Assembly (NCBI RefSeq): GCF_029227915.1
Contig: NC_079877.1
Location: 8,370,001-8,434,000 of the forward strand
DNA: 64,000 nucleotides
DNA from: Hydractinia symbiolongicarpus
Taxonomy: Eukaryota; Cnidaria; Hydrozoa; Anthoathecata; Hydractiniidae
Direction of reading: 5' to 3'
Shown here: positions 1-64,000 of the stretch, in pieces
Layout of the letters: every line of letters starts with the position of its first letter
Numbering within the stretch: position 1 is the first letter of the stretch
Notes under the pieces: generated by a model
The model's input: only the letters and a program-made list of their open reading frames with translations
Database searches by the model: none
What the model was told of the DNA's origin: nothing
Made by a program: the position numbers and the translations under genes

Positions 1-1492
1 ATACCGCCAAGAAATCAATGAAATGTAGTTTTTGAGAATGTCTCTATTTCTTTAGCGTGTGCTAACAGCCAGGATTGGTCTCACAGTAAAGAAAGACTTA
101 TTTATCTAATTTTTTAAATATAGTGCTACCACAGTGCCTAAGGTAATCGCTGAATTCCAGCAATCATGTCATAATAATAAGAATGTTATGCCTTGGAGAC
201 CAATTGCCTCATTTATCACATTTATAAGGTCACAGTCCAGAATCAGTTCAATTAATTCCCACAGTCAATCGTTTCACTGTTAAAAGAGATACAACTTAGT
301 AATATCGGTAGAAAATCACTAAATACATTTTGGTACGAGTAGGTGACGCAACTGTTGTATCACAAACGGATTGACACACTTAGAAAGTCAATGAAATGTG
401 GTTTTTGAAACTGTCTCTATTTCTTCAGCGCGCAATAACGGCTAGGATTGGTCCCACAGTAAAAAATGACTTATTTATCTTAATTTTTAAATAAAACGCT
501 ACCACAGCGCCCAGTGTAATCGCTGAGTTCCAGTAATCATGTCAAATTAAGAAGAATGTTATTTCTTGGAGTCCAATTGTCTCACTTAAAACATTTATAA
601 GGTCAAAGTCCAAAATCAGTTCAATTAAGTCCCACAGTCAAACGTTTCACAGTTAAAAGAGATGCAACCTAGTGATATCCGGATACTATCGCTAAAGACA
701 TGTTGGTACGAATATGTGACGCAACCGTTGTAACTCAAACGGATTTATACCGCTAGAAAGTCAATGAAATGTAGTTTTTGAGAATGTCTCTATTTCTTAA
801 GCACGTGCTAACGGCCAGGATTGGTCTCAAAGTAAAGAAAGACTTTTTTATCTAATTTTTTAAATATAGTGCTACCACAGTGCCCAAGGTAATCGCTGAA
901 TTCCAGCAATCATGTCATAATAATAAGAATGTTATTCCTTGGAGAACAATTGCCTCATTTATCACATTTATAAGGTCACAGTCCAGAATCAGTTCAATTA
1001 ATTCCCACAGTCAATCGTTTCACTGTTAAAAGAGATACAACTTAGTAATATCGGTAGAAAATCACTAAATACATTTTGGTACGAGTAGGTGACGCAACTG
1101 TTGTATCACAAACGGATTGACACACTTAGAAAGTCAATGAAATGTGGTTTTTGAAACTGTCTCTATTTCTTCAGCGTGCAATAACGGCTAGGATTGGTCC
1201 CACAGTAAAAAATGACTTATTTATCTTATTTTTTAAATAAAACGCTACCACAGCGCCCAGTGTAATCGCTGAGTTCCAGTAATCATGTCAAATTAAGAAG
1301 AATGTTATTTCTTGGAGTCCAATTGTCTCACTTAAAACATTTATAAGGTCAAAGTCTAAAATCAGTTCAATTAAGTCCCACAGTCAAACGTTTCACAGTT
1401 AAAAGAGATGCAACCTAGTGATATCCGGATACTATCGCTAAAGACATGTTGGTACGAATATGTCACGCAACCGTTGTAACTCAAACGGAATT
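1..1492 (+). repeat. higher-order satellite repeat, copy 1
   Basis: Four monomers of ~373 bp form one unit that begins with ataccgccaagaaatc. The monomers in positions 1 and 3 resemble each other, as do 2 and 4, so the four-mer probably arose from a doubled dimer. Confidence 0.85.
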
Positions 1493-2983
1493 ATACCGCC
1501 AAGAAATCAATGAAATGTAGTTTTTGAGAATGTCTCTATTTCTTCAGCGCGTGCTAACGGCCAGGATTGGTCTCACAGTAAAGAAAGACTTATTTATGTA
1601 ATTTTTTAAATATAGTGCTACCACAGTGCCTAAGGTAATCGCTGAATTCCAGCAATCATGTCATAATAATAAGAATGTTATTCCTTGGAGACCAATTGCC
1701 TCATTTATCACATTTATAAGGTCACAGTCCAGAATCAGTTCAATTAATTCCCACAGTCAATCGTTTCACTGTTAAAAGAGATACAACTTAGTAATATCGG
1801 TAGAAAATCACTAAATACATTTTGGTACGAGTAGGTGACGCAACTGTTGTATCACAAACGGATTGACACACTTAGAAAGTCAATGAAATGTGGTTTTTGA
1901 AACTGTCTCTATTTCTTCAGCGCGCAATAACGGGTAGGATTGGTCCCACAGTAAAAAATGACTTATTTATCTTAATTTTTAAATAAAACGCTCCAAAGCG
2001 CCCAGTGTAATCGCTGAGTTCCAGTAATCATGTCAAATTAAGAAGAATGTTATTTCTTGGAGTCCAATTGTCTCACTTAAAACATTTATAAGGTCAAAGT
2101 CCAAAATCAGTTCAATTAAGTCCCACAGTCAAACGTTTCACAGTTAAAAGAGATGCAACCTAGTGATATCCGGATACTATCGCTAAAGACATGTTGGTAC
2201 GAATATGTGACGCAACCGTTGTAACTCAAACGGATTTATACCGCTAGAAAGTCAATGAAATGTAGTTTTTGAGAATGTCTCTATTTCTTAAGCACGTGCT
2301 AACGGCCAGGATTGGTCTCACAGTAAAGAAAGACTTTTTTATCTAATTTTTTAAATATAGTGCTACCACAGTGCCTAAGGTAATCGCTGAATTCCAGCAA
2401 TCATGTCATAATAATAAGAATGTTATTCCTTGGAGAACAATTGCCTCATTTATCACATTTATAAGGTCACAGTCCAGAATCAGTTCAATCAATTCCCACA
2501 GTCAATCGTTTCACTGTTAAAAGAGATACAACTTAGTAATATCGGTAGAAAATCACTAAATACATTTTGGTACGAGTAGGTGACGCAACTGTTGTATCAC
2601 AAACGGATTGACACACTTAGAAAGTCAATGAAATGTGGTTTTTGAAGCTGTCTCTATTTCTTCAGCGCGCAATAACGGCTAGGATTGGTCCCACAGTAAA
2701 AAATGACTTATTTATCTTATTTTTAAAATAAAACTCTACCACAGCGCCCAGTGTAATCGCTGAGTTCCAGTAATCATGTCAAATTAAGAAGAATGTTATT
2801 TCTTGGAGTCCAATTGTCTCACTTAAAACATTTATAAGGTCAAAGTCTAAAATCAGTTCAATTAAGTCCCACAGTCAAACGTTTCACAGTTAAAAGAGAT
2901 GCAACCTAGTGATATCCGGATACTATCGCTAAAGACATGTTGGTACGAATATGTGACGCAACCGTTGTAACTCAAACGGAATT
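1493..2983 (+). repeat. higher-order satellite repeat, copy 2
   Basis: Nearly identical to positions 1-1492, starting at the same ataccgcc motif. The third occurrence of this motif at 2984 is followed by a chimeric monomer, and the regular four-monomer order is not seen after that point. Confidence 0.85.
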
Positions 2984-3369
2984 ATACCGCCAAAAAATCA
3001 ATGAAATGTAGTTTTTGAGAATGTCTCTATTTCTTCAGCGCGCAATAACGGCTAGGATTGGTCCCACAGTAAAAAATGACTTATTTATCTTAATTTTTAA
3101 ATAAAACGCTTCAAAGCGCCCAGTGTAATCGCTGAGTTCCAGTAATCATGTCAAATTAAGAAGAATGTTATTTCTTGGAGTCCAATTGTCTCACTTAAAA
3201 CATTTATAAGGTCAAAGTCTAAAATCAGTTCAATTAAGTCCCACAGTCAAACGTTTCACAGTTAAAAGAGATGTAACCTAGTGATATCCGGATACTATCG
3301 CTAAAGACATGTTGGTACGAATATGTGACGCAACCGTTGTAACTCAAACGGAATTATACCGCCAAGAAA
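2984..3369 (+). repeat. chimeric satellite monomer
   Basis: This monomer begins as the gagaatg flavour but continues with the gcgcaataacggctagg segment of the other flavour from about 3038. The switch is what unequal crossing-over or gene conversion between neighbouring monomers would leave. Confidence 0.7.
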
Positions 3370-6300
3370 TCAATGAAATGTGGTTTTTGAAACTGTCTCT
3401 ATTTCTTCAGCGAGCAATAACGGCTAGGTTTGGTCCCACAGTAAAAAATGACTTATTTATCTTAATTTTTAAATAAAACGCTACCACAGCGCCCAGTGTA
3501 ATCGCTGAATTCCAGTAATCATGTCAAATTAAGAAGAATGTTATTTCTTGGAGTCCAATTGTCTCACTTAAAACATTTATAAGGTCAAAGTCCAAAATCA
3601 GTTCAATTAAGTCCCACAGTCAAACGTTTCACAGTTAAAAGAGATGCAACCTAGTGATATCCGAAAAATATCACTAAATACATGTTGGTACGAATATTTG
3701 ACCCAACCGTTGTAACTCAAACGGATTGACACCGGTAGAAAGTCAATGAAATGTAATTTTTGAAGCTGTCTTTATTTTTCAGCGCAAACTAACGGCTAGG
3801 ATTGGTGCCACAATAAAAAATGATTTATTCATCTTAATTTTTAAATAAAGCGCTACCACAGCGCAAAGTGTAATCGCTGAATTCCAGCAATCATGTCATA
3901 ATAATAAGAATGTTATTCCTTGGAGACCAATTGCCTCATTTATCACATTTATAAGGTCACAGTCCAGAATCAGTTCAATTAATTCCCACAGTCAATCGTT
4001 TCACTGTTAAAAGAGATACAACTTAGTAATATCGGTAGAAAATCACTAAATACATTTTGGTACGAGTAGGTGACGCAACTGTTGTATCACAAACGGATTG
4101 ACACACTTTGAAAGTCAATGAAATGTGGTTTTTGAAACTGTCTCTATTTCTTCAGCGCGCAATAACGGCTAGGATTGGTGCCACAATAAAAAATGATTTA
4201 TTCATCTTAATTTTTAAATAAAGCGCTACCACAGCGCAAAGTGTAATCGCTGAGTTCTAGCAATCATGTGAAATTAAGAAGAATGTTATTCCTGGGAGAC
4301 CAATTGGCGCATTTATCACATTTATGATGTCGCAATCCAGAATCAGTTAAATTAATTCCCACAGTCGATCGTTTCACTGTTAAAAGCGATACAACTTAGT
4401 AATATCGGTAGAAAATCACTAAATACATTTTGGTACGAGTAGGTGACGCAACTGTTGTAACACAAACGGATTGACACCGTTAGAAAATCAATGAAATGTG
4501 GTTTTTGAATCTGTCTCTATTTCTTCAGCGCGCAATAACGGCTAGGATTGGTCCCACAGTACAAAATGATTTATTTATCTTAATTTTTAAACAAAGCGTT
4601 ACCACAGCGCCCAGTGTAATCGCTGAGTTCTAGCACTCATGTCAAATTAAGAAGAATGTCTTTCTTGTAGTCAAAATGACTCATTTATCACATTTATAAG
4701 GTCAAAGTCCAAAATCAGTTCAACTAAGTCCCACAGTCAATCGTTTTACTGTTGAAAGCGATACAACTTAGTAATATCGGAAAAATATCACTAAATACAT
4801 GTTGGTACGAATGTGTGACCCAACCGTTGTAACTCAAACGGATTGACACCGTTAGAAAGTTAATGAAATGGAGTTTTTGAAACTGTCTCTATATCTTCAG
4901 CGCGCGCTAACGGCTAGGATTTGTCCCACAGTAAAAATGACTTATTTATTTAAATTTTTAAATGAATCGCTACCACAGGGTCCAGTGTAATCGCTGAGTT
5001 CCGGCAATCATGTCAAATTAAGAAGAATGTTCTTTCTTGTTGTCAAAATGGCTCATTTATCACATTTATAAGGTCAAAGTCCAAAATCAGTTCAATTAAG
5101 TCCCACCGTCAATCGTTTCACTGTTGAAAGCGATACAACTTAGTAATATCGGAAGAAAATCACTAAATACATGTTGGTACGAATATGTGACGCAATCGTT
5201 GTAACTCAAACGAATTGACACCGTTAGTAAGTCAATGAAATGTAGTTTTTGAACTGTCTCTATTTCTTTAGCGCGCGAGAACGGCTAGGATTGATCCCAC
5301 AGTACAAAATGACTTATTTATCTTAATTTTTAAATAAAGCGTTGCCACAGCGCCCAGTGTAATCGCTGAGTTCCAGCGCTCATGTCAAATTAAGAAGAAT
5401 GTCTTTCTTGTAGTCAAAATGGCTCATTTATCACATTTATAAGGTCAAAGTCCAAAATCAGTTCAATTAAGTCCCACCGTCAATCGTTTCACAGTTAAAA
5501 GAGATGCAACCTAGTGATATCCGGATACTATCGCTAAAGACATGTTGGTACGAATATGTGACGCAACCGTTGTAACTCAAACGGATTTATACCGCTAGAA
5601 AGTCAATGAAATGTAGTTTTTGAACTGTCTCTATTTCTTTAGCGCGCGAGAACGGCTAGGATTGATCCCACAGTACAAAATGACTTATTTATCTTAATTT
5701 TTAAATAAAGCGTTGCCACAGCGCCCAGTGTAATCGCTGAGTTCCAGCGCTCATGTCAAATTAAGAAGAATGTCTTTCTTGTAGTCAAAATGACTCATTT
5801 ATCACATTTATAAGGTCAAAGTCCAAAATCAGTTCAACTAAGTCCCACAGTCAATCGTTTCACTGTTGAAAGCGATACAACTTAGTAATATCGGAAATAT
5901 ATTACTAAATACATGTTGGTACGAATGTGTGACGCAACCGTTGTAACACAAACGGATTGACACCGTTAGAAAGTCAATGAAATGTAGTCTTTGGATCTGT
6001 TCCTATTTATTCAGCGTGTCGTAACGACCAGGATTTGTCCCACAGTAAGAAAAGACTTATTTATCTAAATTTTTAAAAAAAGCGCTACCACAGAGCCTAA
6101 TGTAATGGCTGAATTCCAGCAATCATGTCAAATTAAGACGAATGTTTTTTCTTGGAGTCCAATTGTCTCATTTATCACACTTATGAGGTCACAGTCCAAA
6201 GTTAGTTCAATTAAGACCCACAGTCAATCGTTTCACTGTTAGAACGATGCAACCCAGTAATATCCGAAAAATATCGCTAAATACATGTTGGTACGAATAT

Positions 6301-6900
6301 GTGACCCAACCGGTGTAACTCAAACGGATTGACACCGATAGGAAGTCAATGAAATGTACTTTTTGAAGCTGTCTCTATTTTTTCAGCTCAAACAAACGGC
6401 TAGGATTGGTCACACAGTAAAAAATGATTTACTCATCTTAATTTTTAAATAAAGGGCTACCACAGCGCCAAGTGTAATCGCTGAGTTCCAGCAATCATGT
6501 CAAATTAAGAAGAATGTTATTTCTTGTAGTTAAACTGACTTATTTATCACATTTAAAAGGTCAAAGTCCAAAATCAGTTCAATTAAGTCCCACAGTCAAA
6601 CGTTTCACTGGTAAAAGTGATGCAACCTAGTAATATCCGAATACTTTCGCTAAATACATGTTGGTACGAATATGTGACGCAACCGTTGTAACTCAAACGG
6701 AATTATACCGCCAAGAAATCAATGAAATGTAGTTTTTGAGAATGTCTCTATTTCTTCAGCGCGTGCTAACGGCCAGGATTGGTCTCACAGTAAAAAATGA
6801 CAAATTTATCTTAATGTTTAAATAAAGCGCTACCAGTCTAATCGCTGAGTTTCAGCAAGCATGTCAAATTAAAAAGAATGTTATCTCTTGTAGTCAAAAT

Positions 6901-6932
6901 GGCTTATTTATCACACTTATGATAAATGAGCC
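6901..6932. repeat. inverted repeat at satellite orientation switch
   Basis: Arms ggcttatttatca (6901-6913) and tgataaatgagcc (6920-6932) are complementary except at one base and are separated by a 6-bp loop. The forward satellite ends here and its reverse complement begins. Confidence 0.9.
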
Positions 6933-7570
6933 AATTGGACTCCAAGGATTAACATTCTTCTTAATTCGACATGATTGCTGGAATTCAGCGAGTACACTAG
7001 GCCCTGTGGTAGCGCTTTATTTAAAAATTTAGATAAATAAGTCATTTTTTACTGTGGGACCAATCGTAGCCGTTACTTCGCGCTGAAGAAATAGAGACAG
7101 TTTCAAAAACTACATTTCATTAATTTTCTAACTGTGTCAATCCGTCTGAGTTACAACGGTTGCGTCACATATTCATACCAACATGTATTTAATGATTTTT
7201 TTCCGATATTACTAAGTTGTATCGCTTTTAAGAGTGAAACGATGGACTATGGGACTTAATTGAACTGATTCTGGACTGTGACCTTATAAATGTGATAAAT
7301 GATCAAATTGGACTCCAAGGAATAGTATTCTCCTTAATTCGACATGATTGCTGGAATTCAGCGACTACATTAGGCTCTGTGGTAGCAATTTATTTTAATA
7401 AAATTTATATAAATAAGTCTTTTTTTGCTGTGGGACCAATCCTGGCCGTTAGCACGCGCTGAATAAATAGGAACAGCTTCAAAGACTTCATTTCATTGAC
7501 TTTCTAGCGGTATAAAACTGTTTGAGTTACAACGGTTGCGTCACATATTCATACCAACATGTATTTAGCG
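6920..7570 (-). repeat. ~372-bp satellite, inverted segment
   Basis: About 1.75 monomers of the upstream satellite in reverse-complement orientation: the complement of the tcaatgaaatg anchor appears near 7110 and 7490. The segment ends near 7570, inside a monomer, where the 203-bp satellite starts. Confidence 0.9.
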
Positions 7571-9683
7571 ATTGTTTTAGTGGTGAAAAAATAATTTAAA
7601 AGATCGGTCGGGAAATGAGTTTACTCCCTGTGTACTTTCTTTGTATACTTTTGACTATACGGGCCGAGTCCGGGATGTACTGGAAATCGCGGGTTTTCGT
7701 TTGCCGGCGAGTAATCTTCTTTCATTCAGCGTCTCATCAAAAATGAAAATTTTTTTGAAAACTACAAGTCTCATGCGCTTTACTGGTGAAAAAATGATTT
7801 AAAAAATCGTTCGGGAAATGATTTTACTCCCTGAGTACTTTCTTTGTATACTTTTGACTATACGGACCGAGTCCGGGATTTAGGGGAAATCGCGGGTTTT
7901 CGTTTGCCGGCGATTAAACTTCTTTTATTCAGCGTCTCATCAAAAATGAAAACATTTTGGAAAACTACAAGTCTCATGCGTTTTAGTGATTAAAAAATAA
8001 CTTACAAAATCGTTCGGTAAATGAGTTTACTCCCTGGGTACTTTCTTTGTATGCTTTTGACTATACGGGACGAGTCCGGGATTAACGGGAATACTTGGGT
8101 TTTCGTTTGCCGCCGATTAAACTGCTTTCATTCAGCGTCTCATCTAAAATGAAAACATTTTTGAAAACCACATGTCTCTTGCGTTTTAGTGGTCAAAAAA
8201 TGATTTTAAAAATCGTTCTGGAAATGAGTTTACTCCCTGGGTACTTTCTTTATATACATTCGACTATACGGGCCAAGCCCGGGATTTACGGAAAATCGCG
8301 GCTTTTCGTTTGCCGGCAATTAAACTTCTTTTATTCAGCGTCTCATCAAAAATGAAAACAGTTTTAAAAACTGCAAGTCTCATGCGTTTTAGTGGTGAAA
8401 AAATGATTTAAAAAATCGTTCGGGAAATGAGTTTACTCCTTGAGTACTTCCTTTGTATACTTTTTACTATACGGGCCGGGTCCGGGATTTAGGGGAAATC
8501 GCGGGTTTTCGTTTGCCGGCGATTAAACTTCTTTTATTCAGCGTCTTATCAAAAAAGAAAACATTTTTGAAAACTACATGTCCCTTGCGTTTTAGTGGTG
8601 AAAAAATAATTTAAAAAATCGTTCTGGAAATGAGTTTACTCACAGGGTACTTTCTTTGTATACATTCGACTATACGGCCAAGCCCGGGATATACGGGAAA
8701 TCGCGGATTTTCGTTTGCCGGCGATTAAACCTCCTTAATTCAGCGTCTCATCAAAAGTGAAAACACTTTTGAAAACTACAAGTCTCATGCGTTTTAGTGC
8801 TGAAAGAATGATTTAAAAAATCGTTCGAGAAATGAGTTTACTCCCTGAGTTCTTCCTTTGTATACTTTTGAGTATATGGGCCGAGTCCGGGATTTAGGGG
8901 AAATCGTGGGTTTTCGTTTGCCGGCGATTAATCTTTTTTCATTCAGCGTCTCATCAAAAATGAAAACATTTTTGAAAACTACAAGTCTCATGCGTTTTAG
9001 TGGTGAAGAAATGATTTAAAAAATCGTTCGGGAAATGAGTTTACTCCCTGAGTTCTTCCTTTGTATACTTTTGACTATACGGGCCGAGTCCGGGATTTAG
9101 GGGAAATCGCGGGTTTTCGTTTGCCGGCGATTAAACTTCTTTTATTCAGCCTCTCATCAAAAATGAAAACATATTTTAAAACTACATGTCTCTTGCGTTT
9201 TAGTGGTGAAAAAATAATTTAAAAAATCGTTCTGGAAATGGGTTTACTAACAGGGTACTTTCTTCGTATACATTCGACTATACGGGCCAAGCCCGGGATT
9301 TACGGGAAATCGCGGATTTTCGTTTGCCGGCGATTAAACCTCCTTCATTCAGCGTGTCATGAAAAATTAAAACACTTTTGAAAACTACAAGTCTCATGCG
9401 TTTTAGTGGTGAAAAATAACTTAAAAAATCGTTCTGAAAATGAGTTTACTCCCTGGGTACATCCTTTGTATACATTCGACTAGACGGGCCAAGCCCGGGA
9501 TTTACGGAAAATCGCGGGTTTTCGTTTGCCGGCGATTAAACCTCTTTCATTCAGCGTCTCATCAAAAATGAAAACACTTTTGAAAACTACAAGTCTCATG
9601 CGTTTTAGTGGTGAAAGAATGATTTAAAATATCGTTCGGGAAATGAGTTTACTCCCTGAGTACTTCCTTTGTATACTTTTGAC
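7571..9683 (+). repeat. 203-bp satellite array
   Basis: About 10.4 tandem copies. The motif tggtgaa (with small variants) recurs at 7581, 7784, 7987, 8190, 8393, 8596, 8798, 9001, 9204, 9407 and 9609, a step of 202-203 bp. Each monomer carries the palindromic core gccggc in gtttgccggcgattaaac. Two flavours (acaagtctcatgcg and acatgtctcttgcg) partly alternate, suggesting a 406-bp dimer. It shows no similarity to the 372-bp satellite that I can see. The last copy is cut off where the tRNA array begins. Confidence 0.95.
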
Positions 9684-9742
9684 TTTCAATCCACCGACCT
9701 CTAGGTTATGGGCCCAGCACGCTTCCTCTGCGCCACTCTGCT
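9684..9742 (-). pseudogene. truncated tRNA-iMet(CAT) at array edge
   Basis: The array enters inside this gene: about 13 bases of its 3' end (acceptor and T-arm 3' half) are replaced by satellite. The anticodon and 5' half remain. It also differs from consensus by a changed base in the T-loop and one in the anticodon stem. Confidence 0.9.
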
Positions 9743-9830
9743 GAAGGTAGGTAAGCTGAAATGTGTCTGATGTAAGGTGTAGTTTAGTATTGCGAACAGC
9801 ACTCGAACTATGACCTTTTTAGCATTTCCA

Positions 9831-9903
9831 GGGGGATTAGCTCACATGGTAGAGCGCTCGCTTTGCATGCGAGAGGTACCGGGATCGATGCCCGGATCCT
9901 CCA
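9831..9903 (+). tRNA. tRNA-Ala(TGC), unit 1
   Basis: Reference copy. 73 nt with a full cloverleaf: acceptor GGGGGAT/ATCCTCC, D-stem GCTC/GAGC, anticodon stem CTCGC/GCGAG around TTTGCAT, T-stem CCGGG/CCCGG with loop ATCGATG, discriminator A. A-box TAGCTCACATGG and B-box GGGATCGATGCC are the internal Pol III promoter. It reads GCA and, by wobble, GCG. The G3:T70 wobble pair, the alanine identity element, is present. The core is almost identical to Ala-AGC of the same unit, so the two genes probably arose by duplication. It has no intron and no encoded CCA. Confidence 0.97.
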
Positions 9904-9911
9904 AGACGATG

Positions 9912-9916
9912 TTTTT
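9912..9916 (+). terminator. Pol III terminator of Ala-TGC (unit 1)
   Basis: Run of five T starting 9 bases after the gene end; conserved in all units. Confidence 0.85.
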
Positions 9917-9995
9917 AATTTATTTATTTTTATACTGATTTCAGTAGTTGCCAATGGTCATAAGAGGATTTATGATGCTCCTAAGATTACCTGGT

Positions 9996-9997
<2 letters not shown>

Positions 9998-10032
<35 letters not shown>
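9998..10032 (+). repeat. (TAA)n microsatellite in Ala-TGC to Asp spacer
   Basis: A TAA tract lies at this place in every unit and varies from about 6 to 15 repeats. It is the main source of unit length polymorphism. The surrounding ~275-bp spacer has no other recognisable feature. Confidence 0.95.
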
Positions 10033-10034
<2 letters not shown>

Positions 10035-10177
10035 AAACCGCGCTGCATATGTCTAGAGCATTTCTTGCTGTTTAATTTCGCATTGAGAATATACACAGTT
10101 TCAGCTTTTAACATGATCGACCGTGTGGCATTCGGGCATTGACGCCATCGCGAACATATTATTTAAATATGAACTCG

Positions 10178-10249
10178 TCCTCGGTAGTATAGTGGTAAGT
10201 ATCCCCGCCTGTCACGCGGGAGACCGGGGTTCGATTCCCCGCCGGGGAG
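10178..10249 (+). tRNA. tRNA-Asp(GTC), unit 1
   Basis: Reference copy. 72 nt; acceptor TCCTCGG/CCGGGGA with a T4:G69 wobble, anticodon stem CCCGC/GCGGG around CTGTCAC, T-stem CGGGG/CCCCG with loop TTCGATT, discriminator G. The B-box GGTTCGATTCC is a perfect match to the Pol III consensus. GTC decodes GAC and GAT. It lies ~275 bp after Ala-TGC and 73 bp before Lys, and a run of five T follows. Confidence 0.97.
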
Positions 10250-10253
10250 GTTC

Positions 10254-10258
10254 TTTTT
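10254..10258 (+). terminator. Pol III terminator of Asp (unit 1)
   Basis: Run of five T starting 5 bases after the gene end; conserved in all units with an Asp gene. Confidence 0.85.
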
Positions 10259-10322
10259 ATCTTGTCAATGTTTCGTTTCACGTCATTAGCGTTCGCGGGA
10301 CTGTCCGGGAAGACAGATTTAC

Positions 10323-10395
10323 GCCCGGTTAGCTCAGTCGGTAGAGCATCAGACTTTTAATCTGAGGGTCGCGGGTTCGAGTCCTTCATCGGGCG
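10323..10395 (+). tRNA. tRNA-Lys(TTT), unit 1
   Basis: Reference copy. 73 nt; acceptor GCCCGGT/ATCGGGC, D-stem GCTC/GAGC, anticodon stem TCAGA/TCTGA around CTTTTAA, B-box GGTTCGAGTCC, discriminator G. It decodes AAA and AAG by wobble. Consensus copies have a C50/T64 mismatch in the T-stem. In this copy C63 is also T. No T4 terminator follows before Ala-AGC. Confidence 0.95.
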
Positions 10396-10502
10396 TAACA
10401 ATTATTTGGTACGATGGTGAACTAACTTTCACCACAATGTCTTATCGAAAGAGGATGAATAACGTAACATTTGCGGAGTGGCAAAGGCGAAGCAAAATTG
10501 AT
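10396..10502 (+). other. Lys to Ala-AGC spacer without terminator
   Basis: 107 bp with no run of four T on the + strand; the longest is TTT, in ttattt just after the Lys gene. The same holds in the other units I read. Read-through into Ala-AGC is therefore possible. The interrupted run ttattt could act as a weak non-canonical terminator. Confidence 0.75.
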
Positions 10503-10575
10503 GGGGAACTAGCTCAGATGGTAGAGCGCTCGCTTAGCATGCGAGAGGTACCGGGATTGATGCCTGGGTTCTCCA
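10503..10575 (+). tRNA. tRNA-Ala(AGC), unit 1
   Basis: 73 nt; acceptor GGGGAAC/GTTCTCC with G3:T70, anticodon stem CTCGC/GCGAG around TTAGCAT, discriminator A. A34 would be edited to inosine to read GCT, GCC and GCA. It lies 107 bp behind Lys with no clear terminator between them. In this copy C56 is T, damaging the B-box, and C63 is T; consensus copies follow from unit 6. Confidence 0.9.
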
Positions 10576-10580
10576 ATACC

Positions 10581-10584
10581 TTTT
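10581..10584 (+). terminator. Pol III terminator of Ala-AGC (unit 1)
   Basis: Run of four T 5 bases after the gene end. Confidence 0.8.
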
Positions 10585-10644
10585 CCATAGGCGTAAAATA
10601 AATGAAATTTGCGCAGAGCAATTTTGCAGCAGCGTTCGTGTCAT

Positions 10645-10760
10645 GTCGGGATGGCCGAGCGGTCTAGGGCGCCAGACTTAAGACAAAATGTTCTTCCACT
10701 TATCGCGTGGAGAATTCTGGTCCTCGAATGAGGGCGTGGGTTCGAATCCCACTTCCGACA
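10645..10760 (+). tRNA. tRNA-Leu, anticodon TAA, with intron, unit 1
   Basis: Same gene as the Leu-CAA of other units, but the anticodon loop reads CTTAAG, giving anticodon TAA (codon UUA). The body also has A to G in the D-loop and a changed intron base. The intron position and the long variable arm typical of Leu are kept. Confidence 0.85.
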
Positions 10761-10762
10761 AA

Positions 10763-10766
10763 TTTT
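10763..10766 (+). terminator. Pol III terminator of Leu (unit 1)
   Basis: Run of four T just after the gene end, within the short spacer to the convergent Tyr gene. Confidence 0.8.
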
Positions 10767-10791
10767 CCTGGCCACACAAAATTTTAGGCCT

Positions 10792-10795
10792 AAAA
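10792..10795 (-). terminator. Pol III terminator of Tyr (unit 1)
   Basis: AAAA on the + strand is a TTTT run 6 bases past the Tyr 3' end; a second lies at 10779-10781 and beyond on the minus strand. Confidence 0.8.
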
Positions 10796-10801
10796 TGCAA
10801 G

Positions 10802-10895
10802 TCCACCGAGCCGGATTTGAACCAGCGACCTAAGGATGCCTGAGTGGTATAAGTTCGTCTACAGTCCTCCGCTCTACCAACTGAGCTATCGGTGG
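10802..10895 (-). tRNA. tRNA-Tyr(GTA) with 21-nt intron, unit 1
   Basis: Reference copy. 94 nt with a 21-nt intron after G37 (10835-10855 on the + strand); mature length 73. Acceptor CCACCGA/TCGGTGG, D-stem GCTC/GAGC, loop CTGTAGA, T-loop TTCAAAT, discriminator A. The intron needs tRNA splicing endonuclease, as in almost all eukaryotic Tyr genes. It converges with Leu, 41 bp away. Confidence 0.96.
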
Positions 10896-10965
10896 ATGTA
10901 GCATCGTAGAGTTCTTGTGCAGGACTATGCAGGTCATGTAACGTTTGTAGTATGACGTGGTTTTT

Positions 10966-10969
10966 AAAA
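10966..10969 (-). terminator. Pol III terminator of iMet (unit 1)
   Basis: AAAA on the + strand gives a TTTT run about 20 bases past the iMet 3' end. Confidence 0.8.
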
Positions 10970-10988
10970 TGATGCGATAGCTCGCACG

Positions 10989-11060
10989 TAGCAGAGGGTG
11001 GTTTCGATCCACCGACCTCTGGGTTATGGGCCCAGCACGCTTCCTCTGCGCCACTCTGCT
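10989..11060 (-). tRNA. tRNA-iMet(CAT), initiator, unit 1
   Basis: Reference copy. 72 nt; acceptor AGCAGAG/CTCTGCT, discriminator A. Initiator hallmarks are A1:T72, the three G:C pairs next to the loop (GGG 29-31, CCC 39-41), loop CCCATAA with C33, and T-loop ATCGAAA with A54 and A60. It is divergent from the Ala-TGC of the next unit. Confidence 0.97.
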
Positions 11061-11148
11061 GAAGGTAGGTAAGCTGAAATGTGTCTGATGTAAGGTGTAG
11101 TTCAGTATTGCGAACGGCACTCGAACTATGACATTTTTAACTTTTCCA
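11061..11148. promoter_or_regulatory. divergent iMet / Ala-TGC interval
   Basis: 88 bp between the 5' ends of the divergent iMet (-) and Ala-TGC (+) genes, strongly conserved in length and sequence between units. It must hold the start sites and leaders of both genes. I see no classical TATA box. Pol III promoters (A and B boxes) are internal to the tRNA genes. Confidence 0.6.
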
Positions 11149-11221
11149 GGGCGATTAGCTCACATGGTAGAGCGCTCGCTTTGCATGCGAGAGGTTCCGG
11201 GATCGATGCCCGGATCCTCCA
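11149..11221 (+). tRNA. tRNA-Ala(TGC), unit 2
   Basis: G4 is C, opposing C69 in the acceptor; A48 is T. Confidence 0.8.
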
Positions 11222-11492
11222 AGACGATGTTTTTAATTTATTTATTTTTATACTAATTTCAGTAGTTGCCAATGGTCATAAGAGGATTTATGATGCTCCT
11301 AAGATTACCTGGTATTAATAATAATAATAATAATAGTAATAATAATACTAAACCGCGCTGCATATGTCTAGAGCATTTCTTGCTGTTTAATTTTGCATTG
11401 ACAATATACACAGTTTCAGCTTTTAACATGATCGACCGTGTGGCATTCGGGCATTGACGCCATCGCGAACATATTATTTAAATATGAACTCG

Positions 11493-11563
11493 TCCTCGGT
11501 AGTATAGTGGTAAGTATCCCCGCCTGTCACGCGGAGACCGGGGTTCGATTCCCCGCCGGGGAG
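11493..11563 (+). tRNA. tRNA-Asp(GTC), unit 2, 1-nt deletion
   Basis: 71 nt: one G is missing from the 3' anticodon stem/variable loop. Possibly non-functional. Confidence 0.65.
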
Positions 11564-11636
11564 GTTCTTTTTATCTTGTCAATGTTTCGTTTCACGTCAG
11601 TAGCGTTCGCGGGACTGTTCGGGAAGACAGATTTAC

Positions 11637-11709
11637 GCCCGGTTAGCTCAGTCGGTAGAGCATCAGACTTTTAATCTGAGGGTCGCGGGTTCGAGTCCCT
11701 CATCGGGCG
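11637..11709 (+). tRNA. tRNA-Lys(TTT), unit 2
   Basis: Consensus. Confidence 0.95.
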
Positions 11710-11816
11710 TAACAATTATTTGGTACGATGGTGAACTAACTTTCACCACAATGTCTTGTCGAAAGAGGATGAATAACGTAACATTTGCGGAGTGGCAAAG
11801 GCGAAGCAAACTTGAT

Positions 11817-11889
11817 GGGGAACTAGCTCAGATGGTAGAGCGCTCGCTTAGCATGCTAGAAGTACCGGGATCGATGCCCGGGTTCTCCA
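11817..11889 (+). tRNA. tRNA-Ala(AGC), unit 2
   Basis: G41 is T, breaking an anticodon-stem pair; G45 is A. Confidence 0.75.
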
Positions 11890-11957
11890 ATGCCTTTTCC
11901 ATAGGCGTAAAATAAATGAAATTTGCGCAGAGCAATTTGCAGCAGCGTTCGTGTCAT

Positions 11958-12073
11958 GTCGGGATGGCCGAGCGGTCTAAGGCGCCAGACTCAAGACAAA
12001 ATGTTCTTCCACTCATCGCGTGGAGAATTCTGGTCCTCGAATGAGGGCGTGGGTTCAAATCCCACTTCCGACA
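11958..12073 (+). tRNA. tRNA-Leu(CAA) with 32-nt intron, unit 2
   Basis: Reference description. 116 nt; acceptor GTCGGGA/TTCCGAC, anticodon stem CCAGA/TCTGG, loop CTCAAG then a 32-nt intron after G37 (11996-12027), long variable arm GTCCTCGAATGAGGGC typical of class II Leu tRNAs, discriminator A. The intron contains a tccac/gtgga hairpin. It reads UUG. In this copy G57 is A. Confidence 0.93.
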
Positions 12074-12114
12074 ACTTTTCCCTGCCACACAAAATTTTAG
12101 GCCTAAAATGCAAG

Positions 12115-12208
12115 TCCACGGAGCCGGATTTGAACCAGCGACCTAAGGATGCCTGAGTGGTATAAGTTGGTCTACAGTCCTCCGCTCTACCAACTGAGCT
12201 ATCGGTGG
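12115..12208 (-). tRNA. tRNA-Tyr(GTA) with intron, unit 2
   Basis: G68 is C, opposing C5 in the acceptor; one intron base differs. Confidence 0.8.
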
Positions 12209-12301
12209 ATGTAGCATCGTAGAGTTCTTGTGCAGGACTATGCAGGTCATGTAACGTTTGTAGTATGACGTGGTTTTTAAAATGATGCAATAGCTCGCAC
12301 G

Positions 12302-12373
12302 TAGCAGAGGGTGGTTTCGATCCACCGACCTCTGGGTTATGGGCCCAGCACGCTTCCTCTGCGCCACTCTGTT
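12302..12373 (-). tRNA. tRNA-iMet(CAT), unit 2
   Basis: G2 is A, opposing C71. Confidence 0.85.
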
Positions 12374-12461
12374 GAAGGTAGGTAAGCTGAAATGTGTCTG
12401 ATGTAAGGTGTAGTTTAGTATTGCGAACGGCACTCGAACTATGACCTTTTTAACTTTTCCA

Positions 12462-12534
12462 GGGCGATTAGCTCACATGGTAGAGCGCTCGCTTTGCATG
12501 CGAGAGGTACCGGGATCAATGCCCGGATCCTCCA
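12462..12534 (+). tRNA. tRNA-Ala(TGC), unit 3
   Basis: G4 is C as in unit 2; G57 is A. Confidence 0.8.
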
Positions 12535-12626
12535 AGACGATGTTTTTAATTTATTTATTTTTATACCAATTTCAGTAGTTGCCAATGGTCATAAGAGGAT
12601 TTATGATGCTCCTAAGATTACCTGGT

Positions 12627-12659
<33 letters not shown>

Positions 12660-12802
12660 AAACCGCGCTGCATATGTCTAGAGCATTTCTTGCTGTTTAA
12701 TTTCGCATTGACAATATACACAGTTTCAGCTTTTAACATGATCGACCGTGTGGCATTCGGGCATTGACGCCATCGAGAACATATTATTTAAATATGAACT
12801 CG

Positions 12803-12874
12803 TCCTCGGTAGTATAGTGGTAAGTATCCCCGCCTGTCACGCGGGAGACCGGGGTTCGATTCCCCGCCGGGGAG
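12803..12874 (+). tRNA. tRNA-Asp(GTC), unit 3
   Basis: Consensus. Confidence 0.95.
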
Positions 12875-12947
12875 GTTCTTTTTATCTTGTCAATGTTTCG
12901 TTTCACGTCAGTAGCGTTCGCGGGACTGTCCGGGAAGACAGACTTAC

Positions 12948-13020
12948 GCCCGGTTAGCTCAGTCGGTAGAGCATCAGACTTTTAATCTGAGGGTCGCGGG
13001 TTCGAGTCCCTCATCGGGCG
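12948..13020 (+). tRNA. tRNA-Lys(TTT), unit 3
   Basis: Consensus. Confidence 0.95.
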
Positions 13021-13127
13021 TAACAATTATTTGGTACGATGGTGAACTAACTTTCACCACAATGTCTTGTCGAAAGAGGATAAATAATGTAACATTTGCG
13101 GAGTGGCAAAGGCGAAGCAAACTTGAT

Positions 13128-13200
13128 AGGGAACTAGCTCAGATGGTAGAGCGCTCGCTTAGCATGCTAGAGGTACCGGGATCGATGCCCGGGTTCTCCA
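13128..13200 (+). tRNA. tRNA-Ala(AGC), unit 3
   Basis: G1 is A and G41 is T; two stem pairs are lost. Confidence 0.7.
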
Positions 13201-13268
13201 ATGCCTTTTCCATAGGCGTAAAATAAATGAAATTTGCGCAGAGCAATTTGCAGCAGCGTTCGTGTCAT

Positions 13269-13384
13269 GTCGGGATGGCCGAGCGGTCTAAGGCGCCAGA
13301 CTCAAGACAAAATGTTCTTCAACTCATCGCGTGGAGAATTCTGGTCTTCGAATGAGGGCGTGGGTTCGAATCCCACTTCCGACA
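13269..13384 (+). tRNA. tRNA-Leu(CAA) with intron, unit 3
   Basis: One intron base and one variable-arm base differ. Confidence 0.92.
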
Positions 13385-13425
13385 ACTTTTCCCTGCCACA
13401 CAAAATTTTAGGCCTAAAATGCAAG

Positions 13426-13519
13426 TCCACCGAGCCGGATTTGAACCAGCGACCTAAGGATGCCTGAGTGGTATAAGTTGGTCTACAGTCCTCCGCTCTA
13501 CCAACTGAGCTATCGGTGG
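13426..13519 (-). tRNA. tRNA-Tyr(GTA) with intron, unit 3
   Basis: Exons consensus; same intron variant as unit 2. Confidence 0.95.
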
Positions 13520-13612
13520 ATGTAGCATCGTAGAGTTCTTGTGCAGGACTATGCAGGTCATGTCACGTTTGTAGTATGACGTGGTTTTTAAAATGATGCG
13601 ATAGCTCGCACG

Positions 13613-13684
13613 TAGCAGAGGGTGGTTTCGATCTACCGACCTCTGGGTTATGGGCCCAGCACGCTTCCTCTGCGCCACTCTGCT
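13613..13684 (-). tRNA. tRNA-iMet(CAT), unit 3
   Basis: G52 in the T-stem is A. Confidence 0.85.
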
Positions 13685-13772
13685 GAAGGTAGGTAAGCTG
13701 AAATGTGTCTGATGTAAGGTGTAGTTTAGTATTGCGAACAGCACTCGAACTATGACCTTTTTAACATTTCCA

Positions 13773-13845
13773 GGGGGATTAGCTCACATGGTAGAGCGCT
13801 CGCTTTGCATGCGAGAGGTACCGGGATCGATGCCCGGATCCTCCA
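13773..13845 (+). tRNA. tRNA-Ala(TGC), unit 4
   Basis: Consensus. Unit 4 retains only this gene and iMet. Confidence 0.95.
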
Positions 13846-13937
13846 AGACGATGTTTTTAATTTATTTATTTTTATACTAATTTCAGTAGTTGCCAATGGT
13901 CATAAGAGGATTTATGATGCTCCTAAGATTACCTGGT

Positions 13938-13970
<33 letters not shown>

Positions 13971-14093
13971 AAACCGCGCTGCATATGTCTAGAGCATTTC
14001 TTGCTGTTTAATTTCGCATTGACAATATACACAGTTTCAGCTTTTAACATGATCGACCGTGTGGCATTCGGGCATTGACGCCATCGAGAACAT

Positions 14094-14114
14094 ATTATTT
14101 AAACTTGATGGACT
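14094..14114. other. deletion scar, unit 4
   Basis: The Asp-proximal spacer (tatttaaa) joins cttgatgg, normally just upstream of Ala-AGC, and then actatgcagg, normally between Tyr and iMet. Short shared stretches (aaa, gg) mark both joints. Asp, Lys, Ala-AGC, Leu and Tyr are gone, about 740 bp. Confidence 0.9.
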
Positions 14115-14176
14115 ATGCAGGTCATGTCACGTTTGTAGTATGACGTGGTTTTTAAAATGATGCGATAGCTCGCACG

Positions 14177-14248
14177 TAGCAGAGGGTGGTTTCGATCCAC
14201 CGACCTCTGGGTTATGGGCCCAGCACGCTTCCTCTGCGCCACTCTGAT
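14177..14248 (-). tRNA. tRNA-iMet(CAT), unit 4
   Basis: G2 is T, opposing C71. Confidence 0.85.
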
Positions 14249-14336
14249 GAAGGTAGGTAAGCTGAAATGTGTCTGATGTAAGGTGTAGTTTAGTATTGCG
14301 AACAGCACTCGAACTATGACCTTTTTACCATTTCCA

Positions 14337-14409
14337 GGGGGATTAGCTCACATGGTAGAGCGCTCGCTTTGCATGCGAGAGGTACCGGGATCGATGCCCG
14401 GATCCTCCA
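14337..14409 (+). tRNA. tRNA-Ala(TGC), unit 5
   Basis: Consensus. Confidence 0.95.
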
Positions 14410-14671
14410 AGACGATGTTTTTAATTTATTTATTTTTATACTAATTTCAGTAGTTGCCAATGGTCATAAGAGGATTTATGATGCTCCTAAGATTACCTGG
14501 TATTAATAATAATAATAATAGTAATACTAAACCGCGCTGCATATGTCTAGAGCATTTCTTGCTGCTTAATTTCGCATTGACAATATACACAGTTTCAGCT
14601 TTTAACATGATCGACCGTGTGGCATTCGAGCATTGACGCCATCGCGAACATATTATTTAAATATGAACTCG

Positions 14672-14743
14672 TCCTCGGTAGTATAGTGGTAAGTATCCCT
14701 GCCTGTCACGCGGGAGACCGGGGTTCGATTCCCCGCCGGGGAG
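14672..14743 (+). tRNA. tRNA-Asp(GTC), unit 5
   Basis: C29 is T, a tolerated wobble with G41. Confidence 0.93.
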
Positions 14744-14816
14744 GTTCTTTTTATCTTGTCAATGTTTCGTTTCACGTCAGTAGCGTTCGCGGGACTGTCC
14801 GGGAATACAGATTTAC

Positions 14817-14889
14817 GCCCGGTTAGCTCAGTCGGTAGAGCATCAGACTTTTAATCTGAGGGTCGCGGGTTCGAGTCCCTCATCGGGCG
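14817..14889 (+). tRNA. tRNA-Lys(TTT), unit 5
   Basis: Consensus. A 60-bp deletion shortens the spacer to Ala-AGC to 47 bp. Confidence 0.95.
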
Positions 14890-14936
14890 TAACAATTATT
14901 TGGTACGATGGTGAACTAACTTTCACCAAACTTGAT

Positions 14937-15009
14937 GGGGAACTAGCTCAGATGGTAGAGCGCTCGCTTAGCATGCGAGAGGTACCGGGATCGATACCCG
15001 ATTTCTCCA
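14937..15009 (+). tRNA. tRNA-Ala(AGC), unit 5
   Basis: G60, G65 and G66 are changed, weakening the T-stem and acceptor. Confidence 0.7.
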
Positions 15010-15077
15010 ATGCCTTTTCCATAGGCGTAAAATAAATGAAATTTGCGCAGAGCAATTTGCAGCAGCGTTCGTGTCAT

Positions 15078-15193
15078 GTCGGGATGGCCGAGCGGTCTAA
15101 GGCGCCAGACTCAACACAAAATGTTCTTCCACTCATCGCGTGGAGAATTCTGGTCCTCGAATGAGGGCGTGGGTTCGAATCCCACTTCCGACA
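15078..15193 (+). tRNA. tRNA-Leu(CAA) with intron, unit 5
   Basis: G37, next to the anticodon and the 5' splice site, is C. Confidence 0.85.
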
Positions 15194-15234
15194 ACTTTTC
15201 CCTGCCACACAAAATTTTAGGCCTAAAATGCAAG

Positions 15235-15328
15235 TCCACCGAGCCAGATTTGAACCAGCGACCTAAGGATGCCTGAGTGGTATAAGTTCGTCTACAGTCC
15301 TCCGCTCTACCAACTGAGCTATCGGTGG
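15235..15328 (-). tRNA. tRNA-Tyr(GTA) with intron, unit 5
   Basis: C62 is T, a G52 wobble. Confidence 0.93.
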
Positions 15329-15421
15329 ATGTAGCATCGTACAGTTCTTGTGCAGGACTATGCAGGTCATGTCACGTTTGTAGTATGACGTGGTTTTTAA
15401 AATGATGCGATAGCTCGCACG

Positions 15422-15493
15422 TAGCAGAGGGTGGTTTCGATCCACCGACCTCTGGGTTATGGGCCCAGCACGCTTCCTCTGCGCCACTCTGCT
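15422..15493 (-). tRNA. tRNA-iMet(CAT), unit 5
   Basis: Consensus. Confidence 0.95.
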
Positions 15494-15581
15494 CAAGGTA
15501 GGTATGCTGAAATGTGTCTGATGTAAGGTGTAGTTTAGTATTGCGAACAGCACTCGAACTATGACCTTTTTACCATTTCCA

Positions 15582-15654
15582 GGGGGATTAGCCCACATGG
15601 TAGAGCGCTCGCTTTGCATGCGAGGGGTACCGGGATCGATGCCCGGATCCTCCA
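15582..15654 (+). tRNA. tRNA-Ala(TGC), unit 6
   Basis: T12 is C (D-stem mismatch); A44 is G. Confidence 0.85.
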
Positions 15655-15746
15655 AGACGATGTTTTTAATTTATTTATTTTTATACTAATTTTAGTAGTT
15701 GCCAATGGTCATAAGAGGATTTATGATGCTCCTAAGATTACCTGGT

Positions 15747-15779
<33 letters not shown>

Positions 15780-15922
15780 AAACCGCGCTGCATATGTCTA
15801 GAGCATTTCTTGCTGTTTAATTTCGCATTGACAATATACACAGTTTCAGCTTTTAACATGATCGACCGTGTGGCATTCGGGCATTGACGCCATCGCGAAC
15901 ATATTATTTAAATATGAACTCG

Positions 15923-15994
15923 TCCTCGGTAGTATAATGGTAAGTATCCCCGCCTGTCACGCGGGAGACCGGGGTTCGATTCCCCGCCGGGGAG
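15923..15994 (+). tRNA. tRNA-Asp(GTC), unit 6
   Basis: One D-loop G is A, shared with units 11, 21 and 25. Confidence 0.93.
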
Positions 15995-16067
15995 GTTCTT
16001 TTTATCTTGTCAATGTTTCGTTTCACGTCAGTAGCGTTCGCGGGAATGTCCGGGAAAACAGATTTAC

Positions 16068-16140
16068 GCCCGGTTAGCTCAGTCGGTAGAGCATCAGACT
16101 TTTAATCTGAGGGTCGCGGGTTCGAGTCCCTCATCGGGCG
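16068..16140 (+). tRNA. tRNA-Lys(TTT), unit 6
   Basis: Consensus. Confidence 0.95.
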
Positions 16141-16247
16141 TAACAATTATTTGGTACGATGGTGAACTAACTTTCACCACAATGTCTTGTCGAAAGAGGA
16201 TGAATAACGTAACATTTGCGGAGTGGCAAAGGCGAAGCAAACTTGAT

Positions 16248-16320
16248 GGGGAACTAGCTCAGATGGTAGAGCGCTCGCTTAGCATGCGAGAGGTACCGGG
16301 ATCGATGCCCGGGTTCTCCA
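16248..16320 (+). tRNA. tRNA-Ala(AGC), unit 6
   Basis: Consensus: T-loop ATCGATG and T-stem CCGGG/CCCGG intact. Confidence 0.96.
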
Positions 16321-16388
16321 ATGCCTTTTCCATAGGCGTAAAATAAATGAAATTTGCGCAGAGCAATTTGCAGCAGCGTTCGTGTCAT

Positions 16389-16504
16389 GCCGGGATGGCC
16401 GAGCGGTCTAAGGCGCCAGACTCAAGACAAAATGTTCTTCCACTCATCGCGTGGAGAATTCTGGTCCTCGAATGAGGGCGTGGGTTCGAATCCCACTTCT
16501 GACA
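16389..16504 (+). tRNA. tRNA-Leu(CAA) with intron, unit 6
   Basis: T2 is C (mismatch with A71) and C69 is T. Confidence 0.85.
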
Positions 16505-16545
16505 ACTTTTCCCTGCCACACAAAATTTTAGGCCTAAAATGCAAG

Positions 16546-16639
16546 TCCACCGAGCCGGATTTGAACCAGCGACCTAAGGATGCCTGAGTGGTGTAATATC
16601 GTCTACAGTCCTCCGCTCTACCAACTGAGCTATCGGTGG
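16546..16639 (-). tRNA. tRNA-Tyr(GTA) with intron, unit 6
   Basis: Exons consensus; several intron bases differ. Confidence 0.95.
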
Positions 16640-16732
16640 ATGTAGCATCGTACAGTTCTTGTGCAGGACTATGCAGGTCATGTCACGTTTGTAGTATGAC
16701 GTGGTTTTTAAAATGATGCGATAGCTCGCACG

Positions 16733-16804
16733 TAGCAGAGGGTGGTTTCGATCCACCGACCTCTGGGTTATGGGCCCAGCACGCTTTCTCTGCGCCACTC
16801 TGCT
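16733..16804 (-). tRNA. tRNA-iMet(CAT), unit 6
   Basis: One D-arm G is A, shared with units 11 and 25. Confidence 0.9.
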
Positions 16805-16892
16805 GAAGGTAGGTAAGCTGAAATGTGTCTGATGTAAGGTGTAGTTTAGTATTGCCAACAGCACTCGAACTATGAGCTTTTTACCATTTCCA

Positions 16893-16965
16893 GGGGGATT
16901 AGCTCACATGGTAGAGCGCTCGCTTTGCATGCGAGAGGTACCGGGATCAATGCCCGGATCCTCCA
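16893..16965 (+). tRNA. tRNA-Ala(TGC), unit 7
   Basis: G57 is A. Confidence 0.92.
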
Positions 16966-17227
16966 AGACGATGTTTTTAATTTATTTATTTTTATACTAA
17001 TTTCAGTAGTTGCCAATGGTCATAAGAGGATTTATGATGCTCCTAAGATTACCTGGTATTAATAATAATAATAATAATAATACTAAACCGCGCTGCATAT
17101 GTCTAGAGCATTTCTTGCTGTTTAATTTCGCATTGACAATATACACAGTTTCAGCTTTTAACATGATCGACCGTGTGGCATTCGGGCATTGACGCCATCG
17201 CGAACATATTATTTAAATATGAACTCG

Positions 17228-17299
17228 TCCTCGGTAGTATAGTGGTAAGTATCCCCGCCTGTCACGCGGGAGACCGGGGTTCGATTCCCCGCCGGGGAG
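17228..17299 (+). tRNA. tRNA-Asp(GTC), unit 7
   Basis: Consensus. Confidence 0.95.
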
Positions 17300-17372
17300 G
17301 TTCTTTTTATCTTGTCAATGTTTCGTTTCACGTCAGTAGCGTTCGCGGGACTGTCCGGGAATACAGATTTAC

Positions 17373-17445
17373 GCCCGGTTAGCTCAGTCGGTAGAGCATC
17401 AGACTTTTAATCTGAGGGTCGTGGGTTCGAGTCCCTCATCGTGCG
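17373..17445 (+). tRNA. tRNA-Lys(TTT), unit 7
   Basis: C50 is T; G70 is T, opposing C3. Confidence 0.8.
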
Positions 17446-17552
17446 TAACAATTATTTGGTACGATGGTGAACTAACTTTCACCACAATGTCTTGTCGAAA
17501 GAGGATGAATAACGTAACATTTGCGGAGTGGCAAAGGCGAAGCAAACTTGAT

Positions 17553-17625
17553 GGGGAACTAGCTCAGATGGTAGAGCGCTCGCTTAGCATGCGAGAGGTA
17601 CCGGGATCGATGCCCGGGTTCTCCA
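17553..17625 (+). tRNA. tRNA-Ala(AGC), unit 7
   Basis: Consensus. Confidence 0.95.
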
Positions 17626-17693
17626 ATGCCTTTTCCATAGGCGTAAAATAAATGAAATTTGCGCAGAGCAATTTGCAGCAGCGTTCGTGCCAT

Positions 17694-17809
17694 GTCGGGA
17701 TGGCCGAGCGGTCTAAGGCGCCAGACTCAAGACAAAATGTTCTTCCACTCATCGCGTGGAGAATTCTGGTCCTCGAATGAGGGCGTGGGTTCGAATCCCA
17801 CTTCCGACA
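17694..17809 (+). tRNA. tRNA-Leu(CAA) with intron, unit 7
   Basis: Consensus. Confidence 0.95.
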
Positions 17810-17850
17810 ACTTTTCCCTGCCACACAAAATTTTAGGCCTAAAATGCAAG

Positions 17851-17944
17851 TCCACCGAGCCGGATTTGAACCAGCGACCTAAGGATGCCTGAGTGGTATA
17901 ATTTCGTCTACAGTCCTCCGCTCTACCAACTGAGCTATCGCTGG
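17851..17944 (-). tRNA. tRNA-Tyr(GTA) with intron, unit 7
   Basis: C4 is G, opposing G69 in the acceptor. Confidence 0.85.
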
Positions 17945-18037
17945 ATGTAGCATCGTACAGTTCTTGTGCAGGACTATGCAGGTCATGTCACGTTTTTAGT
18001 ATGACGTGGTTTTTAAAATGATGCGATAGCTCGCACG

Positions 18038-18109
18038 TAGCAGAGGGTGGTTTCGATCCACCGACCTCTGGGTTATGGGCCCAGCACGCTTCCTCTGCGC
18101 CACTCTGCT
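18038..18109 (-). tRNA. tRNA-iMet(CAT), unit 7
   Basis: Consensus. Confidence 0.95.
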
Positions 18110-18197
18110 GAAGGTAGGTAAGCTGAAATGTGTCTGATGTAAGGTGTAGTTTAGTATTGCGAACACCACTCGAACTATGACCTTTTTACCATTTCCA

Positions 18198-18270
18198 GGG
18201 GGATTAGCTCACATGGTAGAACGCTCGCTTTGCATGCGAGAGGTACCGGGATCGATGCCCGGATCCTCCA
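18198..18270 (+). tRNA. tRNA-Ala(TGC), unit 8
   Basis: G24 is A, a D-stem mismatch with C11. Confidence 0.85.
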
Positions 18271-18366
18271 AGACGATGTTTTTAATTTATTTATTTATTT
18301 TTATACTAATTGCAGTAGTTGCCAATGGTCATAAGAGGATTTATGATGCTCCTAAGATTACCTGGT

Positions 18367-18399
<33 letters not shown>

Positions 18400-18542
18400 A
18401 AACCGCGCTGCATATGTCTAGAGCATTTCTTGCTGTTTAATTTCGCATTGACAATATACACAGTTTCAGCTTTTAACATGATCGACCGTGTGGCATTCGG
18501 GCATTGACGCCATCGCGAACATATTATTTAAATATGAACTCG

Positions 18543-18614
18543 TCCTCGGTAGTATAGTGGTAAGTATCCCCGCCTGTCACGCGGGAGACCGGGGTTCGAT
18601 TCCCCGCCGGGGAG
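18543..18614 (+). tRNA. tRNA-Asp(GTC), unit 8
   Basis: Consensus. Confidence 0.95.
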
Positions 18615-18687
18615 GTTCTTTTTATCTTGTCAATGTTTCGTTTCACGTCATTAGCGTTCGCGGGACTGTCCGGGAAGACAGATTTAC

Positions 18688-18760
18688 GCCCGGTTAGCTC
18701 AGTCGGTAGAGCATCAGACTTTTAATCTGAGGGTCGCGGGTTCGAGTCCCTCATCGGGCG
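18688..18760 (+). tRNA. tRNA-Lys(TTT), unit 8
   Basis: Consensus. Confidence 0.95.
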
Positions 18761-18867
18761 TAACAATTATTTGGTACGATGGTGAACTAACTTTCACCAC
18801 AATGTCTTGTCGAAAGAGGATGAATAACGTAACATTTGCGGAGTGGCAAAGGCGAAGCAAACTTGAT

Positions 18868-18940
18868 GGGGAACTAGCTCAGATGGTAGAGCGCTCGCTA
18901 AGCATGCGAGAGGTACCCGGATCGATGCCCGGGTTCTCCA
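18868..18940 (+). tRNA. tRNA-Ala(AGC), unit 8, T33 lost
   Basis: The near-universal T33 is A, and G51 is C in the T-stem. Probably impaired. Confidence 0.7.
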
Positions 18941-19008
18941 ATGCCTTTTCCATAGGCGTAAAATAAATGAAATTTGCGCAGAGCAATTTGCAGCAGCGTT
19001 CGTGTCAT

Positions 19009-19124
19009 GTCGGGATGGCCGAGCGGTCTAAGGCGCCAGACTCAAGACAAAATTTTCTTCCACTCATCGCGTGGAGAATTCTGGTCCTCGAATGAGGGCG
19101 TGGGTTCGAATCCCACTTCCGACA
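19009..19124 (+). tRNA. tRNA-Leu(CAA) with intron, unit 8, T4 in intron
   Basis: Exons are consensus, but a G to T change in the intron creates TTTT, which could stop Pol III before the 3' exon. Confidence 0.85.
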
Positions 19125-19165
19125 ACTTTTCCCTGCCACACAAAATTTTAGGCCTAAAATGCAAG

Positions 19166-19259
19166 TCCACCGAGCCGGATTTGAACCAGCGACCTAAGGA
19201 TGCCTGAGTGGTATAAGTTCGTCTACAGTCCTCCGCTCTACCAACTGAGCTATCGGTGG
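19166..19259 (-). tRNA. tRNA-Tyr(GTA) with intron, unit 8
   Basis: Consensus. Confidence 0.95.
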
Positions 19260-19352
19260 ATGTAGCATCGTACAGTCCTTGTGCAGGACTATGCAGGTCA
19301 TGTCACGTTTGTAGTATGACGTGGTTTTTAAAATGATGCGATAGCTCGCACG

Positions 19353-19424
19353 TAGCAGAGGGTGGTTTCGATCCACCGACCTCTGGGTTATGGGCCCAGC
19401 ACGCTTCCTCTGCGCCACTCTGCT
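19353..19424 (-). tRNA. tRNA-iMet(CAT), unit 8
   Basis: Consensus. Confidence 0.95.
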
Positions 19425-19512
19425 GAAGGCAGGTAAGCTGAAATGTGTCTGATGTAAGGTGTAGTTTAGTATTGCGAACAGCACTCGAACTATGACCTTT
19501 TTACCATTTCCA

Positions 19513-19585
19513 GGGGGATTAGCTCACATGGTAGAGCGCTCGCTTTGCATGCGAGAGGTACCGGGATCGATGCCCGGATCCTCCA
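19513..19585 (+). tRNA. tRNA-Ala(TGC), unit 9
   Basis: Consensus. Confidence 0.95.
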
Positions 19586-19847
19586 AGACGATGTTTTTAA
19601 TTTATTTATTTTTATACTAATTTCAGTAGTTGCCAATGGTCATAAGAGGATTTATGATGCTCCTAAGATTACCTGGTATTAATAATAATAATAATAATAA
19701 TACTAAACCGCGCTGCATATGTCTAGAGCATTTCTTGCTGTTTAATTTCGCATTGACAATATACACAGTTTCAGCTTTTAACATGATCGACCGTGAGGCA
19801 TTCGGGCATTGACGCCATCGCGAACATATTATTTAAATATGAACTCG

Positions 19848-19919
19848 TCCTCGGTAGTATAGTGGTAAGTATCCCCGCCTGTCACGCGGGAGACCGGGGT
19901 TCGATTCCCCGCCGGGGAG
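19848..19919 (+). tRNA. tRNA-Asp(GTC), unit 9
   Basis: Consensus. Confidence 0.95.
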
Positions 19920-19992
19920 GTTCTTTTTATCTTGTCAATGTTTCGTTTCACGTCAGTAGCGTTCGCGGGAATGTCCGGGAATACAGATTTAC

Positions 19993-20065
19993 GCCCGGTT
20001 AGCTCAGTCGGTAGAGCATCAGACTTTTAATCTGAGGGTCGCGGGTTCGCGTCCCTCATCGGGCG
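19993..20065 (+). tRNA. tRNA-Lys(TTT), unit 9
   Basis: A58 is C, hitting the B-box and the conserved T-loop A. Confidence 0.75.
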
Positions 20066-20172
20066 TAACAATTATTTGGTACGATGGTGAACTAACTTTA
20101 ACCACAATGTCTTGTCGAAAGAGGATGAATAACGTAACATTTGCGGAGTGGCAAAGGCAAAGCAAATTTGAT

Positions 20173-20245
20173 GGGGAACTAGCTCAGATGGTAGAGCGCT
20201 CGCTTAGCATGCGAGAGGTACCGGGATCGATGCCCGGGTTCTCCA
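20173..20245 (+). tRNA. tRNA-Ala(AGC), unit 9
   Basis: Consensus. Confidence 0.95.
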
Positions 20246-20313
20246 ATGCCTTTTCCATAGGCGTAAAATAAATGAAATTTGCGCAGAGCAATTTGCAGCA
20301 GCGTTCGTGTCAT

Positions 20314-20429
20314 GTCGGGATGGCCGAGCGGTCTAAGGCGCCAGACTCAAGACAAAATGTTCTTCCACTCATCGCGTGGAGAATTCTGGTCCTCGAATGA
20401 GGGTGTGGGTTCGAATCCCACTTCCGACA
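20314..20429 (+). tRNA. tRNA-Leu(CAA) with intron, unit 9
   Basis: One C to T at the variable-arm/T-stem junction. Confidence 0.92.
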
Positions 20430-20470
20430 ACTTTCCCCTGCCACACAAAATTTTAGGCCTAAAATGCAAG

Positions 20471-20564
20471 TCCACCAAGCCGGATTTGAACCAGCGACCT
20501 AAGGATGCCTGAGTGGTATAAGTTCGTCTACAGTCCTCCGCTCTACCAACTGAGCAATCGGTGG
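20471..20564 (-). tRNA. tRNA-Tyr(GTA) with intron, unit 9
   Basis: C67 is T (wobble with G6); A9 is T. Confidence 0.88.
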
Positions 20565-20657
20565 ATGTAGCATCGTACAGTTCTTGTGCAGGACTATGCA
20601 GGTCATGTCACGTTTGTAGTATGACGTGGTTTTTAAAATGATGCGATAGCTCGCACG

Positions 20658-20729
20658 TAGCAGAGGGTGGTTTCGATCCACCGACCTCTGGGTTATGGGC
20701 CCAGCACGCTTCCTCTGCGCCACTCTGAT
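20658..20729 (-). tRNA. tRNA-iMet(CAT), unit 9
   Basis: G2 is T, as in unit 4. Confidence 0.85.
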
Positions 20730-20817
20730 GAAGGTAGGTAAGCTGAAATGTGTCTGATGTAAGGTGTAGTTTAGTATTGCGAACAGCACTCGAACTATGA
20801 CCTTTTTACCATTTCCA

Positions 20818-20890
20818 GGGGGATTAACTCACATGGTAGAGCGCTCGCTTTGCATGCAAGAGGCACCGGGATCGATGCCCGGATCCTCCA
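20818..20890 (+). tRNA. tRNA-Ala(TGC), unit 10
   Basis: G10 and G41 are A; T47 is C. Confidence 0.75.
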
Positions 20891-21152
20891 AGACGATGTT
20901 TTTAATTTATTTATTTTTATACTAATTTCAGTAGTTGCCAATGGTCATAAGAGGATTTATGATGCTCCTAAGATTACCTGGTATTAATAATAATAATAAT
21001 AATAATACTAAACCGCGCTGCATATGTCTAGAGCATTTCTTGCTGTTTAATTTTGCATTGACAATATACACAGTTTCAGCTTTTAACATGATCGACCGTG
21101 AGGCATTCGGGCATTGACGCCATCGCGAACATATTATTTAAATATGAACTCG

Positions 21153-21224
21153 TCCTCGGTAGTATAGTGGTAAGTATCCCCGCCTGTCACGCGGGAGACC
21201 GGGGTTCGATTCCCCGCCGGGGAG
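21153..21224 (+). tRNA. tRNA-Asp(GTC), unit 10
   Basis: Consensus. Confidence 0.95.
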
Positions 21225-21297
21225 GTTCTTTTTATCTTGTCAATGTTTCGTTTCACGTCAGTGGCGTTCGCGGGAATGTCCGGGAATACAGATTTAC

Positions 21298-21370
21298 GCC
21301 CGGTTAGCTCAGTCGGTAGAGCATCAGACTTTTAATCTGAGGGTCGCGGGTTCGAGTCCCTCATCGGGCG
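21298..21370 (+). tRNA. tRNA-Lys(TTT), unit 10
   Basis: Consensus. Confidence 0.95.
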
Positions 21371-21477
21371 TAACAATTATTTGGTACGATGGTGAACTAA
21401 CTTTCACCACAATGTCTTGTCGAAAGAGGATGAATAACGTAACATTTGCGGAGTGGCAAAGGCAAAGCAAATTTGAT

Positions 21478-21550
21478 GGGGAACTAGCTCAGATGGTAGA
21501 GCGCTCGCTTAGCATGCGAGAGGTACCGGGATCGATGCCCGGGTTCTCCA
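21478..21550 (+). tRNA. tRNA-Ala(AGC), unit 10
   Basis: Consensus. Confidence 0.95.
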
Positions 21551-21618
21551 ATGCCTTTTCCATAGGCGTAAAATAAATGAAATTTGCGCAGAGCAATTTG
21601 CAGCAGCGTTCGTGTCAT

Positions 21619-21734
21619 GTCGGGATAGCCGAGCGGTCTAAGGCGCCAGACTCAAGACAAAATGTTCTTCCACTCATCGCGTGGAGAATTCTGGTCCTCG
21701 AATGAGGGCGTGGGTTCGAATCCCACTTCCGACA
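21619..21734 (+). tRNA. tRNA-Leu(CAA) with intron, unit 10
   Basis: The A-box TGGC reads TAGC. Confidence 0.87.
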
Positions 21735-21775
21735 ACTTTTCCCTGCCACACAAAATTTTAGGCCTAAAATGCAAG

Positions 21776-21869
21776 TCCACCGAGCCGGATTTGAACCAGC
21801 GACCTAAGGATGCCTGAGTGGTATAAGTTCGTCTACAGTCCTCCGCTCTACCAACTGAGCTATCGGTGG
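21776..21869 (-). tRNA. tRNA-Tyr(GTA) with intron, unit 10
   Basis: Consensus. Confidence 0.95.
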
Positions 21870-21962
21870 ATGTAGCATCGTACAGTTCTTGTGCAGGACT
21901 ATGCAGGTCATGTCACGTTTGTAGTATGACGTGGTTTTTAAAATGATGCGATAGCTCGCACG

Positions 21963-22034
21963 TAGCAGAGGGTGGTTTCGATCCACCGACCTCTGGGTTA
22001 TGGGCCCAGCACGCTTCCTCTGCGCCACTCTGCT
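21963..22034 (-). tRNA. tRNA-iMet(CAT), unit 10
   Basis: Consensus. Confidence 0.95.
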
Positions 22035-22122
22035 CAAGGTAGGTAAGCTGAAATGTGTCTGATGTAAGGTGTAGTTTAGTATTGCGAACAGCACTCGAAC
22101 TATGACCTTTTTACCATTTCCA

Positions 22123-22195
22123 GGGGGATTAGCTCACATGGTAGAGCGCTCGCTTTGCATGCGAGGGGTACCGGGATCGATGCACGGATCCTCCA
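22123..22195 (+). tRNA. tRNA-Ala(TGC), unit 11
   Basis: A44 is G; C62 is A, a T-stem mismatch. Confidence 0.8.
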
Positions 22196-22287
22196 AGACG
22201 ATGTTTTTAATTTATTTATTTTTATACTAATTTTAGTAGTTGCCAATGGTCATAAGAGGATTTATGATGCTCCTAAGATTACCTGGT

Positions 22288-22320
<33 letters not shown>

Positions 22321-22463
22321 AAACCGCGCTGCATATGTCTAGAGCATTTCTTGCTGTTTAATTTCGCATTGACAATATACACAGTTTCAGCTTTTAACAT
22401 GATCGACCGTGTGGCATTCGGGCATTGACGCCATCGCGAACATATTATTTAAATATGAACTCG

Positions 22464-22535
22464 TCCTCGGTAGTATAATGGTAAGTATCCCCGCCTGTCA
22501 CGCGGGAGACCGGGGTTCGATTCCCCGCCGGGGAG
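22464..22535 (+). tRNA. tRNA-Asp(GTC), unit 11
   Basis: D-loop G to A, as in unit 6. Confidence 0.93.
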
Positions 22536-22608
22536 GTTCTTTTTATCTTGTCAATGTTTCGTTTCACGTCAGTAGCGTTTGCGGGACTGTCCGGGAATAC
22601 AGATTTAC

Positions 22609-22681
22609 GCCCGGTTAGCTCAGTCGGTAGAGCATCAGACTTTTAATCTGAGGGTCGCGGGTTCGAGTCCCTCATCGGGCG
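22609..22681 (+). tRNA. tRNA-Lys(TTT), unit 11
   Basis: Consensus. Confidence 0.95.
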
Positions 22682-22788
22682 TAACAATTATTTGGTACGA
22701 TGGTGAACTAACTTTCACCACAATGTCTTGTCGAAAGAGGATGAATAACGTAACATTTGCGGAGTGGCAAAGGCGAAGCAAACTTGAT

Positions 22789-22861
22789 GGGGAACTAGCT
22801 CAGATGGTAGAGCGCTCGCTTAGCATGCGAGAGGTACCGGGATCGATGCCCGGGTTCTCCA
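22789..22861 (+). tRNA. tRNA-Ala(AGC), unit 11
   Basis: Consensus. Confidence 0.95.
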
Positions 22862-22929
22862 ATGCCTTTTCCATAGGCGTAAAATAAATGAAATTTGCGC
22901 AGAGCAATTTGCAGCAGCGTTCGTGTCAT

Positions 22930-23045
22930 ATCGGGATGGCCGAGCGGTCTAAGGCGCCAGACTCAAGACAAAATGTTCTTCCACTCATCGCGTGGAGAAT
23001 TCTGGTCCTCGAATGAGGGCGTGGGTTCGAATCCCACTTCCGACA
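22930..23045 (+). tRNA. tRNA-Leu(CAA) with intron, unit 11
   Basis: G1 is A, opposing C72; shared with units 14 and 29. Confidence 0.85.
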
Positions 23046-23086
23046 ACTTTTCCCTGCCACACAAAATTTTAGGCCTAAAATGCAAG

Positions 23087-23180
23087 TCCACCGAGCCGGA
23101 TTTGAATCAGCGACCTAAGGATGCCTGAGTGGTATAATATCGTCTACAGTCCTCCGCTCTACCAACTGAGCTATCGGTGG
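23087..23180 (-). tRNA. tRNA-Tyr(GTA) with intron, unit 11
   Basis: G53 is A, breaking the conserved 53:61 pair; intron variant. Confidence 0.8.
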
Positions 23181-23273
23181 ATGTAGCATCGTACAGTTCT
23201 TGTGCAGGACTATGCAGGTCATGTCACGTTTGTAGTATGACGTGGTTTTTAAAATGATGCGATAGCTCGCACG

Positions 23274-23345
23274 TAGCAGAGGGTGGTTTCGATCCACCGA
23301 CCTCTGGGTTATGGGCCCAGCACGCTTTCTCTGCGCCACTCTGCT
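23274..23345 (-). tRNA. tRNA-iMet(CAT), unit 11
   Basis: D-arm G to A, as in unit 6. Confidence 0.9.
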
Positions 23346-23433
23346 GAAGGTAGGTAAGCTGAAATGTGTCTGATGTAAGGTGTAGTTTAGTATTGCGAAC
23401 AGCACTCGAACTATGACCTTTTTACCATTTCCA

Positions 23434-23506
23434 GGGGGATTAGCTCACATGGTAGAGCGCTCGCTTTGCATGCGAGAGGTACCGGGATCAATGCCCGGAT
23501 CCTCCA
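23434..23506 (+). tRNA. tRNA-Ala(TGC), unit 12
   Basis: G57 is A. Confidence 0.92.
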
Positions 23507-23768
23507 AGACGATGTTTTTAATTTATTTATTTTTATACTAATTTCAGTAGTTGCCAATGGTCATAAGAGGATTTATGATGCTCCTAAGATTACCTGGTAT
23601 TAATAATAATAATAATAATAATACTAAACCGCGCTGCATATGTCTAGAGCATTTCTTGCTGTTTAATTTCGCATTGACAATATACACAGTTTCAGCTTTT
23701 AACATGATCGACCGTGTGGCATTCGGGCATTGACGCCATTGCGAACATATTATTTAAATATGAACTCG

Positions 23769-23840
23769 TCCTCGGTAGTATAGTGGTAAGTATCCCCGCC
23801 TGTCACGCGGGAGACCGGGGTTCGATTCCCCGCCGGGGAG
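23769..23840 (+). tRNA. tRNA-Asp(GTC), unit 12
   Basis: Consensus. Confidence 0.95.
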
Positions 23841-23913
23841 GTTCTTTTTATCTTGTCAATGTTTCGTTTCACGTCAGTAGCGTTCGCGGGACTGTCCGGG
23901 AATACAGATTTAC

Positions 23914-23986
23914 GCCCGGTTAGCTCAGTCGGTAGAGCATCAGACTTTTAATCTGAGGGTCGCGGGTTCGAGTCCCTCATCGGGCG
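23914..23986 (+). tRNA. tRNA-Lys(TTT), unit 12
   Basis: Consensus. Confidence 0.95.
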
Positions 23987-24093
23987 TAACAATTATTTGG
24001 TACGATGGTGAACTAACTTTCACCACAATGTCTTGTCGAAAGAGGATGAATAACGTAACATTTGCGGAGTGGCAAAGGCGAAGCAAACTTGAT

Positions 24094-24166
24094 GGGGAAC
24101 TAGCTCAGATGGTAGAGCGCTCGCTTAGCATGCGAGAGGTACCGGGATCGATGCCCGGGTTCTCCA
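24094..24166 (+). tRNA. tRNA-Ala(AGC), unit 12
   Basis: Consensus. Confidence 0.95.
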
Positions 24167-24234
24167 ATGCCTTTTCCATAGGCGTAAAATAAATGAAATT
24201 TGCGCAGAGCAATTTGCAGCAGCGTTCGTGCCAT

Positions 24235-24350
24235 GTCGGGATGGCCGAGCAGTCTAAGGCGCCAGACTCAAGACAAAATGTTCTTCCACTCATCGCGTGG
24301 AGAATTCTGGTCCTCGAATGAGGGTGTGGGTTCGAATCCCACTTCCGACA
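24235..24350 (+). tRNA. tRNA-Leu(CAA) with intron, unit 12
   Basis: A D-loop G is A, and one C to T before the T-stem. Confidence 0.88.
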
Positions 24351-24391
24351 ACTTTTCCCTGCCACACAAAATTTTAGGCCTAAAATGCAAG

Positions 24392-24485
24392 TCCACCGAG
24401 CCGGATTTGAACCAGCGACCTAAGGATGCCTGAGTGGTATAAGTTCGTCTACAGTCCTCCGCTCTACCAACTGAACTATCGCTGG
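24392..24485 (-). tRNA. tRNA-Tyr(GTA) with intron, unit 12
   Basis: C4 is G (acceptor mismatch); one D-stem C is T. Confidence 0.8.
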
Positions 24486-24578
24486 ATGTAGCATCGTACA
24501 GTTCTTGTGCAGGACTATGCAGGTCATGTCACGTTTGTAGTATGACGTGGTTTTTAAAATGATGCGATAGCTCGCACG

Positions 24579-24650
24579 TAGCAGAGGGTGGTTTCGATCC
24601 ACCGACCTCTGGGTTATGGGCCCAGCACGCTTCCTCTGCGCCACTCTGCT
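24579..24650 (-). tRNA. tRNA-iMet(CAT), unit 12
   Basis: Consensus. Confidence 0.95.
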
Positions 24651-24738
24651 GAAGGTAGGTAAGCTGAAATGTGTCTGATGTAAGGTGTAGTTTAGTATTG
24701 CGAACAGCACTCGAACTATGACCTTTTTACCATTTCCA

Positions 24739-24811
24739 GGGGGATTAGCTCACATGGTAGAACGCTCGCTTTGCATGCGAGAGGTACCGGGATCGATGCC
24801 CGGATCCTCCA
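24739..24811 (+). tRNA. tRNA-Ala(TGC), unit 13
   Basis: G24 is A, as in unit 8. Confidence 0.85.
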
Positions 24812-25077
24812 AGACGATGTTTTTAATTTATTTATTTATTTTTATACTAATTTCAGTAGTTGCCAATGGTCATAAGAGGATTTATGATGCTCCTAAGATT
24901 ACCTGGTATTAATAATAATAATAATAATAATACTAAACCGCGCTGCATATGTCTAGAGCATTTCTTGCTGTTTAATTTCGCATTGACAATATACACAGTT
25001 TCAGCTTTTAACATGATCGACCGTGTGGCATTCGGGCATTGACGCCATCGCGAACATATTATTTAAATATGAACTCG

Positions 25078-25149
25078 TCCTCGGTAGTATAGTGGTAAGT
25101 ATCCCAGCCTGTCACGCGGGAGACCGGGGTTCGATTCCCCGCCGGGGAG
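25078..25149 (+). tRNA. tRNA-Asp(GTC), unit 13
   Basis: C29 is A, a mismatch with G41. Confidence 0.85.
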
Positions 25150-25222
25150 GTTCTTTTTATCTTGTCAATGTTTCGTTTCACGTCAGTAGCGTTCGCGGGA
25201 CTGTCCGGGAATACAGATTTAC

Positions 25223-25295
25223 GCCCGGTTAGCTCAGTCGGTAGAGCATCAGACTTTTAATCTGAGGGTCGCGGGTTCGAGTCCCTCATCGGGCG
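25223..25295 (+). tRNA. tRNA-Lys(TTT), unit 13
   Basis: Consensus. Confidence 0.95.
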
Positions 25296-25402
25296 TAACA
25301 ATTATTTGGTACGATGGTGAACTAACTTTCACCACAATGTCTTGTCGAAAGAGGATGAATAACGTAACATTTGCGGAGTGGCAAAGGCGAAGCAAACTTG
25401 AT

Positions 25403-25475
25403 GGGGAACTAGCTCAGATGGTAGAGCGCTCGCTTAGCATGCGAGAGGTACCGGGATCGATGCCCGGGTTCTCCA
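25403..25475 (+). tRNA. tRNA-Ala(AGC), unit 13
   Basis: Consensus. Confidence 0.95.
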
Positions 25476-25543
25476 ATGCCTTTTCCATAGGCGTATAATA
25501 AATGAAATTTGCGCAGAGCAATTTGCAGCAGCGTTCGTGCCAT

Positions 25544-25659
25544 GTCGGGATGGCCGAGCAGTCTAAGGCGCCAGACTCAAGACAAAATGTTCTTCCACTC
25601 ATCGCGTGGAGAATTCTGGTCCTCGAATGAGGGTGTGGGTTCGAATCCCACTTCCGACA
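25544..25659 (+). tRNA. tRNA-Leu(CAA) with intron, unit 13
   Basis: Same two changes as unit 12. Confidence 0.88.
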
Positions 25660-25700
25660 ACTTTTCCCTGCCACACAAAATTTTAGGCCTAAAATGCAAG

Positions 25701-25794
25701 TCCACCGAGCCGGATTTGAACCAGCGACCTAAGGATGCCTGAGTGGTATAAGTTCGTCTACAGTCCTCCGCTCTACCAACTGAACTATCGCTGG
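25701..25794 (-). tRNA. tRNA-Tyr(GTA) with intron, unit 13
   Basis: Same two changes as unit 12. Confidence 0.8.
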
Positions 25795-25887
25795 ATGTAG
25801 CATCGTACAGTTCTTGTGCAGGACTATGCAGGTCATGTCACGTTTGTAGTATGACGTGGTTTTTAAAATGATGCGATAGCTCGCACG

Positions 25888-25959
25888 TAGCAGAGGGTGG
25901 TTTCGATCCACCGACCTCTGGGTTATGGGCCCAGCACGCTTCCTCTGCGCCACTCTGCT
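25888..25959 (-). tRNA. tRNA-iMet(CAT), unit 13
   Basis: Consensus. Confidence 0.95.
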
Positions 25960-26047
25960 GAAGGTAGGTAAGCTGAAATGTGTCTGATGTAAGGTGTAGT
26001 TTAGTATTGCGAACAGCACTCGAACTATGACCTTTTTACCATTTCCA

Positions 26048-26120
26048 GGGGGATTAGCTCACATGGTAGAGCGCTCGCTTTGCATGCGAGAGGTACCGGG
26101 ATCGATGCCCGGATCCTCCA
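26048..26120 (+). tRNA. tRNA-Ala(TGC), unit 14
   Basis: Consensus. Confidence 0.95.
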
Positions 26121-26212
26121 AGACGATGTTTTTAATTTATTTATTTTTATACTAATTTCAGTAGTTGCCAATGGTCATAAGAGGATTTATGATGCTCCTA
26201 AGATTACCTGGT

Positions 26213-26248
<36 letters not shown>

Positions 26249-26391
26249 AAACCGCGCTGCATATGTCTAGAGCATTTCTTGCTGTTTAATTTCGCATTGA
26301 CAACATACACAGTTTCAGCTTTTAACATGATCGACCGTGTGGCATTCGGGCATTGACGCCATCGCGAACATATTATTCAAAAATGAACTCG

Positions 26392-26463
26392 TCCTCGGTA
26401 GTATAGTGGTAAGTATCCCCGCCGGTCACGCGGGAGACCGGGGTTCGATTCCCCGCCGGGGAG
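26392..26463 (+). tRNA. tRNA-Asp(GTC), unit 14, T33 lost
   Basis: T33 is G while the anticodon GTC is kept. Decoding is probably impaired. Confidence 0.75.
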
Positions 26464-26536
26464 GTTCTTTTTATCTTGTCAATGTTTCGTTTCACGTCAG
26501 TAGCGTTCGCGGGACTGTCCGGGAATACAGATTTAC

Positions 26537-26609
26537 GCCCGGTTAGCTCAGTCGCTAGAGCATCAGACTTTTAATCTGAGGATCGCAGGTTCGAGTCCCT
26601 CATCGGGCG
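26537..26609 (+). tRNA. tRNA-Lys(TTT), unit 14
   Basis: A D-loop G is C; G46 and G51 are A. Confidence 0.75.
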
Positions 26610-26716
26610 TAACAATTATTTGGTACGATGGTGAACTAACTTTCACCACAATGTCTTGTCGAAAGAGGATGAATAACGTAACATTTGCGGAGTGGCAAAG
26701 GCGAAGCAAACTTGAT

Positions 26717-26789
26717 GGGGAACTAGCTCAGATGGTAGAGCGCTCACTTAGCATGCAAGAGGTACCGGGATCGATGCCCGGGTTCTCCA
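26717..26789 (+). tRNA. tRNA-Ala(AGC), unit 14
   Basis: G30 and G41 are A: two anticodon-stem mismatches. Confidence 0.7.
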
Positions 26790-26857
26790 ATGCCTTTTCC
26801 ATAGGCGTAAAATAAATGAAATTTGCGCAGAGCAATTTGCAGCAGCGTTCGTGTCAT

Positions 26858-26973
26858 ATCGGGATGGCCGAGCGGTCTAAGGCGCCAGACTCAAGACAAA
26901 ATGTTCTTCCACTCATCGCGTGGAGAATTCTGGTCCTCGAATGAGGGCGTGGGTTCGAATCCCACTTCCGACA
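26858..26973 (+). tRNA. tRNA-Leu(CAA) with intron, unit 14
   Basis: G1 is A. Confidence 0.85.
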
Positions 26974-27014
26974 ACTTTTCCCTGCCACACAAAATTTTAG
27001 GCCTAAAATGCAAG

Positions 27015-27108
27015 TCCACCAAGCCGGATTTGAACCAGCGACCTAAGGATGCCTGAGTGGTATAAGTTCGTCTACAGTCCTCCACTCTACCAACTGAGCT
27101 ATCGGTGG
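27015..27108 (-). tRNA. tRNA-Tyr(GTA) with intron, unit 14
   Basis: C67 is T; one C to T at the foot of the D-stem. Confidence 0.85.
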
Positions 27109-27201
27109 ATGTAGCATCGTACAGTTCTTGTGCAGGACTATGCAGGTCATGTCACGTTTGTAGTATGACGTGATTTTTAAAATGATGCGATAGCTCGCAC
27201 G

Positions 27202-27273
27202 TAGCAGAGGGTGGTTTCGATCCACCTACCTCTGGGTTATGGGCCCAGCACGCTTCCTCTGCGCCACTCTGCT
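27202..27273 (-). tRNA. tRNA-iMet(CAT), unit 14
   Basis: C48 is A, shared with unit 36. Confidence 0.9.
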
Positions 27274-27361
27274 GAAGGTAGGTAAGCTGAAATGTGTCTG
27301 ATGTAAGGTGTAGTTTAGTATTGCGAACAGCACTCGAACTATGACCTTTTTACCATTTCCA

Positions 27362-27434
27362 GGGGGATTAGCTCACATGGTAGAGCGCTCGCTTTGCATG
27401 CGAGAGGTACCGGGATCGATGCCCGGATCCTCCA
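27362..27434 (+). tRNA. tRNA-Ala(TGC), unit 15
   Basis: Consensus. Confidence 0.95.
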
Positions 27435-27696
27435 AGACGATGTTTTTAATTTATTTATTTTTATACTAATTTCAGTAGTTGCCAATGGACATAAGAGGAT
27501 TTATGATGCTCCTAAGATTACCTGGTATTAATAATAATAATAATAATAATACTAAACCGCGCTGCATATGTCTAGAGCATTTCTTGCTGTTTAATTTCGC
27601 ATTGACAATATACACAGTTTCAGCTTTTAACATGATCGACCGTGTGGCATTCGGGCATTGACGCCATCGCGAACATATTATTTAAATATGAACTCG

Positions 27697-27768
27697 TCCT
27701 CGGTAGTATAGTGGTAAGTATCCCCGCCTGTCACGCGGGAGACCGGGGTTCGATTCCCCGCCGGGGAG
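27697..27768 (+). tRNA. tRNA-Asp(GTC), unit 15
   Basis: Consensus. Confidence 0.95.
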
Positions 27769-27841
27769 GTTCTTTTTATCTTGTCAATGTTTCGTTTCAC
27801 GTCAGTAGCGTTCGCGGGACTTTCCGGGAATACAGATTTAC

Positions 27842-27914
27842 GCCCGGTTAGCTCAGTCGGTAGAGCATCAGACGTTTAATCTGAGGGTCGCGGGTTCGAG
27901 TCCCTCATCGGGCG
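27842..27914 (+). tRNA. tRNA-Lys(TTT), unit 15, T33 lost
   Basis: T33 is G; the anticodon TTT and all stems are intact. Confidence 0.78.
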
Positions 27915-28021
27915 TAACAATTATTTGGTACGATGGTGAACTAACTTTCACCACAATGTCTTGTCGAAAGAGGATGAATAACGTAACATTTGCGGAGTGG
28001 CAAAGGCGAAGCAAACTTGAT

Positions 28022-28094
28022 GGGGAACTAGCTCAGATGGTAGAGCGCTCGCTTAGCATGCGAGAGGTACCGGGATCGATGCCCGGGTTCTCCA
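28022..28094 (+). tRNA. tRNA-Ala(AGC), unit 15
   Basis: Consensus. Confidence 0.95.
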
Positions 28095-28162
28095 ATGCCT
28101 TTTCCATAGGCGTAAAATAAATGAAATTTGCGCAGAGCAATTTGCAGCAGCGTTCGTGTCAT

Positions 28163-28278
28163 GTCGGGATGGCCGAGCGGTCTAAGGCGCCAGACTCAAG
28201 ACAAAATGTTCTTCCACTCATCGCGTGGAGAATTCTGGTCCTCGAATGAGGGCGTGGGTTCGAATCCCACTTCCGACA
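28163..28278 (+). tRNA. tRNA-Leu(CAA) with intron, unit 15
   Basis: Consensus. Confidence 0.95.
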
Positions 28279-28319
28279 ACTTTTCCCAGCCACACAAAAT
28301 TTTAGGCCTAAAATGCAAG

Positions 28320-28413
28320 TCCACCGAGCCGGATTTGAACCAGCGACCTAAGGATTCCTGAGTGGTATAAGTTCGTCTACAGTCCTCCGCTCTACCAACT
28401 GAGCTATCGGTGG
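28320..28413 (-). tRNA. tRNA-Tyr(GTA) with intron, unit 15
   Basis: Exons consensus; one base differs at the 3' end of the intron. Confidence 0.94.
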
Positions 28414-28506
28414 ATGTAGCATCGTACAGTTCTTGTGCAGGACTATGCAGGTCATGTCACGTTTGTAGTATGACGTGGTTTTTAAAATGATGCGATAGCT
28501 CGCACG

Positions 28507-28578
28507 TAGCAGAGGGTGGTTTCGATCCACCGACCTCTGGGTTATGGGCCCAGCACGCTTCCTCTGCGCCACTCTGCT
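28507..28578 (-). tRNA. tRNA-iMet(CAT), unit 15
   Basis: Consensus. Confidence 0.95.
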
Positions 28579-28666
28579 GAAGGTAGGTAAGCTGAAATGT
28601 GTCTGATGTAAGGTGTAGTTTAGTATTGCGAACAGCACTCGAACTATGACCTTTTTACCATTTCCA

Positions 28667-28739
28667 GGGGGATTAGCTCACATGGTAGAGCGCTTGCTTT
28701 GCATGCGAGAGGTACCGGGATTGATGCCCGGATCCTCCA
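28667..28739 (+). tRNA. tRNA-Ala(TGC), unit 16
   Basis: C29 is T (wobble); the B-box C56 is T. Confidence 0.82.
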
Positions 28740-28831
28740 AGACGATGTTTTTAATTTATTTATTTTTATACTAATTTCAGTAGTTGCCAATGGTCATAAG
28801 AGGATTTATGATGCTCCTAAGATTACCTGGT

Positions 28832-28862
<31 letters not shown>

Positions 28863-29007
28863 CTAAACCGCGCTGCATATGTCTAGAGCATTTCTTGCTG
28901 TTTAATTTCGCATTGACAATATACACAGTTTCAGCTTTTAACATGATCGACCGTGTGGAATTCGGGCATTGACGCCATGGCGAACATATTATTTAAATAT
29001 GAACTCG

Positions 29008-29079
29008 TCCTCGGTAGTATAGTGGTAAGTATCCCCGCCTGTCACGCGGGAGACCGGGGTTCGATTCCCCGCCGGGGAG
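29008..29079 (+). tRNA. tRNA-Asp(GTC), unit 16
   Basis: Consensus. Confidence 0.95.
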
Positions 29080-29152
29080 GTTCTTTTTATCTTGTCAATG
29101 TTTCGTTTCACGTCAGTAGCGTTCGCGGGACTGTCCGGGAATACAGATTTAC

Positions 29153-29225
29153 GCCCGGTTAGCTCAGTCGGTAGAGCATCAGACTTTTAATCTGAGGGTC
29201 GCGGGTTCGAGTCCCTCATCGGGCG
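29153..29225 (+). tRNA. tRNA-Lys(TTT), unit 16
   Basis: Consensus. Confidence 0.95.
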
Positions 29226-29332
29226 TAACAATTATTTGGTACGATGGTGAACTAACTTTCACCACAATGTCTTGTCGAAAGAGGATGAATAACGTAACAT
29301 TTGCGGAGTGGCAAGAGCGAAGCAAATTGGAT

Positions 29333-29405
29333 GGGGAACTAGCTCAGATGGTAGAGCGCTCGCTTAGCATGCGAGAGGTACCGGGATCGATGCCCGGGTT
29401 CTCCA
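29333..29405 (+). tRNA. tRNA-Ala(AGC), unit 16
   Basis: Consensus. Confidence 0.95.
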
Positions 29406-29473
29406 ATGTCTTTTCCATAGGCGTAAAATAAATGAAATTTGCGCAGAGCAATTTGCAGCAGCGTTCGTGTCAT

Positions 29474-29589
29474 GTCGGAATGGCCGAGCGGTCTAAGGCG
29501 CCAGACTCAAGACAAAATGTTCTTCCACTCATCGCGTGGACAATTCTGGTCCTCGAATGAGGGCGTGGGTGCGAATCCCACTTCCGACA
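29474..29589 (+). tRNA. tRNA-Leu(CAA) with intron, unit 16
   Basis: G6 is A (now pairs with T67); T54 is G, hitting the B-box; one intron base differs. Confidence 0.82.
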
Positions 29590-29630
29590 ACTTTTCCCTG
29601 CCACACAAAATTTTAGGCCTAAAATGCAAG

Positions 29631-29724
29631 TCCACCGAGCCGGATTTGAACCAGCGACCTAAGGATGCCTGAGTGGTATAAGTTCGTCTACAGTCCTCCG
29701 CTCTACCAACTGAGCTATCGGTGG
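29631..29724 (-). tRNA. tRNA-Tyr(GTA) with intron, unit 16
   Basis: Consensus. Confidence 0.95.
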
Positions 29725-29817
29725 ATGTAGCATCGTACAGTTCTTGTGCAGGACTATGCAGGTCATGTCACGTTTGTAGTATGACGTGGTTTTTAAAATG
29801 ATGCGATAGCTCGCACG

Positions 29818-29889
29818 TAGCAGAGGGTGGTTTCGATCCACCGACCTCTGGGTTATGGGCCCAGCACGCTTCCTCTGCGCCACTCTGCT
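29818..29889 (-). tRNA. tRNA-iMet(CAT), unit 16
   Basis: Consensus. Confidence 0.95.
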
Positions 29890-29976
29890 GAAGGTAGGTA
29901 AGCTGAAATGTGTCTGATGTAAGGTGTAGTTTAGTATTGCGAACAGCACTCGAACTATGACCTTTTACCATTTCCA

Positions 29977-30049
29977 GGGGGATTAGCTCACATGGTAGAG
30001 CGCTCGCTTTGCATGCGAGAGGTACCGGGATTGATGGCCGGATCCTCCA
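29977..30049 (+). tRNA. tRNA-Ala(TGC), unit 17
   Basis: C56 is T and C61 is G, breaking the conserved 53:61 pair. Confidence 0.72.
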
Positions 30050-30311
30050 AGACGATGTTTTTAATTTATTTATTTTCATACTAATTTCAGTAGTTGCCAA
30101 TGGTCATAAGAGGATTTATGATGCTCCTAAGATTACCTGGTATTAATAATAATAATAATAGTAATACTAAACCGCGCTGCATATGTCTAGATCATTTCTT
30201 GCTGTTTAATTTCGCATTGACAATATACACAGTTTCAGCTTTTAACATGATCGACCGTGTGGCATTCGGGCATTGACGCCATCGCGAACATATTATTTAA
30301 ATATGAACTCG

Positions 30312-30383
30312 TCCTCGGTAGTATAGTGGTAAGTATCCCCGCCTGTCACGCGGGAGACCGGGGTTCGATTCCCCGCCGGGGAG
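30312..30383 (+). tRNA. tRNA-Asp(GTC), unit 17
   Basis: Consensus. Confidence 0.95.
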
Positions 30384-30456
30384 GTTCTTTTTATCTTGTC
30401 AATGTTTCGTTTCACGTCAGCAGCGTTCGCGGGACTGTCCGGGAATACAGATTTAC

Positions 30457-30529
30457 GCCCGGTTAGCTCAGTCGGTAGAGCATCAGACTTTTAATCTGAG
30501 GGTCGCGGGTTCGAGTCCCTCATCGGGCG
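30457..30529 (+). tRNA. tRNA-Lys(TTT), unit 17
   Basis: Consensus. Confidence 0.95.
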
Positions 30530-30636
30530 TAACAATTATTTGGTACGATGGTGAACTAACTTTCACCACAATGTCTTGTCGAAAGAGGATGAATAACGTA
30601 ACATTTGCGGAGTGGCAAGAGCGAAGCAAATTGGAT

Positions 30637-30709
30637 GGGGAACTAGCTCAGATGGTAGAGCGCTCGCTTAGCATGCGAGAGGTACCGGGATCGATGCCCG
30701 GGTTCTCCA
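30637..30709 (+). tRNA. tRNA-Ala(AGC), unit 17
   Basis: Consensus. Confidence 0.95.
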
Positions 30710-30777
30710 ATGTCTTTTCCATAGGCGTAAAATAAATGAAATTTGCGCAGAGCAATTTGCAGCAGCGTTCGTGTCAT

Positions 30778-30893
30778 GTCGGAATGGCCGAGCGGTCTAA
30801 GGCGCCAGACTCAAGACAAAATGTTCTTCCACTCATCGCGTGGACAATTCTGGTCCTCGAATGAGGGCGTGGGTGCGAATCCCACTTCCGACA
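30778..30893 (+). tRNA. tRNA-Leu(CAA) with intron, unit 17
   Basis: Same changes as unit 16 (G6A, T54G, intron). Confidence 0.82.
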
Positions 30894-30934
30894 ACTTTTC
30901 CCTGCCACACAAAATTTTAGGCCTAAAATGCAAG

Positions 30935-31028
30935 TCCACCGAGCCGGATTTGAACCAGCGACCTAAGGATGCCTGAGTGGTATAAGTTCGTCTACAGTCC
31001 TCCGCTCTACCAACTGAGCTATCGGTGG
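30935..31028 (-). tRNA. tRNA-Tyr(GTA) with intron, unit 17
   Basis: Consensus. Confidence 0.95.
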
Positions 31029-31121
31029 ATGTAGCATCGTACAGTTCTTGTGCAGGACTATGCAGGTCATGTCACGTTTGTAGTATGACGTGGTTTTTAA
31101 AATGATGCGATAGCTCGCACG

Positions 31122-31193
31122 TAGCAGAGGGTGGTTTCGATCCACCGACCTCTGGGTTATGGGCCCAGCACGCTTCCTCTGCGCCACTCTGCT
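31122..31193 (-). tRNA. tRNA-iMet(CAT), unit 17
   Basis: Consensus. Confidence 0.95.
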
Positions 31194-31280
31194 GAAGGTA
31201 GGTAAGCTGAAATGTGTCTGATGTAAGGTGTAGTTTAGTATTGCGAACAGCACTCGAACTATGACCTTTTACCATTTCCA

Positions 31281-31353
31281 GGGGGATTAGCTCACATGGT
31301 AGAGCGCTCGCTTTGCATGCGAGAGGTACCGGGATTGATGGCCGGATCCTCCA
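31281..31353 (+). tRNA. tRNA-Ala(TGC), unit 18
   Basis: C56 is T and C61 is G. Confidence 0.72.
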
Positions 31354-31615
31354 AGACGATGTTTTTAATTTATTTATTTTCATACTAATTTCAGTAGTTG
31401 CCAATGGTCATAAGAGGATTTATGATGCTCCTAAGATTACCTGGTATTAATAATAATAATAATAGTAATACTAAACCGCGCTGCATATGTCTAGATCATT
31501 TCTTGCTGTTTAATTTCGCATTGACAATATACACAGTTTCAGCTTTTAACATGATCGACCGTGTGGCATTCGGGCATTGACGCCATCGCGAACATATTAT
31601 TTAAATATGAACTCG

Positions 31616-31687
31616 TCCTCGGTAGTATAGTGGTAAGTATCCCCGCCTGTCACGCGGGAGACCGGGGTTCGATTCCCCGCCGGGGAG
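31616..31687 (+). tRNA. tRNA-Asp(GTC), unit 18
   Basis: Consensus. Confidence 0.95.
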
Positions 31688-31760
31688 GTTCTTTTTATCT
31701 TGTCAATGTTTCGTTTCCCGTCAGCAGCGTTCGCGGGACTGTCCGGGAATACAGATTTAC

Positions 31761-31833
31761 GCCCGGTTAGCTCAGTCGGTAGAGCATCAGACTTTTAATC
31801 TGAGGGTCGCGGGTTCGAGTCCCTCATCGGGCG
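31761..31833 (+). tRNA. tRNA-Lys(TTT), unit 18
   Basis: Consensus. Confidence 0.95.
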
Positions 31834-31940
31834 TAACAATTATTTGGTACGATGGTGAACTAACTTTCACCACAATGTCTTGTCGAAAGAGGATGAATAA
31901 CGTAACATTTGCGGAGTGGCAAAGGCGAAGCAAACTTGAT

Positions 31941-32013
31941 GGGGAACTAGCTCAGATGGTAGAGCGCTCGCTTAGCATGCGAGAGGTACCGGGATCGATG
32001 CCCGGGTTCTCCA
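31941..32013 (+). tRNA. tRNA-Ala(AGC), unit 18
   Basis: Consensus. Confidence 0.95.
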
Positions 32014-32081
32014 ATGCCTTTTTCATAGGCGTAAAATAAATGAAATTTGCGCAGAGCAATTTGCAGCCGCGTTCGTGTCAT

Positions 32082-32197
32082 GTCGGGATGGCCGAGCGGT
32101 CTAAGGCGCCAGACTCAAGACAAAATGTTCTTCCACTCATCGCGTGGAGAATTCTGGTCCTCGAATGAGGCCGTGGGTTCGAATCCCACTTCCGACA
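32082..32197 (+). tRNA. tRNA-Leu(CAA) with intron, unit 18
   Basis: One G to C at the end of the variable arm. Confidence 0.92.
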
Positions 32198-32238
32198 ACT
32201 TTTCCCTGCCACACAAAATTTTAGGCCTAAAATGCAAG

Positions 32239-32332
32239 TCCACCGAGCCAGATTTGAACCAGCGACCTAAGGATGCCTGAGTAGTATAAGTTCGTCTACA
32301 GTCCTCCGCTCTACCAACTGAGCTATCGGTGG
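32239..32332 (-). tRNA. tRNA-Tyr(GTA) with intron, unit 18
   Basis: C62 is T; one intron base differs. Confidence 0.92.
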
Positions 32333-32425
32333 ATGTAGCATCGTACAGTTCTTGTGCAGGACTATGCAGGTCATGTCACGTTTGTAGTATGACGTGGTTT
32401 TTAAAATGATGCGATAGCTCGCACG

Positions 32426-32497
32426 TAGCAGAGGGTGGTTTCGATCCACCGACCTCTGGGTTATGGGCCCAGCACGCTTCCTCTGCGCCACTCTGCT
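32426..32497 (-). tRNA. tRNA-iMet(CAT), unit 18
   Basis: Consensus. Confidence 0.95.
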
Positions 32498-32585
32498 CAA
32501 GGTAGGTAAGCTGAAATGTGTCTGATGTAAGGTGTAGTTTAGTATTGCGAACAGCACTCGAACTATGACCTTTTTACCATTTCCA

Positions 32586-32658
32586 GAGGGATTAGCTCAC
32601 ATGGTAGAGCGCTCGCTTTGCATGCAAGGGGTACTGGGATCGATGCCCGGATCCTCCA
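32586..32658 (+). tRNA. tRNA-Ala(TGC), unit 19
   Basis: G2 is A, G41 is A, A44 is G and C50 is T. Confidence 0.72.
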
Positions 32659-32923
32659 AGACGATGTTTTTAATTTATTTATTTTTATACTAATTTCAGT
32701 AGTTGCCAATGGTCATAAGAGGATTTATGATGCTCCTAAGATTACCTGGTATTAATAATAATAATAATAATAATAATACTAAACCGCGCTGCATATGTCT
32801 AGAGCATTTCTTGCTGTTTAATTTCGCATTGACAATATACACAGTTTCAGCTTTTAACATGATCGACCGTGAGGCATTCGGGCATTGACGCCATCGCGAA
32901 CATATTATTTAAATATGAACTCG

Positions 32924-32995
32924 TCCTCGGTAGTATAGTGGTAAGTATCCCCGCCTGTCACGCGGGAGGCCAGGGTTCGATTCCCCGCCGGGGAG
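32924..32995 (+). tRNA. tRNA-Asp(GTC), unit 19
   Basis: A variable-loop A is G; G50 is A, opposing C64. Confidence 0.85.
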
Positions 32996-33068
32996 GTTCT
33001 TTTTATCTTGTCAATGTTTCGTTTCACGTCAGTAGCGTTCGCGGGAATGTCCGGGAATACAGTTTTAC

Positions 33069-33141
33069 GCCCGGTTAGCTCAGTCGGTAGAGCATCAGAC
33101 TTTTAATCTGAGGGTCGCGGGTTCGAGTCCCTCATCGGGCG
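33069..33141 (+). tRNA. tRNA-Lys(TTT), unit 19
   Basis: Consensus. Confidence 0.95.
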
Positions 33142-33248
33142 TAACAATTATTTGGTACGATGGTGAACTAACTATCACCACAATGTCTTGTCGAAAGAGG
33201 ATGAATAACGTAACATTTGCAGAGTGGCAAGAGCGAAGCAAATTTGAT

Positions 33249-33321
33249 GGGGAACTAGCTCAGATGGTAGAGCGCTCGCTTAGCATGCGAGAGGTACCGG
33301 GATCGATGCCCGGGTTCTCCA
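33249..33321 (+). tRNA. tRNA-Ala(AGC), unit 19
   Basis: Consensus. Confidence 0.95.
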
Positions 33322-33389
33322 ATGTCTTTTCCATAGGCGTAAAATAAATGAAATTTGCGCAGAGCAATTTGCAGCAGCGTTCGTGTCAT

Positions 33390-33505
33390 GTCGGAATGGC
33401 CGAGCGGTCTAAGGCGCCAGACTCAAGACAAAATGTTCTTCCACTCATCGCGTGGAGAATTCTGGTCCTCGAATGAGGGCGTGGGTGCGAATCCCACTTC
33501 CGACA
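33390..33505 (+). tRNA. tRNA-Leu(CAA) with intron, unit 19
   Basis: G6 is A and T54 is G. Confidence 0.82.
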
Positions 33506-33546
33506 ACTTTTCCCTGCCACACAAAATTTTAGGCCTAAAATGCAAG

Positions 33547-33640
33547 TCCACCGAGCCGGATTTGAACCAGCGACCTAAGGATGCCTGAGTGGTATAAGTT
33601 CGTCTACAGTCCTCCGCTCTACCAACTGAGCTATCGGTGG
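33547..33640 (-). tRNA. tRNA-Tyr(GTA) with intron, unit 19
   Basis: Consensus. Confidence 0.95.
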
Positions 33641-33733
33641 ATGTAGCATCGTACAGTTCTTGTGCAGGACTATGCAGGTCATGTCACGTTTGTAGTATGA
33701 CGTGGTTTTTAAAATGATGCGATAGCTCGCACG

Positions 33734-33805
33734 TAGCAGAGGGTGGTTTCGATCCACCGACCTCTGGGTTATGGGCCCAGCACGCTTCCTCTGCGCCACT
33801 CTGCT
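33734..33805 (-). tRNA. tRNA-iMet(CAT), unit 19
   Basis: Consensus. Confidence 0.95.
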
Positions 33806-33893
33806 GAAGGTAGGTAAGCTGAAATGTGTCTGATGTAAGGTGTAGTTTAGTATTGCGAACAGCACTCGAACTATGACCTTTTTACCATTTCCA

Positions 33894-33966
33894 GGGGGAT
33901 TAGCTCACATGGTAGAGAGCTCGCTTTGCATGCGAGAGGTACCGGGATCGATGGCCGGATCCTCCA
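33894..33966 (+). tRNA. tRNA-Ala(TGC), unit 20
   Basis: C25 is A and C61 is G. Confidence 0.72.
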
Positions 33967-34228
33967 AGACGATGTTTTTAATTTATTTATTTTCATACTA
34001 ATTTCAGTAGTTGCCAATGGTCATAAGAGGATTTATGATGCTCCTAAGATTACCTGGTATTAATAATAATAATAATAGTAATACTAAACCGCGCTGCATA
34101 TGTCTAGAGCATTTCTTGCTGTTTAATTTCGCATTGACAATATACACAGTTTCAGCTTTTAACATGATCGACCGTGTGGCATTCGGGCATTGACGCCATC
34201 GCGAACATATTATTTAAATATGAACTCG

Positions 34229-34300
34229 TCCTCGGTAGTATAGTGGTAAGTATCCCCGCCTGTCACGCGGGAGACCGGGGTTCGATTCCCCGCCGGGGAG
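34229..34300 (+). tRNA. tRNA-Asp(GTC), unit 20
   Basis: Consensus. Confidence 0.95.
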
Positions 34301-34373
34301 GTTCTTTTTATCTTGTCAATGTTTCGTTTCACGTCAGCAGCGTTCGCGGGACTGTCCGGGAATACAGATTTAC

Positions 34374-34446
34374 GCCCGGTTAGCTCAGTCGGTAGAGCAT
34401 CAGACTTTTAATCTGAGGGTCGCGGGTTCGAGTCCCTCATCGGGCG
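34374..34446 (+). tRNA. tRNA-Lys(TTT), unit 20
   Basis: Consensus. Confidence 0.95.
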
Positions 34447-34553
34447 TAACAATTATTTGGTACGATGGTGAACTAACTTTCACCACAATGTCTTGTCGAA
34501 AGAGGATGAATAACGTAACATTTGCGGAGTGGCAAAGGCGAAGCAAACTTGAT

Positions 34554-34626
34554 GGGGAACTAGCTCAGATGGTTGAGCGCTCGCTTAGCATGCGAGAGGT
34601 ACCGGGATCGATGCCCGGGTTCTCCA
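34554..34626 (+). tRNA. tRNA-Ala(AGC), unit 20
   Basis: The conserved A21 is T. Confidence 0.85.
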
Positions 34627-34694
34627 ATGCCTTTTCCATAGGCGTAAAATAAATGAAATTTGCGCAGAGCAATTTGCAGCCGCGTTCGTGTCAT

Positions 34695-34810
34695 GTCGGG
34701 ATGGCCGAGCGGTCTAAGGCGCCAGACTCAAGACAAAATGTTCTTCCACTCATCGCGTGGAGAATTCTGGTCCTCGAATGAGGGCGTGGGTTCGAATCCC
34801 ACTTCCGACA
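34695..34810 (+). tRNA. tRNA-Leu(CAA) with intron, unit 20
   Basis: Consensus. Confidence 0.95.
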
Positions 34811-34851
34811 ACTTTTCCCTGCCACACAAAAATTTAGGCCTAAAATGCAAG

Positions 34852-34945
34852 TCCACCGAGCCAGATTTGAACCAGCGACCTAAGGATGCCTGAGTGGTAT
34901 AAGTTCGTCTACAGTCCTCCGCTCTACCAACTGAGCTATCGCTGG
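34852..34945 (-). tRNA. tRNA-Tyr(GTA) with intron, unit 20
   Basis: C4 is G; C62 is T. Confidence 0.82.
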
Positions 34946-35038
34946 ATGTAGCATCGTACAGTTCTTGTGCAGGACTATGCAGGTCATGTCACGTTTGTAG
35001 TATGACGTGGTTTTTAAAATGATGCGATAGCTCGCACG

Positions 35039-35110
35039 TAGCAGAGGGTGGTTTCGATCCACCGACCTCTGGGTTATGGGCCCAGCACGCTTCCTCTGCG
35101 CCACTCTGCT
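35039..35110 (-). tRNA. tRNA-iMet(CAT), unit 20
   Basis: Consensus. Confidence 0.95.
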
Positions 35111-35198
35111 CAAGGTAGGTAAGCTGAAATGTGTCTGATGTAAGGTGTAGTTTAGTATTGCGAACAGCACTCGAACTATGACCTTTTTACCATTTCCA

Positions 35199-35271
35199 GG
35201 GGGATTAGCTCACATGGTAGAGCGCTCGCTTTGCATGCAAGGGGTACCGGGATCGATGCCCGGATCCTCCA
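35199..35271 (+). tRNA. tRNA-Ala(TGC), unit 21
   Basis: G41 is A; A44 is G. Confidence 0.82.
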
Positions 35272-35363
35272 AGACGATGTTTTTAATTTATTTATTTTTA
35301 TACTAATTTCAGTAGTTGCCAATGGTCATAAGAGGATTTATGATGCTCCTAAGATTACCTGGT

Positions 35364-35365
<2 letters not shown>

Positions 35366-35409
<44 letters not shown>
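35366..35409 (+). repeat. longest (TAA)n tract, unit 21
   Basis: About 44 bp of uninterrupted TAA, tied for the longest in the window with the unit 25 tract. Confidence 0.95.
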
Positions 35410-35411
<2 letters not shown>

Positions 35412-35554
35412 AAACCGCGCTGCATATGTCTAGAGCATTTCTTGCTGTTTAATTTCGCATTGACAATATACACAGTTTCAGCTTTTAACATGATCGACCG
35501 TGTGGCATTCGGGCATTGACGCCATCGCGAACATATTATTTAAATATGAACTCG

Positions 35555-35626
35555 TCCTCGGTAGTATAATGGTAAGTATCCCCGCCTGTCACGCGGGAGA
35601 CCGGGGTTCGATTCCCCGCCGGGGAG
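35555..35626 (+). tRNA. tRNA-Asp(GTC), unit 21
   Basis: D-loop G to A. Confidence 0.93.
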
Positions 35627-35699
35627 GTTCTTTTTATCTTGTCAATGTTTCGTTTCACGTCAGTAGCGTTCGCGGGACTGTCCGGGAATACAGATTTAC

Positions 35700-35772
35700 G
35701 CCCGGTTAGCTCAGTCGGTAGAGCATCAGACTTTTAATCTGAGGGTCGCGGGTTCGAGTCCCTCATCGGGCG
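35700..35772 (+). tRNA. tRNA-Lys(TTT), unit 21
   Basis: Consensus. The following spacer has one extra base and local changes (gaattaaagtaac). Confidence 0.95.
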
Positions 35773-35880
35773 TAACAATTATTTGGTACGATGGTGAACT
35801 AACTTTCACCACAATGTCTTGTCGAAAGAGGATGAATTAAAGTAACATTTGCGGAGTGGCAAAGGCGAAGCAAACTTGAT

Positions 35881-35953
35881 GGGGAACTAGCTCAGATGGT
35901 AGAGCGCTCGCTTAGCATGCGAGAGGTACCGGGATCGATGCCCGGGTTCTCCA
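35881..35953 (+). tRNA. tRNA-Ala(AGC), unit 21
   Basis: Consensus. Confidence 0.95.
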
Positions 35954-36021
35954 ATGCCTTTTCCATAGGCGTAAAATAATTGAAATTTGCGCAGAGCAAT
36001 TTGAAGCAGCGTTCGTGTCAT

Positions 36022-36137
36022 GTCGGGATGGCCGAGCGGTCTAAGGCGCCAGACTCAAGACAAAATGTTCTTCCACTCATCGCGTGGAGAATTCTGGTCC
36101 TCGAATGAGGGCGTGGGTTCGAATCCCACTTCCGACA
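36022..36137 (+). tRNA. tRNA-Leu(CAA) with intron, unit 21
   Basis: Consensus. Confidence 0.95.
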
Positions 36138-36178
36138 ACTTTTCCCTGCCACACAAAATTTTAGGCCTAAAATGCAAG

Positions 36179-36272
36179 TCCACCGAGCCGGATTTGAACC
36201 AGCGACCTAAGGATGCCTGAGTGGTATAAGTTCGTCTACAGTCCTCCGCTCTACCAACTGAGCTATCGGTGG
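36179..36272 (-). tRNA. tRNA-Tyr(GTA) with intron, unit 21
   Basis: Consensus. Confidence 0.95.
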
Positions 36273-36365
36273 ATGTAGCATCGTACAGTTCTTGTGCAGG
36301 ACTATGCAGGTCATGTCACGTTTGTAGTATGACGTGGTTTTTAAAATGATGCGATAGCTCGCACG

Positions 36366-36437
36366 TAGCAGAGGGTGGTTTCGATCCACCGACCTCTGGG
36401 TTATGGGCCCAGCACGCTTCCTCTGCGCCACTCTGCT
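36366..36437 (-). tRNA. tRNA-iMet(CAT), unit 21
   Basis: Consensus. Confidence 0.95.
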
Positions 36438-36524
36438 GAAGGTAGGTAAGCTGAAATGTGTCTGATGTAAGGTGTAGTTTAGTATTGCGAACAGCACTCG
36501 AACTATGACCTTTTACCATTTCCA

Positions 36525-36597
36525 GGGGGATTAGCTCACATGGTAGAGCGCTCGCTTTGCATGCGAGAGGTACCGGGATTGATGGCCGGATCCTCCA
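36525..36597 (+). tRNA. tRNA-Ala(TGC), unit 22
   Basis: C56 is T and C61 is G, as in unit 18. Confidence 0.72.
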
Positions 36598-36859
36598 AGA
36601 CGATGTTTTTAATTTATTTATTTTCATACTAATTTCAGTAGTTGCCAATGGTCATAAGAGGATTTATGATGCTCCTAAGATTACCTGGTATTAATAATAA
36701 TAATAATAGTAATACTAAACCGCGCTGCATATGTCTAGATCATTTCTTGCTGTTTAATTTCGCATTGACAATATACACAGTTTCAGCTTTTAACATGATC
36801 GACCGTGTGGCATTCGGGCATTGACGCCATCGCGAACATATTATTTAAATATGAACTCG

Positions 36860-36931
36860 TCCTCGGTAGTATAGTGGTAAGTATCCCCGCCTGTCACGCG
36901 GGAGACCGGGGTTCGATTCCCCGCCGGGGAG
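36860..36931 (+). tRNA. tRNA-Asp(GTC), unit 22
   Basis: Consensus. Confidence 0.95.
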
Positions 36932-37004
36932 GTTCTTTTTATCTTGTCAATGTTTCGTTTCACGTCAGCAGCGTTCGCGGGACTGTCCGGGAATACAGAT
37001 TTAC

Positions 37005-37077
37005 GCCCGGTTAGCTCAGTCGGTAGAGCATCAGACTTTTAATCTGAGGGTCGCGGGTTCGAGTCCCTCATCGGGCG
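37005..37077 (+). tRNA. tRNA-Lys(TTT), unit 22
   Basis: Consensus. Confidence 0.95.
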
Positions 37078-37184
37078 TAACAATTATTTGGTACGATGGT
37101 GAACTAACTTTCACCACAATGTCTTGTCGAAAGAGGATGAATAACGTAACATTTGCGGAGTGGCAAAGGCGAAGCAAACTTGAT

Positions 37185-37257
37185 GGGGAACTAGCTCAGA
37201 TGGTAGAGCGCTCGCTTAGCATGCGAGAGGTACCGGGATCGATGCCCGGGTTCTCCA
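37185..37257 (+). tRNA. tRNA-Ala(AGC), unit 22
   Basis: Consensus. Confidence 0.95.
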
Positions 37258-37325
37258 ATGCCTTTTCCATAGGCGTAAAATAAATGAAATTTGCGCAGAG
37301 CAATTTGCAGCCGCGTTCGTGTCAT

Positions 37326-37441
37326 GTCGGGATGGCCGAGCGGTCTAAGGCGCCAGACTCAAGACAAAATGTTCTTCCACTCATCGCGTGGAGAATTCTG
37401 GTCCTCGAATGAGGCCGTGGGTTCGAATCCCACTTCCGACA
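37326..37441 (+). tRNA. tRNA-Leu(CAA) with intron, unit 22
   Basis: Same variable-arm change as unit 18. Confidence 0.92.
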
Positions 37442-37482
37442 ACTTTTCCCTGCCACACAAAATTTTAGGCCTAAAATGCAAG

Positions 37483-37576
37483 TCCACCGAGCCAGATTTG
37501 AACCAGCGACCTAAGGATGCCTGAGTAGTATAAGTTCGTCTACAGTCCTCCGCTCTACCAACTGAGCTATCGGTGG
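37483..37576 (-). tRNA. tRNA-Tyr(GTA) with intron, unit 22
   Basis: Same changes as unit 18. Confidence 0.92.
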
Positions 37577-37669
37577 ATGTAGCATCGTACAGTTCTTGTG
37601 CAGGACTATGCAGGTCATGTCACGTTTGTAGTATGACGTGGTTTTTAAAATGATGCGATAGCTCGCACG

Positions 37670-37741
37670 TAGCAGAGGGTGGTTTCGATCCACCGACCTC
37701 TGGGTTATGGGCCCAGCACGCTTCCTCTGCGCCACTCTGCT
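37670..37741 (-). tRNA. tRNA-iMet(CAT), unit 22
   Basis: Consensus. Confidence 0.95.
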
Positions 37742-37829
37742 CAAGGTAGGTAAGCTGAAATGTGTCTGATGTAAGGTGTAGTTTAGTATTGCGAACAGCA
37801 CTCGAACTATGACCTTTTTACCATTTCCA

Positions 37830-37902
37830 GAGGGATTAGCTCACATGGTAGAGCGCTCGCTTTGCATGCAAGGGGTACTGGGATCGATGCCCGGATCCTC
37901 CA
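37830..37902 (+). tRNA. tRNA-Ala(TGC), unit 23
   Basis: Same four changes as unit 19. Confidence 0.72.
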
Positions 37903-38167
37903 AGACGATGTTTTTAATTTATTTATTTTTATACTAATTTCAGTAGTTGCCAATGGTCATAAGAGGATTTATGATGCTCCTAAGATTACCTGGTATTAAT
38001 AATAATAATAATAATAATAATACTAAACCGCGCTGCATATGTCTAGAGCATTTCTTGCTGTTTAATTTCGCATTGACAATATACACAGTTTCAGCTTTTA
38101 ACATGATCGACCGTGAGGCATTCGGGCATTGACGCCATCGCGAACATATTATTTAAATATGAACTCG

Positions 38168-38239
38168 TCCTCGGTAGTATAGTGGTAAGTATCCCCGCCT
38201 GTCACGCGGGAGGCCAGGGTTCGATTCCCCGCCGGGGAG
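38168..38239 (+). tRNA. tRNA-Asp(GTC), unit 23
   Basis: Same changes as unit 19. Confidence 0.85.
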
Positions 38240-38312
38240 GTTCTTTTTATCTTGTCAATGTTTCGTTTCACGTCAGTAGCGTTCGCGGGAATGTCCGGGA
38301 ATACAGTTTTAC

Positions 38313-38385
38313 GCCCGGTTAGCTCAGTCGGTAGAGCATCAGACTTTTAATCTGAGGGTCGCGGGTTCGAGTCCCTCATCGGGCG
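38313..38385 (+). tRNA. tRNA-Lys(TTT), unit 23
   Basis: Consensus. Confidence 0.95.
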
Positions 38386-38492
38386 TAACAATTATTTGGT
38401 ACGATGGTGAACTAACTATCACCACAATGTCTTGTCGAAAGAGGATGAATAACGTAACATTTGCAGAGTGGCAAGAGCGAAGCAAATTTGAT

Positions 38493-38565
38493 GGGGAACT
38501 AGCTCAGATGGTAGAGCGCTCGCTTAGCATGCGAGAGGTACCGGGATCGATGCCCGGGTTCTCCA
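38493..38565 (+). tRNA. tRNA-Ala(AGC), unit 23
   Basis: Consensus. Confidence 0.95.
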
Positions 38566-38633
38566 ATGTCTTTTCCATAGGCGTAAAATAAATGAAATTT
38601 GCGCAGAGCAATTTGCAGCAGCGTTCGTGTCAT

Positions 38634-38749
38634 GTCGGAATGGCCGAGCGGTCTAAGGCGCCAGACTCAAGACAAAATGTTCTTCCACTCATCGCGTGGA
38701 GAATTCTGGTCCTCGAATGAGGGCGTGGGTGCGAATCCCACTTCCGACA
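38634..38749 (+). tRNA. tRNA-Leu(CAA) with intron, unit 23
   Basis: G6 is A and T54 is G, as in unit 19. Confidence 0.82.
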
Positions 38750-38790
38750 ACTTTTCCCTGCCACACAAAATTTTAGGCCTAAAATGCAAG

Positions 38791-38884
38791 TCCACCGAGC
38801 CGGATTTGAACCAGCGACCTAAGGATGCCTGAGTGGTATAAGTTCGTCTACAGTCCTCCGCTCTACCAACTGAGCTATCGGTGG
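38791..38884 (-). tRNA. tRNA-Tyr(GTA) with intron, unit 23
   Basis: Consensus. Confidence 0.95.
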
Positions 38885-38977
38885 ATGTAGCATCGTACAG
38901 TTCGTGTGCAGGACTATGCAGGTCATGTCACGTTTGTAGTATGACGTGGTTTTTAAAATGATGCGATAGCTCGCACG

Positions 38978-39049
38978 TAGCAGAGGGTGGTTTCGATCCA
39001 CCGACCTCTGGGTTATGGGCCCAGCACGCTTCCTCTGCGCCACTCTGCT
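38978..39049 (-). tRNA. tRNA-iMet(CAT), unit 23
   Basis: Consensus. Confidence 0.95.
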
Positions 39050-39137
39050 GAAGGTAGGTAAGCTGAAATGTGTCTGATGTAAGGTGTAGTTTAGTATTGC
39101 GAACAGCACTCGAACTATGACCTTTTTACCATTTCCA

Positions 39138-39210
39138 GGGGGATTAGCTCACATGGTAGAGAGCTGGCTTTGCATGCGAGAGGTACCGGGATCGATGGCC
39201 GGATCCTCCA
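39138..39210 (+). tRNA. tRNA-Ala(TGC), unit 24
   Basis: C25 is A, C61 is G as in unit 20, and C29 is also G. Confidence 0.65.
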
Positions 39211-39472
39211 AGACGATGTTTTTAATTTATTTATTTTCATACTAATTTCAGTAGTTGCCAATGGTCATAAGAGGATTTATGATGCTCCTAAGATTACCTG
39301 GTATTAATAATAATAATAATAGTAATACTAAACCGCGCTGCATATGTCTAGAGCATTTCTTGCTGTTTAATTTCGCATTGACAATATACACAGTTTCAGC
39401 TTTTAACATGATCGACCGTGTGGCATTCGGGCATTGACGCCATCGCGAACATATTATTTAAATATGAACTCG

Positions 39473-39544
39473 TCCTCGGTAGTATAGTGGTAAGTATCCC
39501 CGCCTGTCACGCGGGAGACCGGGGTTCGATTCCCCGCCGGGGAG
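39473..39544 (+). tRNA. tRNA-Asp(GTC), unit 24
   Basis: Consensus. Confidence 0.95.
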
Positions 39545-39617
39545 GTTCTTTTTATCTTGTCAATGTTTCGTTTCACGTCAGCAGCGTTCGCGGGACTGTC
39601 CGGGAATACAGATTTAC

Positions 39618-39690
39618 GCCCGGTTAGCTCAGTCGGTAGAGCATCAGACTTTTAATCTGAGGGTCGCGGGTTCGAGTCCCTCATCGGGCG
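39618..39690 (+). tRNA. tRNA-Lys(TTT), unit 24
   Basis: Consensus. Confidence 0.95.
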
Positions 39691-39797
39691 TAACAATTAT
39701 TTGGTACGATGGTGAACTAACTTTCACCACAATGTCTTGTCGAAAGAGGATGAATAACGTAACATTTGCGGAGTGGCAAAGGCGAAGCAAACTTGAT

Positions 39798-39870
39798 GGG
39801 GAACTAGCTCAGATGGTTGAGCGCTCGCTTAGCATGCGAGAGGTACCGGGATCGATGCCCGGGTTCTCCA
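39798..39870 (+). tRNA. tRNA-Ala(AGC), unit 24
   Basis: A21 is T, as in unit 20. Confidence 0.85.
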
Positions 39871-39938
39871 ATGCCTTTTCCATAGGCGTAAAATAAATGA
39901 AATTTGCGCAGAGCAATTTGCAGCCGCGTTCGTGTCAT

Positions 39939-40054
39939 GTCGGGATGGCCGAGCGGTCTAAGGCGCCAGACTCAAGACAAAATGTTCTTCCACTCATCGC
40001 GTGGAGAATTCTGGTCCTCGAATGAGGGCGTGGGTTCGAATCCCACTTCCGACA
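39939..40054 (+). tRNA. tRNA-Leu(CAA) with intron, unit 24
   Basis: Consensus. Confidence 0.95.
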
Positions 40055-40095
40055 ACTTTTCCCTGCCACACAAAAATTTAGGCCTAAAATGCAAG

Positions 40096-40189
40096 TCCAC
40101 CGAGCCAGATTTGAACCAGCGACCTAAGGATGCCTGAGTGGTATAAGTTCGTCTACAGTCCTCCGCTCTACCAACTGAGCTATCGCTGG
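40096..40189 (-). tRNA. tRNA-Tyr(GTA) with intron, unit 24
   Basis: C4 is G; C62 is T, as in unit 20. Confidence 0.82.
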
Positions 40190-40282
40190 ATGTAGCATCG
40201 TACAGTTCTTGTGCAGGACTATGCAGGTCATGTCACGTTTGTAGTATGACGTGGTTTTTAAAATGATGCGATAGCTCGCACG

Positions 40283-40354
40283 TAGCAGAGGGTGGTTTCG
40301 ATCCACCGACCTCTGGGTTATGGGCCCAGCACGCTTCCTCTGCGCCACTCTGCT
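40283..40354 (-). tRNA. tRNA-iMet(CAT), unit 24
   Basis: Consensus. Confidence 0.95.
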
Positions 40355-40442
40355 CAAGGTAGGTAAGCTGAAATGTGTCTGATGTAAGGTGTAGTTTAGT
40401 ATTGCGAACAGCACTCGAACTATGACCTTTTTACCATTTCCA

Positions 40443-40515
40443 GGGGGATTAGCTCACATGGTAGAGCGCTCGCTTTGCATGCAAGGGGTACCGGGATCGA
40501 TGCCCGGATCCTCCA
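40443..40515 (+). tRNA. tRNA-Ala(TGC), unit 25
   Basis: G41 is A; A44 is G, as in unit 21. Confidence 0.82.
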
Positions 40516-40607
40516 AGACGATGTTTTTAATTTATTTATTTTTATACTAATTTCAGTAGTTGCCAATGGTCATAAGAGGATTTATGATGCTCCTAAGATT
40601 ACCTGGT

Positions 40608-40609
<2 letters not shown>

Positions 40610-40653
<44 letters not shown>
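40610..40653 (+). repeat. longest (TAA)n tract, unit 25
   Basis: Same length as the unit 21 tract, exactly 5,244 bp away, supporting recent block duplication because such tracts change length quickly. Confidence 0.95.
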
Positions 40654-40655
<2 letters not shown>

Positions 40656-40798
40656 AAACCGCGCTGCATATGTCTAGAGCATTTCTTGCTGTTTAATTTC
40701 GCATTGACAATATACACAGTTTCAGCTTTTAACATGATCGACCGTGTGGCATTCGGGCATTGACGCCATCGCGAACATATTATTTAAATATGAACTCG

Positions 40799-40870
40799 TC
40801 CTCGGTAGTATAATGGTAAGTATCCCCGCCTGTCACGCGGGAGACCGGGGTTCGATTCCCCGCCGGGGAG
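40799..40870 (+). tRNA. tRNA-Asp(GTC), unit 25
   Basis: D-loop G to A. Confidence 0.93.
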
Positions 40871-40943
40871 GTTCTTTTTATCTTGTCAATGTTTCGTTTC
40901 ACGTCAGTAGCGTTCGCGGGACTGTCCGGGAATACAGATTTAC

Positions 40944-41016
40944 GCCCGGTTAGCTCAGTCGGTAGAGCATCAGACTTTTAATCTGAGGGTCGCGGGTTCG
41001 AGTCCCTCATCGGGCG
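40944..41016 (+). tRNA. tRNA-Lys(TTT), unit 25
   Basis: Consensus; the spacer after it has the unit 21 insertion. Confidence 0.95.
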
Positions 41017-41124
41017 TAACAATTATTTGGTACGATGGTGAACTAACTTTCACCACAATGTCTTGTCGAAAGAGGATGAATTAAAGTAACATTTGCGGAG
41101 TGGCAAAGGCGAAGCAAACTTGAT

Positions 41125-41197
41125 GGGGAACTAGCTCAGATGGTAGAGCGCTCGCTTAGCATGCGAGAGGTACCGGGATCGATGCCCGGGTTCTCCA
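41125..41197 (+). tRNA. tRNA-Ala(AGC), unit 25
   Basis: Consensus. Confidence 0.95.
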
Positions 41198-41265
41198 ATG
41201 CCTTTTCCATAGGCGTAAAATAATTGAAATTTGCGCAGAGCAATTTGAAGCAGCGTTCGTGTCAT

Positions 41266-41381
41266 GTCGGGATGGCCGAGCGGTCTAAGGCGCCAGACTC
41301 AAGACAAAATGTTCTTCCACTCATCGCGTGGAGAATTCTGGTCCTCGAATGAGGGCGTGGGTTCGAATCCCACTTCCGACA
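41266..41381 (+). tRNA. tRNA-Leu(CAA) with intron, unit 25
   Basis: Consensus. Confidence 0.95.
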
Positions 41382-41422
41382 ACTTTTCCCTGCCACACAA
41401 AATTTTAGGCCTAAAATGCAAG

Positions 41423-41516
41423 TCCACTGAGCCGGATTTGAACCAGCGACCTAAGGATGCCTGAGTGGTATAATATCGTCTACAGTCCTCCGCTCTACCA
41501 ACTGAGCTATCGGTGG
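41423..41516 (-). tRNA. tRNA-Tyr(GTA) with intron, unit 25
   Basis: G68 is A, opposing C5; intron variant as in units 6 and 11. Confidence 0.85.
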
Positions 41517-41609
41517 ATGTAGCATCGTACAGTTCTTGTGCAGGACTATGCAGGTCATGTCACGTTTGTAGTATGACGTGGTTTTTAAAATGATGCGATA
41601 GCTCGCACG

Positions 41610-41681
41610 TAGCAGAGGGTGGTTTCGATCCACCGACCTCTGGGTTATGGGCCCAGCACGCTTTCTCTGCGCCACTCTGCA
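41610..41681 (-). tRNA. tRNA-iMet(CAT), unit 25
   Basis: A1 is T, so the initiator A1:T72 pair is lost; D-arm G to A. Confidence 0.8.
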
Positions 41682-41769
41682 GAAGGTAGGTAAGCTGAAA
41701 TGTGTCTGATGTAAGGTGTAGTTTAGTATTGCGAACAGCACTCGAACTATGACCTTTTTATCATTTCCA

Positions 41770-41842
41770 GGGGGATTAGCTCACATGGTAGAGCGCTCGC
41801 TTTGCATGCGAGAGGTACCGGGATCGATGCCCGGATCCTCCA
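41770..41842 (+). tRNA. tRNA-Ala(TGC), unit 26
   Basis: Consensus. Confidence 0.95.
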
Positions 41843-42104
41843 AGACGATGTTTTTAATTTATTTATTTTTATACTAATTTCAGTAGTTGCCAATGGTCAT
41901 AAGAGGATTTATGATGCTCCTAAGATTACCTGGTATTAATAATAATAATAATAATAATACTAAACCGCGCTGCATATGTCTAGAGCATTTCTTGCTGTTT
42001 AATTTCGCATTGACAATATACACAGTTTCAGCTTTTAACATGATCGACCGTGTGGCATTCGGGCATTGACGCCATTGCGAACATATTATTTAAATATGAA
42101 CTCG

Positions 42105-42175
42105 TCCTCGGTAGTATAGTGGTAAGTATCCCGCCTGTCACGCGGGAGACCGGGGTTCGATTCCCCGCCGGGGAG
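42105..42175 (+). tRNA. tRNA-Asp(GTC), unit 26, 1-nt deletion
   Basis: 71 nt: one C is missing before or in the 5' anticodon stem. Confidence 0.7.
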
Positions 42176-42248
42176 GTTCTTTTTATCTTGTCAATGTTTC
42201 GTTTCACGTCAGTGGCGTTCGCGGGACTGTCCGGGAATACAGATTTAC

Positions 42249-42321
42249 GCCCGGTTAGCTCAGTCGGTAGAGCATCAGACTTTTAATCTGAGGGTCGCGG
42301 GTTCGAGTCCCCCATCGGGCG
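42249..42321 (+). tRNA. tRNA-Lys(TTT), unit 26
   Basis: T64 is C; the 50:64 mismatch becomes C:C. Confidence 0.92.
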
Positions 42322-42428
42322 TAACAATTATTTGGTACGATGGTGAACTAACTTTCACCACAATGTCTTGTCGAAAGAGGATGCATAACGTAACATTTGC
42401 GGAGTGGCAAAGGCGAAGCAAACTTGAT

Positions 42429-42501
42429 GGGGAACTAGCTCAGATGGTAGAGCGCTCGCTTAGCATGCGAGAGGTACCGGGATCGATGCCCGGGTTCTCC
42501 A
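42429..42501 (+). tRNA. tRNA-Ala(AGC), unit 26
   Basis: Consensus. Confidence 0.95.
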
Positions 42502-42569
42502 ATGCCTTTTCCATAGGCGTAAAATAAATGAAATTTGCGCAGAGCAATTTGCAGCAGCGTTCGTGCCAT

Positions 42570-42685
42570 GTCGGGATGGCCGAGCGGTCTAAGGCGCCAG
42601 ACTCAAGACAAAATGTTCTTCCACTCATCGCGTGGAGAATTCTGGTCCTCGAATGAGGGCGTGGGTTCGAATCCCACTTCCGACA
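42570..42685 (+). tRNA. tRNA-Leu(CAA) with intron, unit 26
   Basis: Consensus. Confidence 0.95.
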
Positions 42686-42726
42686 ACTTTTCCCTGCCAC
42701 AAAAAATTTTAGGCCTAAAATGCAAG

Positions 42727-42820
42727 TCCACTGAGCCGGATTTGAACCAGCGACCTAAGGATGCCTGAGTGGTATAAGTTCGTCTACAGTCCTCCGCTCT
42801 ACCAACTGAGCTATCGGTGG
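42727..42820 (-). tRNA. tRNA-Tyr(GTA) with intron, unit 26
   Basis: G68 is A, opposing C5. Confidence 0.87.
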
Positions 42821-42913
42821 ATGTAGCATCTTACAGTCCTTGTGCAGGACTATGCAGGTCATGTCACGTTTGTAGTATGACGTGGTTTTTAAAATGATGC
42901 GATAGCTCGCACG

Positions 42914-42985
42914 TAGCAGAGGGTGGTTTCGATCCACCGACCTCTGGGTTATGGGCCCAGCACGCTTCCTCTGCGCCACTCTGCT
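42914..42985 (-). tRNA. tRNA-iMet(CAT), unit 26
   Basis: Consensus. Confidence 0.95.
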
Positions 42986-43073
42986 GAAGGTAGGTAAGCT
43001 AAAATGTGTCTGATGTAAGGTGTAGTTTAGTATTGCGAACAGCACTCGAACTATGACCTTTTTACCATTTCCA

Positions 43074-43146
43074 GGGGGATTAGCTCACATGGTAGAGCGC
43101 TCGCTTTGCATGCGAGAGGTACCGGGATCGATGCCCGGATCCTCCA
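43074..43146 (+). tRNA. tRNA-Ala(TGC), unit 27
   Basis: Consensus. Confidence 0.95.
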
Positions 43147-43412
43147 AGACGATGTTTTTAATTTATTTATTTATTTTTATACTAATTTCAGTAGTTGCCA
43201 ATGGTCATAAGAGAATTTATGATGCTCCTAAGATTACCTGGTATTAATAATAATAATAATAGTAATACTAAACCGCGCTGCATATGTCTAGAGCATTTCT
43301 TGCTGTTTAATTTCGCATTGACAATATACACAGTTTCAGCTTTTAACATGATCGACCGTGTGGCATTCGGGCATTGACGCCATCGCGAACATATTATTTA
43401 AATTTGAACTCG

Positions 43413-43484
43413 TCCTCGGTAGTATAGTGGTAAGTATCCCCGCCTGTCACGCGGGAGACCGGGGTTCGATTCCCCGCTGGGGAG
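43413..43484 (+). tRNA. tRNA-Asp(GTC), unit 27
   Basis: C67 is T, a wobble with G6. Confidence 0.92.
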
Positions 43485-43557
43485 GTTCTTTTTATCTTGT
43501 CAATGTTTCGTTTCACGTCGGTAGCGTTCGCGGGACTGTCCGGGAATACAGATTTAC

Positions 43558-43630
43558 GCCCGGTTAGCTCAGTCGGTAGAGCATCAGACTTTTAATCTGA
43601 GGGTCGCGTGTTCGAGTCCCTCATCGGGCG
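43558..43630 (+). tRNA. tRNA-Lys(TTT), unit 27
   Basis: G52 is T, a T-stem mismatch. Confidence 0.82.
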
Positions 43631-43737
43631 TAACAATTATTTCGTACGATGGTGAACTAACTTTCACCACAATGTCTTGTCGAAAGAGGATGAATAACGT
43701 AACATTTGCGGAGTGGCAAAGGCGAAGCAAACTTGAT

Positions 43738-43810
43738 GGGGAACTAGCTCAGATGGTAGAGCGCTCGCTTAGCATGCGAGAGGTACCGGGGTCGATGCCC
43801 GGGTTCTCCA
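43738..43810 (+). tRNA. tRNA-Ala(AGC), unit 27
   Basis: A54 is G. Confidence 0.87.
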
Positions 43811-43878
43811 ATGCCTTTTCCATAGGCGTAAAATAAATGAAATTTGCGCAGAGCAATTTGCAGCAGCGTTCGTGTCAT

Positions 43879-43994
43879 GTCGGGATGGCCGAGCGGTCTA
43901 AGGCGCCAGACTCAAGACAAAATGTTCTTCCACTCATCGCGAGGAGAATTCTGGTCCTCGAATGAGGGCGTGGGTTCGAATCCCACTTCCGACA
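43879..43994 (+). tRNA. tRNA-Leu(CAA) with intron, unit 27
   Basis: Exons consensus; one intron hairpin base differs. Confidence 0.94.
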
Positions 43995-44035
43995 ACTTTT
44001 CCCTGCCACACGAAATTTTAGGCCTAAAATGCAAG

Positions 44036-44129
44036 TCCACCGAGCCGGATTTGAACCAGCGACCTAAGGATGCCTGAGTGGTATAAGTTCATCTACAGTC
44101 CTCCGCTCTACCAACTGAGCTATCGGTGG
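44036..44129 (-). tRNA. tRNA-Tyr(GTA) with intron, unit 27
   Basis: Exons consensus; one intron base differs. Confidence 0.94.
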
Positions 44130-44222
44130 ATGTAGCATCGTACAGTCCTTAAGAAGGACTATGCAGGTCATGTCACGTTTGTAGTATGACGTGGTTTTTA
44201 AAATGATGCGATAGCTCGCACG

Positions 44223-44294
44223 TAGCAGAGGGTGGTTTCGATCCACCGACCTCTGGGTTATGGGCCCAGCACGCTTCCTCTGCGCCACTCTGCT
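44223..44294 (-). tRNA. tRNA-iMet(CAT), unit 27
   Basis: Consensus. Confidence 0.95.
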
Positions 44295-44382
44295 GAAGGT
44301 AGGTAAGCTGAAATGTGTCTGATGTAAGGTGTAGTTTAGTATTGCGAACAGCACTCGAACTATGACCTTTTTACCATTTCCA

Positions 44383-44455
44383 GGGGGATTAGCTCAAATG
44401 GTAGAGCGCTCGCTTTGCATGCGAGAGGTACCGGGATCGATGCCCGGATCCTCCA
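44383..44455 (+). tRNA. tRNA-Ala(TGC), unit 28
   Basis: A D-loop C is A. Confidence 0.93.
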
Positions 44456-44551
44456 AGACGATGTTTTTAATTTATTTATTTATTTTTATACTAATTTCAG
44501 TAGTTGCCAATGGTCATAAGAGGATTTATGATGCTCCTAAGATTACCTGGT

Positions 44552-44584
<33 letters not shown>

Positions 44585-44721
44585 AAACCGCGCTGCATAT
44601 GTCTAGAGCATTTCTTGCTGTTTAATTTCGCATTGACAATATACACAGTTTCAGCTTTTAACATGATCGACCGTGTGGCATTCGGGCATTGACGCGAACA
44701 TATTATTTAAATATGAACTCG

Positions 44722-44793
44722 TCCTCGGTAGTATAGTGGTAAGTATCCCTGCCTGTCACGCGGGAGACCGGGGTTCGATTCCCCGCCGGGGAG
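44722..44793 (+). tRNA. tRNA-Asp(GTC), unit 28
   Basis: C29 is T (wobble). A 6-bp deletion lies upstream of the gene. Confidence 0.92.
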
Positions 44794-44866
44794 GTTCTTT
44801 TTATCTTGTCAATGTTTCGTTTCACGTCAGTAGCGTTCGCGGGACTGTCCGGGAATACAGATTTAC

Positions 44867-44939
44867 GCCCGGTTAGCTCAGTCGGTAGAGCATCAGACTT
44901 TTAATCTGAGGGTTGCGGGTTCGAGTCCCTCATTGGTCG
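44867..44939 (+). tRNA. tRNA-Lys(TTT), unit 28
   Basis: C48 and C68 are T; G71 is T, opposing C2. Confidence 0.75.
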
Positions 44940-45046
44940 TAACAATTATTTGGTACGATGGTAAACTAAATTTCACCACAATGTCTTGTCGAAAGAGGAT
45001 GAATAACGTAACATTTGCGGAGTGGCAAAGGAGAAGCAAACTTGAT

Positions 45047-45119
45047 GGGGAACTAGCTCAGATGGTAGAGCGCTCGCTTAGCATGCGAGAGGTACCGGGA
45101 TCGATGGCCGGGTTCTCCA
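45047..45119 (+). tRNA. tRNA-Ala(AGC), unit 28
   Basis: C61 is G, breaking the 53:61 pair. Confidence 0.78.
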
Positions 45120-45187
45120 ATGCCTTTTCCATAGGCGTAAAATAAATGAAATTTGCGCAGAGCAATTTGCAGCAGCGTTCGTGTCAT

Positions 45188-45303
45188 GTCGGGATGGCCG
45201 AGCGGTCTAAGGCGCCAGACTCAAGACAAAATGTTCTTCCACTCATCGCGTGGAGAATTCTGGTCCTCGAATGACGGCGTGGGTTCGAATCCCACTTCCG
45301 ACA
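45188..45303 (+). tRNA. tRNA-Leu(CAA) with intron, unit 28
   Basis: One variable-arm G is C. Confidence 0.9.
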
Positions 45304-45344
45304 ACTTTTCCCTGCCACACAAAATTTTAGGCCTAAAATGCAAG

Positions 45345-45438
45345 TCCACCGAGCCGGATTTGAACCAGCGACCTAAGGATGCCTGAGTGGTATAAGTTCG
45401 TCTACAGTCCTCCGCTCTACCAACTGAGCTATCGGTGG
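45345..45438 (-). tRNA. tRNA-Tyr(GTA) with intron, unit 28
   Basis: Consensus. Confidence 0.95.
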
Positions 45439-45531
45439 ATGTAGCATCGTACAGTTCTTGTGCAGGACTATGCAGGTCATGTCACGTTTGTAGTATGACG
45501 TGGTTTTTAAAATGATGCGATAGCTCGCACG

Positions 45532-45603
45532 TAGCAGAGGGTGGTTTCGATCCACCGACCTCTGGGTTATAAGCCCAGCACGCTTCCTCTGCGCCACTCT
45601 GCT
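45532..45603 (-). tRNA. initiator-type tRNA with anticodon TAT, unit 28
   Basis: The body is the initiator, but the loop reads CTTATAA: C33 and C34 are both T. The anticodon is TAT (codon AUA, normally Ile) and the elongator-like T33 is restored. All stems and A54 are intact. Confidence 0.88.
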
Positions 45604-45691
45604 GAAGGTAGGTAAGCTGAAATGTGTCTGATGTAAGGTGTAGTTTAGTATTGCGAACAGCACTCGAACTATGACCTTTTTACCATTTCCA

Positions 45692-45764
45692 GGGGGATTA
45701 GCTCACATGGTAGAGCGCTCGCTTTGCATGCGAGAGCTACCGGGATCGATGCCCGGATCCTCCA
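45692..45764 (+). tRNA. tRNA-Ala(TGC), unit 29
   Basis: G46 is C. Confidence 0.9.
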
Positions 45765-46029
45765 AGACGATGTTTTTAATTTATTTATTTTTATACTAAT
45801 TTCAGTAGTTGCCAATGGTCATAAGAGGATTTATGATGCTCCTAAGATTACCTGGTATTAATAATAATAATAATAATAATAATACTAAACCGCGCTGCAT
45901 ATGTCTAGAGCATTTCTTGCTGTTTAATTTCGCATTAACAAAATACACAGTTTCAGCTTTTAACATGATCGACCGTGTGGCATTCGGGCATTGACGCCAT
46001 CGCGAACATATTATTCAAAAATGAACTCG

Positions 46030-46101
46030 TCCTCGGTAGTATAGTGGTAAGTATCCCCGCCTGTCACGCGGGAGACCGGGGTTCGATTCCCCGCCGGGGA
46101 G
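46030..46101 (+). tRNA. tRNA-Asp(GTC), unit 29
   Basis: Consensus. Confidence 0.95.
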
Positions 46102-46174
46102 GTTCTTTTTATCTTGTCAATGTTTCGTTTCACGTCAGTAGCGTTCGCAGGACTGTCCGGGAATACAGATTTAC

Positions 46175-46247
46175 GCCCGGTTAGCTCAGTCGGTAGAGCA
46201 TCAGACTTTTAATCTGAGGATCGCGGGTTCGAGTCCCTCATCGGGCG
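46175..46247 (+). tRNA. tRNA-Lys(TTT), unit 29
   Basis: G46 is A. Confidence 0.92.
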
Positions 46248-46354
46248 TAACAATTATTTGGTACGATGGTGAACTAACTTTCACCACAATGTCTTGTCGA
46301 AAGAGGATGAATAACGTAACATTTGCGGAGTGGCAAAGGCGAAGCAAACTTGAT

Positions 46355-46427
46355 GGGGAACTAGCTCAGATGGTAGAGCGCTCACTTAGCATGCGAGAGG
46401 TACCGGGATCGATGCCCGGGTTCTCCA
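46355..46427 (+). tRNA. tRNA-Ala(AGC), unit 29
   Basis: G30 is A, an anticodon-stem mismatch. Confidence 0.83.
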
Positions 46428-46495
46428 ATGCCTTTTCCATAGGCGTAAAATAAATGAAATTTGCGCAGAGCAATTTGCAGCAGCGTTCGTGTCAT

Positions 46496-46611
46496 ATCGG
46501 GATGGCCGAGCGGTCTAAGGCGCCAGACTCAAGACAAAATGTTCTTCCACTCATCGCGTGGAGAATTCTGGTCCTCGAATGAGGGCGTGGGTTCGAATCC
46601 CACTTCCGACA
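46496..46611 (+). tRNA. tRNA-Leu(CAA) with intron, unit 29
   Basis: G1 is A. Confidence 0.85.
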
Positions 46612-46652
46612 ACTTTTCCCTGCCACACAAAATTTTAGGCCTAAAATGCAAG

Positions 46653-46746
46653 TCCACCGAGCCGGATTTGAACCAGCGACCTAAGGATGCCTGAGTGGTA
46701 TAAGTTCGTCTACAGTCCTCCGCTCTACCAACTGAGCTATCGGTGG
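46653..46746 (-). tRNA. tRNA-Tyr(GTA) with intron, unit 29
   Basis: Consensus. Confidence 0.95.
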
Positions 46747-46839
46747 ATGTAGCATCGTACAGTTCTTGTGCAGGACTATGCAGGTCATGTCACGTTTGTA
46801 GTATGACGTGGTTTTTAAAATGATGCGATAGCTCGCACG

Positions 46840-46911
46840 TAGCAGAGGGTGGTTTCGATCCACCGACCTCTGGGTTATAAGCCCAGCACGCTTCCTCTGC
46901 GCCACTCTGCT
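46840..46911 (-). tRNA. initiator-type tRNA with anticodon TAT, unit 29
   Basis: Identical anticodon-loop change to unit 28 (CTTATAA), body otherwise consensus. Confidence 0.88.
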
Positions 46912-46999
46912 GAAGGTAGGTAAGCTGAAATGTGTCTGATGTAAGGTGTAGTTTAGTATTGCGAACAGCACTCGAACTATGACCTTTTTACCATTTCCA

Positions 47000-47072
47000 G
47001 GGGGATTAGCTCACATGGTAGAGCGCTCGCTTTGCATGCGAGAGCTACCGGGATCGATGCCCGGATCCTCCA
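47000..47072 (+). tRNA. tRNA-Ala(TGC), unit 30
   Basis: G46 is C, as in unit 29. Confidence 0.9.
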
Positions 47073-47331
47073 AGACGATGTTTTTAATTTATTTATTTTT
47101 ATACTAATTTCAGTAGTTGCCAATGGTCATAAGAGGATTTATGATGCTCCTAAGATTACCTGGTATTAATAATAATAATAATAATACTAAACAGCGCTGC
47201 ATATGTCTAGAGCATTTCTTGCTGTTTAATTTCGCATTGACAGTATACACAGTTTCAGCTTTTAACATGATCGACCGTGTGGCATTCGGGCATTGACGCC
47301 ATCGCGAACATATTATTTAAATATGAACTCG

Positions 47332-47403
47332 TCCTCGGTAGTATAGTGGTAAGTATCCCCGCCTGTCACGCGGGAGACCGGGGTTCGATTCCCCGCCGGG
47401 GAG
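47332..47403 (+). tRNA. tRNA-Asp(GTC), unit 30
   Basis: Consensus. Confidence 0.95.
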
Positions 47404-47476
47404 GTTCTTTTTATCTTGTCAATGTTTCGTTTCACGTCAGTAGCGTTCGCGGGACTGTCCGGGAATACAGATTTAC

Positions 47477-47549
47477 GCCCGGTTAGCTCAGTCGGTAGAG
47501 CATCAGACTTTTAATCTGAGGGTCGCGGGTTCGAGTCCCTCATCGGGCG
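47477..47549 (+). tRNA. tRNA-Lys(TTT), unit 30
   Basis: Consensus. Confidence 0.95.
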
Positions 47550-47656
47550 TAACAATTATTTGGTACGATGGTGAACTAACTTTCACCACAATGTCTTGTC
47601 GAAAGAGGATGAATAACGTAACATTTGCGGAGTGGCAAAGGCGAAGCAAACTTGAT

Positions 47657-47729
47657 GGGGAACTAGCTCAGATGGTAGAGCGCTCGCTTAGCATGCGAGA
47701 GGTACCGGGATCGATGCCCGGGTTCTCCA
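47657..47729 (+). tRNA. tRNA-Ala(AGC), unit 30
   Basis: Consensus. Confidence 0.95.
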
Positions 47730-47797
47730 ATGCCTTTTCCATAGGCGTAAAATAAATGAAATTTGCGCAGATCAATTTGCAGCAGCGTTCGTGTCAT

Positions 47798-47913
47798 GTC
47801 GGGATGGCCGAGCGGTCTAAGGCGCCAGACTCAAGACAAAATGTTCTTCCACTCATCGCGTGGAGAATTCTGGTCCTCGAATGAGGGCGTGGGTTCGAAT
47901 CCCACTTCCGACA
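47798..47913 (+). tRNA. tRNA-Leu(CAA) with intron, unit 30
   Basis: Consensus. Confidence 0.95.
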
Positions 47914-47954
47914 ACTTTTCCCTGCCACACAAAATTTTAGGCCTAAAATGCAAG

Positions 47955-48048
47955 TCCACCGAGCCGGATTTGAACCAGCGACCTAAGGATGCCTGAGTGG
48001 TATAATTTCGTCTACAGTCCTCCGCTCTACCAACTGAGCTATCGCTGG
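47955..48048 (-). tRNA. tRNA-Tyr(GTA) with intron, unit 30
   Basis: C4 is G; intron variant as in unit 7. Confidence 0.85.
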
Positions 48049-48141
48049 ATGTAGCATCGTACAGTTCTTGTGCAGGACTATGCAGGTCATGTCACGTTTG
48101 TAGTATGACGTGGTTTTTAAAATGATGCGATAGCTCGCACG

Positions 48142-48213
48142 TAGCAGAGGGTGGTTTCGATCCACCGACCTCTGGGTTATGGGCCCAGCACGCTTCCTCT
48201 GCGCCACTCTGCT
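48142..48213 (-). tRNA. tRNA-iMet(CAT), unit 30
   Basis: Consensus. Confidence 0.95.
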
Positions 48214-48301
48214 GAAGGTAGGTAAGCTGAAATGTGTCTGATGTAAGGTGTAGTTTAGTATTGCGAACAGCACTCGAACTATGACCTTTTTACCATTTCC
48301 A

Positions 48302-48374
48302 GGGGGATTAGCTCACATGGTAGAGCGCTCGCTTTGCATGCGAGAGGTACCGGGATCGATGGCCGGATCCTCCA
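48302..48374 (+). tRNA. tRNA-Ala(TGC), unit 31
   Basis: C61 is G. Confidence 0.78.
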
Positions 48375-48633
48375 AGACGATGTTTTTAATTTATTTATTT
48401 TTATACTAATTTCAGTAGTTGCCAATGGTCATAAGAGGATTTATGATGCTCCTAAGATTACCTGGTATTAATAATAATAATAATAATACTAAATCGCGCT
48501 GCATATGTCTAGAGCATTTCTTGCTGTTTAATTTCGCATTGACAATATACACAGTTTCAGCTTTTAACATGATCGACCGTGTGGCATTCGGGCATTGACG
48601 CCATCGCGAACATATTATTTAAATATGAACTCG

Positions 48634-48705
48634 TCCTCGGTAGTATAGTGGTAAGTATCCCCGCCTGTCACGCGGGAGACCGGGGTTCGATTTCCCGCCG
48701 GGGAG
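48634..48705 (+). tRNA. tRNA-Asp(GTC), unit 31
   Basis: C61 is T. Confidence 0.87.
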
Positions 48706-48778
48706 GTTCTTTTTATCTTGTCAATGTTTCGTTTCACGTCAGTAGCGTTCGCGGGACTGTCCGGGAATACAGATTTAC

Positions 48779-48851
48779 GCCCGGTTAGGTCAGTCGGTAG
48801 AGCATCAGACTTTTAATCTGAGGGTCGCGGGTTCGAGTCCCTCATCGGGCG
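48779..48851 (+). tRNA. tRNA-Lys(TTT), unit 31
   Basis: C11 is G, breaking the D-stem and A-box; shared with unit 32. Confidence 0.8.
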
Positions 48852-48958
48852 TAACAATTATTTGGTACGATGGTGAACTAACTTTCACCACAATGTCTTG
48901 TCGAAAGAGGATGAATAACGTAACATTTGCGGAGTGGCAAAGGCGAAGCAAACTTGAT

Positions 48959-49031
48959 GGGGAACTAGCTCAGATGGTAGAGCGCTCGCTTAGCATGCGA
49001 GAGGTACCGGGATCGATGCCCGGGTTCTCCA
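48959..49031 (+). tRNA. tRNA-Ala(AGC), unit 31
   Basis: Consensus. Confidence 0.95.
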
Positions 49032-49099
49032 ATGCCTTTTCCATAGGCGTAAAATAAATGAAATTTGCGCAGAGCAATTTGCAGCAGCGTTCGTGTCAT

Positions 49100-49215
49100 G
49101 TCGGGATGGCCGAGCGGTCTAAGGCGCCAGACTCAAGACAAAATGTTCTTCCACTCATCGCGTGGAGAATTCTGGTCCTCGAATGAGGGCGTGGGTTCGA
49201 ATCCCACTTCCGACA
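49100..49215 (+). tRNA. tRNA-Leu(CAA) with intron, unit 31
   Basis: Consensus. Confidence 0.95.
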
Positions 49216-49256
49216 ACTTTTCCCTGCCACACAAAACTTTAGGCCTAAAATGCAAG

Positions 49257-49350
49257 TCCACCGAGCCGGATTTGAACCAGCGACCTAAGGATGCCTGAGT
49301 GGTGTAAGTTCGTCTACAGTCCTCCGCTCTACCAACTGAGCTATCGGTGG
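49257..49350 (-). tRNA. tRNA-Tyr(GTA) with intron, unit 31
   Basis: Exons consensus; one intron base differs. Confidence 0.95.
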
Positions 49351-49443
49351 ATGTAGCATCGTACAGTTCTTGTGCAGGACTATGCAGGTCATGTCACGTT
49401 TGTAGTATGACGTGGTTTTTAAAATGATGCGATAGCTCGCACG

Positions 49444-49515
49444 TAGCAGAGGGTGGTTTCGACCCACCGACCTCTGGGTTATGGGCCCAGCACGCTTCCT
49501 CTGCGCCACTCTGCT
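49444..49515 (-). tRNA. tRNA-iMet(CAT), unit 31
   Basis: A54, an initiator hallmark, is G. Confidence 0.83.
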
Positions 49516-49603
49516 GAAGGTAGGTAAGCTGAAATGTGTCTGATGTAAGGTGTAGTTTAGTATTGCGAACAGCACTCGAACTATGACCTTTTTACCATTT
49601 CCA

Positions 49604-49676
49604 GGGGGATTAGCTCACATGGTAGAGCGCTCGCTTTGCATGCGAGAGGTACCGGGATCGATGCCCGGATCCTCCA
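49604..49676 (+). tRNA. tRNA-Ala(TGC), unit 32
   Basis: Consensus. Confidence 0.95.
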
Positions 49677-49936
49677 AGACGATGTTTTTAATTTATTTAT
49701 TTATTTTTATACTAATTTCAGTAGTTGCCAATGGTCATAAGAGGATTTATGATGCTCCTAAGATTACCTGGTATTAATAATAATAATAATACTAAACCGC
49801 GCTGCATATGTCTAGAGCATTTCTTGCTGTTTAATTTCGCATTGACAATATACACAGTTTCAGCTTTTAACATGATCGACCGTGTGGCATTCGGGCATTG
49901 ACGCCATCGCGAACATATTATTTAAATATGAACTCG

Positions 49937-50008
49937 TCCTCGGTAGTATAGTGGTAAGTATCCCCGCCTGTCACGCGGGAGACCGGGGTTCGATTCCCCG
50001 CCGGGGAG
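49937..50008 (+). tRNA. tRNA-Asp(GTC), unit 32
   Basis: Consensus. Confidence 0.95.
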
Positions 50009-50081
50009 GTTCTTTTTATCTTGTCAATGTTTCGTTTCACGTCAGTAGCGTTCGCGGGACTGTCCGGGAATACAGATTTAC

Positions 50082-50154
50082 GCCCGGTTAGGTCAGTCGG
50101 TAGGGCATCAGACTTTTAATCTGAGGGTCGCGGGTTCGAGTCCCTCATCGGGCG
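50082..50154 (+). tRNA. tRNA-Lys(TTT), unit 32
   Basis: C11 is G; A23 is G. Confidence 0.75.
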
Positions 50155-50261
50155 TAACAATTATTTGGTACGATGGTGAACTAACTTTCACCACAATGTC
50201 TTGTCGAAAGAGGATGAATAACGTAACATTTGCGGAGTGGCAAAGGCGAAGCAAACTTGAT

Positions 50262-50334
50262 GGGGAACTAGCTCAGATGGTAGAGCGCTCGCTTAGCATG
50301 CGAGAGGTACCGGGATCGATGCCCGGGTTCTCCA
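50262..50334 (+). tRNA. tRNA-Ala(AGC), unit 32
   Basis: Consensus. Confidence 0.95.
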
Positions 50335-50402
50335 ATGCCTTTTCCATAGGCGTAAAATAAATGAAATTTGCGCAGAGCAATTTGCAGCAGCGTTCGTGTC
50401 AT

Positions 50403-50518
50403 GTCGGGATGGCCGAGCGGTCTAAGGCGCCAGACTCAAGACAAAATGTTCTTCCACTCATCGCGTGGAGAATTCTGGTCCTCGAATGAGGGCGTGGGTT
50501 CGAATCCCACTTCCGACA
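50403..50518 (+). tRNA. tRNA-Leu(CAA) with intron, unit 32
   Basis: Consensus. Confidence 0.95.
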
Positions 50519-50559
50519 ACTTTTCCCTGCCACACAAAATTTTAGGCCTAAAATGCAAG

Positions 50560-50653
50560 TCCACCGGGCCGGATTTGAACCAGCGACCTAAGGATGCCTG
50601 AGTGGTATAAGTTCGTCTACAGTCCTCCGTTCTACCAACTGAGCTATCGGTGG
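50560..50653 (-). tRNA. tRNA-Tyr(GTA) with intron, unit 32
   Basis: T66 is C and one G to A near the D-stem foot. Confidence 0.83.
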
Positions 50654-50746
50654 ATGTAGCATCGTACAGTTCTTGTGCAGGACTATGCAGGTCATGTCAC
50701 GTTTGTAGTATGACGTGGTTTTTAAAATGATGCGATAGCTCGCACG

Positions 50747-50818
50747 TAGCAGAGGGTGGTTTCGATCCACCGACCTCTGGGTTATGGGCCCAGCACGCTT
50801 CCTCTGCGCCACTCTGCT
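50747..50818 (-). tRNA. tRNA-iMet(CAT), unit 32
   Basis: Consensus. Confidence 0.95.
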
Positions 50819-50906
50819 GAAGGTAGGTAAGCTGAAATGTGTCTGATGTAAGGTGTAGTTTAGTATTGCGAACAGCACTCGAACTATGACCTTTTTACCA
50901 TTTCCA

Positions 50907-50979
50907 GGGGGATTACCTCACATGGTAGAGCGCTCGCTTTGCATGCGAGAGGTACCGGGATCGATGGCCGGATCCTCCA
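50907..50979 (+). tRNA. tRNA-Ala(TGC), unit 33
   Basis: G10 is C and C61 is G. Confidence 0.7.
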
Positions 50980-51071
50980 AGACGATGTTTTTAATTTATT
51001 TATTTTTATACTAATTTCAGTAGTTGCCAATGGTCATAAGAGGATTTATGATGCTCCTAAGATTACCTGGT

Positions 51072-51104
<33 letters not shown>

Positions 51105-51247
51105 AAACCGCGCTGCATATGTCTAGAGCATTTCTTGCTGTTTAATTTCGCATTGACAATATACACAGTTTCAGCTTTTAACATGATCGACCGTGTGGCA
51201 TTCGGGCATTGACGCCATCGCGAACATATTATTTAAATATGAACTCG

Positions 51248-51319
51248 TCCTCGGTAGTATAGTGGTAAGTATCCCCGCCTGTCACGCGGGAGACCGGGGT
51301 TCGATTCCCCGCCGGGGAG
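51248..51319 (+). tRNA. tRNA-Asp(GTC), unit 33
   Basis: Consensus. Confidence 0.95.
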
Positions 51320-51392
51320 GTTCTTTTTATCTTGTCAATGTTTCGTTTCACGTCAGTAGCGTTCGCGGGACTGTCCGGGAATACAGATTTAC

Positions 51393-51465
51393 GCCCGGTT
51401 AGCTCAGTCGGTAGAGCATCAGACTTTTAATCTGAGGGTCGCGGGTTCGAGTCCCTCATCGGGCG
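51393..51465 (+). tRNA. tRNA-Lys(TTT), unit 33
   Basis: Consensus. Confidence 0.95.
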
Positions 51466-51572
51466 TAACAATTATTTGGTACGATGGTGAACTAACTTTC
51501 ACCACAATGTCTTGTCGAAAGAGGATGAATAACGTAACATTTGCGGAGTGGCAAAGGCGAAGCAAACTTGAT

Positions 51573-51645
51573 GGGGAACTAGCTCAGATGGTAGAGCGCT
51601 CGCTTAGCATGCGAGAGGTACCGGGATCGATGCCCGGGTTCTCCA
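51573..51645 (+). tRNA. tRNA-Ala(AGC), unit 33
   Basis: Consensus. Confidence 0.95.
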
Positions 51646-51713
51646 ATGCCTTTTCCATAGGCGTAAAATAAATGAAATTTGCGCAGAGCAATTTGCAGCA
51701 GCGTTCGTGTCAT

Positions 51714-51829
51714 GTCGGGATGGCCGAGCGGTCTAAGGCGCCAGACTCAAGACAAAATGTTCTTCCACTCATCGCGTGGAGAATTCTGGTCCTCGAATGA
51801 GGGCGTGGGATCGAATCCCACTTCCGACA
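51714..51829 (+). tRNA. tRNA-Leu(CAA) with intron, unit 33
   Basis: T54 is A. Confidence 0.87.
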
Positions 51830-51870
51830 ACTTTTCCCTGCCACACAAAATTTTAGGCCTAAAATGCAAG

Positions 51871-51964
51871 TCCACCGAGCCGGATTTGAACCAGCGACCT
51901 AAGGATGCCTGAGTGGTATAAGTTCGTCTACAGTCCTCCGCTCTACCAACTGAGCTATCGGTGG
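51871..51964 (-). tRNA. tRNA-Tyr(GTA) with intron, unit 33
   Basis: Consensus. Confidence 0.95.
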
Positions 51965-52057
51965 ATGTAGCATCGTACAGTTCTTGTGCAGGACTATGCA
52001 GGTCATGTCACGTTTGTAGTATGACATGGTTTTTAAAATGATGCGATAGCTCGCACG

Positions 52058-52129
52058 TAGCAGAGGGTGGTTTCGATCCACCGACCTCTGGGTTATGGGC
52101 CCAGCACGCTTCCTCTGCGCCACTCTGCT
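52058..52129 (-). tRNA. tRNA-iMet(CAT), unit 33
   Basis: Consensus. Confidence 0.95.
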
Positions 52130-52217
52130 GAAGGTAGGTAAGCTGAAATGTGTCTGATGTAAGGTGTAGTTTAGTATTGCGAACAGCACTCGAACTATGA
52201 CCTTTTTACCATTTCCA

Positions 52218-52285
52218 GGGGGATTAGCTCACATGGTAGAGCGCTCGCTTTGCATGCGAGAGGTAATCGATGCCCGGATCCTCCA
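52218..52285 (+). pseudogene. tRNA-Ala(TGC) pseudogene, unit 34
   Basis: 68 nt: a 5-nt deletion removes the 5' strand of the T-stem and part of the B-box, so the T-arm cannot form. Confidence 0.88.
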
Positions 52286-52544
52286 AGACGATGTTTTTAA
52301 TTTATTTATTTTTATACTAATTTCAGTAGTTGCCAATGGTCATAAGAGGATTTATGATGCTCCTAAGATTACCTGGTATTAATAATAATAATAATAATAC
52401 TAAATCGCGCTGCATATGTCTAGAGCATTTCTTGCTGTTTAATTTCGCATTGACAGTATACACAGTTTCAGCTTTTAACATGATCGACCGTGTGGCATTC
52501 GGGCATTGACGCCATCGCGAACATATTATTTAAATATGAACTCG

Positions 52545-52616
52545 TCCTCGGTAGTATAGTGGTAAGTATCCCCGCCTGTCACGCGGGAGACCAGGGTTCG
52601 ATTCCCCGCCGGGGAG
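52545..52616 (+). tRNA. tRNA-Asp(GTC), unit 34
   Basis: G50 is A, opposing C64. Confidence 0.87.
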
Positions 52617-52689
52617 GTTCTTTTTATCTTTTCAATGTTTCGTTTCACGTCAGTAGCGTTCGCGGGACTGTCCGGGAATACAGATTTAC

Positions 52690-52762
52690 GTCCGGTTAGC
52701 TCAGTCGGTAGAGCATCAGACTTTTAATCTGAGGGTCGCGGGTTCGAGTCCCTCATCGGGCG
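52690..52762 (+). tRNA. tRNA-Lys(TTT), unit 34
   Basis: C2 is T, a wobble with G71. Confidence 0.9.
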
Positions 52763-52869
52763 TAACAATTATTTGGTACGATGGTGAACTAACTTTCACC
52801 ACAATGTTTTGTCGAAAGAGGATGAATAACGTAACATTTGCGGAGTGGCAAAGGCGAAGCAAACTTGAT

Positions 52870-52942
52870 GGGGAACTAGCTCAGATGGTAGAGCGCTCGC
52901 TTAGCATGCGAGAGGTACCGGGATCGATGCCCGGGTTCTCCA
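52870..52942 (+). tRNA. tRNA-Ala(AGC), unit 34
   Basis: Consensus. Confidence 0.95.
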
Positions 52943-53010
52943 ATGCCTTTTACAAAGGCGTAAAATAAATGAAATTTGCGCAGAGCAATTTGCAGCAGCG
53001 TTCGTGTCAT

Positions 53011-53121
53011 GTCGGGATGGCCGAGCGGTCTAAGGCGCCAGACTCAAAATGTTCTTCCACTCATCGCGTGGAGAATTCTGGTCCTCGAATGAGGGCGTGG
53101 GTTCGAATCCCACTTCCGACA
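53011..53121 (+). tRNA. tRNA-Leu(CAA) with shortened intron, unit 34
   Basis: A 5-nt deletion spans the exon 1/intron joint: the loop reads CTCAAAATG, so G37 is lost and the intron is about 27 nt. Splicing may fail. Confidence 0.72.
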
Positions 53122-53162
53122 ACTTTTCCCTGCCACACAAAATTTTAGGCCTAAAATGCAAG

Positions 53163-53256
53163 TCCACCGAGCCGGATTTGAACCAGCGACCTAAGGATGC
53201 CTGAGTGGTATAAGTTCGTCTACAGTCCTCCGCTCTACAAACTGAGCTATCGGTGG
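53163..53256 (-). tRNA. tRNA-Tyr(GTA) with intron, unit 34
   Basis: One D-loop GG base is T. Confidence 0.87.
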
Positions 53257-53349
53257 ATGTAGCATCGTACAGTTCTTGTGCAGGACTATGCAGGTCATGT
53301 CACGTTTGTAGTATGACGTGGTTTTTAAAATGATGCGATAGCTCGCACG

Positions 53350-53421
53350 TAGCAGAGGGTGGTTTCGATCCACCGACCTCTGGGTTATGGGCCCAGCACG
53401 CTTCCTCTGCGCCACTCTGCT
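53350..53421 (-). tRNA. tRNA-iMet(CAT), unit 34
   Basis: Consensus. Confidence 0.95.
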
Positions 53422-53509
53422 GAAGGTAGGTAAGCTGAAATGTGTCTGATGTAAGGTGTAGTTTAGTATTGCGAACAGCACTCGAACTATGACCTTTTTA
53501 CCATTTCCA

Positions 53510-53582
53510 GGGGGATTAGCTCACATGGTAGAGCGCTCGCTTTGCATGCGAGAGGTACCGGGATCGATGCCCGGATCCTCCA
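53510..53582 (+). tRNA. tRNA-Ala(TGC), unit 35
   Basis: Consensus. Confidence 0.95.
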
Positions 53583-53847
53583 AGACGATGTTTTTAATTT
53601 ATTTATTTTTATACTAATTTCAGTAGTTGCCAATGGTCATAAGAGGATTTATGATGCTCCTAAGATTACCTGGTATTAATAATAATAATAATAATAATAA
53701 TACTAAACCGCGCTGCATATGTCTAGAGCATTTCTTGCTGTTTAATTTCGCATTGACAATATACACAGTTTCAGCTTTTAACATGATCGACCGTGTGGCA
53801 TTCGGGCATTGACGCTATCGCGAACATATTATTTAAATATGAACTCG

Positions 53848-53919
53848 TCCTCGGTAGTATAGTGGTAAGTATCCCTGCCTGTCACGCGGGAGACCGGGGT
53901 TCGATTCCCCGCCGGGGAG
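53848..53919 (+). tRNA. tRNA-Asp(GTC), unit 35
   Basis: C29 is T (wobble). Confidence 0.93.
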
Positions 53920-53992
53920 GTTCTTTTTATCTTGTCAATGTTTCGTTTCACGTCAGTAGCGTTCGCGGGACTGTCCGGGAATACAGATTTAC

Positions 53993-54065
53993 GCCCGGTT
54001 AGCTCAGTCGGTAGAGCATCAGACTTTTAATCTGAGGGTCGCGGGTTCGAGTCCCTCATCGGGCG
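53993..54065 (+). tRNA. tRNA-Lys(TTT), unit 35
   Basis: Consensus. Confidence 0.95.
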
Positions 54066-54172
54066 TAACAATTATTTGGTACGATGGTGAACTAACTTTC
54101 ACCCCAATGTCTTGTCGAAAGAGGATGAATAACGTAACATTTGCGGAGTGGCAAAGGCGAAGCAAACTTGAT

Positions 54173-54245
54173 GGGGAACTAGCTCAGATGGTAGAGCGCT
54201 CGCTTAGCATGCGAGAGGTACCGGGATCGATGCCCGGGTTCTCCA
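54173..54245 (+). tRNA. tRNA-Ala(AGC), unit 35
   Basis: Consensus. Confidence 0.95.
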
Positions 54246-54313
54246 ATGCCTTTTCCATAGGCGTAAAATAAATGAAATTTGCGCAGAGCAATTTGCAGCA
54301 GCGTTCGTGTCAT

Positions 54314-54429
54314 GTCGGGATGGCCGAGCGGTCTAAGGCGCCAGACTCAAGACAAAATGTTCTTCCACTCATCGCGTGGAGAATTCTGGTCCTCGAATGA
54401 GGGCGTGGGTTCGAATCCCACTTCCGACA
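54314..54429 (+). tRNA. tRNA-Leu(CAA) with intron, unit 35
   Basis: Consensus. Confidence 0.95.
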
Positions 54430-54470
54430 ACTTTTCCCTGCCACACAAAATTTTAGGCCTAAAATGCAAG

Positions 54471-54564
54471 TCCACCGAGCCGGATTTGAACCAGCGACCT
54501 AAGGATGCCTGAGTGGTATAAGTTCGTCTACAGTCCTCCGCTCTACCAACTGAGCTATCGGTGG
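54471..54564 (-). tRNA. tRNA-Tyr(GTA) with intron, unit 35
   Basis: Consensus. Confidence 0.95.
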
Positions 54565-54657
54565 ATGTAGCATGGTACAGTTCTTGTGCAGGACTATGCA
54601 GGTCATATCACGTTTGTAGTATGACGTGGTTTTTAAAATGATGCGATAGCTCGCACG

Positions 54658-54729
54658 TAGCAGAGTGCGGTTTCGATCCACCGACCTCTGGGTTATGGGC
54701 CCAGCACGCTTCCTCTGCGCCACTCTGCT
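54658..54729 (-). tRNA. tRNA-iMet(CAT), unit 35
   Basis: T-stem changes A63 to G and C65 to A. Confidence 0.82.
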
Positions 54730-54817
54730 GAAGGTAGGTAAGCTGAAATGTGTCTGATGTAAGGTGTAGTTTAGTATTGCGAACAGCACTAGAACTATGA
54801 CCTTTTTACCATTTCCA

Positions 54818-54890
54818 GGGGGATTAGCTCACATAGTAGAGCGCTCGCTTTGCATGCGAGAGGTACCAGGATCGATGCCCGGATCCTCCA
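54818..54890 (+). tRNA. tRNA-Ala(TGC), unit 36
   Basis: The D-loop G18 is A; G51 is A, a T-stem mismatch. Confidence 0.75.
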
Positions 54891-55156
54891 AGACGATGTT
54901 TTTAATTTATTTATTTATTTTTATACTAATTTCAGTAGTTGCCAATGGTCATAAGAGGATTTATGATGCTCCTAAGATTACCTGGTATTAATAATAATAA
55001 TAATAATAATACTAAACCGCGCTGCATATGTCTAGAGCATTTCTTGCTGTTTAATTTCGCATTGACAATATACACAGTTTCAGCTTTTAACATGATCGAC
55101 CGTGTGGCATTCGGGCATTGACGCCATCGCGAACATATTATTTAAATATGAACTCG

Positions 55157-55228
55157 TCCTCGGTAGTATAGTGGTAAGTATCCCCGCCTGTCACGCGGGA
55201 GACCAGGGTTCAATTCCCCGCCGGGGAG
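55157..55228 (+). tRNA. tRNA-Asp(GTC), unit 36
   Basis: G50 and G57 are A. Confidence 0.83.
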
Positions 55229-55301
55229 GTTCTTTTTATCTTGTCAATGTTTCGTTTCACGTCAGTAGCGTTCGCGGGACTGTCCGGGAATACAGATTTA
55301 C

Positions 55302-55374
55302 GCCCGGTTAGCTCAGTCGGTAGAGCATCAGTCTTTTAATCTGAGGGTCGCGGGTTCGAGTCCCTCATCGGGCG
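55302..55374 (+). tRNA. tRNA-Lys(TTT), unit 36
   Basis: A31 is T, opening the pair next to the anticodon loop. Confidence 0.83.
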
Positions 55375-55481
55375 TAACAATTATTTGGTACGATGGTGAA
55401 CTAACTTTCACCACAATGTCTTGTCGAAAGAGGATGAATAACGTAACATTTGCGGAGTGGCAAAGGCGAAGCAAACTTGAT

Positions 55482-55554
55482 GGGGAACTAGCTCACATGG
55501 TAGAGCGCTCGCTTAGCATGCGAGAGGTACCGGGATCGATGCCCGGGTTCTCCA
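55482..55554 (+). tRNA. tRNA-Ala(AGC), unit 36
   Basis: A D-loop G is C, matching the Ala-TGC D-loop; possible conversion between the two Ala genes. Confidence 0.92.
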
Positions 55555-55622
55555 ATGCCTTTTCCATAGGCGTAAAATAAATGAAATTTGCGCAGAGCAA
55601 TTTGCAGCAGCGTTCGTGTCAT

Positions 55623-55738
55623 GTCGGGATGGCCGAGCAGTCTAAGGCGCCAGACTCAAGACAAAGTGTTCTTCCACTCATCGCGTGGAGAATTCTGGTC
55701 CTCGAATGAGGGCGTGGGTTCAAATCCCACTTCCGACA
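55623..55738 (+). tRNA. tRNA-Leu(CAA) with intron, unit 36
   Basis: A D-loop G is A, G57 is A; one intron base differs. Confidence 0.85.
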
Positions 55739-55779
55739 ACTTTTCCCTGCCACACAAAATTTTAGGCCTAAAATGCAAG

Positions 55780-55873
55780 TCCACCGAGCCGGATTTGAAC
55801 CAGTGACCTAAGGATGCCTGAGTGGTACAAGTTCGTCTACAGTCCTCCGCTCTACCTACTGAGCTATCGGTGG
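55780..55873 (-). tRNA. tRNA-Tyr(GTA) with intron, unit 36
   Basis: One D-loop G, one T-stem-side base and one intron base differ. Confidence 0.8.
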
Positions 55874-55966
55874 ATGTAGCATCGTACAGTTCTTGTGCAG
55901 GACTATGCAGGTCATGTCACGTTTGTAGTATGACGTGGTTTTTAAAATGATGCGATAGCTCGCACG

Positions 55967-56038
55967 TAGCAGAGGGTGGTTTCGATCCACCTACCTCTGG
56001 GTTATGGGCCCAGCACGCTTCCTCTGCGCCACTCTGCT
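55967..56038 (-). tRNA. tRNA-iMet(CAT), unit 36
   Basis: C48 is A. Confidence 0.9.
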
Positions 56039-56126
56039 GAAGGTAGGTAAGCTGAAATGTGTCTGATGTAAGGTGTAGTTTAGTATTGCGAACAGCACTC
56101 GAACTATGACCTTTTTACCATTTCCA

Positions 56127-56199
56127 GGGGGATTAGCTCACATGGTAGAGCGCTCGCTTTGCATGCGAGAGGTACCGGGATCGATGCCCGGATCCTCCA
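56127..56199 (+). tRNA. tRNA-Ala(TGC), unit 37
   Basis: Consensus. Confidence 0.95.
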
Positions 56200-56291
56200 A
56201 GACGATGTTTTTAATTTATTTATTTTTTTACTAATTTCAGTAGTTGCCAATGGTCATAAGAGGATTTATGATGCTCCTAAGATTACCTGGT

Positions 56292-56327
<36 letters not shown>

Positions 56328-56470
56328 AAACCGCGCTGCATATGTCTAGAGCATTTCTTGCTGTTTAATTTCGCATTGACAATATACACAGTTTCAGCTT
56401 TTAACATGATCGACCGTGTGGCATTCGGGCATTGACGCCATCGCGAACATATTATTTAAATATGAACTCG

Positions 56471-56541
56471 TCCTCGGTAGTATAGTGGTAAGTATCCCCG
56501 CCTTTCACGCGGGAGACCGGGTTCAATTCCCCGCCGGGGAG
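56471..56541 (+). pseudogene. tRNA-Asp-derived, anticodon TTC, unit 37
   Basis: G34 is T, giving the Glu anticodon TTC. The T-stem has also lost one G (71 nt) and G57 is A, so it is probably a decaying copy rather than a new tRNA-Glu. Confidence 0.7.
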
Positions 56542-56614
56542 GTTCTTTTTATCTTGTCAATGTTTCGTTTCACGTCAGTAGCGTTCGCGGGACTGTCCGG
56601 GAATACAGATTTAC

Positions 56615-56687
56615 GCCCGGTTAGCTCAGTCGGTAGAGCATCAGACTTTTAATCTGAGGGTCGCGGGTTCGAGTCCCTCATCGGGCG
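56615..56687 (+). tRNA. tRNA-Lys(TTT), unit 37
   Basis: Consensus. Confidence 0.95.
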
Positions 56688-56794
56688 TAACAATTATTTG
56701 GTACGATGGTGAACTAACTTTCACCACAATGTCTTGTCGAAAGAGGATGAATAACGTAACCTTTGCGGAGTGGCAAAGGCGAAGCAAACTTGAT

Positions 56795-56867
56795 GGGAAA
56801 CTAGTTCAGATGGTAGAGCGCTCGCTTAGCATGCGAGAGGTACCGGGATCGATGCCCGGGTTCTCCA
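56795..56867 (+). tRNA. tRNA-Ala(AGC), unit 37
   Basis: G4 is A and C11 is T. Confidence 0.78.
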
Positions 56868-56935
56868 ATGCCTTTTCCATAGGCGTAAAATAAATGAAAT
56901 TTGCGCAGAGCAATTTGCAGCAGCGTTCGTGTCAT

Positions 56936-57051
56936 GTCGGGATGGCCGAGCGGTCTAAGGCGCCAGACTCAAGACAAAATGTTCTTCCACTCATCGCGTG
57001 GAGAATTCTGGTCCTCGAATGAGGGCGTGGGTTCGAATCCCACTTCCGACA
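56936..57051 (+). tRNA. tRNA-Leu(CAA) with intron, unit 37
   Basis: Consensus. Confidence 0.95.
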
Positions 57052-57092
57052 ACTTTTCCCTGCCACACAAAATTTTAGGCCTAAAATGCAAG

Positions 57093-57186
57093 TCCACCGA
57101 GCCGGATTTGAACCAGCGACCTAAGGATGCCTGAGTGGTATAAGTTCGTCTACAGTCCTCCGCTCTACCAACTGAGCTATCGGTGG
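57093..57186 (-). tRNA. tRNA-Tyr(GTA) with intron, unit 37
   Basis: Consensus. Confidence 0.95.
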
Positions 57187-57279
57187 ATGTAGCATCGTAC
57201 AGTTCTTGTGCAGGACTATGCAGGTCATGTCACGTTTGTAGTATGACGTGGTTTTTAAAATGATGCGATAGCTCGCACG

Positions 57280-57351
57280 TAGCAGAGGGTGGTTTCGATC
57301 CACCGACCTCTGGGTTATGGGCCCAGCACGCTTCCTCTGCGCCACTCTGCT
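57280..57351 (-). tRNA. tRNA-iMet(CAT), unit 37
   Basis: Consensus. Confidence 0.95.
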
Positions 57352-57439
57352 GAAGGTAGGTAAGCTGAAATGTGTCTGATGTAAGGTGTAGTTTAGTATT
57401 GCGAACAGCACTCGAACTATGACCTTTCTACCATTTCCA

Positions 57440-57512
57440 GGGGGATTAGCTTACATGGTAGAGCGCTCGCTTTGCATGCGAGAGGTACCGGGATCGATGC
57501 CCGGATCCTCCA
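57440..57512 (+). tRNA. tRNA-Ala(TGC), unit 38
   Basis: C13 is T. Confidence 0.88.
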
Positions 57513-57777
57513 AGACGATGTTTTTAATTTATATATTTTGATACTAATTTCAGTAGTTGCCAATGGTCATAAGAGGATTTATGATGCTCCTAAGATTACC
57601 TGGTATTAATATTAATAATAATAATAATAATACTAAACCGCGCTGCATATGTCTAGAGCATTTCTTGCTGTTTAATTTCGCATTGACAATATACACAGTT
57701 TCAGCTTTTAACATGATCGACCGTGTGGCATTCGGGCATTGACGCCATCGCGAACATATTATTTAAATATGAACTCG

Positions 57778-57849
57778 TCCTCGGTAGTATAGTGGTAAGT
57801 ATCCCCGCCTGTCACGCGGGAGACCGGGGTTCGATCCCCCGCCGGGGAG
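57778..57849 (+). tRNA. tRNA-Asp(GTC), unit 38
   Basis: T60 is C. Confidence 0.92.
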
Positions 57850-57922
57850 GTTCTTTTTATCTTGTCAATGTTTCGTTTCACGTCAGTAGCGTTCGCGGGA
57901 CTGTCCGGGAATACAGATTTAC

Positions 57923-57995
57923 GCCCGGTTAGCTTAGTCGGTAGAGCATCAGACTTTTAATCTGAGGGTCGCGGGTTCGAGTCCCTCATCGGGCG
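57923..57995 (+). tRNA. tRNA-Lys(TTT), unit 38
   Basis: C13 is T. Confidence 0.9.
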
Positions 57996-58102
57996 TAACA
58001 ATTATTTGGTACGATGGTGAACTAACTTTCACCACAATGTCTTGTCGAAAGAGGATGAATAACGTAACATTTGCGGAGTGGCAAAGGCGAAGCAAACTTG
58101 AT

Positions 58103-58175
58103 GGGGAACTAGCTCAGATGGTAGAGCGCTCGCTTAGCATGCCAGAGGTACCGGGATTGATGCCCGGGTTCTCCA
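58103..58175 (+). tRNA. tRNA-Ala(AGC), unit 38
   Basis: G41 is C (mismatch); B-box C56 is T. Confidence 0.72.
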
Positions 58176-58243
58176 ATGCCTTTTCCATAGGCGTAAAATA
58201 AATGAAATTTGCGCAGAGCAATTTGCAGCAGCGTTCGTGTCAT

Positions 58244-58359
58244 GTTGGGATGGCCGAGCAGTCTCAGGCGCCAGACTCAAGACAAAATGTTCTTCCACTC
58301 ATCGCGTGGAGAATTCTGGTCCTCGAATGAGGGCGTGGTTTCGAATCCCACTTTCGACA
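58244..58359 (+). tRNA. tRNA-Leu(CAA) with intron, unit 38
   Basis: At least five changes: one in the 5' acceptor, two in the D-loop, G53 to T, and one in the 3' acceptor. The most diverged Leu copy. Confidence 0.7.
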
Positions 58360-58400
58360 ACTTTTCCCTGCCACACAAAATTTTAGGCCTAAAATGCAAG

Positions 58401-58494
58401 TCCACCGAGCCGGATTTGAACCAGCGACCTAAGGATGCCTGAGTGGTATAAGTTCGTCTACAGTCCTCCGCTCTACCAACTGAGCTATCGGTGG
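58401..58494 (-). tRNA. tRNA-Tyr(GTA) with intron, unit 38
   Basis: Consensus. Confidence 0.95.
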
Positions 58495-58587
58495 ATGTAG
58501 CATCGTACAGTTCTTGTGCAGGACTATGCAGGTCATGTCACGTTTGTAGTATGACGTGGTTTTTAAAATGATGCGATAGCTCCCACG

Positions 58588-58659
58588 TAGCAGAGTGTGG
58601 TTTCGATCCACCGACCTCTGGGTTATGGGCCCAGCACGCTTCCTCTGCGCCACTCTGCT
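58588..58659 (-). tRNA. tRNA-iMet(CAT), unit 38
   Basis: C65 is A, opposing G49. Confidence 0.86.
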
Positions 58660-58747
58660 GAAGGTAGGTAAGCTGAAATGTGTCTGATGTAAGGTGTAGT
58701 TTAGTATTGCGAACAGCACTCGAACTATGACCTTTTTACCATTTCCA

Positions 58748-58820
58748 GGGGGATTAGCTCACATAGTAGAGCGCTCGCTTTGCATGCGAGAGGTACCGGG
58801 ATCGATGCCCGGATCCTCCA
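58748..58820 (+). tRNA. tRNA-Ala(TGC), unit 39
   Basis: The D-loop G18 is A. Confidence 0.86.
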
Positions 58821-59083
58821 AGACGATGTTTTTAATTTATTTATTTATTTTTATACTAATTTCAGTAGTTGCCAATGGTCATAAGAGGATTTATGATGCT
58901 CCTAAGATTACCTGGTATTAATAATAATAATAATAATACTAAACCGCGCTGCATATGTCTAGAGCATTTCTTGCTGTTTAATTTCGCATTGACAATATAC
59001 ACAGTTTCAGCTTTTAACATGATCGACCGTGTGGCATTCGGGCATTGACGCTATCGCGAACATATTATTTAAATATGAACTCG

Positions 59084-59155
59084 TCCTCGGTAGTATAGTG
59101 GTAAGTATCCCTGCCTGTCACGCGGGAGTCCGGGGTTCGATTCCCCGCCGGGGAG
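59084..59155 (+). tRNA. tRNA-Asp(GTC), unit 39
   Basis: C29 is T; a variable-loop A is T. Confidence 0.9.
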
Positions 59156-59228
59156 GTTCTTTTTATCTTGTCAATGTTTCGTTTCACGTCAGTAGCGTTC
59201 GCGGGACTGTCCGGGAATACAGTTTTAC

Positions 59229-59301
59229 GCCCGGTTAGCTCAGTCGGTAGAGCATCAGACTTTTAATCTGAGGGTCGCGGGTTCGAGTCCCTCATCGGGC
59301 G
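59229..59301 (+). tRNA. tRNA-Lys(TTT), unit 39
   Basis: Consensus. Confidence 0.95.
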
Positions 59302-59408
59302 TAACAAATATTTGGTACGATGGTGAACTAACTTTCACCACAATGTCTTGTCGAAAGAGGATGAATAACGTAACATTTGCGGAGTGGAAAAGGCGAAGCA
59401 AACTTGAT

Positions 59409-59481
59409 GGGGAACTAGCTCAGATGGTAGAGTGCTCGCTTAGCATGCGAGAGGTACCGGGATCGAGGCCCGGGTTCTCCA
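59409..59481 (+). tRNA. tRNA-Ala(AGC), unit 39
   Basis: C25 is T; T59 is G. Confidence 0.85.
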
Positions 59482-59549
59482 ATGCCTTTTCCATAGGTGT
59501 AAAATAAATGAAATTTGCGCAGAGCAATTTGCAGCAGCGTTCGTGTCAT

Positions 59550-59665
59550 GTCGGGATGGCCGAGCGGTCTAAGGCGCCAGACTCAAGACAAAATGTTCTT
59601 CCACTCATCGCGTGGAGAATTCTGGTCCTCGAATGAGGGCGTGGGTTCGAATCCCACTTCCGACA
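59550..59665 (+). tRNA. tRNA-Leu(CAA) with intron, unit 39
   Basis: Consensus. Confidence 0.95.
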
Positions 59666-59706
59666 ACTTTTCCCTGCCACACAAAATTTTAGGCCTAAAA
59701 TGCAAG

Positions 59707-59800
59707 TCCACCGAGCCGGATTTGAACCAGCGACCTAAGGATGCCTGAGTGGTATAAGTTCGTCTACAGTCCTCCGCTCTACCAACTGAGCTATCGGTGG
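59707..59800 (-). tRNA. tRNA-Tyr(GTA) with intron, unit 39
   Basis: Consensus. Confidence 0.95.
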
Positions 59801-59893
59801 ATGTAGCATCGTACAGTTCTTGTGCAGGACTATGCAGGTCATGTCACGTTTGTAGTATGACGTGGTTCTTAAAATGATGCGATAGCTCGCACG

Positions 59894-59965
59894 TAGCAGA
59901 GGGTGGTTTCGATCCACCGACCTCTGGGTTATGGGCCCAGCACGCTTCCTTTGCGCCACTCTGCT
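59894..59965 (-). tRNA. tRNA-iMet(CAT), unit 39
   Basis: One D-loop G is A. Confidence 0.9.
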
Positions 59966-60053
59966 GAAGGTAGGTAAGCTGAAATGTGTCTGATGTAAAG
60001 TGTAGTTTAGTATTGCGAACAGCACTCGAACTATGAACTTTTTACCATTTCCA

Positions 60054-60126
60054 GGGGGATTAGCTCACATGGTAGAGCGCTCGCTTTGCATGCGAGAGGT
60101 ACCGGGATCGATGCCCGGATCCTCCA
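60054..60126 (+). tRNA. tRNA-Ala(TGC), unit 40
   Basis: Consensus. Confidence 0.95.
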
Positions 60127-60388
60127 AGACGATGTTTTTAATTTATTTATTTTTATACTAATTTCAGTAGTTGCCAATGGTCATAAGAGGATTTATGATG
60201 CTCCTAAGATTACCTGGTATTATTAATAATAATAATAATAATACTAAACCGCGCTGCATATGTCTAGAGCATTTCTTGCTGTTTAATTTCGCATTGACAA
60301 TATACACAGTTTCAGCTTTTAACATGATCGACCGTGTGGCATTCGGGCATTGACGCCATCGCGAACATATTATTTAAATATGAACTCG

Positions 60389-60460
60389 TCCTCGGTAGTA
60401 TAGTGGTAAGTATCCCCGCCTGTCACGCGGGAGACCGGGGTTCGATTCCCCGCCGGGGAG
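60389..60460 (+). tRNA. tRNA-Asp(GTC), unit 40
   Basis: Consensus. Confidence 0.95.
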
Positions 60461-60533
60461 GTTCTTTTTATCTTGTCAATGTTTCGTTTCACGTCAGTAG
60501 CGTTCGCGGGACTGTCCGGGAATACAGATTTAC

Positions 60534-60606
60534 GCCCAGTTAGCTCAGTCGGTAGAGCATCAGACTTTTAATCTGAGGGTCGCGGGTTCGAGTCCCTCAT
60601 CGGGCG
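60534..60606 (+). tRNA. tRNA-Lys(TTT), unit 40
   Basis: G5 is A, opposing C68. Confidence 0.86.
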
Positions 60607-60713
60607 TAACAATTATTTGGTACGATGGTGAACTAACTTTCACCACAATGTCTTGTCGAAAGAGGATGAAAAACGTAACATTTGCGGAGTGGCAAAGGCG
60701 AAGCAAACTTGAT

Positions 60714-60786
60714 GGGGAACTAGCTCAGATGGTAGAGCGCTCGCTTAGCATGCAAGAGGTACCGGGATCGATGCCCGGGTTCTCCA
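60714..60786 (+). tRNA. tRNA-Ala(AGC), unit 40
   Basis: G41 is A, an anticodon-stem mismatch. Confidence 0.83.
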
Positions 60787-60854
60787 ATGCCTTTTCCATA
60801 GGCGTAAAATAAATGAAATTTGCGCAGAGCAATTTGCAGCAGCGTTCGTGTCAT

Positions 60855-60970
60855 GTCGGGATGGCCGAGCGGTCTAAGGCGCCAGACTCAAGACAAAATG
60901 TTCTTCCACTCATCGCGTGGAGAATTCTGGTCCTCGAATGAGGGCGTGGGTTCGAATCCCACTTCCGACA
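60855..60970 (+). tRNA. tRNA-Leu(CAA) with intron, unit 40
   Basis: Consensus. Confidence 0.95.
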
Positions 60971-61011
60971 ACTTTTCCCTGCCACACAAAATTTTAAGCC
61001 TAAAATGCAAG

Positions 61012-61105
61012 TCCACCGAGCCGGATTTGAACCAGCGACCTAAGGATGCCTGAGTGGTATAAGTTCGTCTACAGTCCTCCGCTCTACCAACTGAGCTATC
61101 GGTGG
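61012..61105 (-). tRNA. tRNA-Tyr(GTA) with intron, unit 40
   Basis: Consensus. Confidence 0.95.
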
Positions 61106-61198
61106 ATGTAGCATCGTACAGTTCTTGTGCAGGACTATGCAGGTCATGTCACGTTTGTAGTATGACGTGGTTTTTAAAATGATGCGATAGCTCGCACG

Positions 61199-61270
61199 TA
61201 GCAGAGGGTGGTTTCGATCCACCGACCTCTAATTTATGGGCCCAGCACGCTTCCTCTGCGCCACTCTGCT
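61199..61270 (-). tRNA. tRNA-iMet(CAT), altered anticodon stem, unit 40
   Basis: C39-C41 are replaced by ATT, so the three G:C pairs that mark initiators become one G/A mismatch and two G:T wobbles. Anticodon CAT is intact. Confidence 0.78.
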
Positions 61271-61358
61271 GAAGGTAGGTAAGCTGAAATGTGTCTGATG
61301 TAAGGTGTAGTTTAGTATTGCGAACAGCACTCGAACTATGACCTTTTTACCATTTCCA

Positions 61359-61431
61359 GGGGGATTAGCTCACATGGTAGAGCGCTCGCTTTGCATGCGA
61401 GAGGTACCGGGATCGATGGCCGGATCCTCCA
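61359..61431 (+). tRNA. tRNA-Ala(TGC), unit 41
   Basis: C61 is G. Confidence 0.78.
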
Positions 61432-61705
61432 AGACGATGTTTTTAATTTATTTATTTTTATACTAATTTCAGTAGTTGCCAATGGTCATAAGAGGATTTA
61501 TGATGCTCCTAAGATTACCTGGTATTAATAATAATAATAATAATAATAATAACAATAATACTAAACCGCGCTGCATATGTGTAGAGCATTTCTTGCTGTT
61601 TAATTTCGCATTGACAATATACACAGTTTCAGCTTTTAACATGATCGACCGTGTGGCATTCGGGCATTGACGCCATCGCGAACATATTATTTAAATATGA
61701 ACTCG

Positions 61706-61777
61706 TCCTCGGTAGTATAGTGGTAAGTATCCCCGCCTGTCACGCGGGAGACCGGGGTTCGATTCCCCGCCGGGGAG
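61706..61777 (+). tRNA. tRNA-Asp(GTC), unit 41
   Basis: Consensus. Confidence 0.95.
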
Positions 61778-61850
61778 GTTCTTTTTATCTTGTCAATGTT
61801 TCGTTTCACGTCAGTAGCGTTCGCGGGACTGTCCGGGAATACAGATTTAC

Positions 61851-61922
61851 GCCGGTTAGCTCAGTCGGTAGAGCATCAGACTTTTAATCTGAGGGTCGCG
61901 GGTTCGAGTCCCTCATCGGGCG
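61851..61922 (+). tRNA. tRNA-Lys(TTT), unit 41, 1-nt deletion
   Basis: 72 nt: one C of the 5' acceptor strand is missing, which shifts the acceptor pairing. Possibly a pseudogene. Confidence 0.65.
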
Positions 61923-62029
61923 TAACAATTATTTGGTATGATGGTGAACTAACTTTCACCACAATGTCTTGTCGAAAGAGGATGAATAACGTAACATTTG
62001 CGGAGTGGCAAAGGCGAAGCAAACTTGAT

Positions 62030-62102
62030 GGGGAACTAGCTCAGATGGTAGAGCGCTCGCTTAGCATGCGAGAGGTACCGGGATCGATGCCCGGGTTCTC
62101 CA
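62030..62102 (+). tRNA. tRNA-Ala(AGC), unit 41
   Basis: Consensus. Confidence 0.95.
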
Positions 62103-62170
62103 ATGCCTTTTCCATAGGCGTAAAATAAATGAAATTTGCGCATAGCAATTTGCAGCAGCGTTCGTGTCAT

Positions 62171-62286
62171 GTTGGGATGGCCGAGCGGTCTAAGGCGCCA
62201 GACTCAAGACAAAATGTTCTTCCACTCATCGCGTGGAGAATTCTGGTCCTCGAATGAGGGCGTGGGTTCGAATCCCACTTCCGACA
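62171..62286 (+). tRNA. tRNA-Leu(CAA) with intron, unit 41
   Basis: C3 is T, a wobble with G70. Confidence 0.9.
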
Positions 62287-62327
62287 ACTTTTCCCTGCCA
62301 CACAAAATTTTAGGCCTAAAATGCAAG

Positions 62328-62421
62328 TCCACCGAGCCGGATTTGAACCAGCGACCTAAGGATGCCTGAGTGGTATAAGTTCGTCTACAGTCCTCCGCTC
62401 TACCAACTGAGCTATCGGTGG
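62328..62421 (-). tRNA. tRNA-Tyr(GTA) with intron, unit 41
   Basis: Consensus. Confidence 0.95.
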
Positions 62422-62514
62422 ATGTAGCATCGTACAGTTCTTGTGAAGGACTATGCAGGTCATGTCACGTTTGTAGTATGACGTGGTTTTTAAAATGATG
62501 CGATAGCTCGCACG

Positions 62515-62586
62515 TAGCAGAGGGTGGTTTCGATCCACCGACCTCTGGGTTATGGGCCCAGCACGCTTCCTCTGCGCCACTCTGCT
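62515..62586 (-). tRNA. tRNA-iMet(CAT), unit 41
   Basis: Consensus. Confidence 0.95.
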
Positions 62587-62674
62587 GAAGGTAGGTAAGC
62601 TGAAATGTGTCTGATGTAAGGTGTAGTTTAGTATTGCGAACAGCAATCGAACTATGACATTTTTACCAGTTCCA

Positions 62675-62747
62675 GGGGGATTAGCTCACATGGTAGAGCG
62701 CTCGCTTTGCATGCGAGAGGTACCGGGATCGATGCCCGGATCCTCCA
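62675..62747 (+). tRNA. tRNA-Ala(TGC), unit 42
   Basis: Consensus. Confidence 0.95.
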
Positions 62748-63012
62748 AGACGATGTTTTTAATTTATTTATTTTTATACTAATTTCAGTAGTTGCCAATG
62801 GTCCTAAGAGGATTTATGATGCTCCTAAGATTACCTGGTATTAATAATAATAATAATAATAATAATACTAAACCGCGCTGCATATGTCTAGAGCATTTCT
62901 TGCTGTTTAATTTCGATTTGACAATATACACAGTTTCAGCTTTTAACATGATCGACCGTGTGGCATTCGGGCATTGACGCCATCGCGAACATATTATTTA
63001 AATATGAACTCG

Positions 63013-63084
63013 TCCTCGGTAGTATAGTGGTAAGTATCCCCGCCTGTCACGCGGGAGACCGGGGTTCGATTCCCCGCCGAGGAG
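63013..63084 (+). tRNA. tRNA-Asp(GTC), unit 42
   Basis: G69 is A, turning the T4:G69 wobble into a T:A pair. Confidence 0.93.
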
Positions 63085-63157
63085 GTTCTTTTTATCTTGT
63101 CAATGTTTCGTTTCACGTCAGTAGCGTTCGCGGGACTGTCCGGGAATACAGATTTAC

Positions 63158-63230
63158 GCCCGGTTAGCTCAGTCGGTAGAGCATCAGACTTTTAATCTGA
63201 GGGTCGCGGGTTCGAGTCCCTCATCGGGCG
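63158..63230 (+). tRNA. tRNA-Lys(TTT), unit 42
   Basis: Consensus. Confidence 0.95.
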
Positions 63231-63337
63231 TAACAATTATTTGGTACGATGGTGAACTAACTTTCACCACAATGTCTTGTCGAAAGAGGATGAATAACGT
63301 AACATTTGCGGAGTGGCAAAGGCGAAGCAAACTTGAT

Positions 63338-63410
63338 GGGGAACTAGCTCAGATGGTAGAGCGCTCGCTTAGCATGCGAGAGGTACCGGGATCGATGCCC
63401 GGGTTCTCCA
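63338..63410 (+). tRNA. tRNA-Ala(AGC), unit 42
   Basis: Consensus. Confidence 0.95.
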
Positions 63411-63478
63411 ATGCCTTTTCCATAGGCGTAAAATAAATGAAATTTGCGCAGAGCAATTTGCAGCAGCGTTCGTGTCAT

Positions 63479-63594
63479 GTCGGGATGGCCGAGCGGTCTA
63501 AGGCGCCAGACTCAAGACAAAATGTTCTTCCACTCATCGCGTGGAGAATTCTGGTCCTCGAATGAGGGCGTGGGTTCGAATCCCACTTCCGACA
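63479..63594 (+). tRNA. tRNA-Leu(CAA) with intron, unit 42
   Basis: Consensus. Confidence 0.95.
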
Positions 63595-63635
63595 ACTTTT
63601 CCCTGCCACACAAAATTTTAGGCCTAAAATGCAAG

Positions 63636-63729
63636 TCCACCGAGCCGGATTTGAACCAGCGACCTAAGGATGCCGGAGTGGTATAAGTTCGTCTACAGTC
63701 CTCCGCTCTACCAACTGAGCTATCGGTGG
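63636..63729 (-). tRNA. tRNA-Tyr(GTA) with intron, unit 42
   Basis: Exons consensus; one intron base differs. Confidence 0.94.
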
Positions 63730-63822
63730 ATGTAGCATCGTACAGTTCTTGTGCAGGACTATGCAGGTCATGTCACGTTTGTAGTATGACGTGGTTTTTA
63801 AAATGATGCGATAGCTCGCACG

Positions 63823-63894
63823 TAGCAGAGGGTGGTTTCGATTCACCGACCTCTAATTTATGGGCCCAGCACGCTTCCTCTGCGCCACTCTGCT
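63823..63894 (-). tRNA. tRNA-iMet(CAT), altered anticodon stem, unit 42
   Basis: Same C39-C41 to ATT change as unit 40, plus G53 to A in the T-stem. Confidence 0.72.
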
Positions 63895-63982
63895 GAAGGT
63901 AGGTAAGCTGAAATGTGTCTGATGTAAGGTGTAGTTTAGTATTGCGAACAGCATTTGAACTATGACCTTTTTACCATTTCCA

Positions 63983-64000
63983 GGGGGATTAGCTCACATG
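63983..64000 (+). tRNA. tRNA-Ala(TGC), unit 43, cut by window end
   Basis: First 18 bases match the consensus; the gene continues beyond the window, so the array does too. Confidence 0.9.

Follow-up and report, generated by a model that had tools for sequence, protein, structure and literature searches.

What is a tandem array of tRNA genes for, and does selection maintain each of its copies? In the hydrozoan Hydractinia symbiolongicarpus, scaffold 3 carries a locus that raises the question; we analysed there a stretch of 64,000 nucleotides (the window). From position 9684 to 64000 (+ strand), the window is filled by the left part of an array that occupies C3:8,379,684-9,022,337, a total of 642,654 bp (~643 kb), of which the window covers about one-twelfth. 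The left end falls within an initiator tRNA-Met (iMet) gene, which retains 59 of its 72 bases (9684..9742, - strand, its end being set by the match length). An earlier note on this DNA had proposed that the array continues past the window, and its right end indeed lies at C3:9,022,337, with array sequence at all 20 points probed from 8.65 to 9.021 Mb. The figures of ~490 units and ~3,400 genes for the whole locus are estimates, as 386 kb of the array were sampled by probes only.

The consensus unit measures 1305 bases, of which 573 lie in genes, and carries Ala-TGC, Asp, Lys, Ala-AGC and Leu-CAA on the + strand, followed by Tyr and iMet on the - strand. In the first full unit (U01, 9831..11148, +, from the start of Ala-TGC to the base preceding the next Ala-TGC), both ARAGORN and Rfam identify tRNA-Ala-TGC (9831..9903, +), tRNA-Asp-GTC (10178..10249, +), tRNA-Lys-TTT (10323..10395, +), tRNA-Ala-AGC (10503..10575, +) and the initiator tRNA-Met (10989..11060, -; also found by blastn). 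The tRNA-Leu (10645..10760, +) and tRNA-Tyr-GTA (10802..10895, -) genes were found by Rfam and blastn, and we assign to them introns of 32 and 21 nt, respectively. With the bacterial code, ARAGORN reports 222 genes in the window and misses nearly all Leu and many Tyr genes, both intron-bearing; the label it gives to Tyr is 'Leu-tag'. Rfam, run on bases 1-13000, detects both kinds. A blastn search with one copy of each gene gave 290 tRNA loci across the window (iMet 43, Ala-TGC 42, and 41 each for Asp, Lys, Ala-AGC, Leu and Tyr), one of them cut and 289 complete, the number previously given. The 42-fold repetition claimed in the same note corresponds to 41 full units and one short unit (13773..14336, +, 564 bp) which, according to blastn and unit comparison, lacks ~750 bases and keeps only Ala-TGC and iMet. 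Together with the edge piece these make up the array in the window, the next unit beginning at 63983; full units, a class that excludes the short unit and the one truncated at the window's end, measure 1245-1327 bp. The locus thus shows the multi-gene head-to-tail units that mark a tandem tRNA gene array (tDNA macrosatellite), and its copies are near-identical and evenly spaced, in the tens to hundreds, as in Hydractinia ncRNA tandem arrays. A tRNA-derived SINE was considered and rejected, there being no retroposed dispersal: among the places listed, the units belong either to the one long array or to small sites of its scaffold.

In Xenopus, a 3.2-kb tandem unit with multiple tRNA genes also includes iMet; its gene set differs, and it is longer than the Hydractinia unit. 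Oocyte-type arrayed tRNA genes of Xenopus are active when the embryonic genome is switched on (PMC11500080). For H. symbiolongicarpus itself, a 2024 study reported tandem arrays whose tRNAs cover all 20 amino acids (PMC11067881), so that the kind of array is not new here. The same work describes ncRNA arrays, each of tens to hundreds of near-identical copies, in H. symbiolongicarpus and H. echinata, and its authors dispute that these are artefacts, pointing to similar arrays in Nematostella. It shares the species and the array kind with our analysis, but is based on an older 407-Mb assembly, and its main-text section gives no gene order, unit length or array length. The view that the gene set is an unfamiliar one therefore stands for the exact seven-gene unit, of which we found no description in the literature (the supplements of PMC11067881 may list it), but not for tandem tRNA arrays in this species.

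More distant systems share some of these traits. Nematostella has more than 17000 tDNAs, 89% of them clustered, and the tDNAs of Nematostella and fish resemble the array in being very many and clustered, in clusters of fifty and more and mostly as mixed pairs; the part of that study covered here consists of survey statistics, and the seven-gene unit is not among them (PMC2888827). The human 1q23.3 repeat also distributes several tRNA genes over both strands, in units 98% alike and present in 9-43 copies per allele, but its 7.3-kb unit holds five tRNA genes that make up less than 6% of it, whereas the Hydractinia unit packs seven into 1.3 kb (PMC4041453). In Entamoeba, nearly all tRNA genes lie in ~25 kinds of array; the tandem units carry as many as five of them each, concerted evolution has been proposed and many copies are suspected to be silent (PMC2652664).

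Are the units of the array kept alike? The earlier note predicted a homogenised array, and low divergence, spacers included, bears this out: units differ by a mean of 1.64% in the window and of 0.90% across 182 units, among all pairs of which four are identical. Within groups, divergence is 1.59% for the first 41 of these units, 0.76% for the next 59 and 0.58% for the last 82, and it is nearly flat with unit spacing (0.79% at lag 1, 0.93% at lag 100). Unit comparison also revealed a duplicated block, units U18-U21 (31281..36524, +) being matched pair by pair by U22-U25 (36525..41769, +) with differences of 0.15, 0.08, 0.08 and 0.45%; no further four-unit block below 0.16% divergence was found in the 182 units. 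Variants are mosaic, all four combinations being present at 295 of 3240 site pairs and at 47 of 561 transversion pairs, and one unit of the array is an Ala-Ala fusion. Low divergence, the duplicated block, mosaic variants and the fusion unit all point to exchange between units. Copy number could instead be inflated, or unit order wrong, in the assembly, given a HiFi read N50 of 13.2 kb, or about ten units (PMC10411563), and near-identical copies of both array edges elsewhere on the scaffold. However, the mean difference of 0.90% and the mere four identical pairs imply that accurate reads can be placed, the 200 kb examined contain no N, and RNA arrays are found in other Hydractinia assemblies as well (PMC11067881); we regard such an error as very improbable. 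Collapse of units in the assembly is possible too.

The same copied edges would suit an array whose role is chiefly structural, as a chromosomal boundary, replication or exchange site with tRNA output being secondary, and such a role has been proposed for the human 1q23.3 array, which has a CTCF site (PMC4041453). At 643 kb, however, the locus would seem larger than a boundary needs, and we give this explanation very little credence. At the left edge, units are more diverged than inner ones, while those at the right edge are 98.4-99.2% identical to the consensus, near inner units; as the right-edge units are the less diverged, the edge effect appears one-sided. In the Ser-Tyr-Tyr cluster of Arabidopsis, also built of tandem tRNA units, the flanks are richer in defective copies than the core; that cluster is far smaller, belongs to a plant and has units of three genes, two kinds in all (PMC12308677).

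If exchange keeps the units alike, are the genes themselves protected? The consensus Ala-TGC, Ala-AGC, Asp, Leu, Tyr and iMet genes are well formed and free of mispairs, and TTTT follows within 20 bases in six of the seven consensus genes; downstream of consensus Lys it is absent in the 110 bases inspected. Lys also has a C50-U64 mismatch in the T-stem in 39 of 41 window copies. Single copies are frequently altered: among the 182 full units, 192 of 1274 genes have a break, a length change or an anticodon change, whereas clear pseudogene copies are not reported in the part of the Entamoeba account covered here (PMC2652664). In the window, 39 of 41 Leu genes have the anticodon CAA; that of unit 1 has TAA and one further Leu gene has lost bases there, while iMet reads TAT in two units and Asp reads TTC in one. 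In an rDNA-like array under copy-level constraint, variation among copies is expected to be lower in genes than in spacers. This was not seen, the ratio of exon to spacer differences among the 182 full units being 1.20 (1.02-1.41), nor were stem-breaking changes depleted in these units (133 observed vs 124 expected). A first stem test that ignored CpG context had given 34.0% breaks vs 42.6% expected; this weak signal of purifying selection on stems vanished once CpG context and more units were used, and we do not uphold it. There is no measurable constraint among the copies, and any single copy appears free to decay. The absence of constraint is also compatible with a silent array.

An array silent or mostly silent would be a working seven-gene cluster amplified as a heterochromatic passenger, with a few solitary genes supplying the tRNAs. 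Genes kept no better than spacers would be in line with this, as would two inserts within the array, one bearing an intact-looking LINE, and the satellites that adjoin its left edge: a 373-bp satellite of 18.6 copies (10..6920) with an inverted stretch (6920..7578), and a 203-bp satellite of 10.4 copies that reaches the array (7574..9684). The reverse transcriptase frame of the LINE insert matches a known protein at 99% identity. Moreover, the tandem Ser/Tyr cluster of Arabidopsis is silent in most tissues, tRNA-like RNAs arising from 13 of 54 Tyr genes (PMC12308677), and open chromatin is absent at most predicted tRNA genes of zebrafish (PMC11574265). Against silence, the excess of mutations over the spacer rate is located in the genes and upstream of them, at 1.20 in the genes and 1.42 in the 20 bases upstream, the latter in an upstream/downstream split chosen post hoc, once the gene result was known. 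Transitions in genes have no clear strand bias (C>T at 61 of 152 C, G>A at 69 of 185 G) and so lend no support to the idea that transcription causes these additional mutations.

Genes outside the array bear on both sides of this question. Of 454 exact iMet matches, subtraction leaves ~434 for the array. Outside array-like settings, the search gave two intact iMet genes that stand alone, with nine of 11 forward matches placed among those listed and with a pattern that requires an exact 5' half and a non-T two bases before the gene, so that some may escape it. Two iMet matches on C1 were rejected as genes (CCA end, altered 5' part, no tRNA by ARAGORN). A solitary Lys gene is identical to the array Lys over the tRNA, from which it follows that the array sequence is the species' own; a defective array lineage marked by the C50-U64 mismatch was rejected on the same ground. 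A pattern search for Lys with another base at position 50 gave one match, itself inside the array, the pattern being exact over the 27 preceding bases and such that other Lys types would escape. For Tyr, at least 14 genes lie elsewhere. The intact solitary genes for iMet and Lys, like these Tyr genes, would be in line with a silent array; against it, no more than two such iMet genes were found, and we consider silence unlikely, though far from negligible. That the array is a large source of a skewed tRNA set holds in gene copies for iMet and Tyr, the counts outside the array covering iMet, Lys and Tyr.

On the evidence of sequence, the locus is rather likely to be an rDNA-like dosage array that is kept alike by exchange and in which each copy is expendable. 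It would be a tRNA gene macrosatellite whose 1.30-kb unit comprises seven separate RNA polymerase III genes, and the ~643-kb locus would work as rDNA does, as a gene-dosage store for its tRNAs, the initiator tRNA foremost. Unequal crossing-over or gene conversion between units would keep them alike, selection would act at the level of the whole array, and the array may be transcribed in germ cells. Counting against a dosage role are the Tyr genes elsewhere, the left-only edge effect and the nearly lag-independent divergence. More tentatively, and with less confidence than even chances would warrant, it is tempting to suggest that iMet supply rests almost wholly on this one macrosatellite, that selection sees the sum of copies while these decay neutrally, and that transcription itself raises the mutation rate.

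Long and well resolved, the array allows selection to be measured on individual tRNA gene copies, and none is seen; a single unstable locus here contains most of the iMet gene copies that were found in the genome of an animal. With its variants, one can ask what sets tRNA dosage and which of the copies are transcribed and, since Hydractinia is a laboratory model, copy number and expression are directly testable. If iMet supply does rest on this locus, array length would set initiator-tRNA dosage, perhaps varying between colonies and in stem cells.

The head-to-tail repeat of tRNA genes described in the earlier note is real. A search with one copy of each gene located 290 tRNA loci in the window, and 289 of them are complete, as the note had counted. 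They belong to 41 full units, a single short unit and a fragment at the edge. Each unit of about 1.3 kb carries Ala-TGC, Asp, Lys, Ala-AGC and Leu-CAA in this order on the + strand, followed by Tyr and initiator tRNA-Met (iMet) on the − strand. ARAGORN listed only 222 genes in the window because the Tyr and Leu genes contain introns, of 21 and 32 nt, respectively (boundaries assigned in this analysis).

Where the Leu and Tyr genes converge (window 10776–10800), a palindrome read by eye, ATTTTAGGCCTAAAAT, supplies a run of T to each strand. No TTTT separates Lys from Ala-AGC in the array (window 10396–10500), and a solitary Lys gene found elsewhere is soon followed by seven T; within the array, one transcript might cover both Lys and Ala-AGC. 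In the short unit (window 13773–14336), about seven junction bases, as judged by eye, resemble the stretch before Ala-AGC, a pattern such as would be left by two template switches.

As had been claimed, the array runs past the window, which we placed at C3:8,370,001–8,434,000 in a genome of 480,894,487 bases and 76 contigs. Its left end is at window 9684, inside an iMet gene and directly after a 203-bp satellite. The 200 kb to the right of the window are array without N, except for two inserts, one AT-rich of 2.6 kb and the other of 4.3 kb, which holds a LINE within the Ala-TGC/Asp spacer of one unit (L015:2594–6826). This LINE has two long open frames of 426 and 950 aa, the former beginning in array sequence. 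All 20 probes at 8.65–9.021 Mb of C3 fell in array, and single probes at 9.03, 9.04, 9.05, 9.06 and 9.12 Mb found none. The final unit is broken off at C3:9,022,337, and the assembled array therefore measures 642,654 bp. With a unit of about 1,303 bp this corresponds to roughly 490 units and 3,400 tRNA genes, totals that are estimates because 386 kb of the array were covered by probes only. A 26-base spacer word matches the genome exactly at 473 forward and 8 reverse places, 184 of the forward ones inside 254 kb of array (the window share plus the 200 kb next to it on the right).

Most of the iMet matches found in the genome are assigned to this array. Counting only genes with an exact anticodon arm, so that other arms are missed, we found 454 matches, of which 2 lie on C1, 6 at 3.35 Mb and 8 at 4.459–4.478 Mb of C3, and 2 are intact solitary genes. 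With two forward matches without placement set apart, about 434 are assigned to the array by subtraction, close to the 432 extrapolated from 171 matches in 254 kb of array. The C1 matches were rejected as genes, being broken copies bearing CCA. These two loci (L066 and L067; C1:11.837 and 15.422 Mb) show CCA after the tRNA, an altered 5′ part and mutually alike flanks, and look as if copied from mature tRNA. The search for Tyr genes whose second intron base is other than C found 16, of which 2 belong to the array and 14 lie outside it. In its sequence, a solitary Lys gene matches array Lys, down to the T-stem mismatch; that mismatch is thus the ordinary state in this genome rather than a mark of decay.

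To the left of the array (window 10–9684), the 203-bp satellite is preceded by a 373-bp satellite, part of which is inverted. Both satellites also precede a site at 3.35 Mb of C3 that comprises six full units plus one half unit and two edge fragments, where the junction in iMet is nearly as in the main array and the flanks are 94% alike (best 972 bases). At 4.46–4.48 Mb, the 203-bp satellite adjoins two blocks in reverse orientation, each of two to three full units. About 11 kb past the array's right end, iMet, Pro-CGG and Lys-TTT genes share a segment at least 3 kb long (C3:9.033 Mb; the L070/L071 pair), of which an inverted copy, 99.8% identical, stands at C3:4.448 Mb, some 4.6 Mb distant. 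Both array edges are thus duplicated elsewhere on C3. The inverted pair could offer a route to inversions or be an effect of assembly. By eye, the 3.35-Mb site ends on the right (L008, ~1665–2110; C3:3.36 Mb) in a (TAA)n tract of several hundred bases, expanded within the Ala-TGC/Asp spacer, and the array halts there.

The homogenisation anticipated in the earlier note is borne out by the likeness of the units, which differ on average by 1.64% in the window (range 0.08–3.06%). Among 182 full-length units aligned from the window and the next 200 kb (cut, short and interrupted units left out), pairwise divergence declines from 1.59% in the first 41 to 0.76% in the 59 that follow and 0.58% in the final 82. 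Distance to the consensus, in bins of 15 units, drops from 0.99 to 0.23–0.41%, with 0.12 in a last bin of two units only. Likeness to the consensus is 98.4–99.2% for the units of the far right edge, so that the divergence of the left edge has no mirror there. A four-unit block is present twice, side by side, in the window; no second such block (four pairs below 0.16%) was found in the 182 units. As divergence also depends only slightly on spacing (0.79% between neighbours vs 0.93% at 100 units), exchange between units looks long-range. All four combinations occur at 295 of 3240 site pairs in the window (47 of 561 transversion pairs), part of which may stem from repeated mutation. One fused unit near the right end has the start of Ala-AGC running into the spacer and Asp that normally follow Ala-TGC, as if the two Ala genes had undergone unequal exchange.

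Single gene copies show no measurable constraint. Variable columns make up 23.2% of gene and 17.2% of spacer sequence in the window (odds ratio 1.22, z 1.39, base and CpG context allowed for). A first stem test in the window, made without CpG context, gave 34.0% of changes as stem breaks vs 42.6% expected; with CpG context there were 48 vs 53.4. In the 182 units, observed and expected changes were 133 vs 124.1 for stem-breaking, 45 vs 44.8 for stem-keeping, 125 vs 108.7 for loops, 28 vs 25.8 for introns and 300 vs 328.5 for spacers, with an exon/spacer rate ratio of 1.20 (1.02–1.41). Distinct anticodon changes were 7 vs 10.8 expected, numbers too few to judge. Pairs, length and anticodon are all kept in 1082 of 1274 genes, and all seven genes in 64 of 182 units; for the 41 units of the window, a count that placed the Leu anticodon one base off gave 210 of 287 genes and 4 units, and the 182-unit analysis gave 211 of 287 genes in its first 41 units.

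The excess of change extends to all seven genes (1.13–1.44 each against spacer rates; 1.20 pooled, 1.21 minus the Ala genes), and when the gene map was rotated around the unit, 0.8% of the 260 shifts reached the gene excess. The 20 bases upstream of genes reach 1.42 and the 20 downstream 0.80, an exploratory split chosen after the gene result. Six of seven upstream stretches, Leu being the exception, exceed expectation, with a joint value that no draw of seven random spacer windows matched in 5000 trials. No clear strand bias of transitions was seen in the genes. tRNA genes are subject to transcription-associated mutagenesis, which would fit, among possible causes, as a source of the extra mutations. 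On the favoured reading, Pol III would transcribe each gene of the unit, the array would be active in the germ line and selection would act on the total dosage of tRNA. The main competing explanation is that the array is silent.

For H. symbiolongicarpus, the 2024 genome paper reports tRNAs of all 20 amino acids in tandem arrays, which its authors contend are not an artefact (PMC11067881), and Nematostella has more than 17000 tDNAs, 89% of them clustered (PMC2888827). The gene set that had seemed unfamiliar is therefore of a known kind in this species. The seven-gene unit itself, which the supplements of PMC11067881 may list, was not found described in the passages of the open-access literature that were searched, and the present array thus appears as an added member of that kind.
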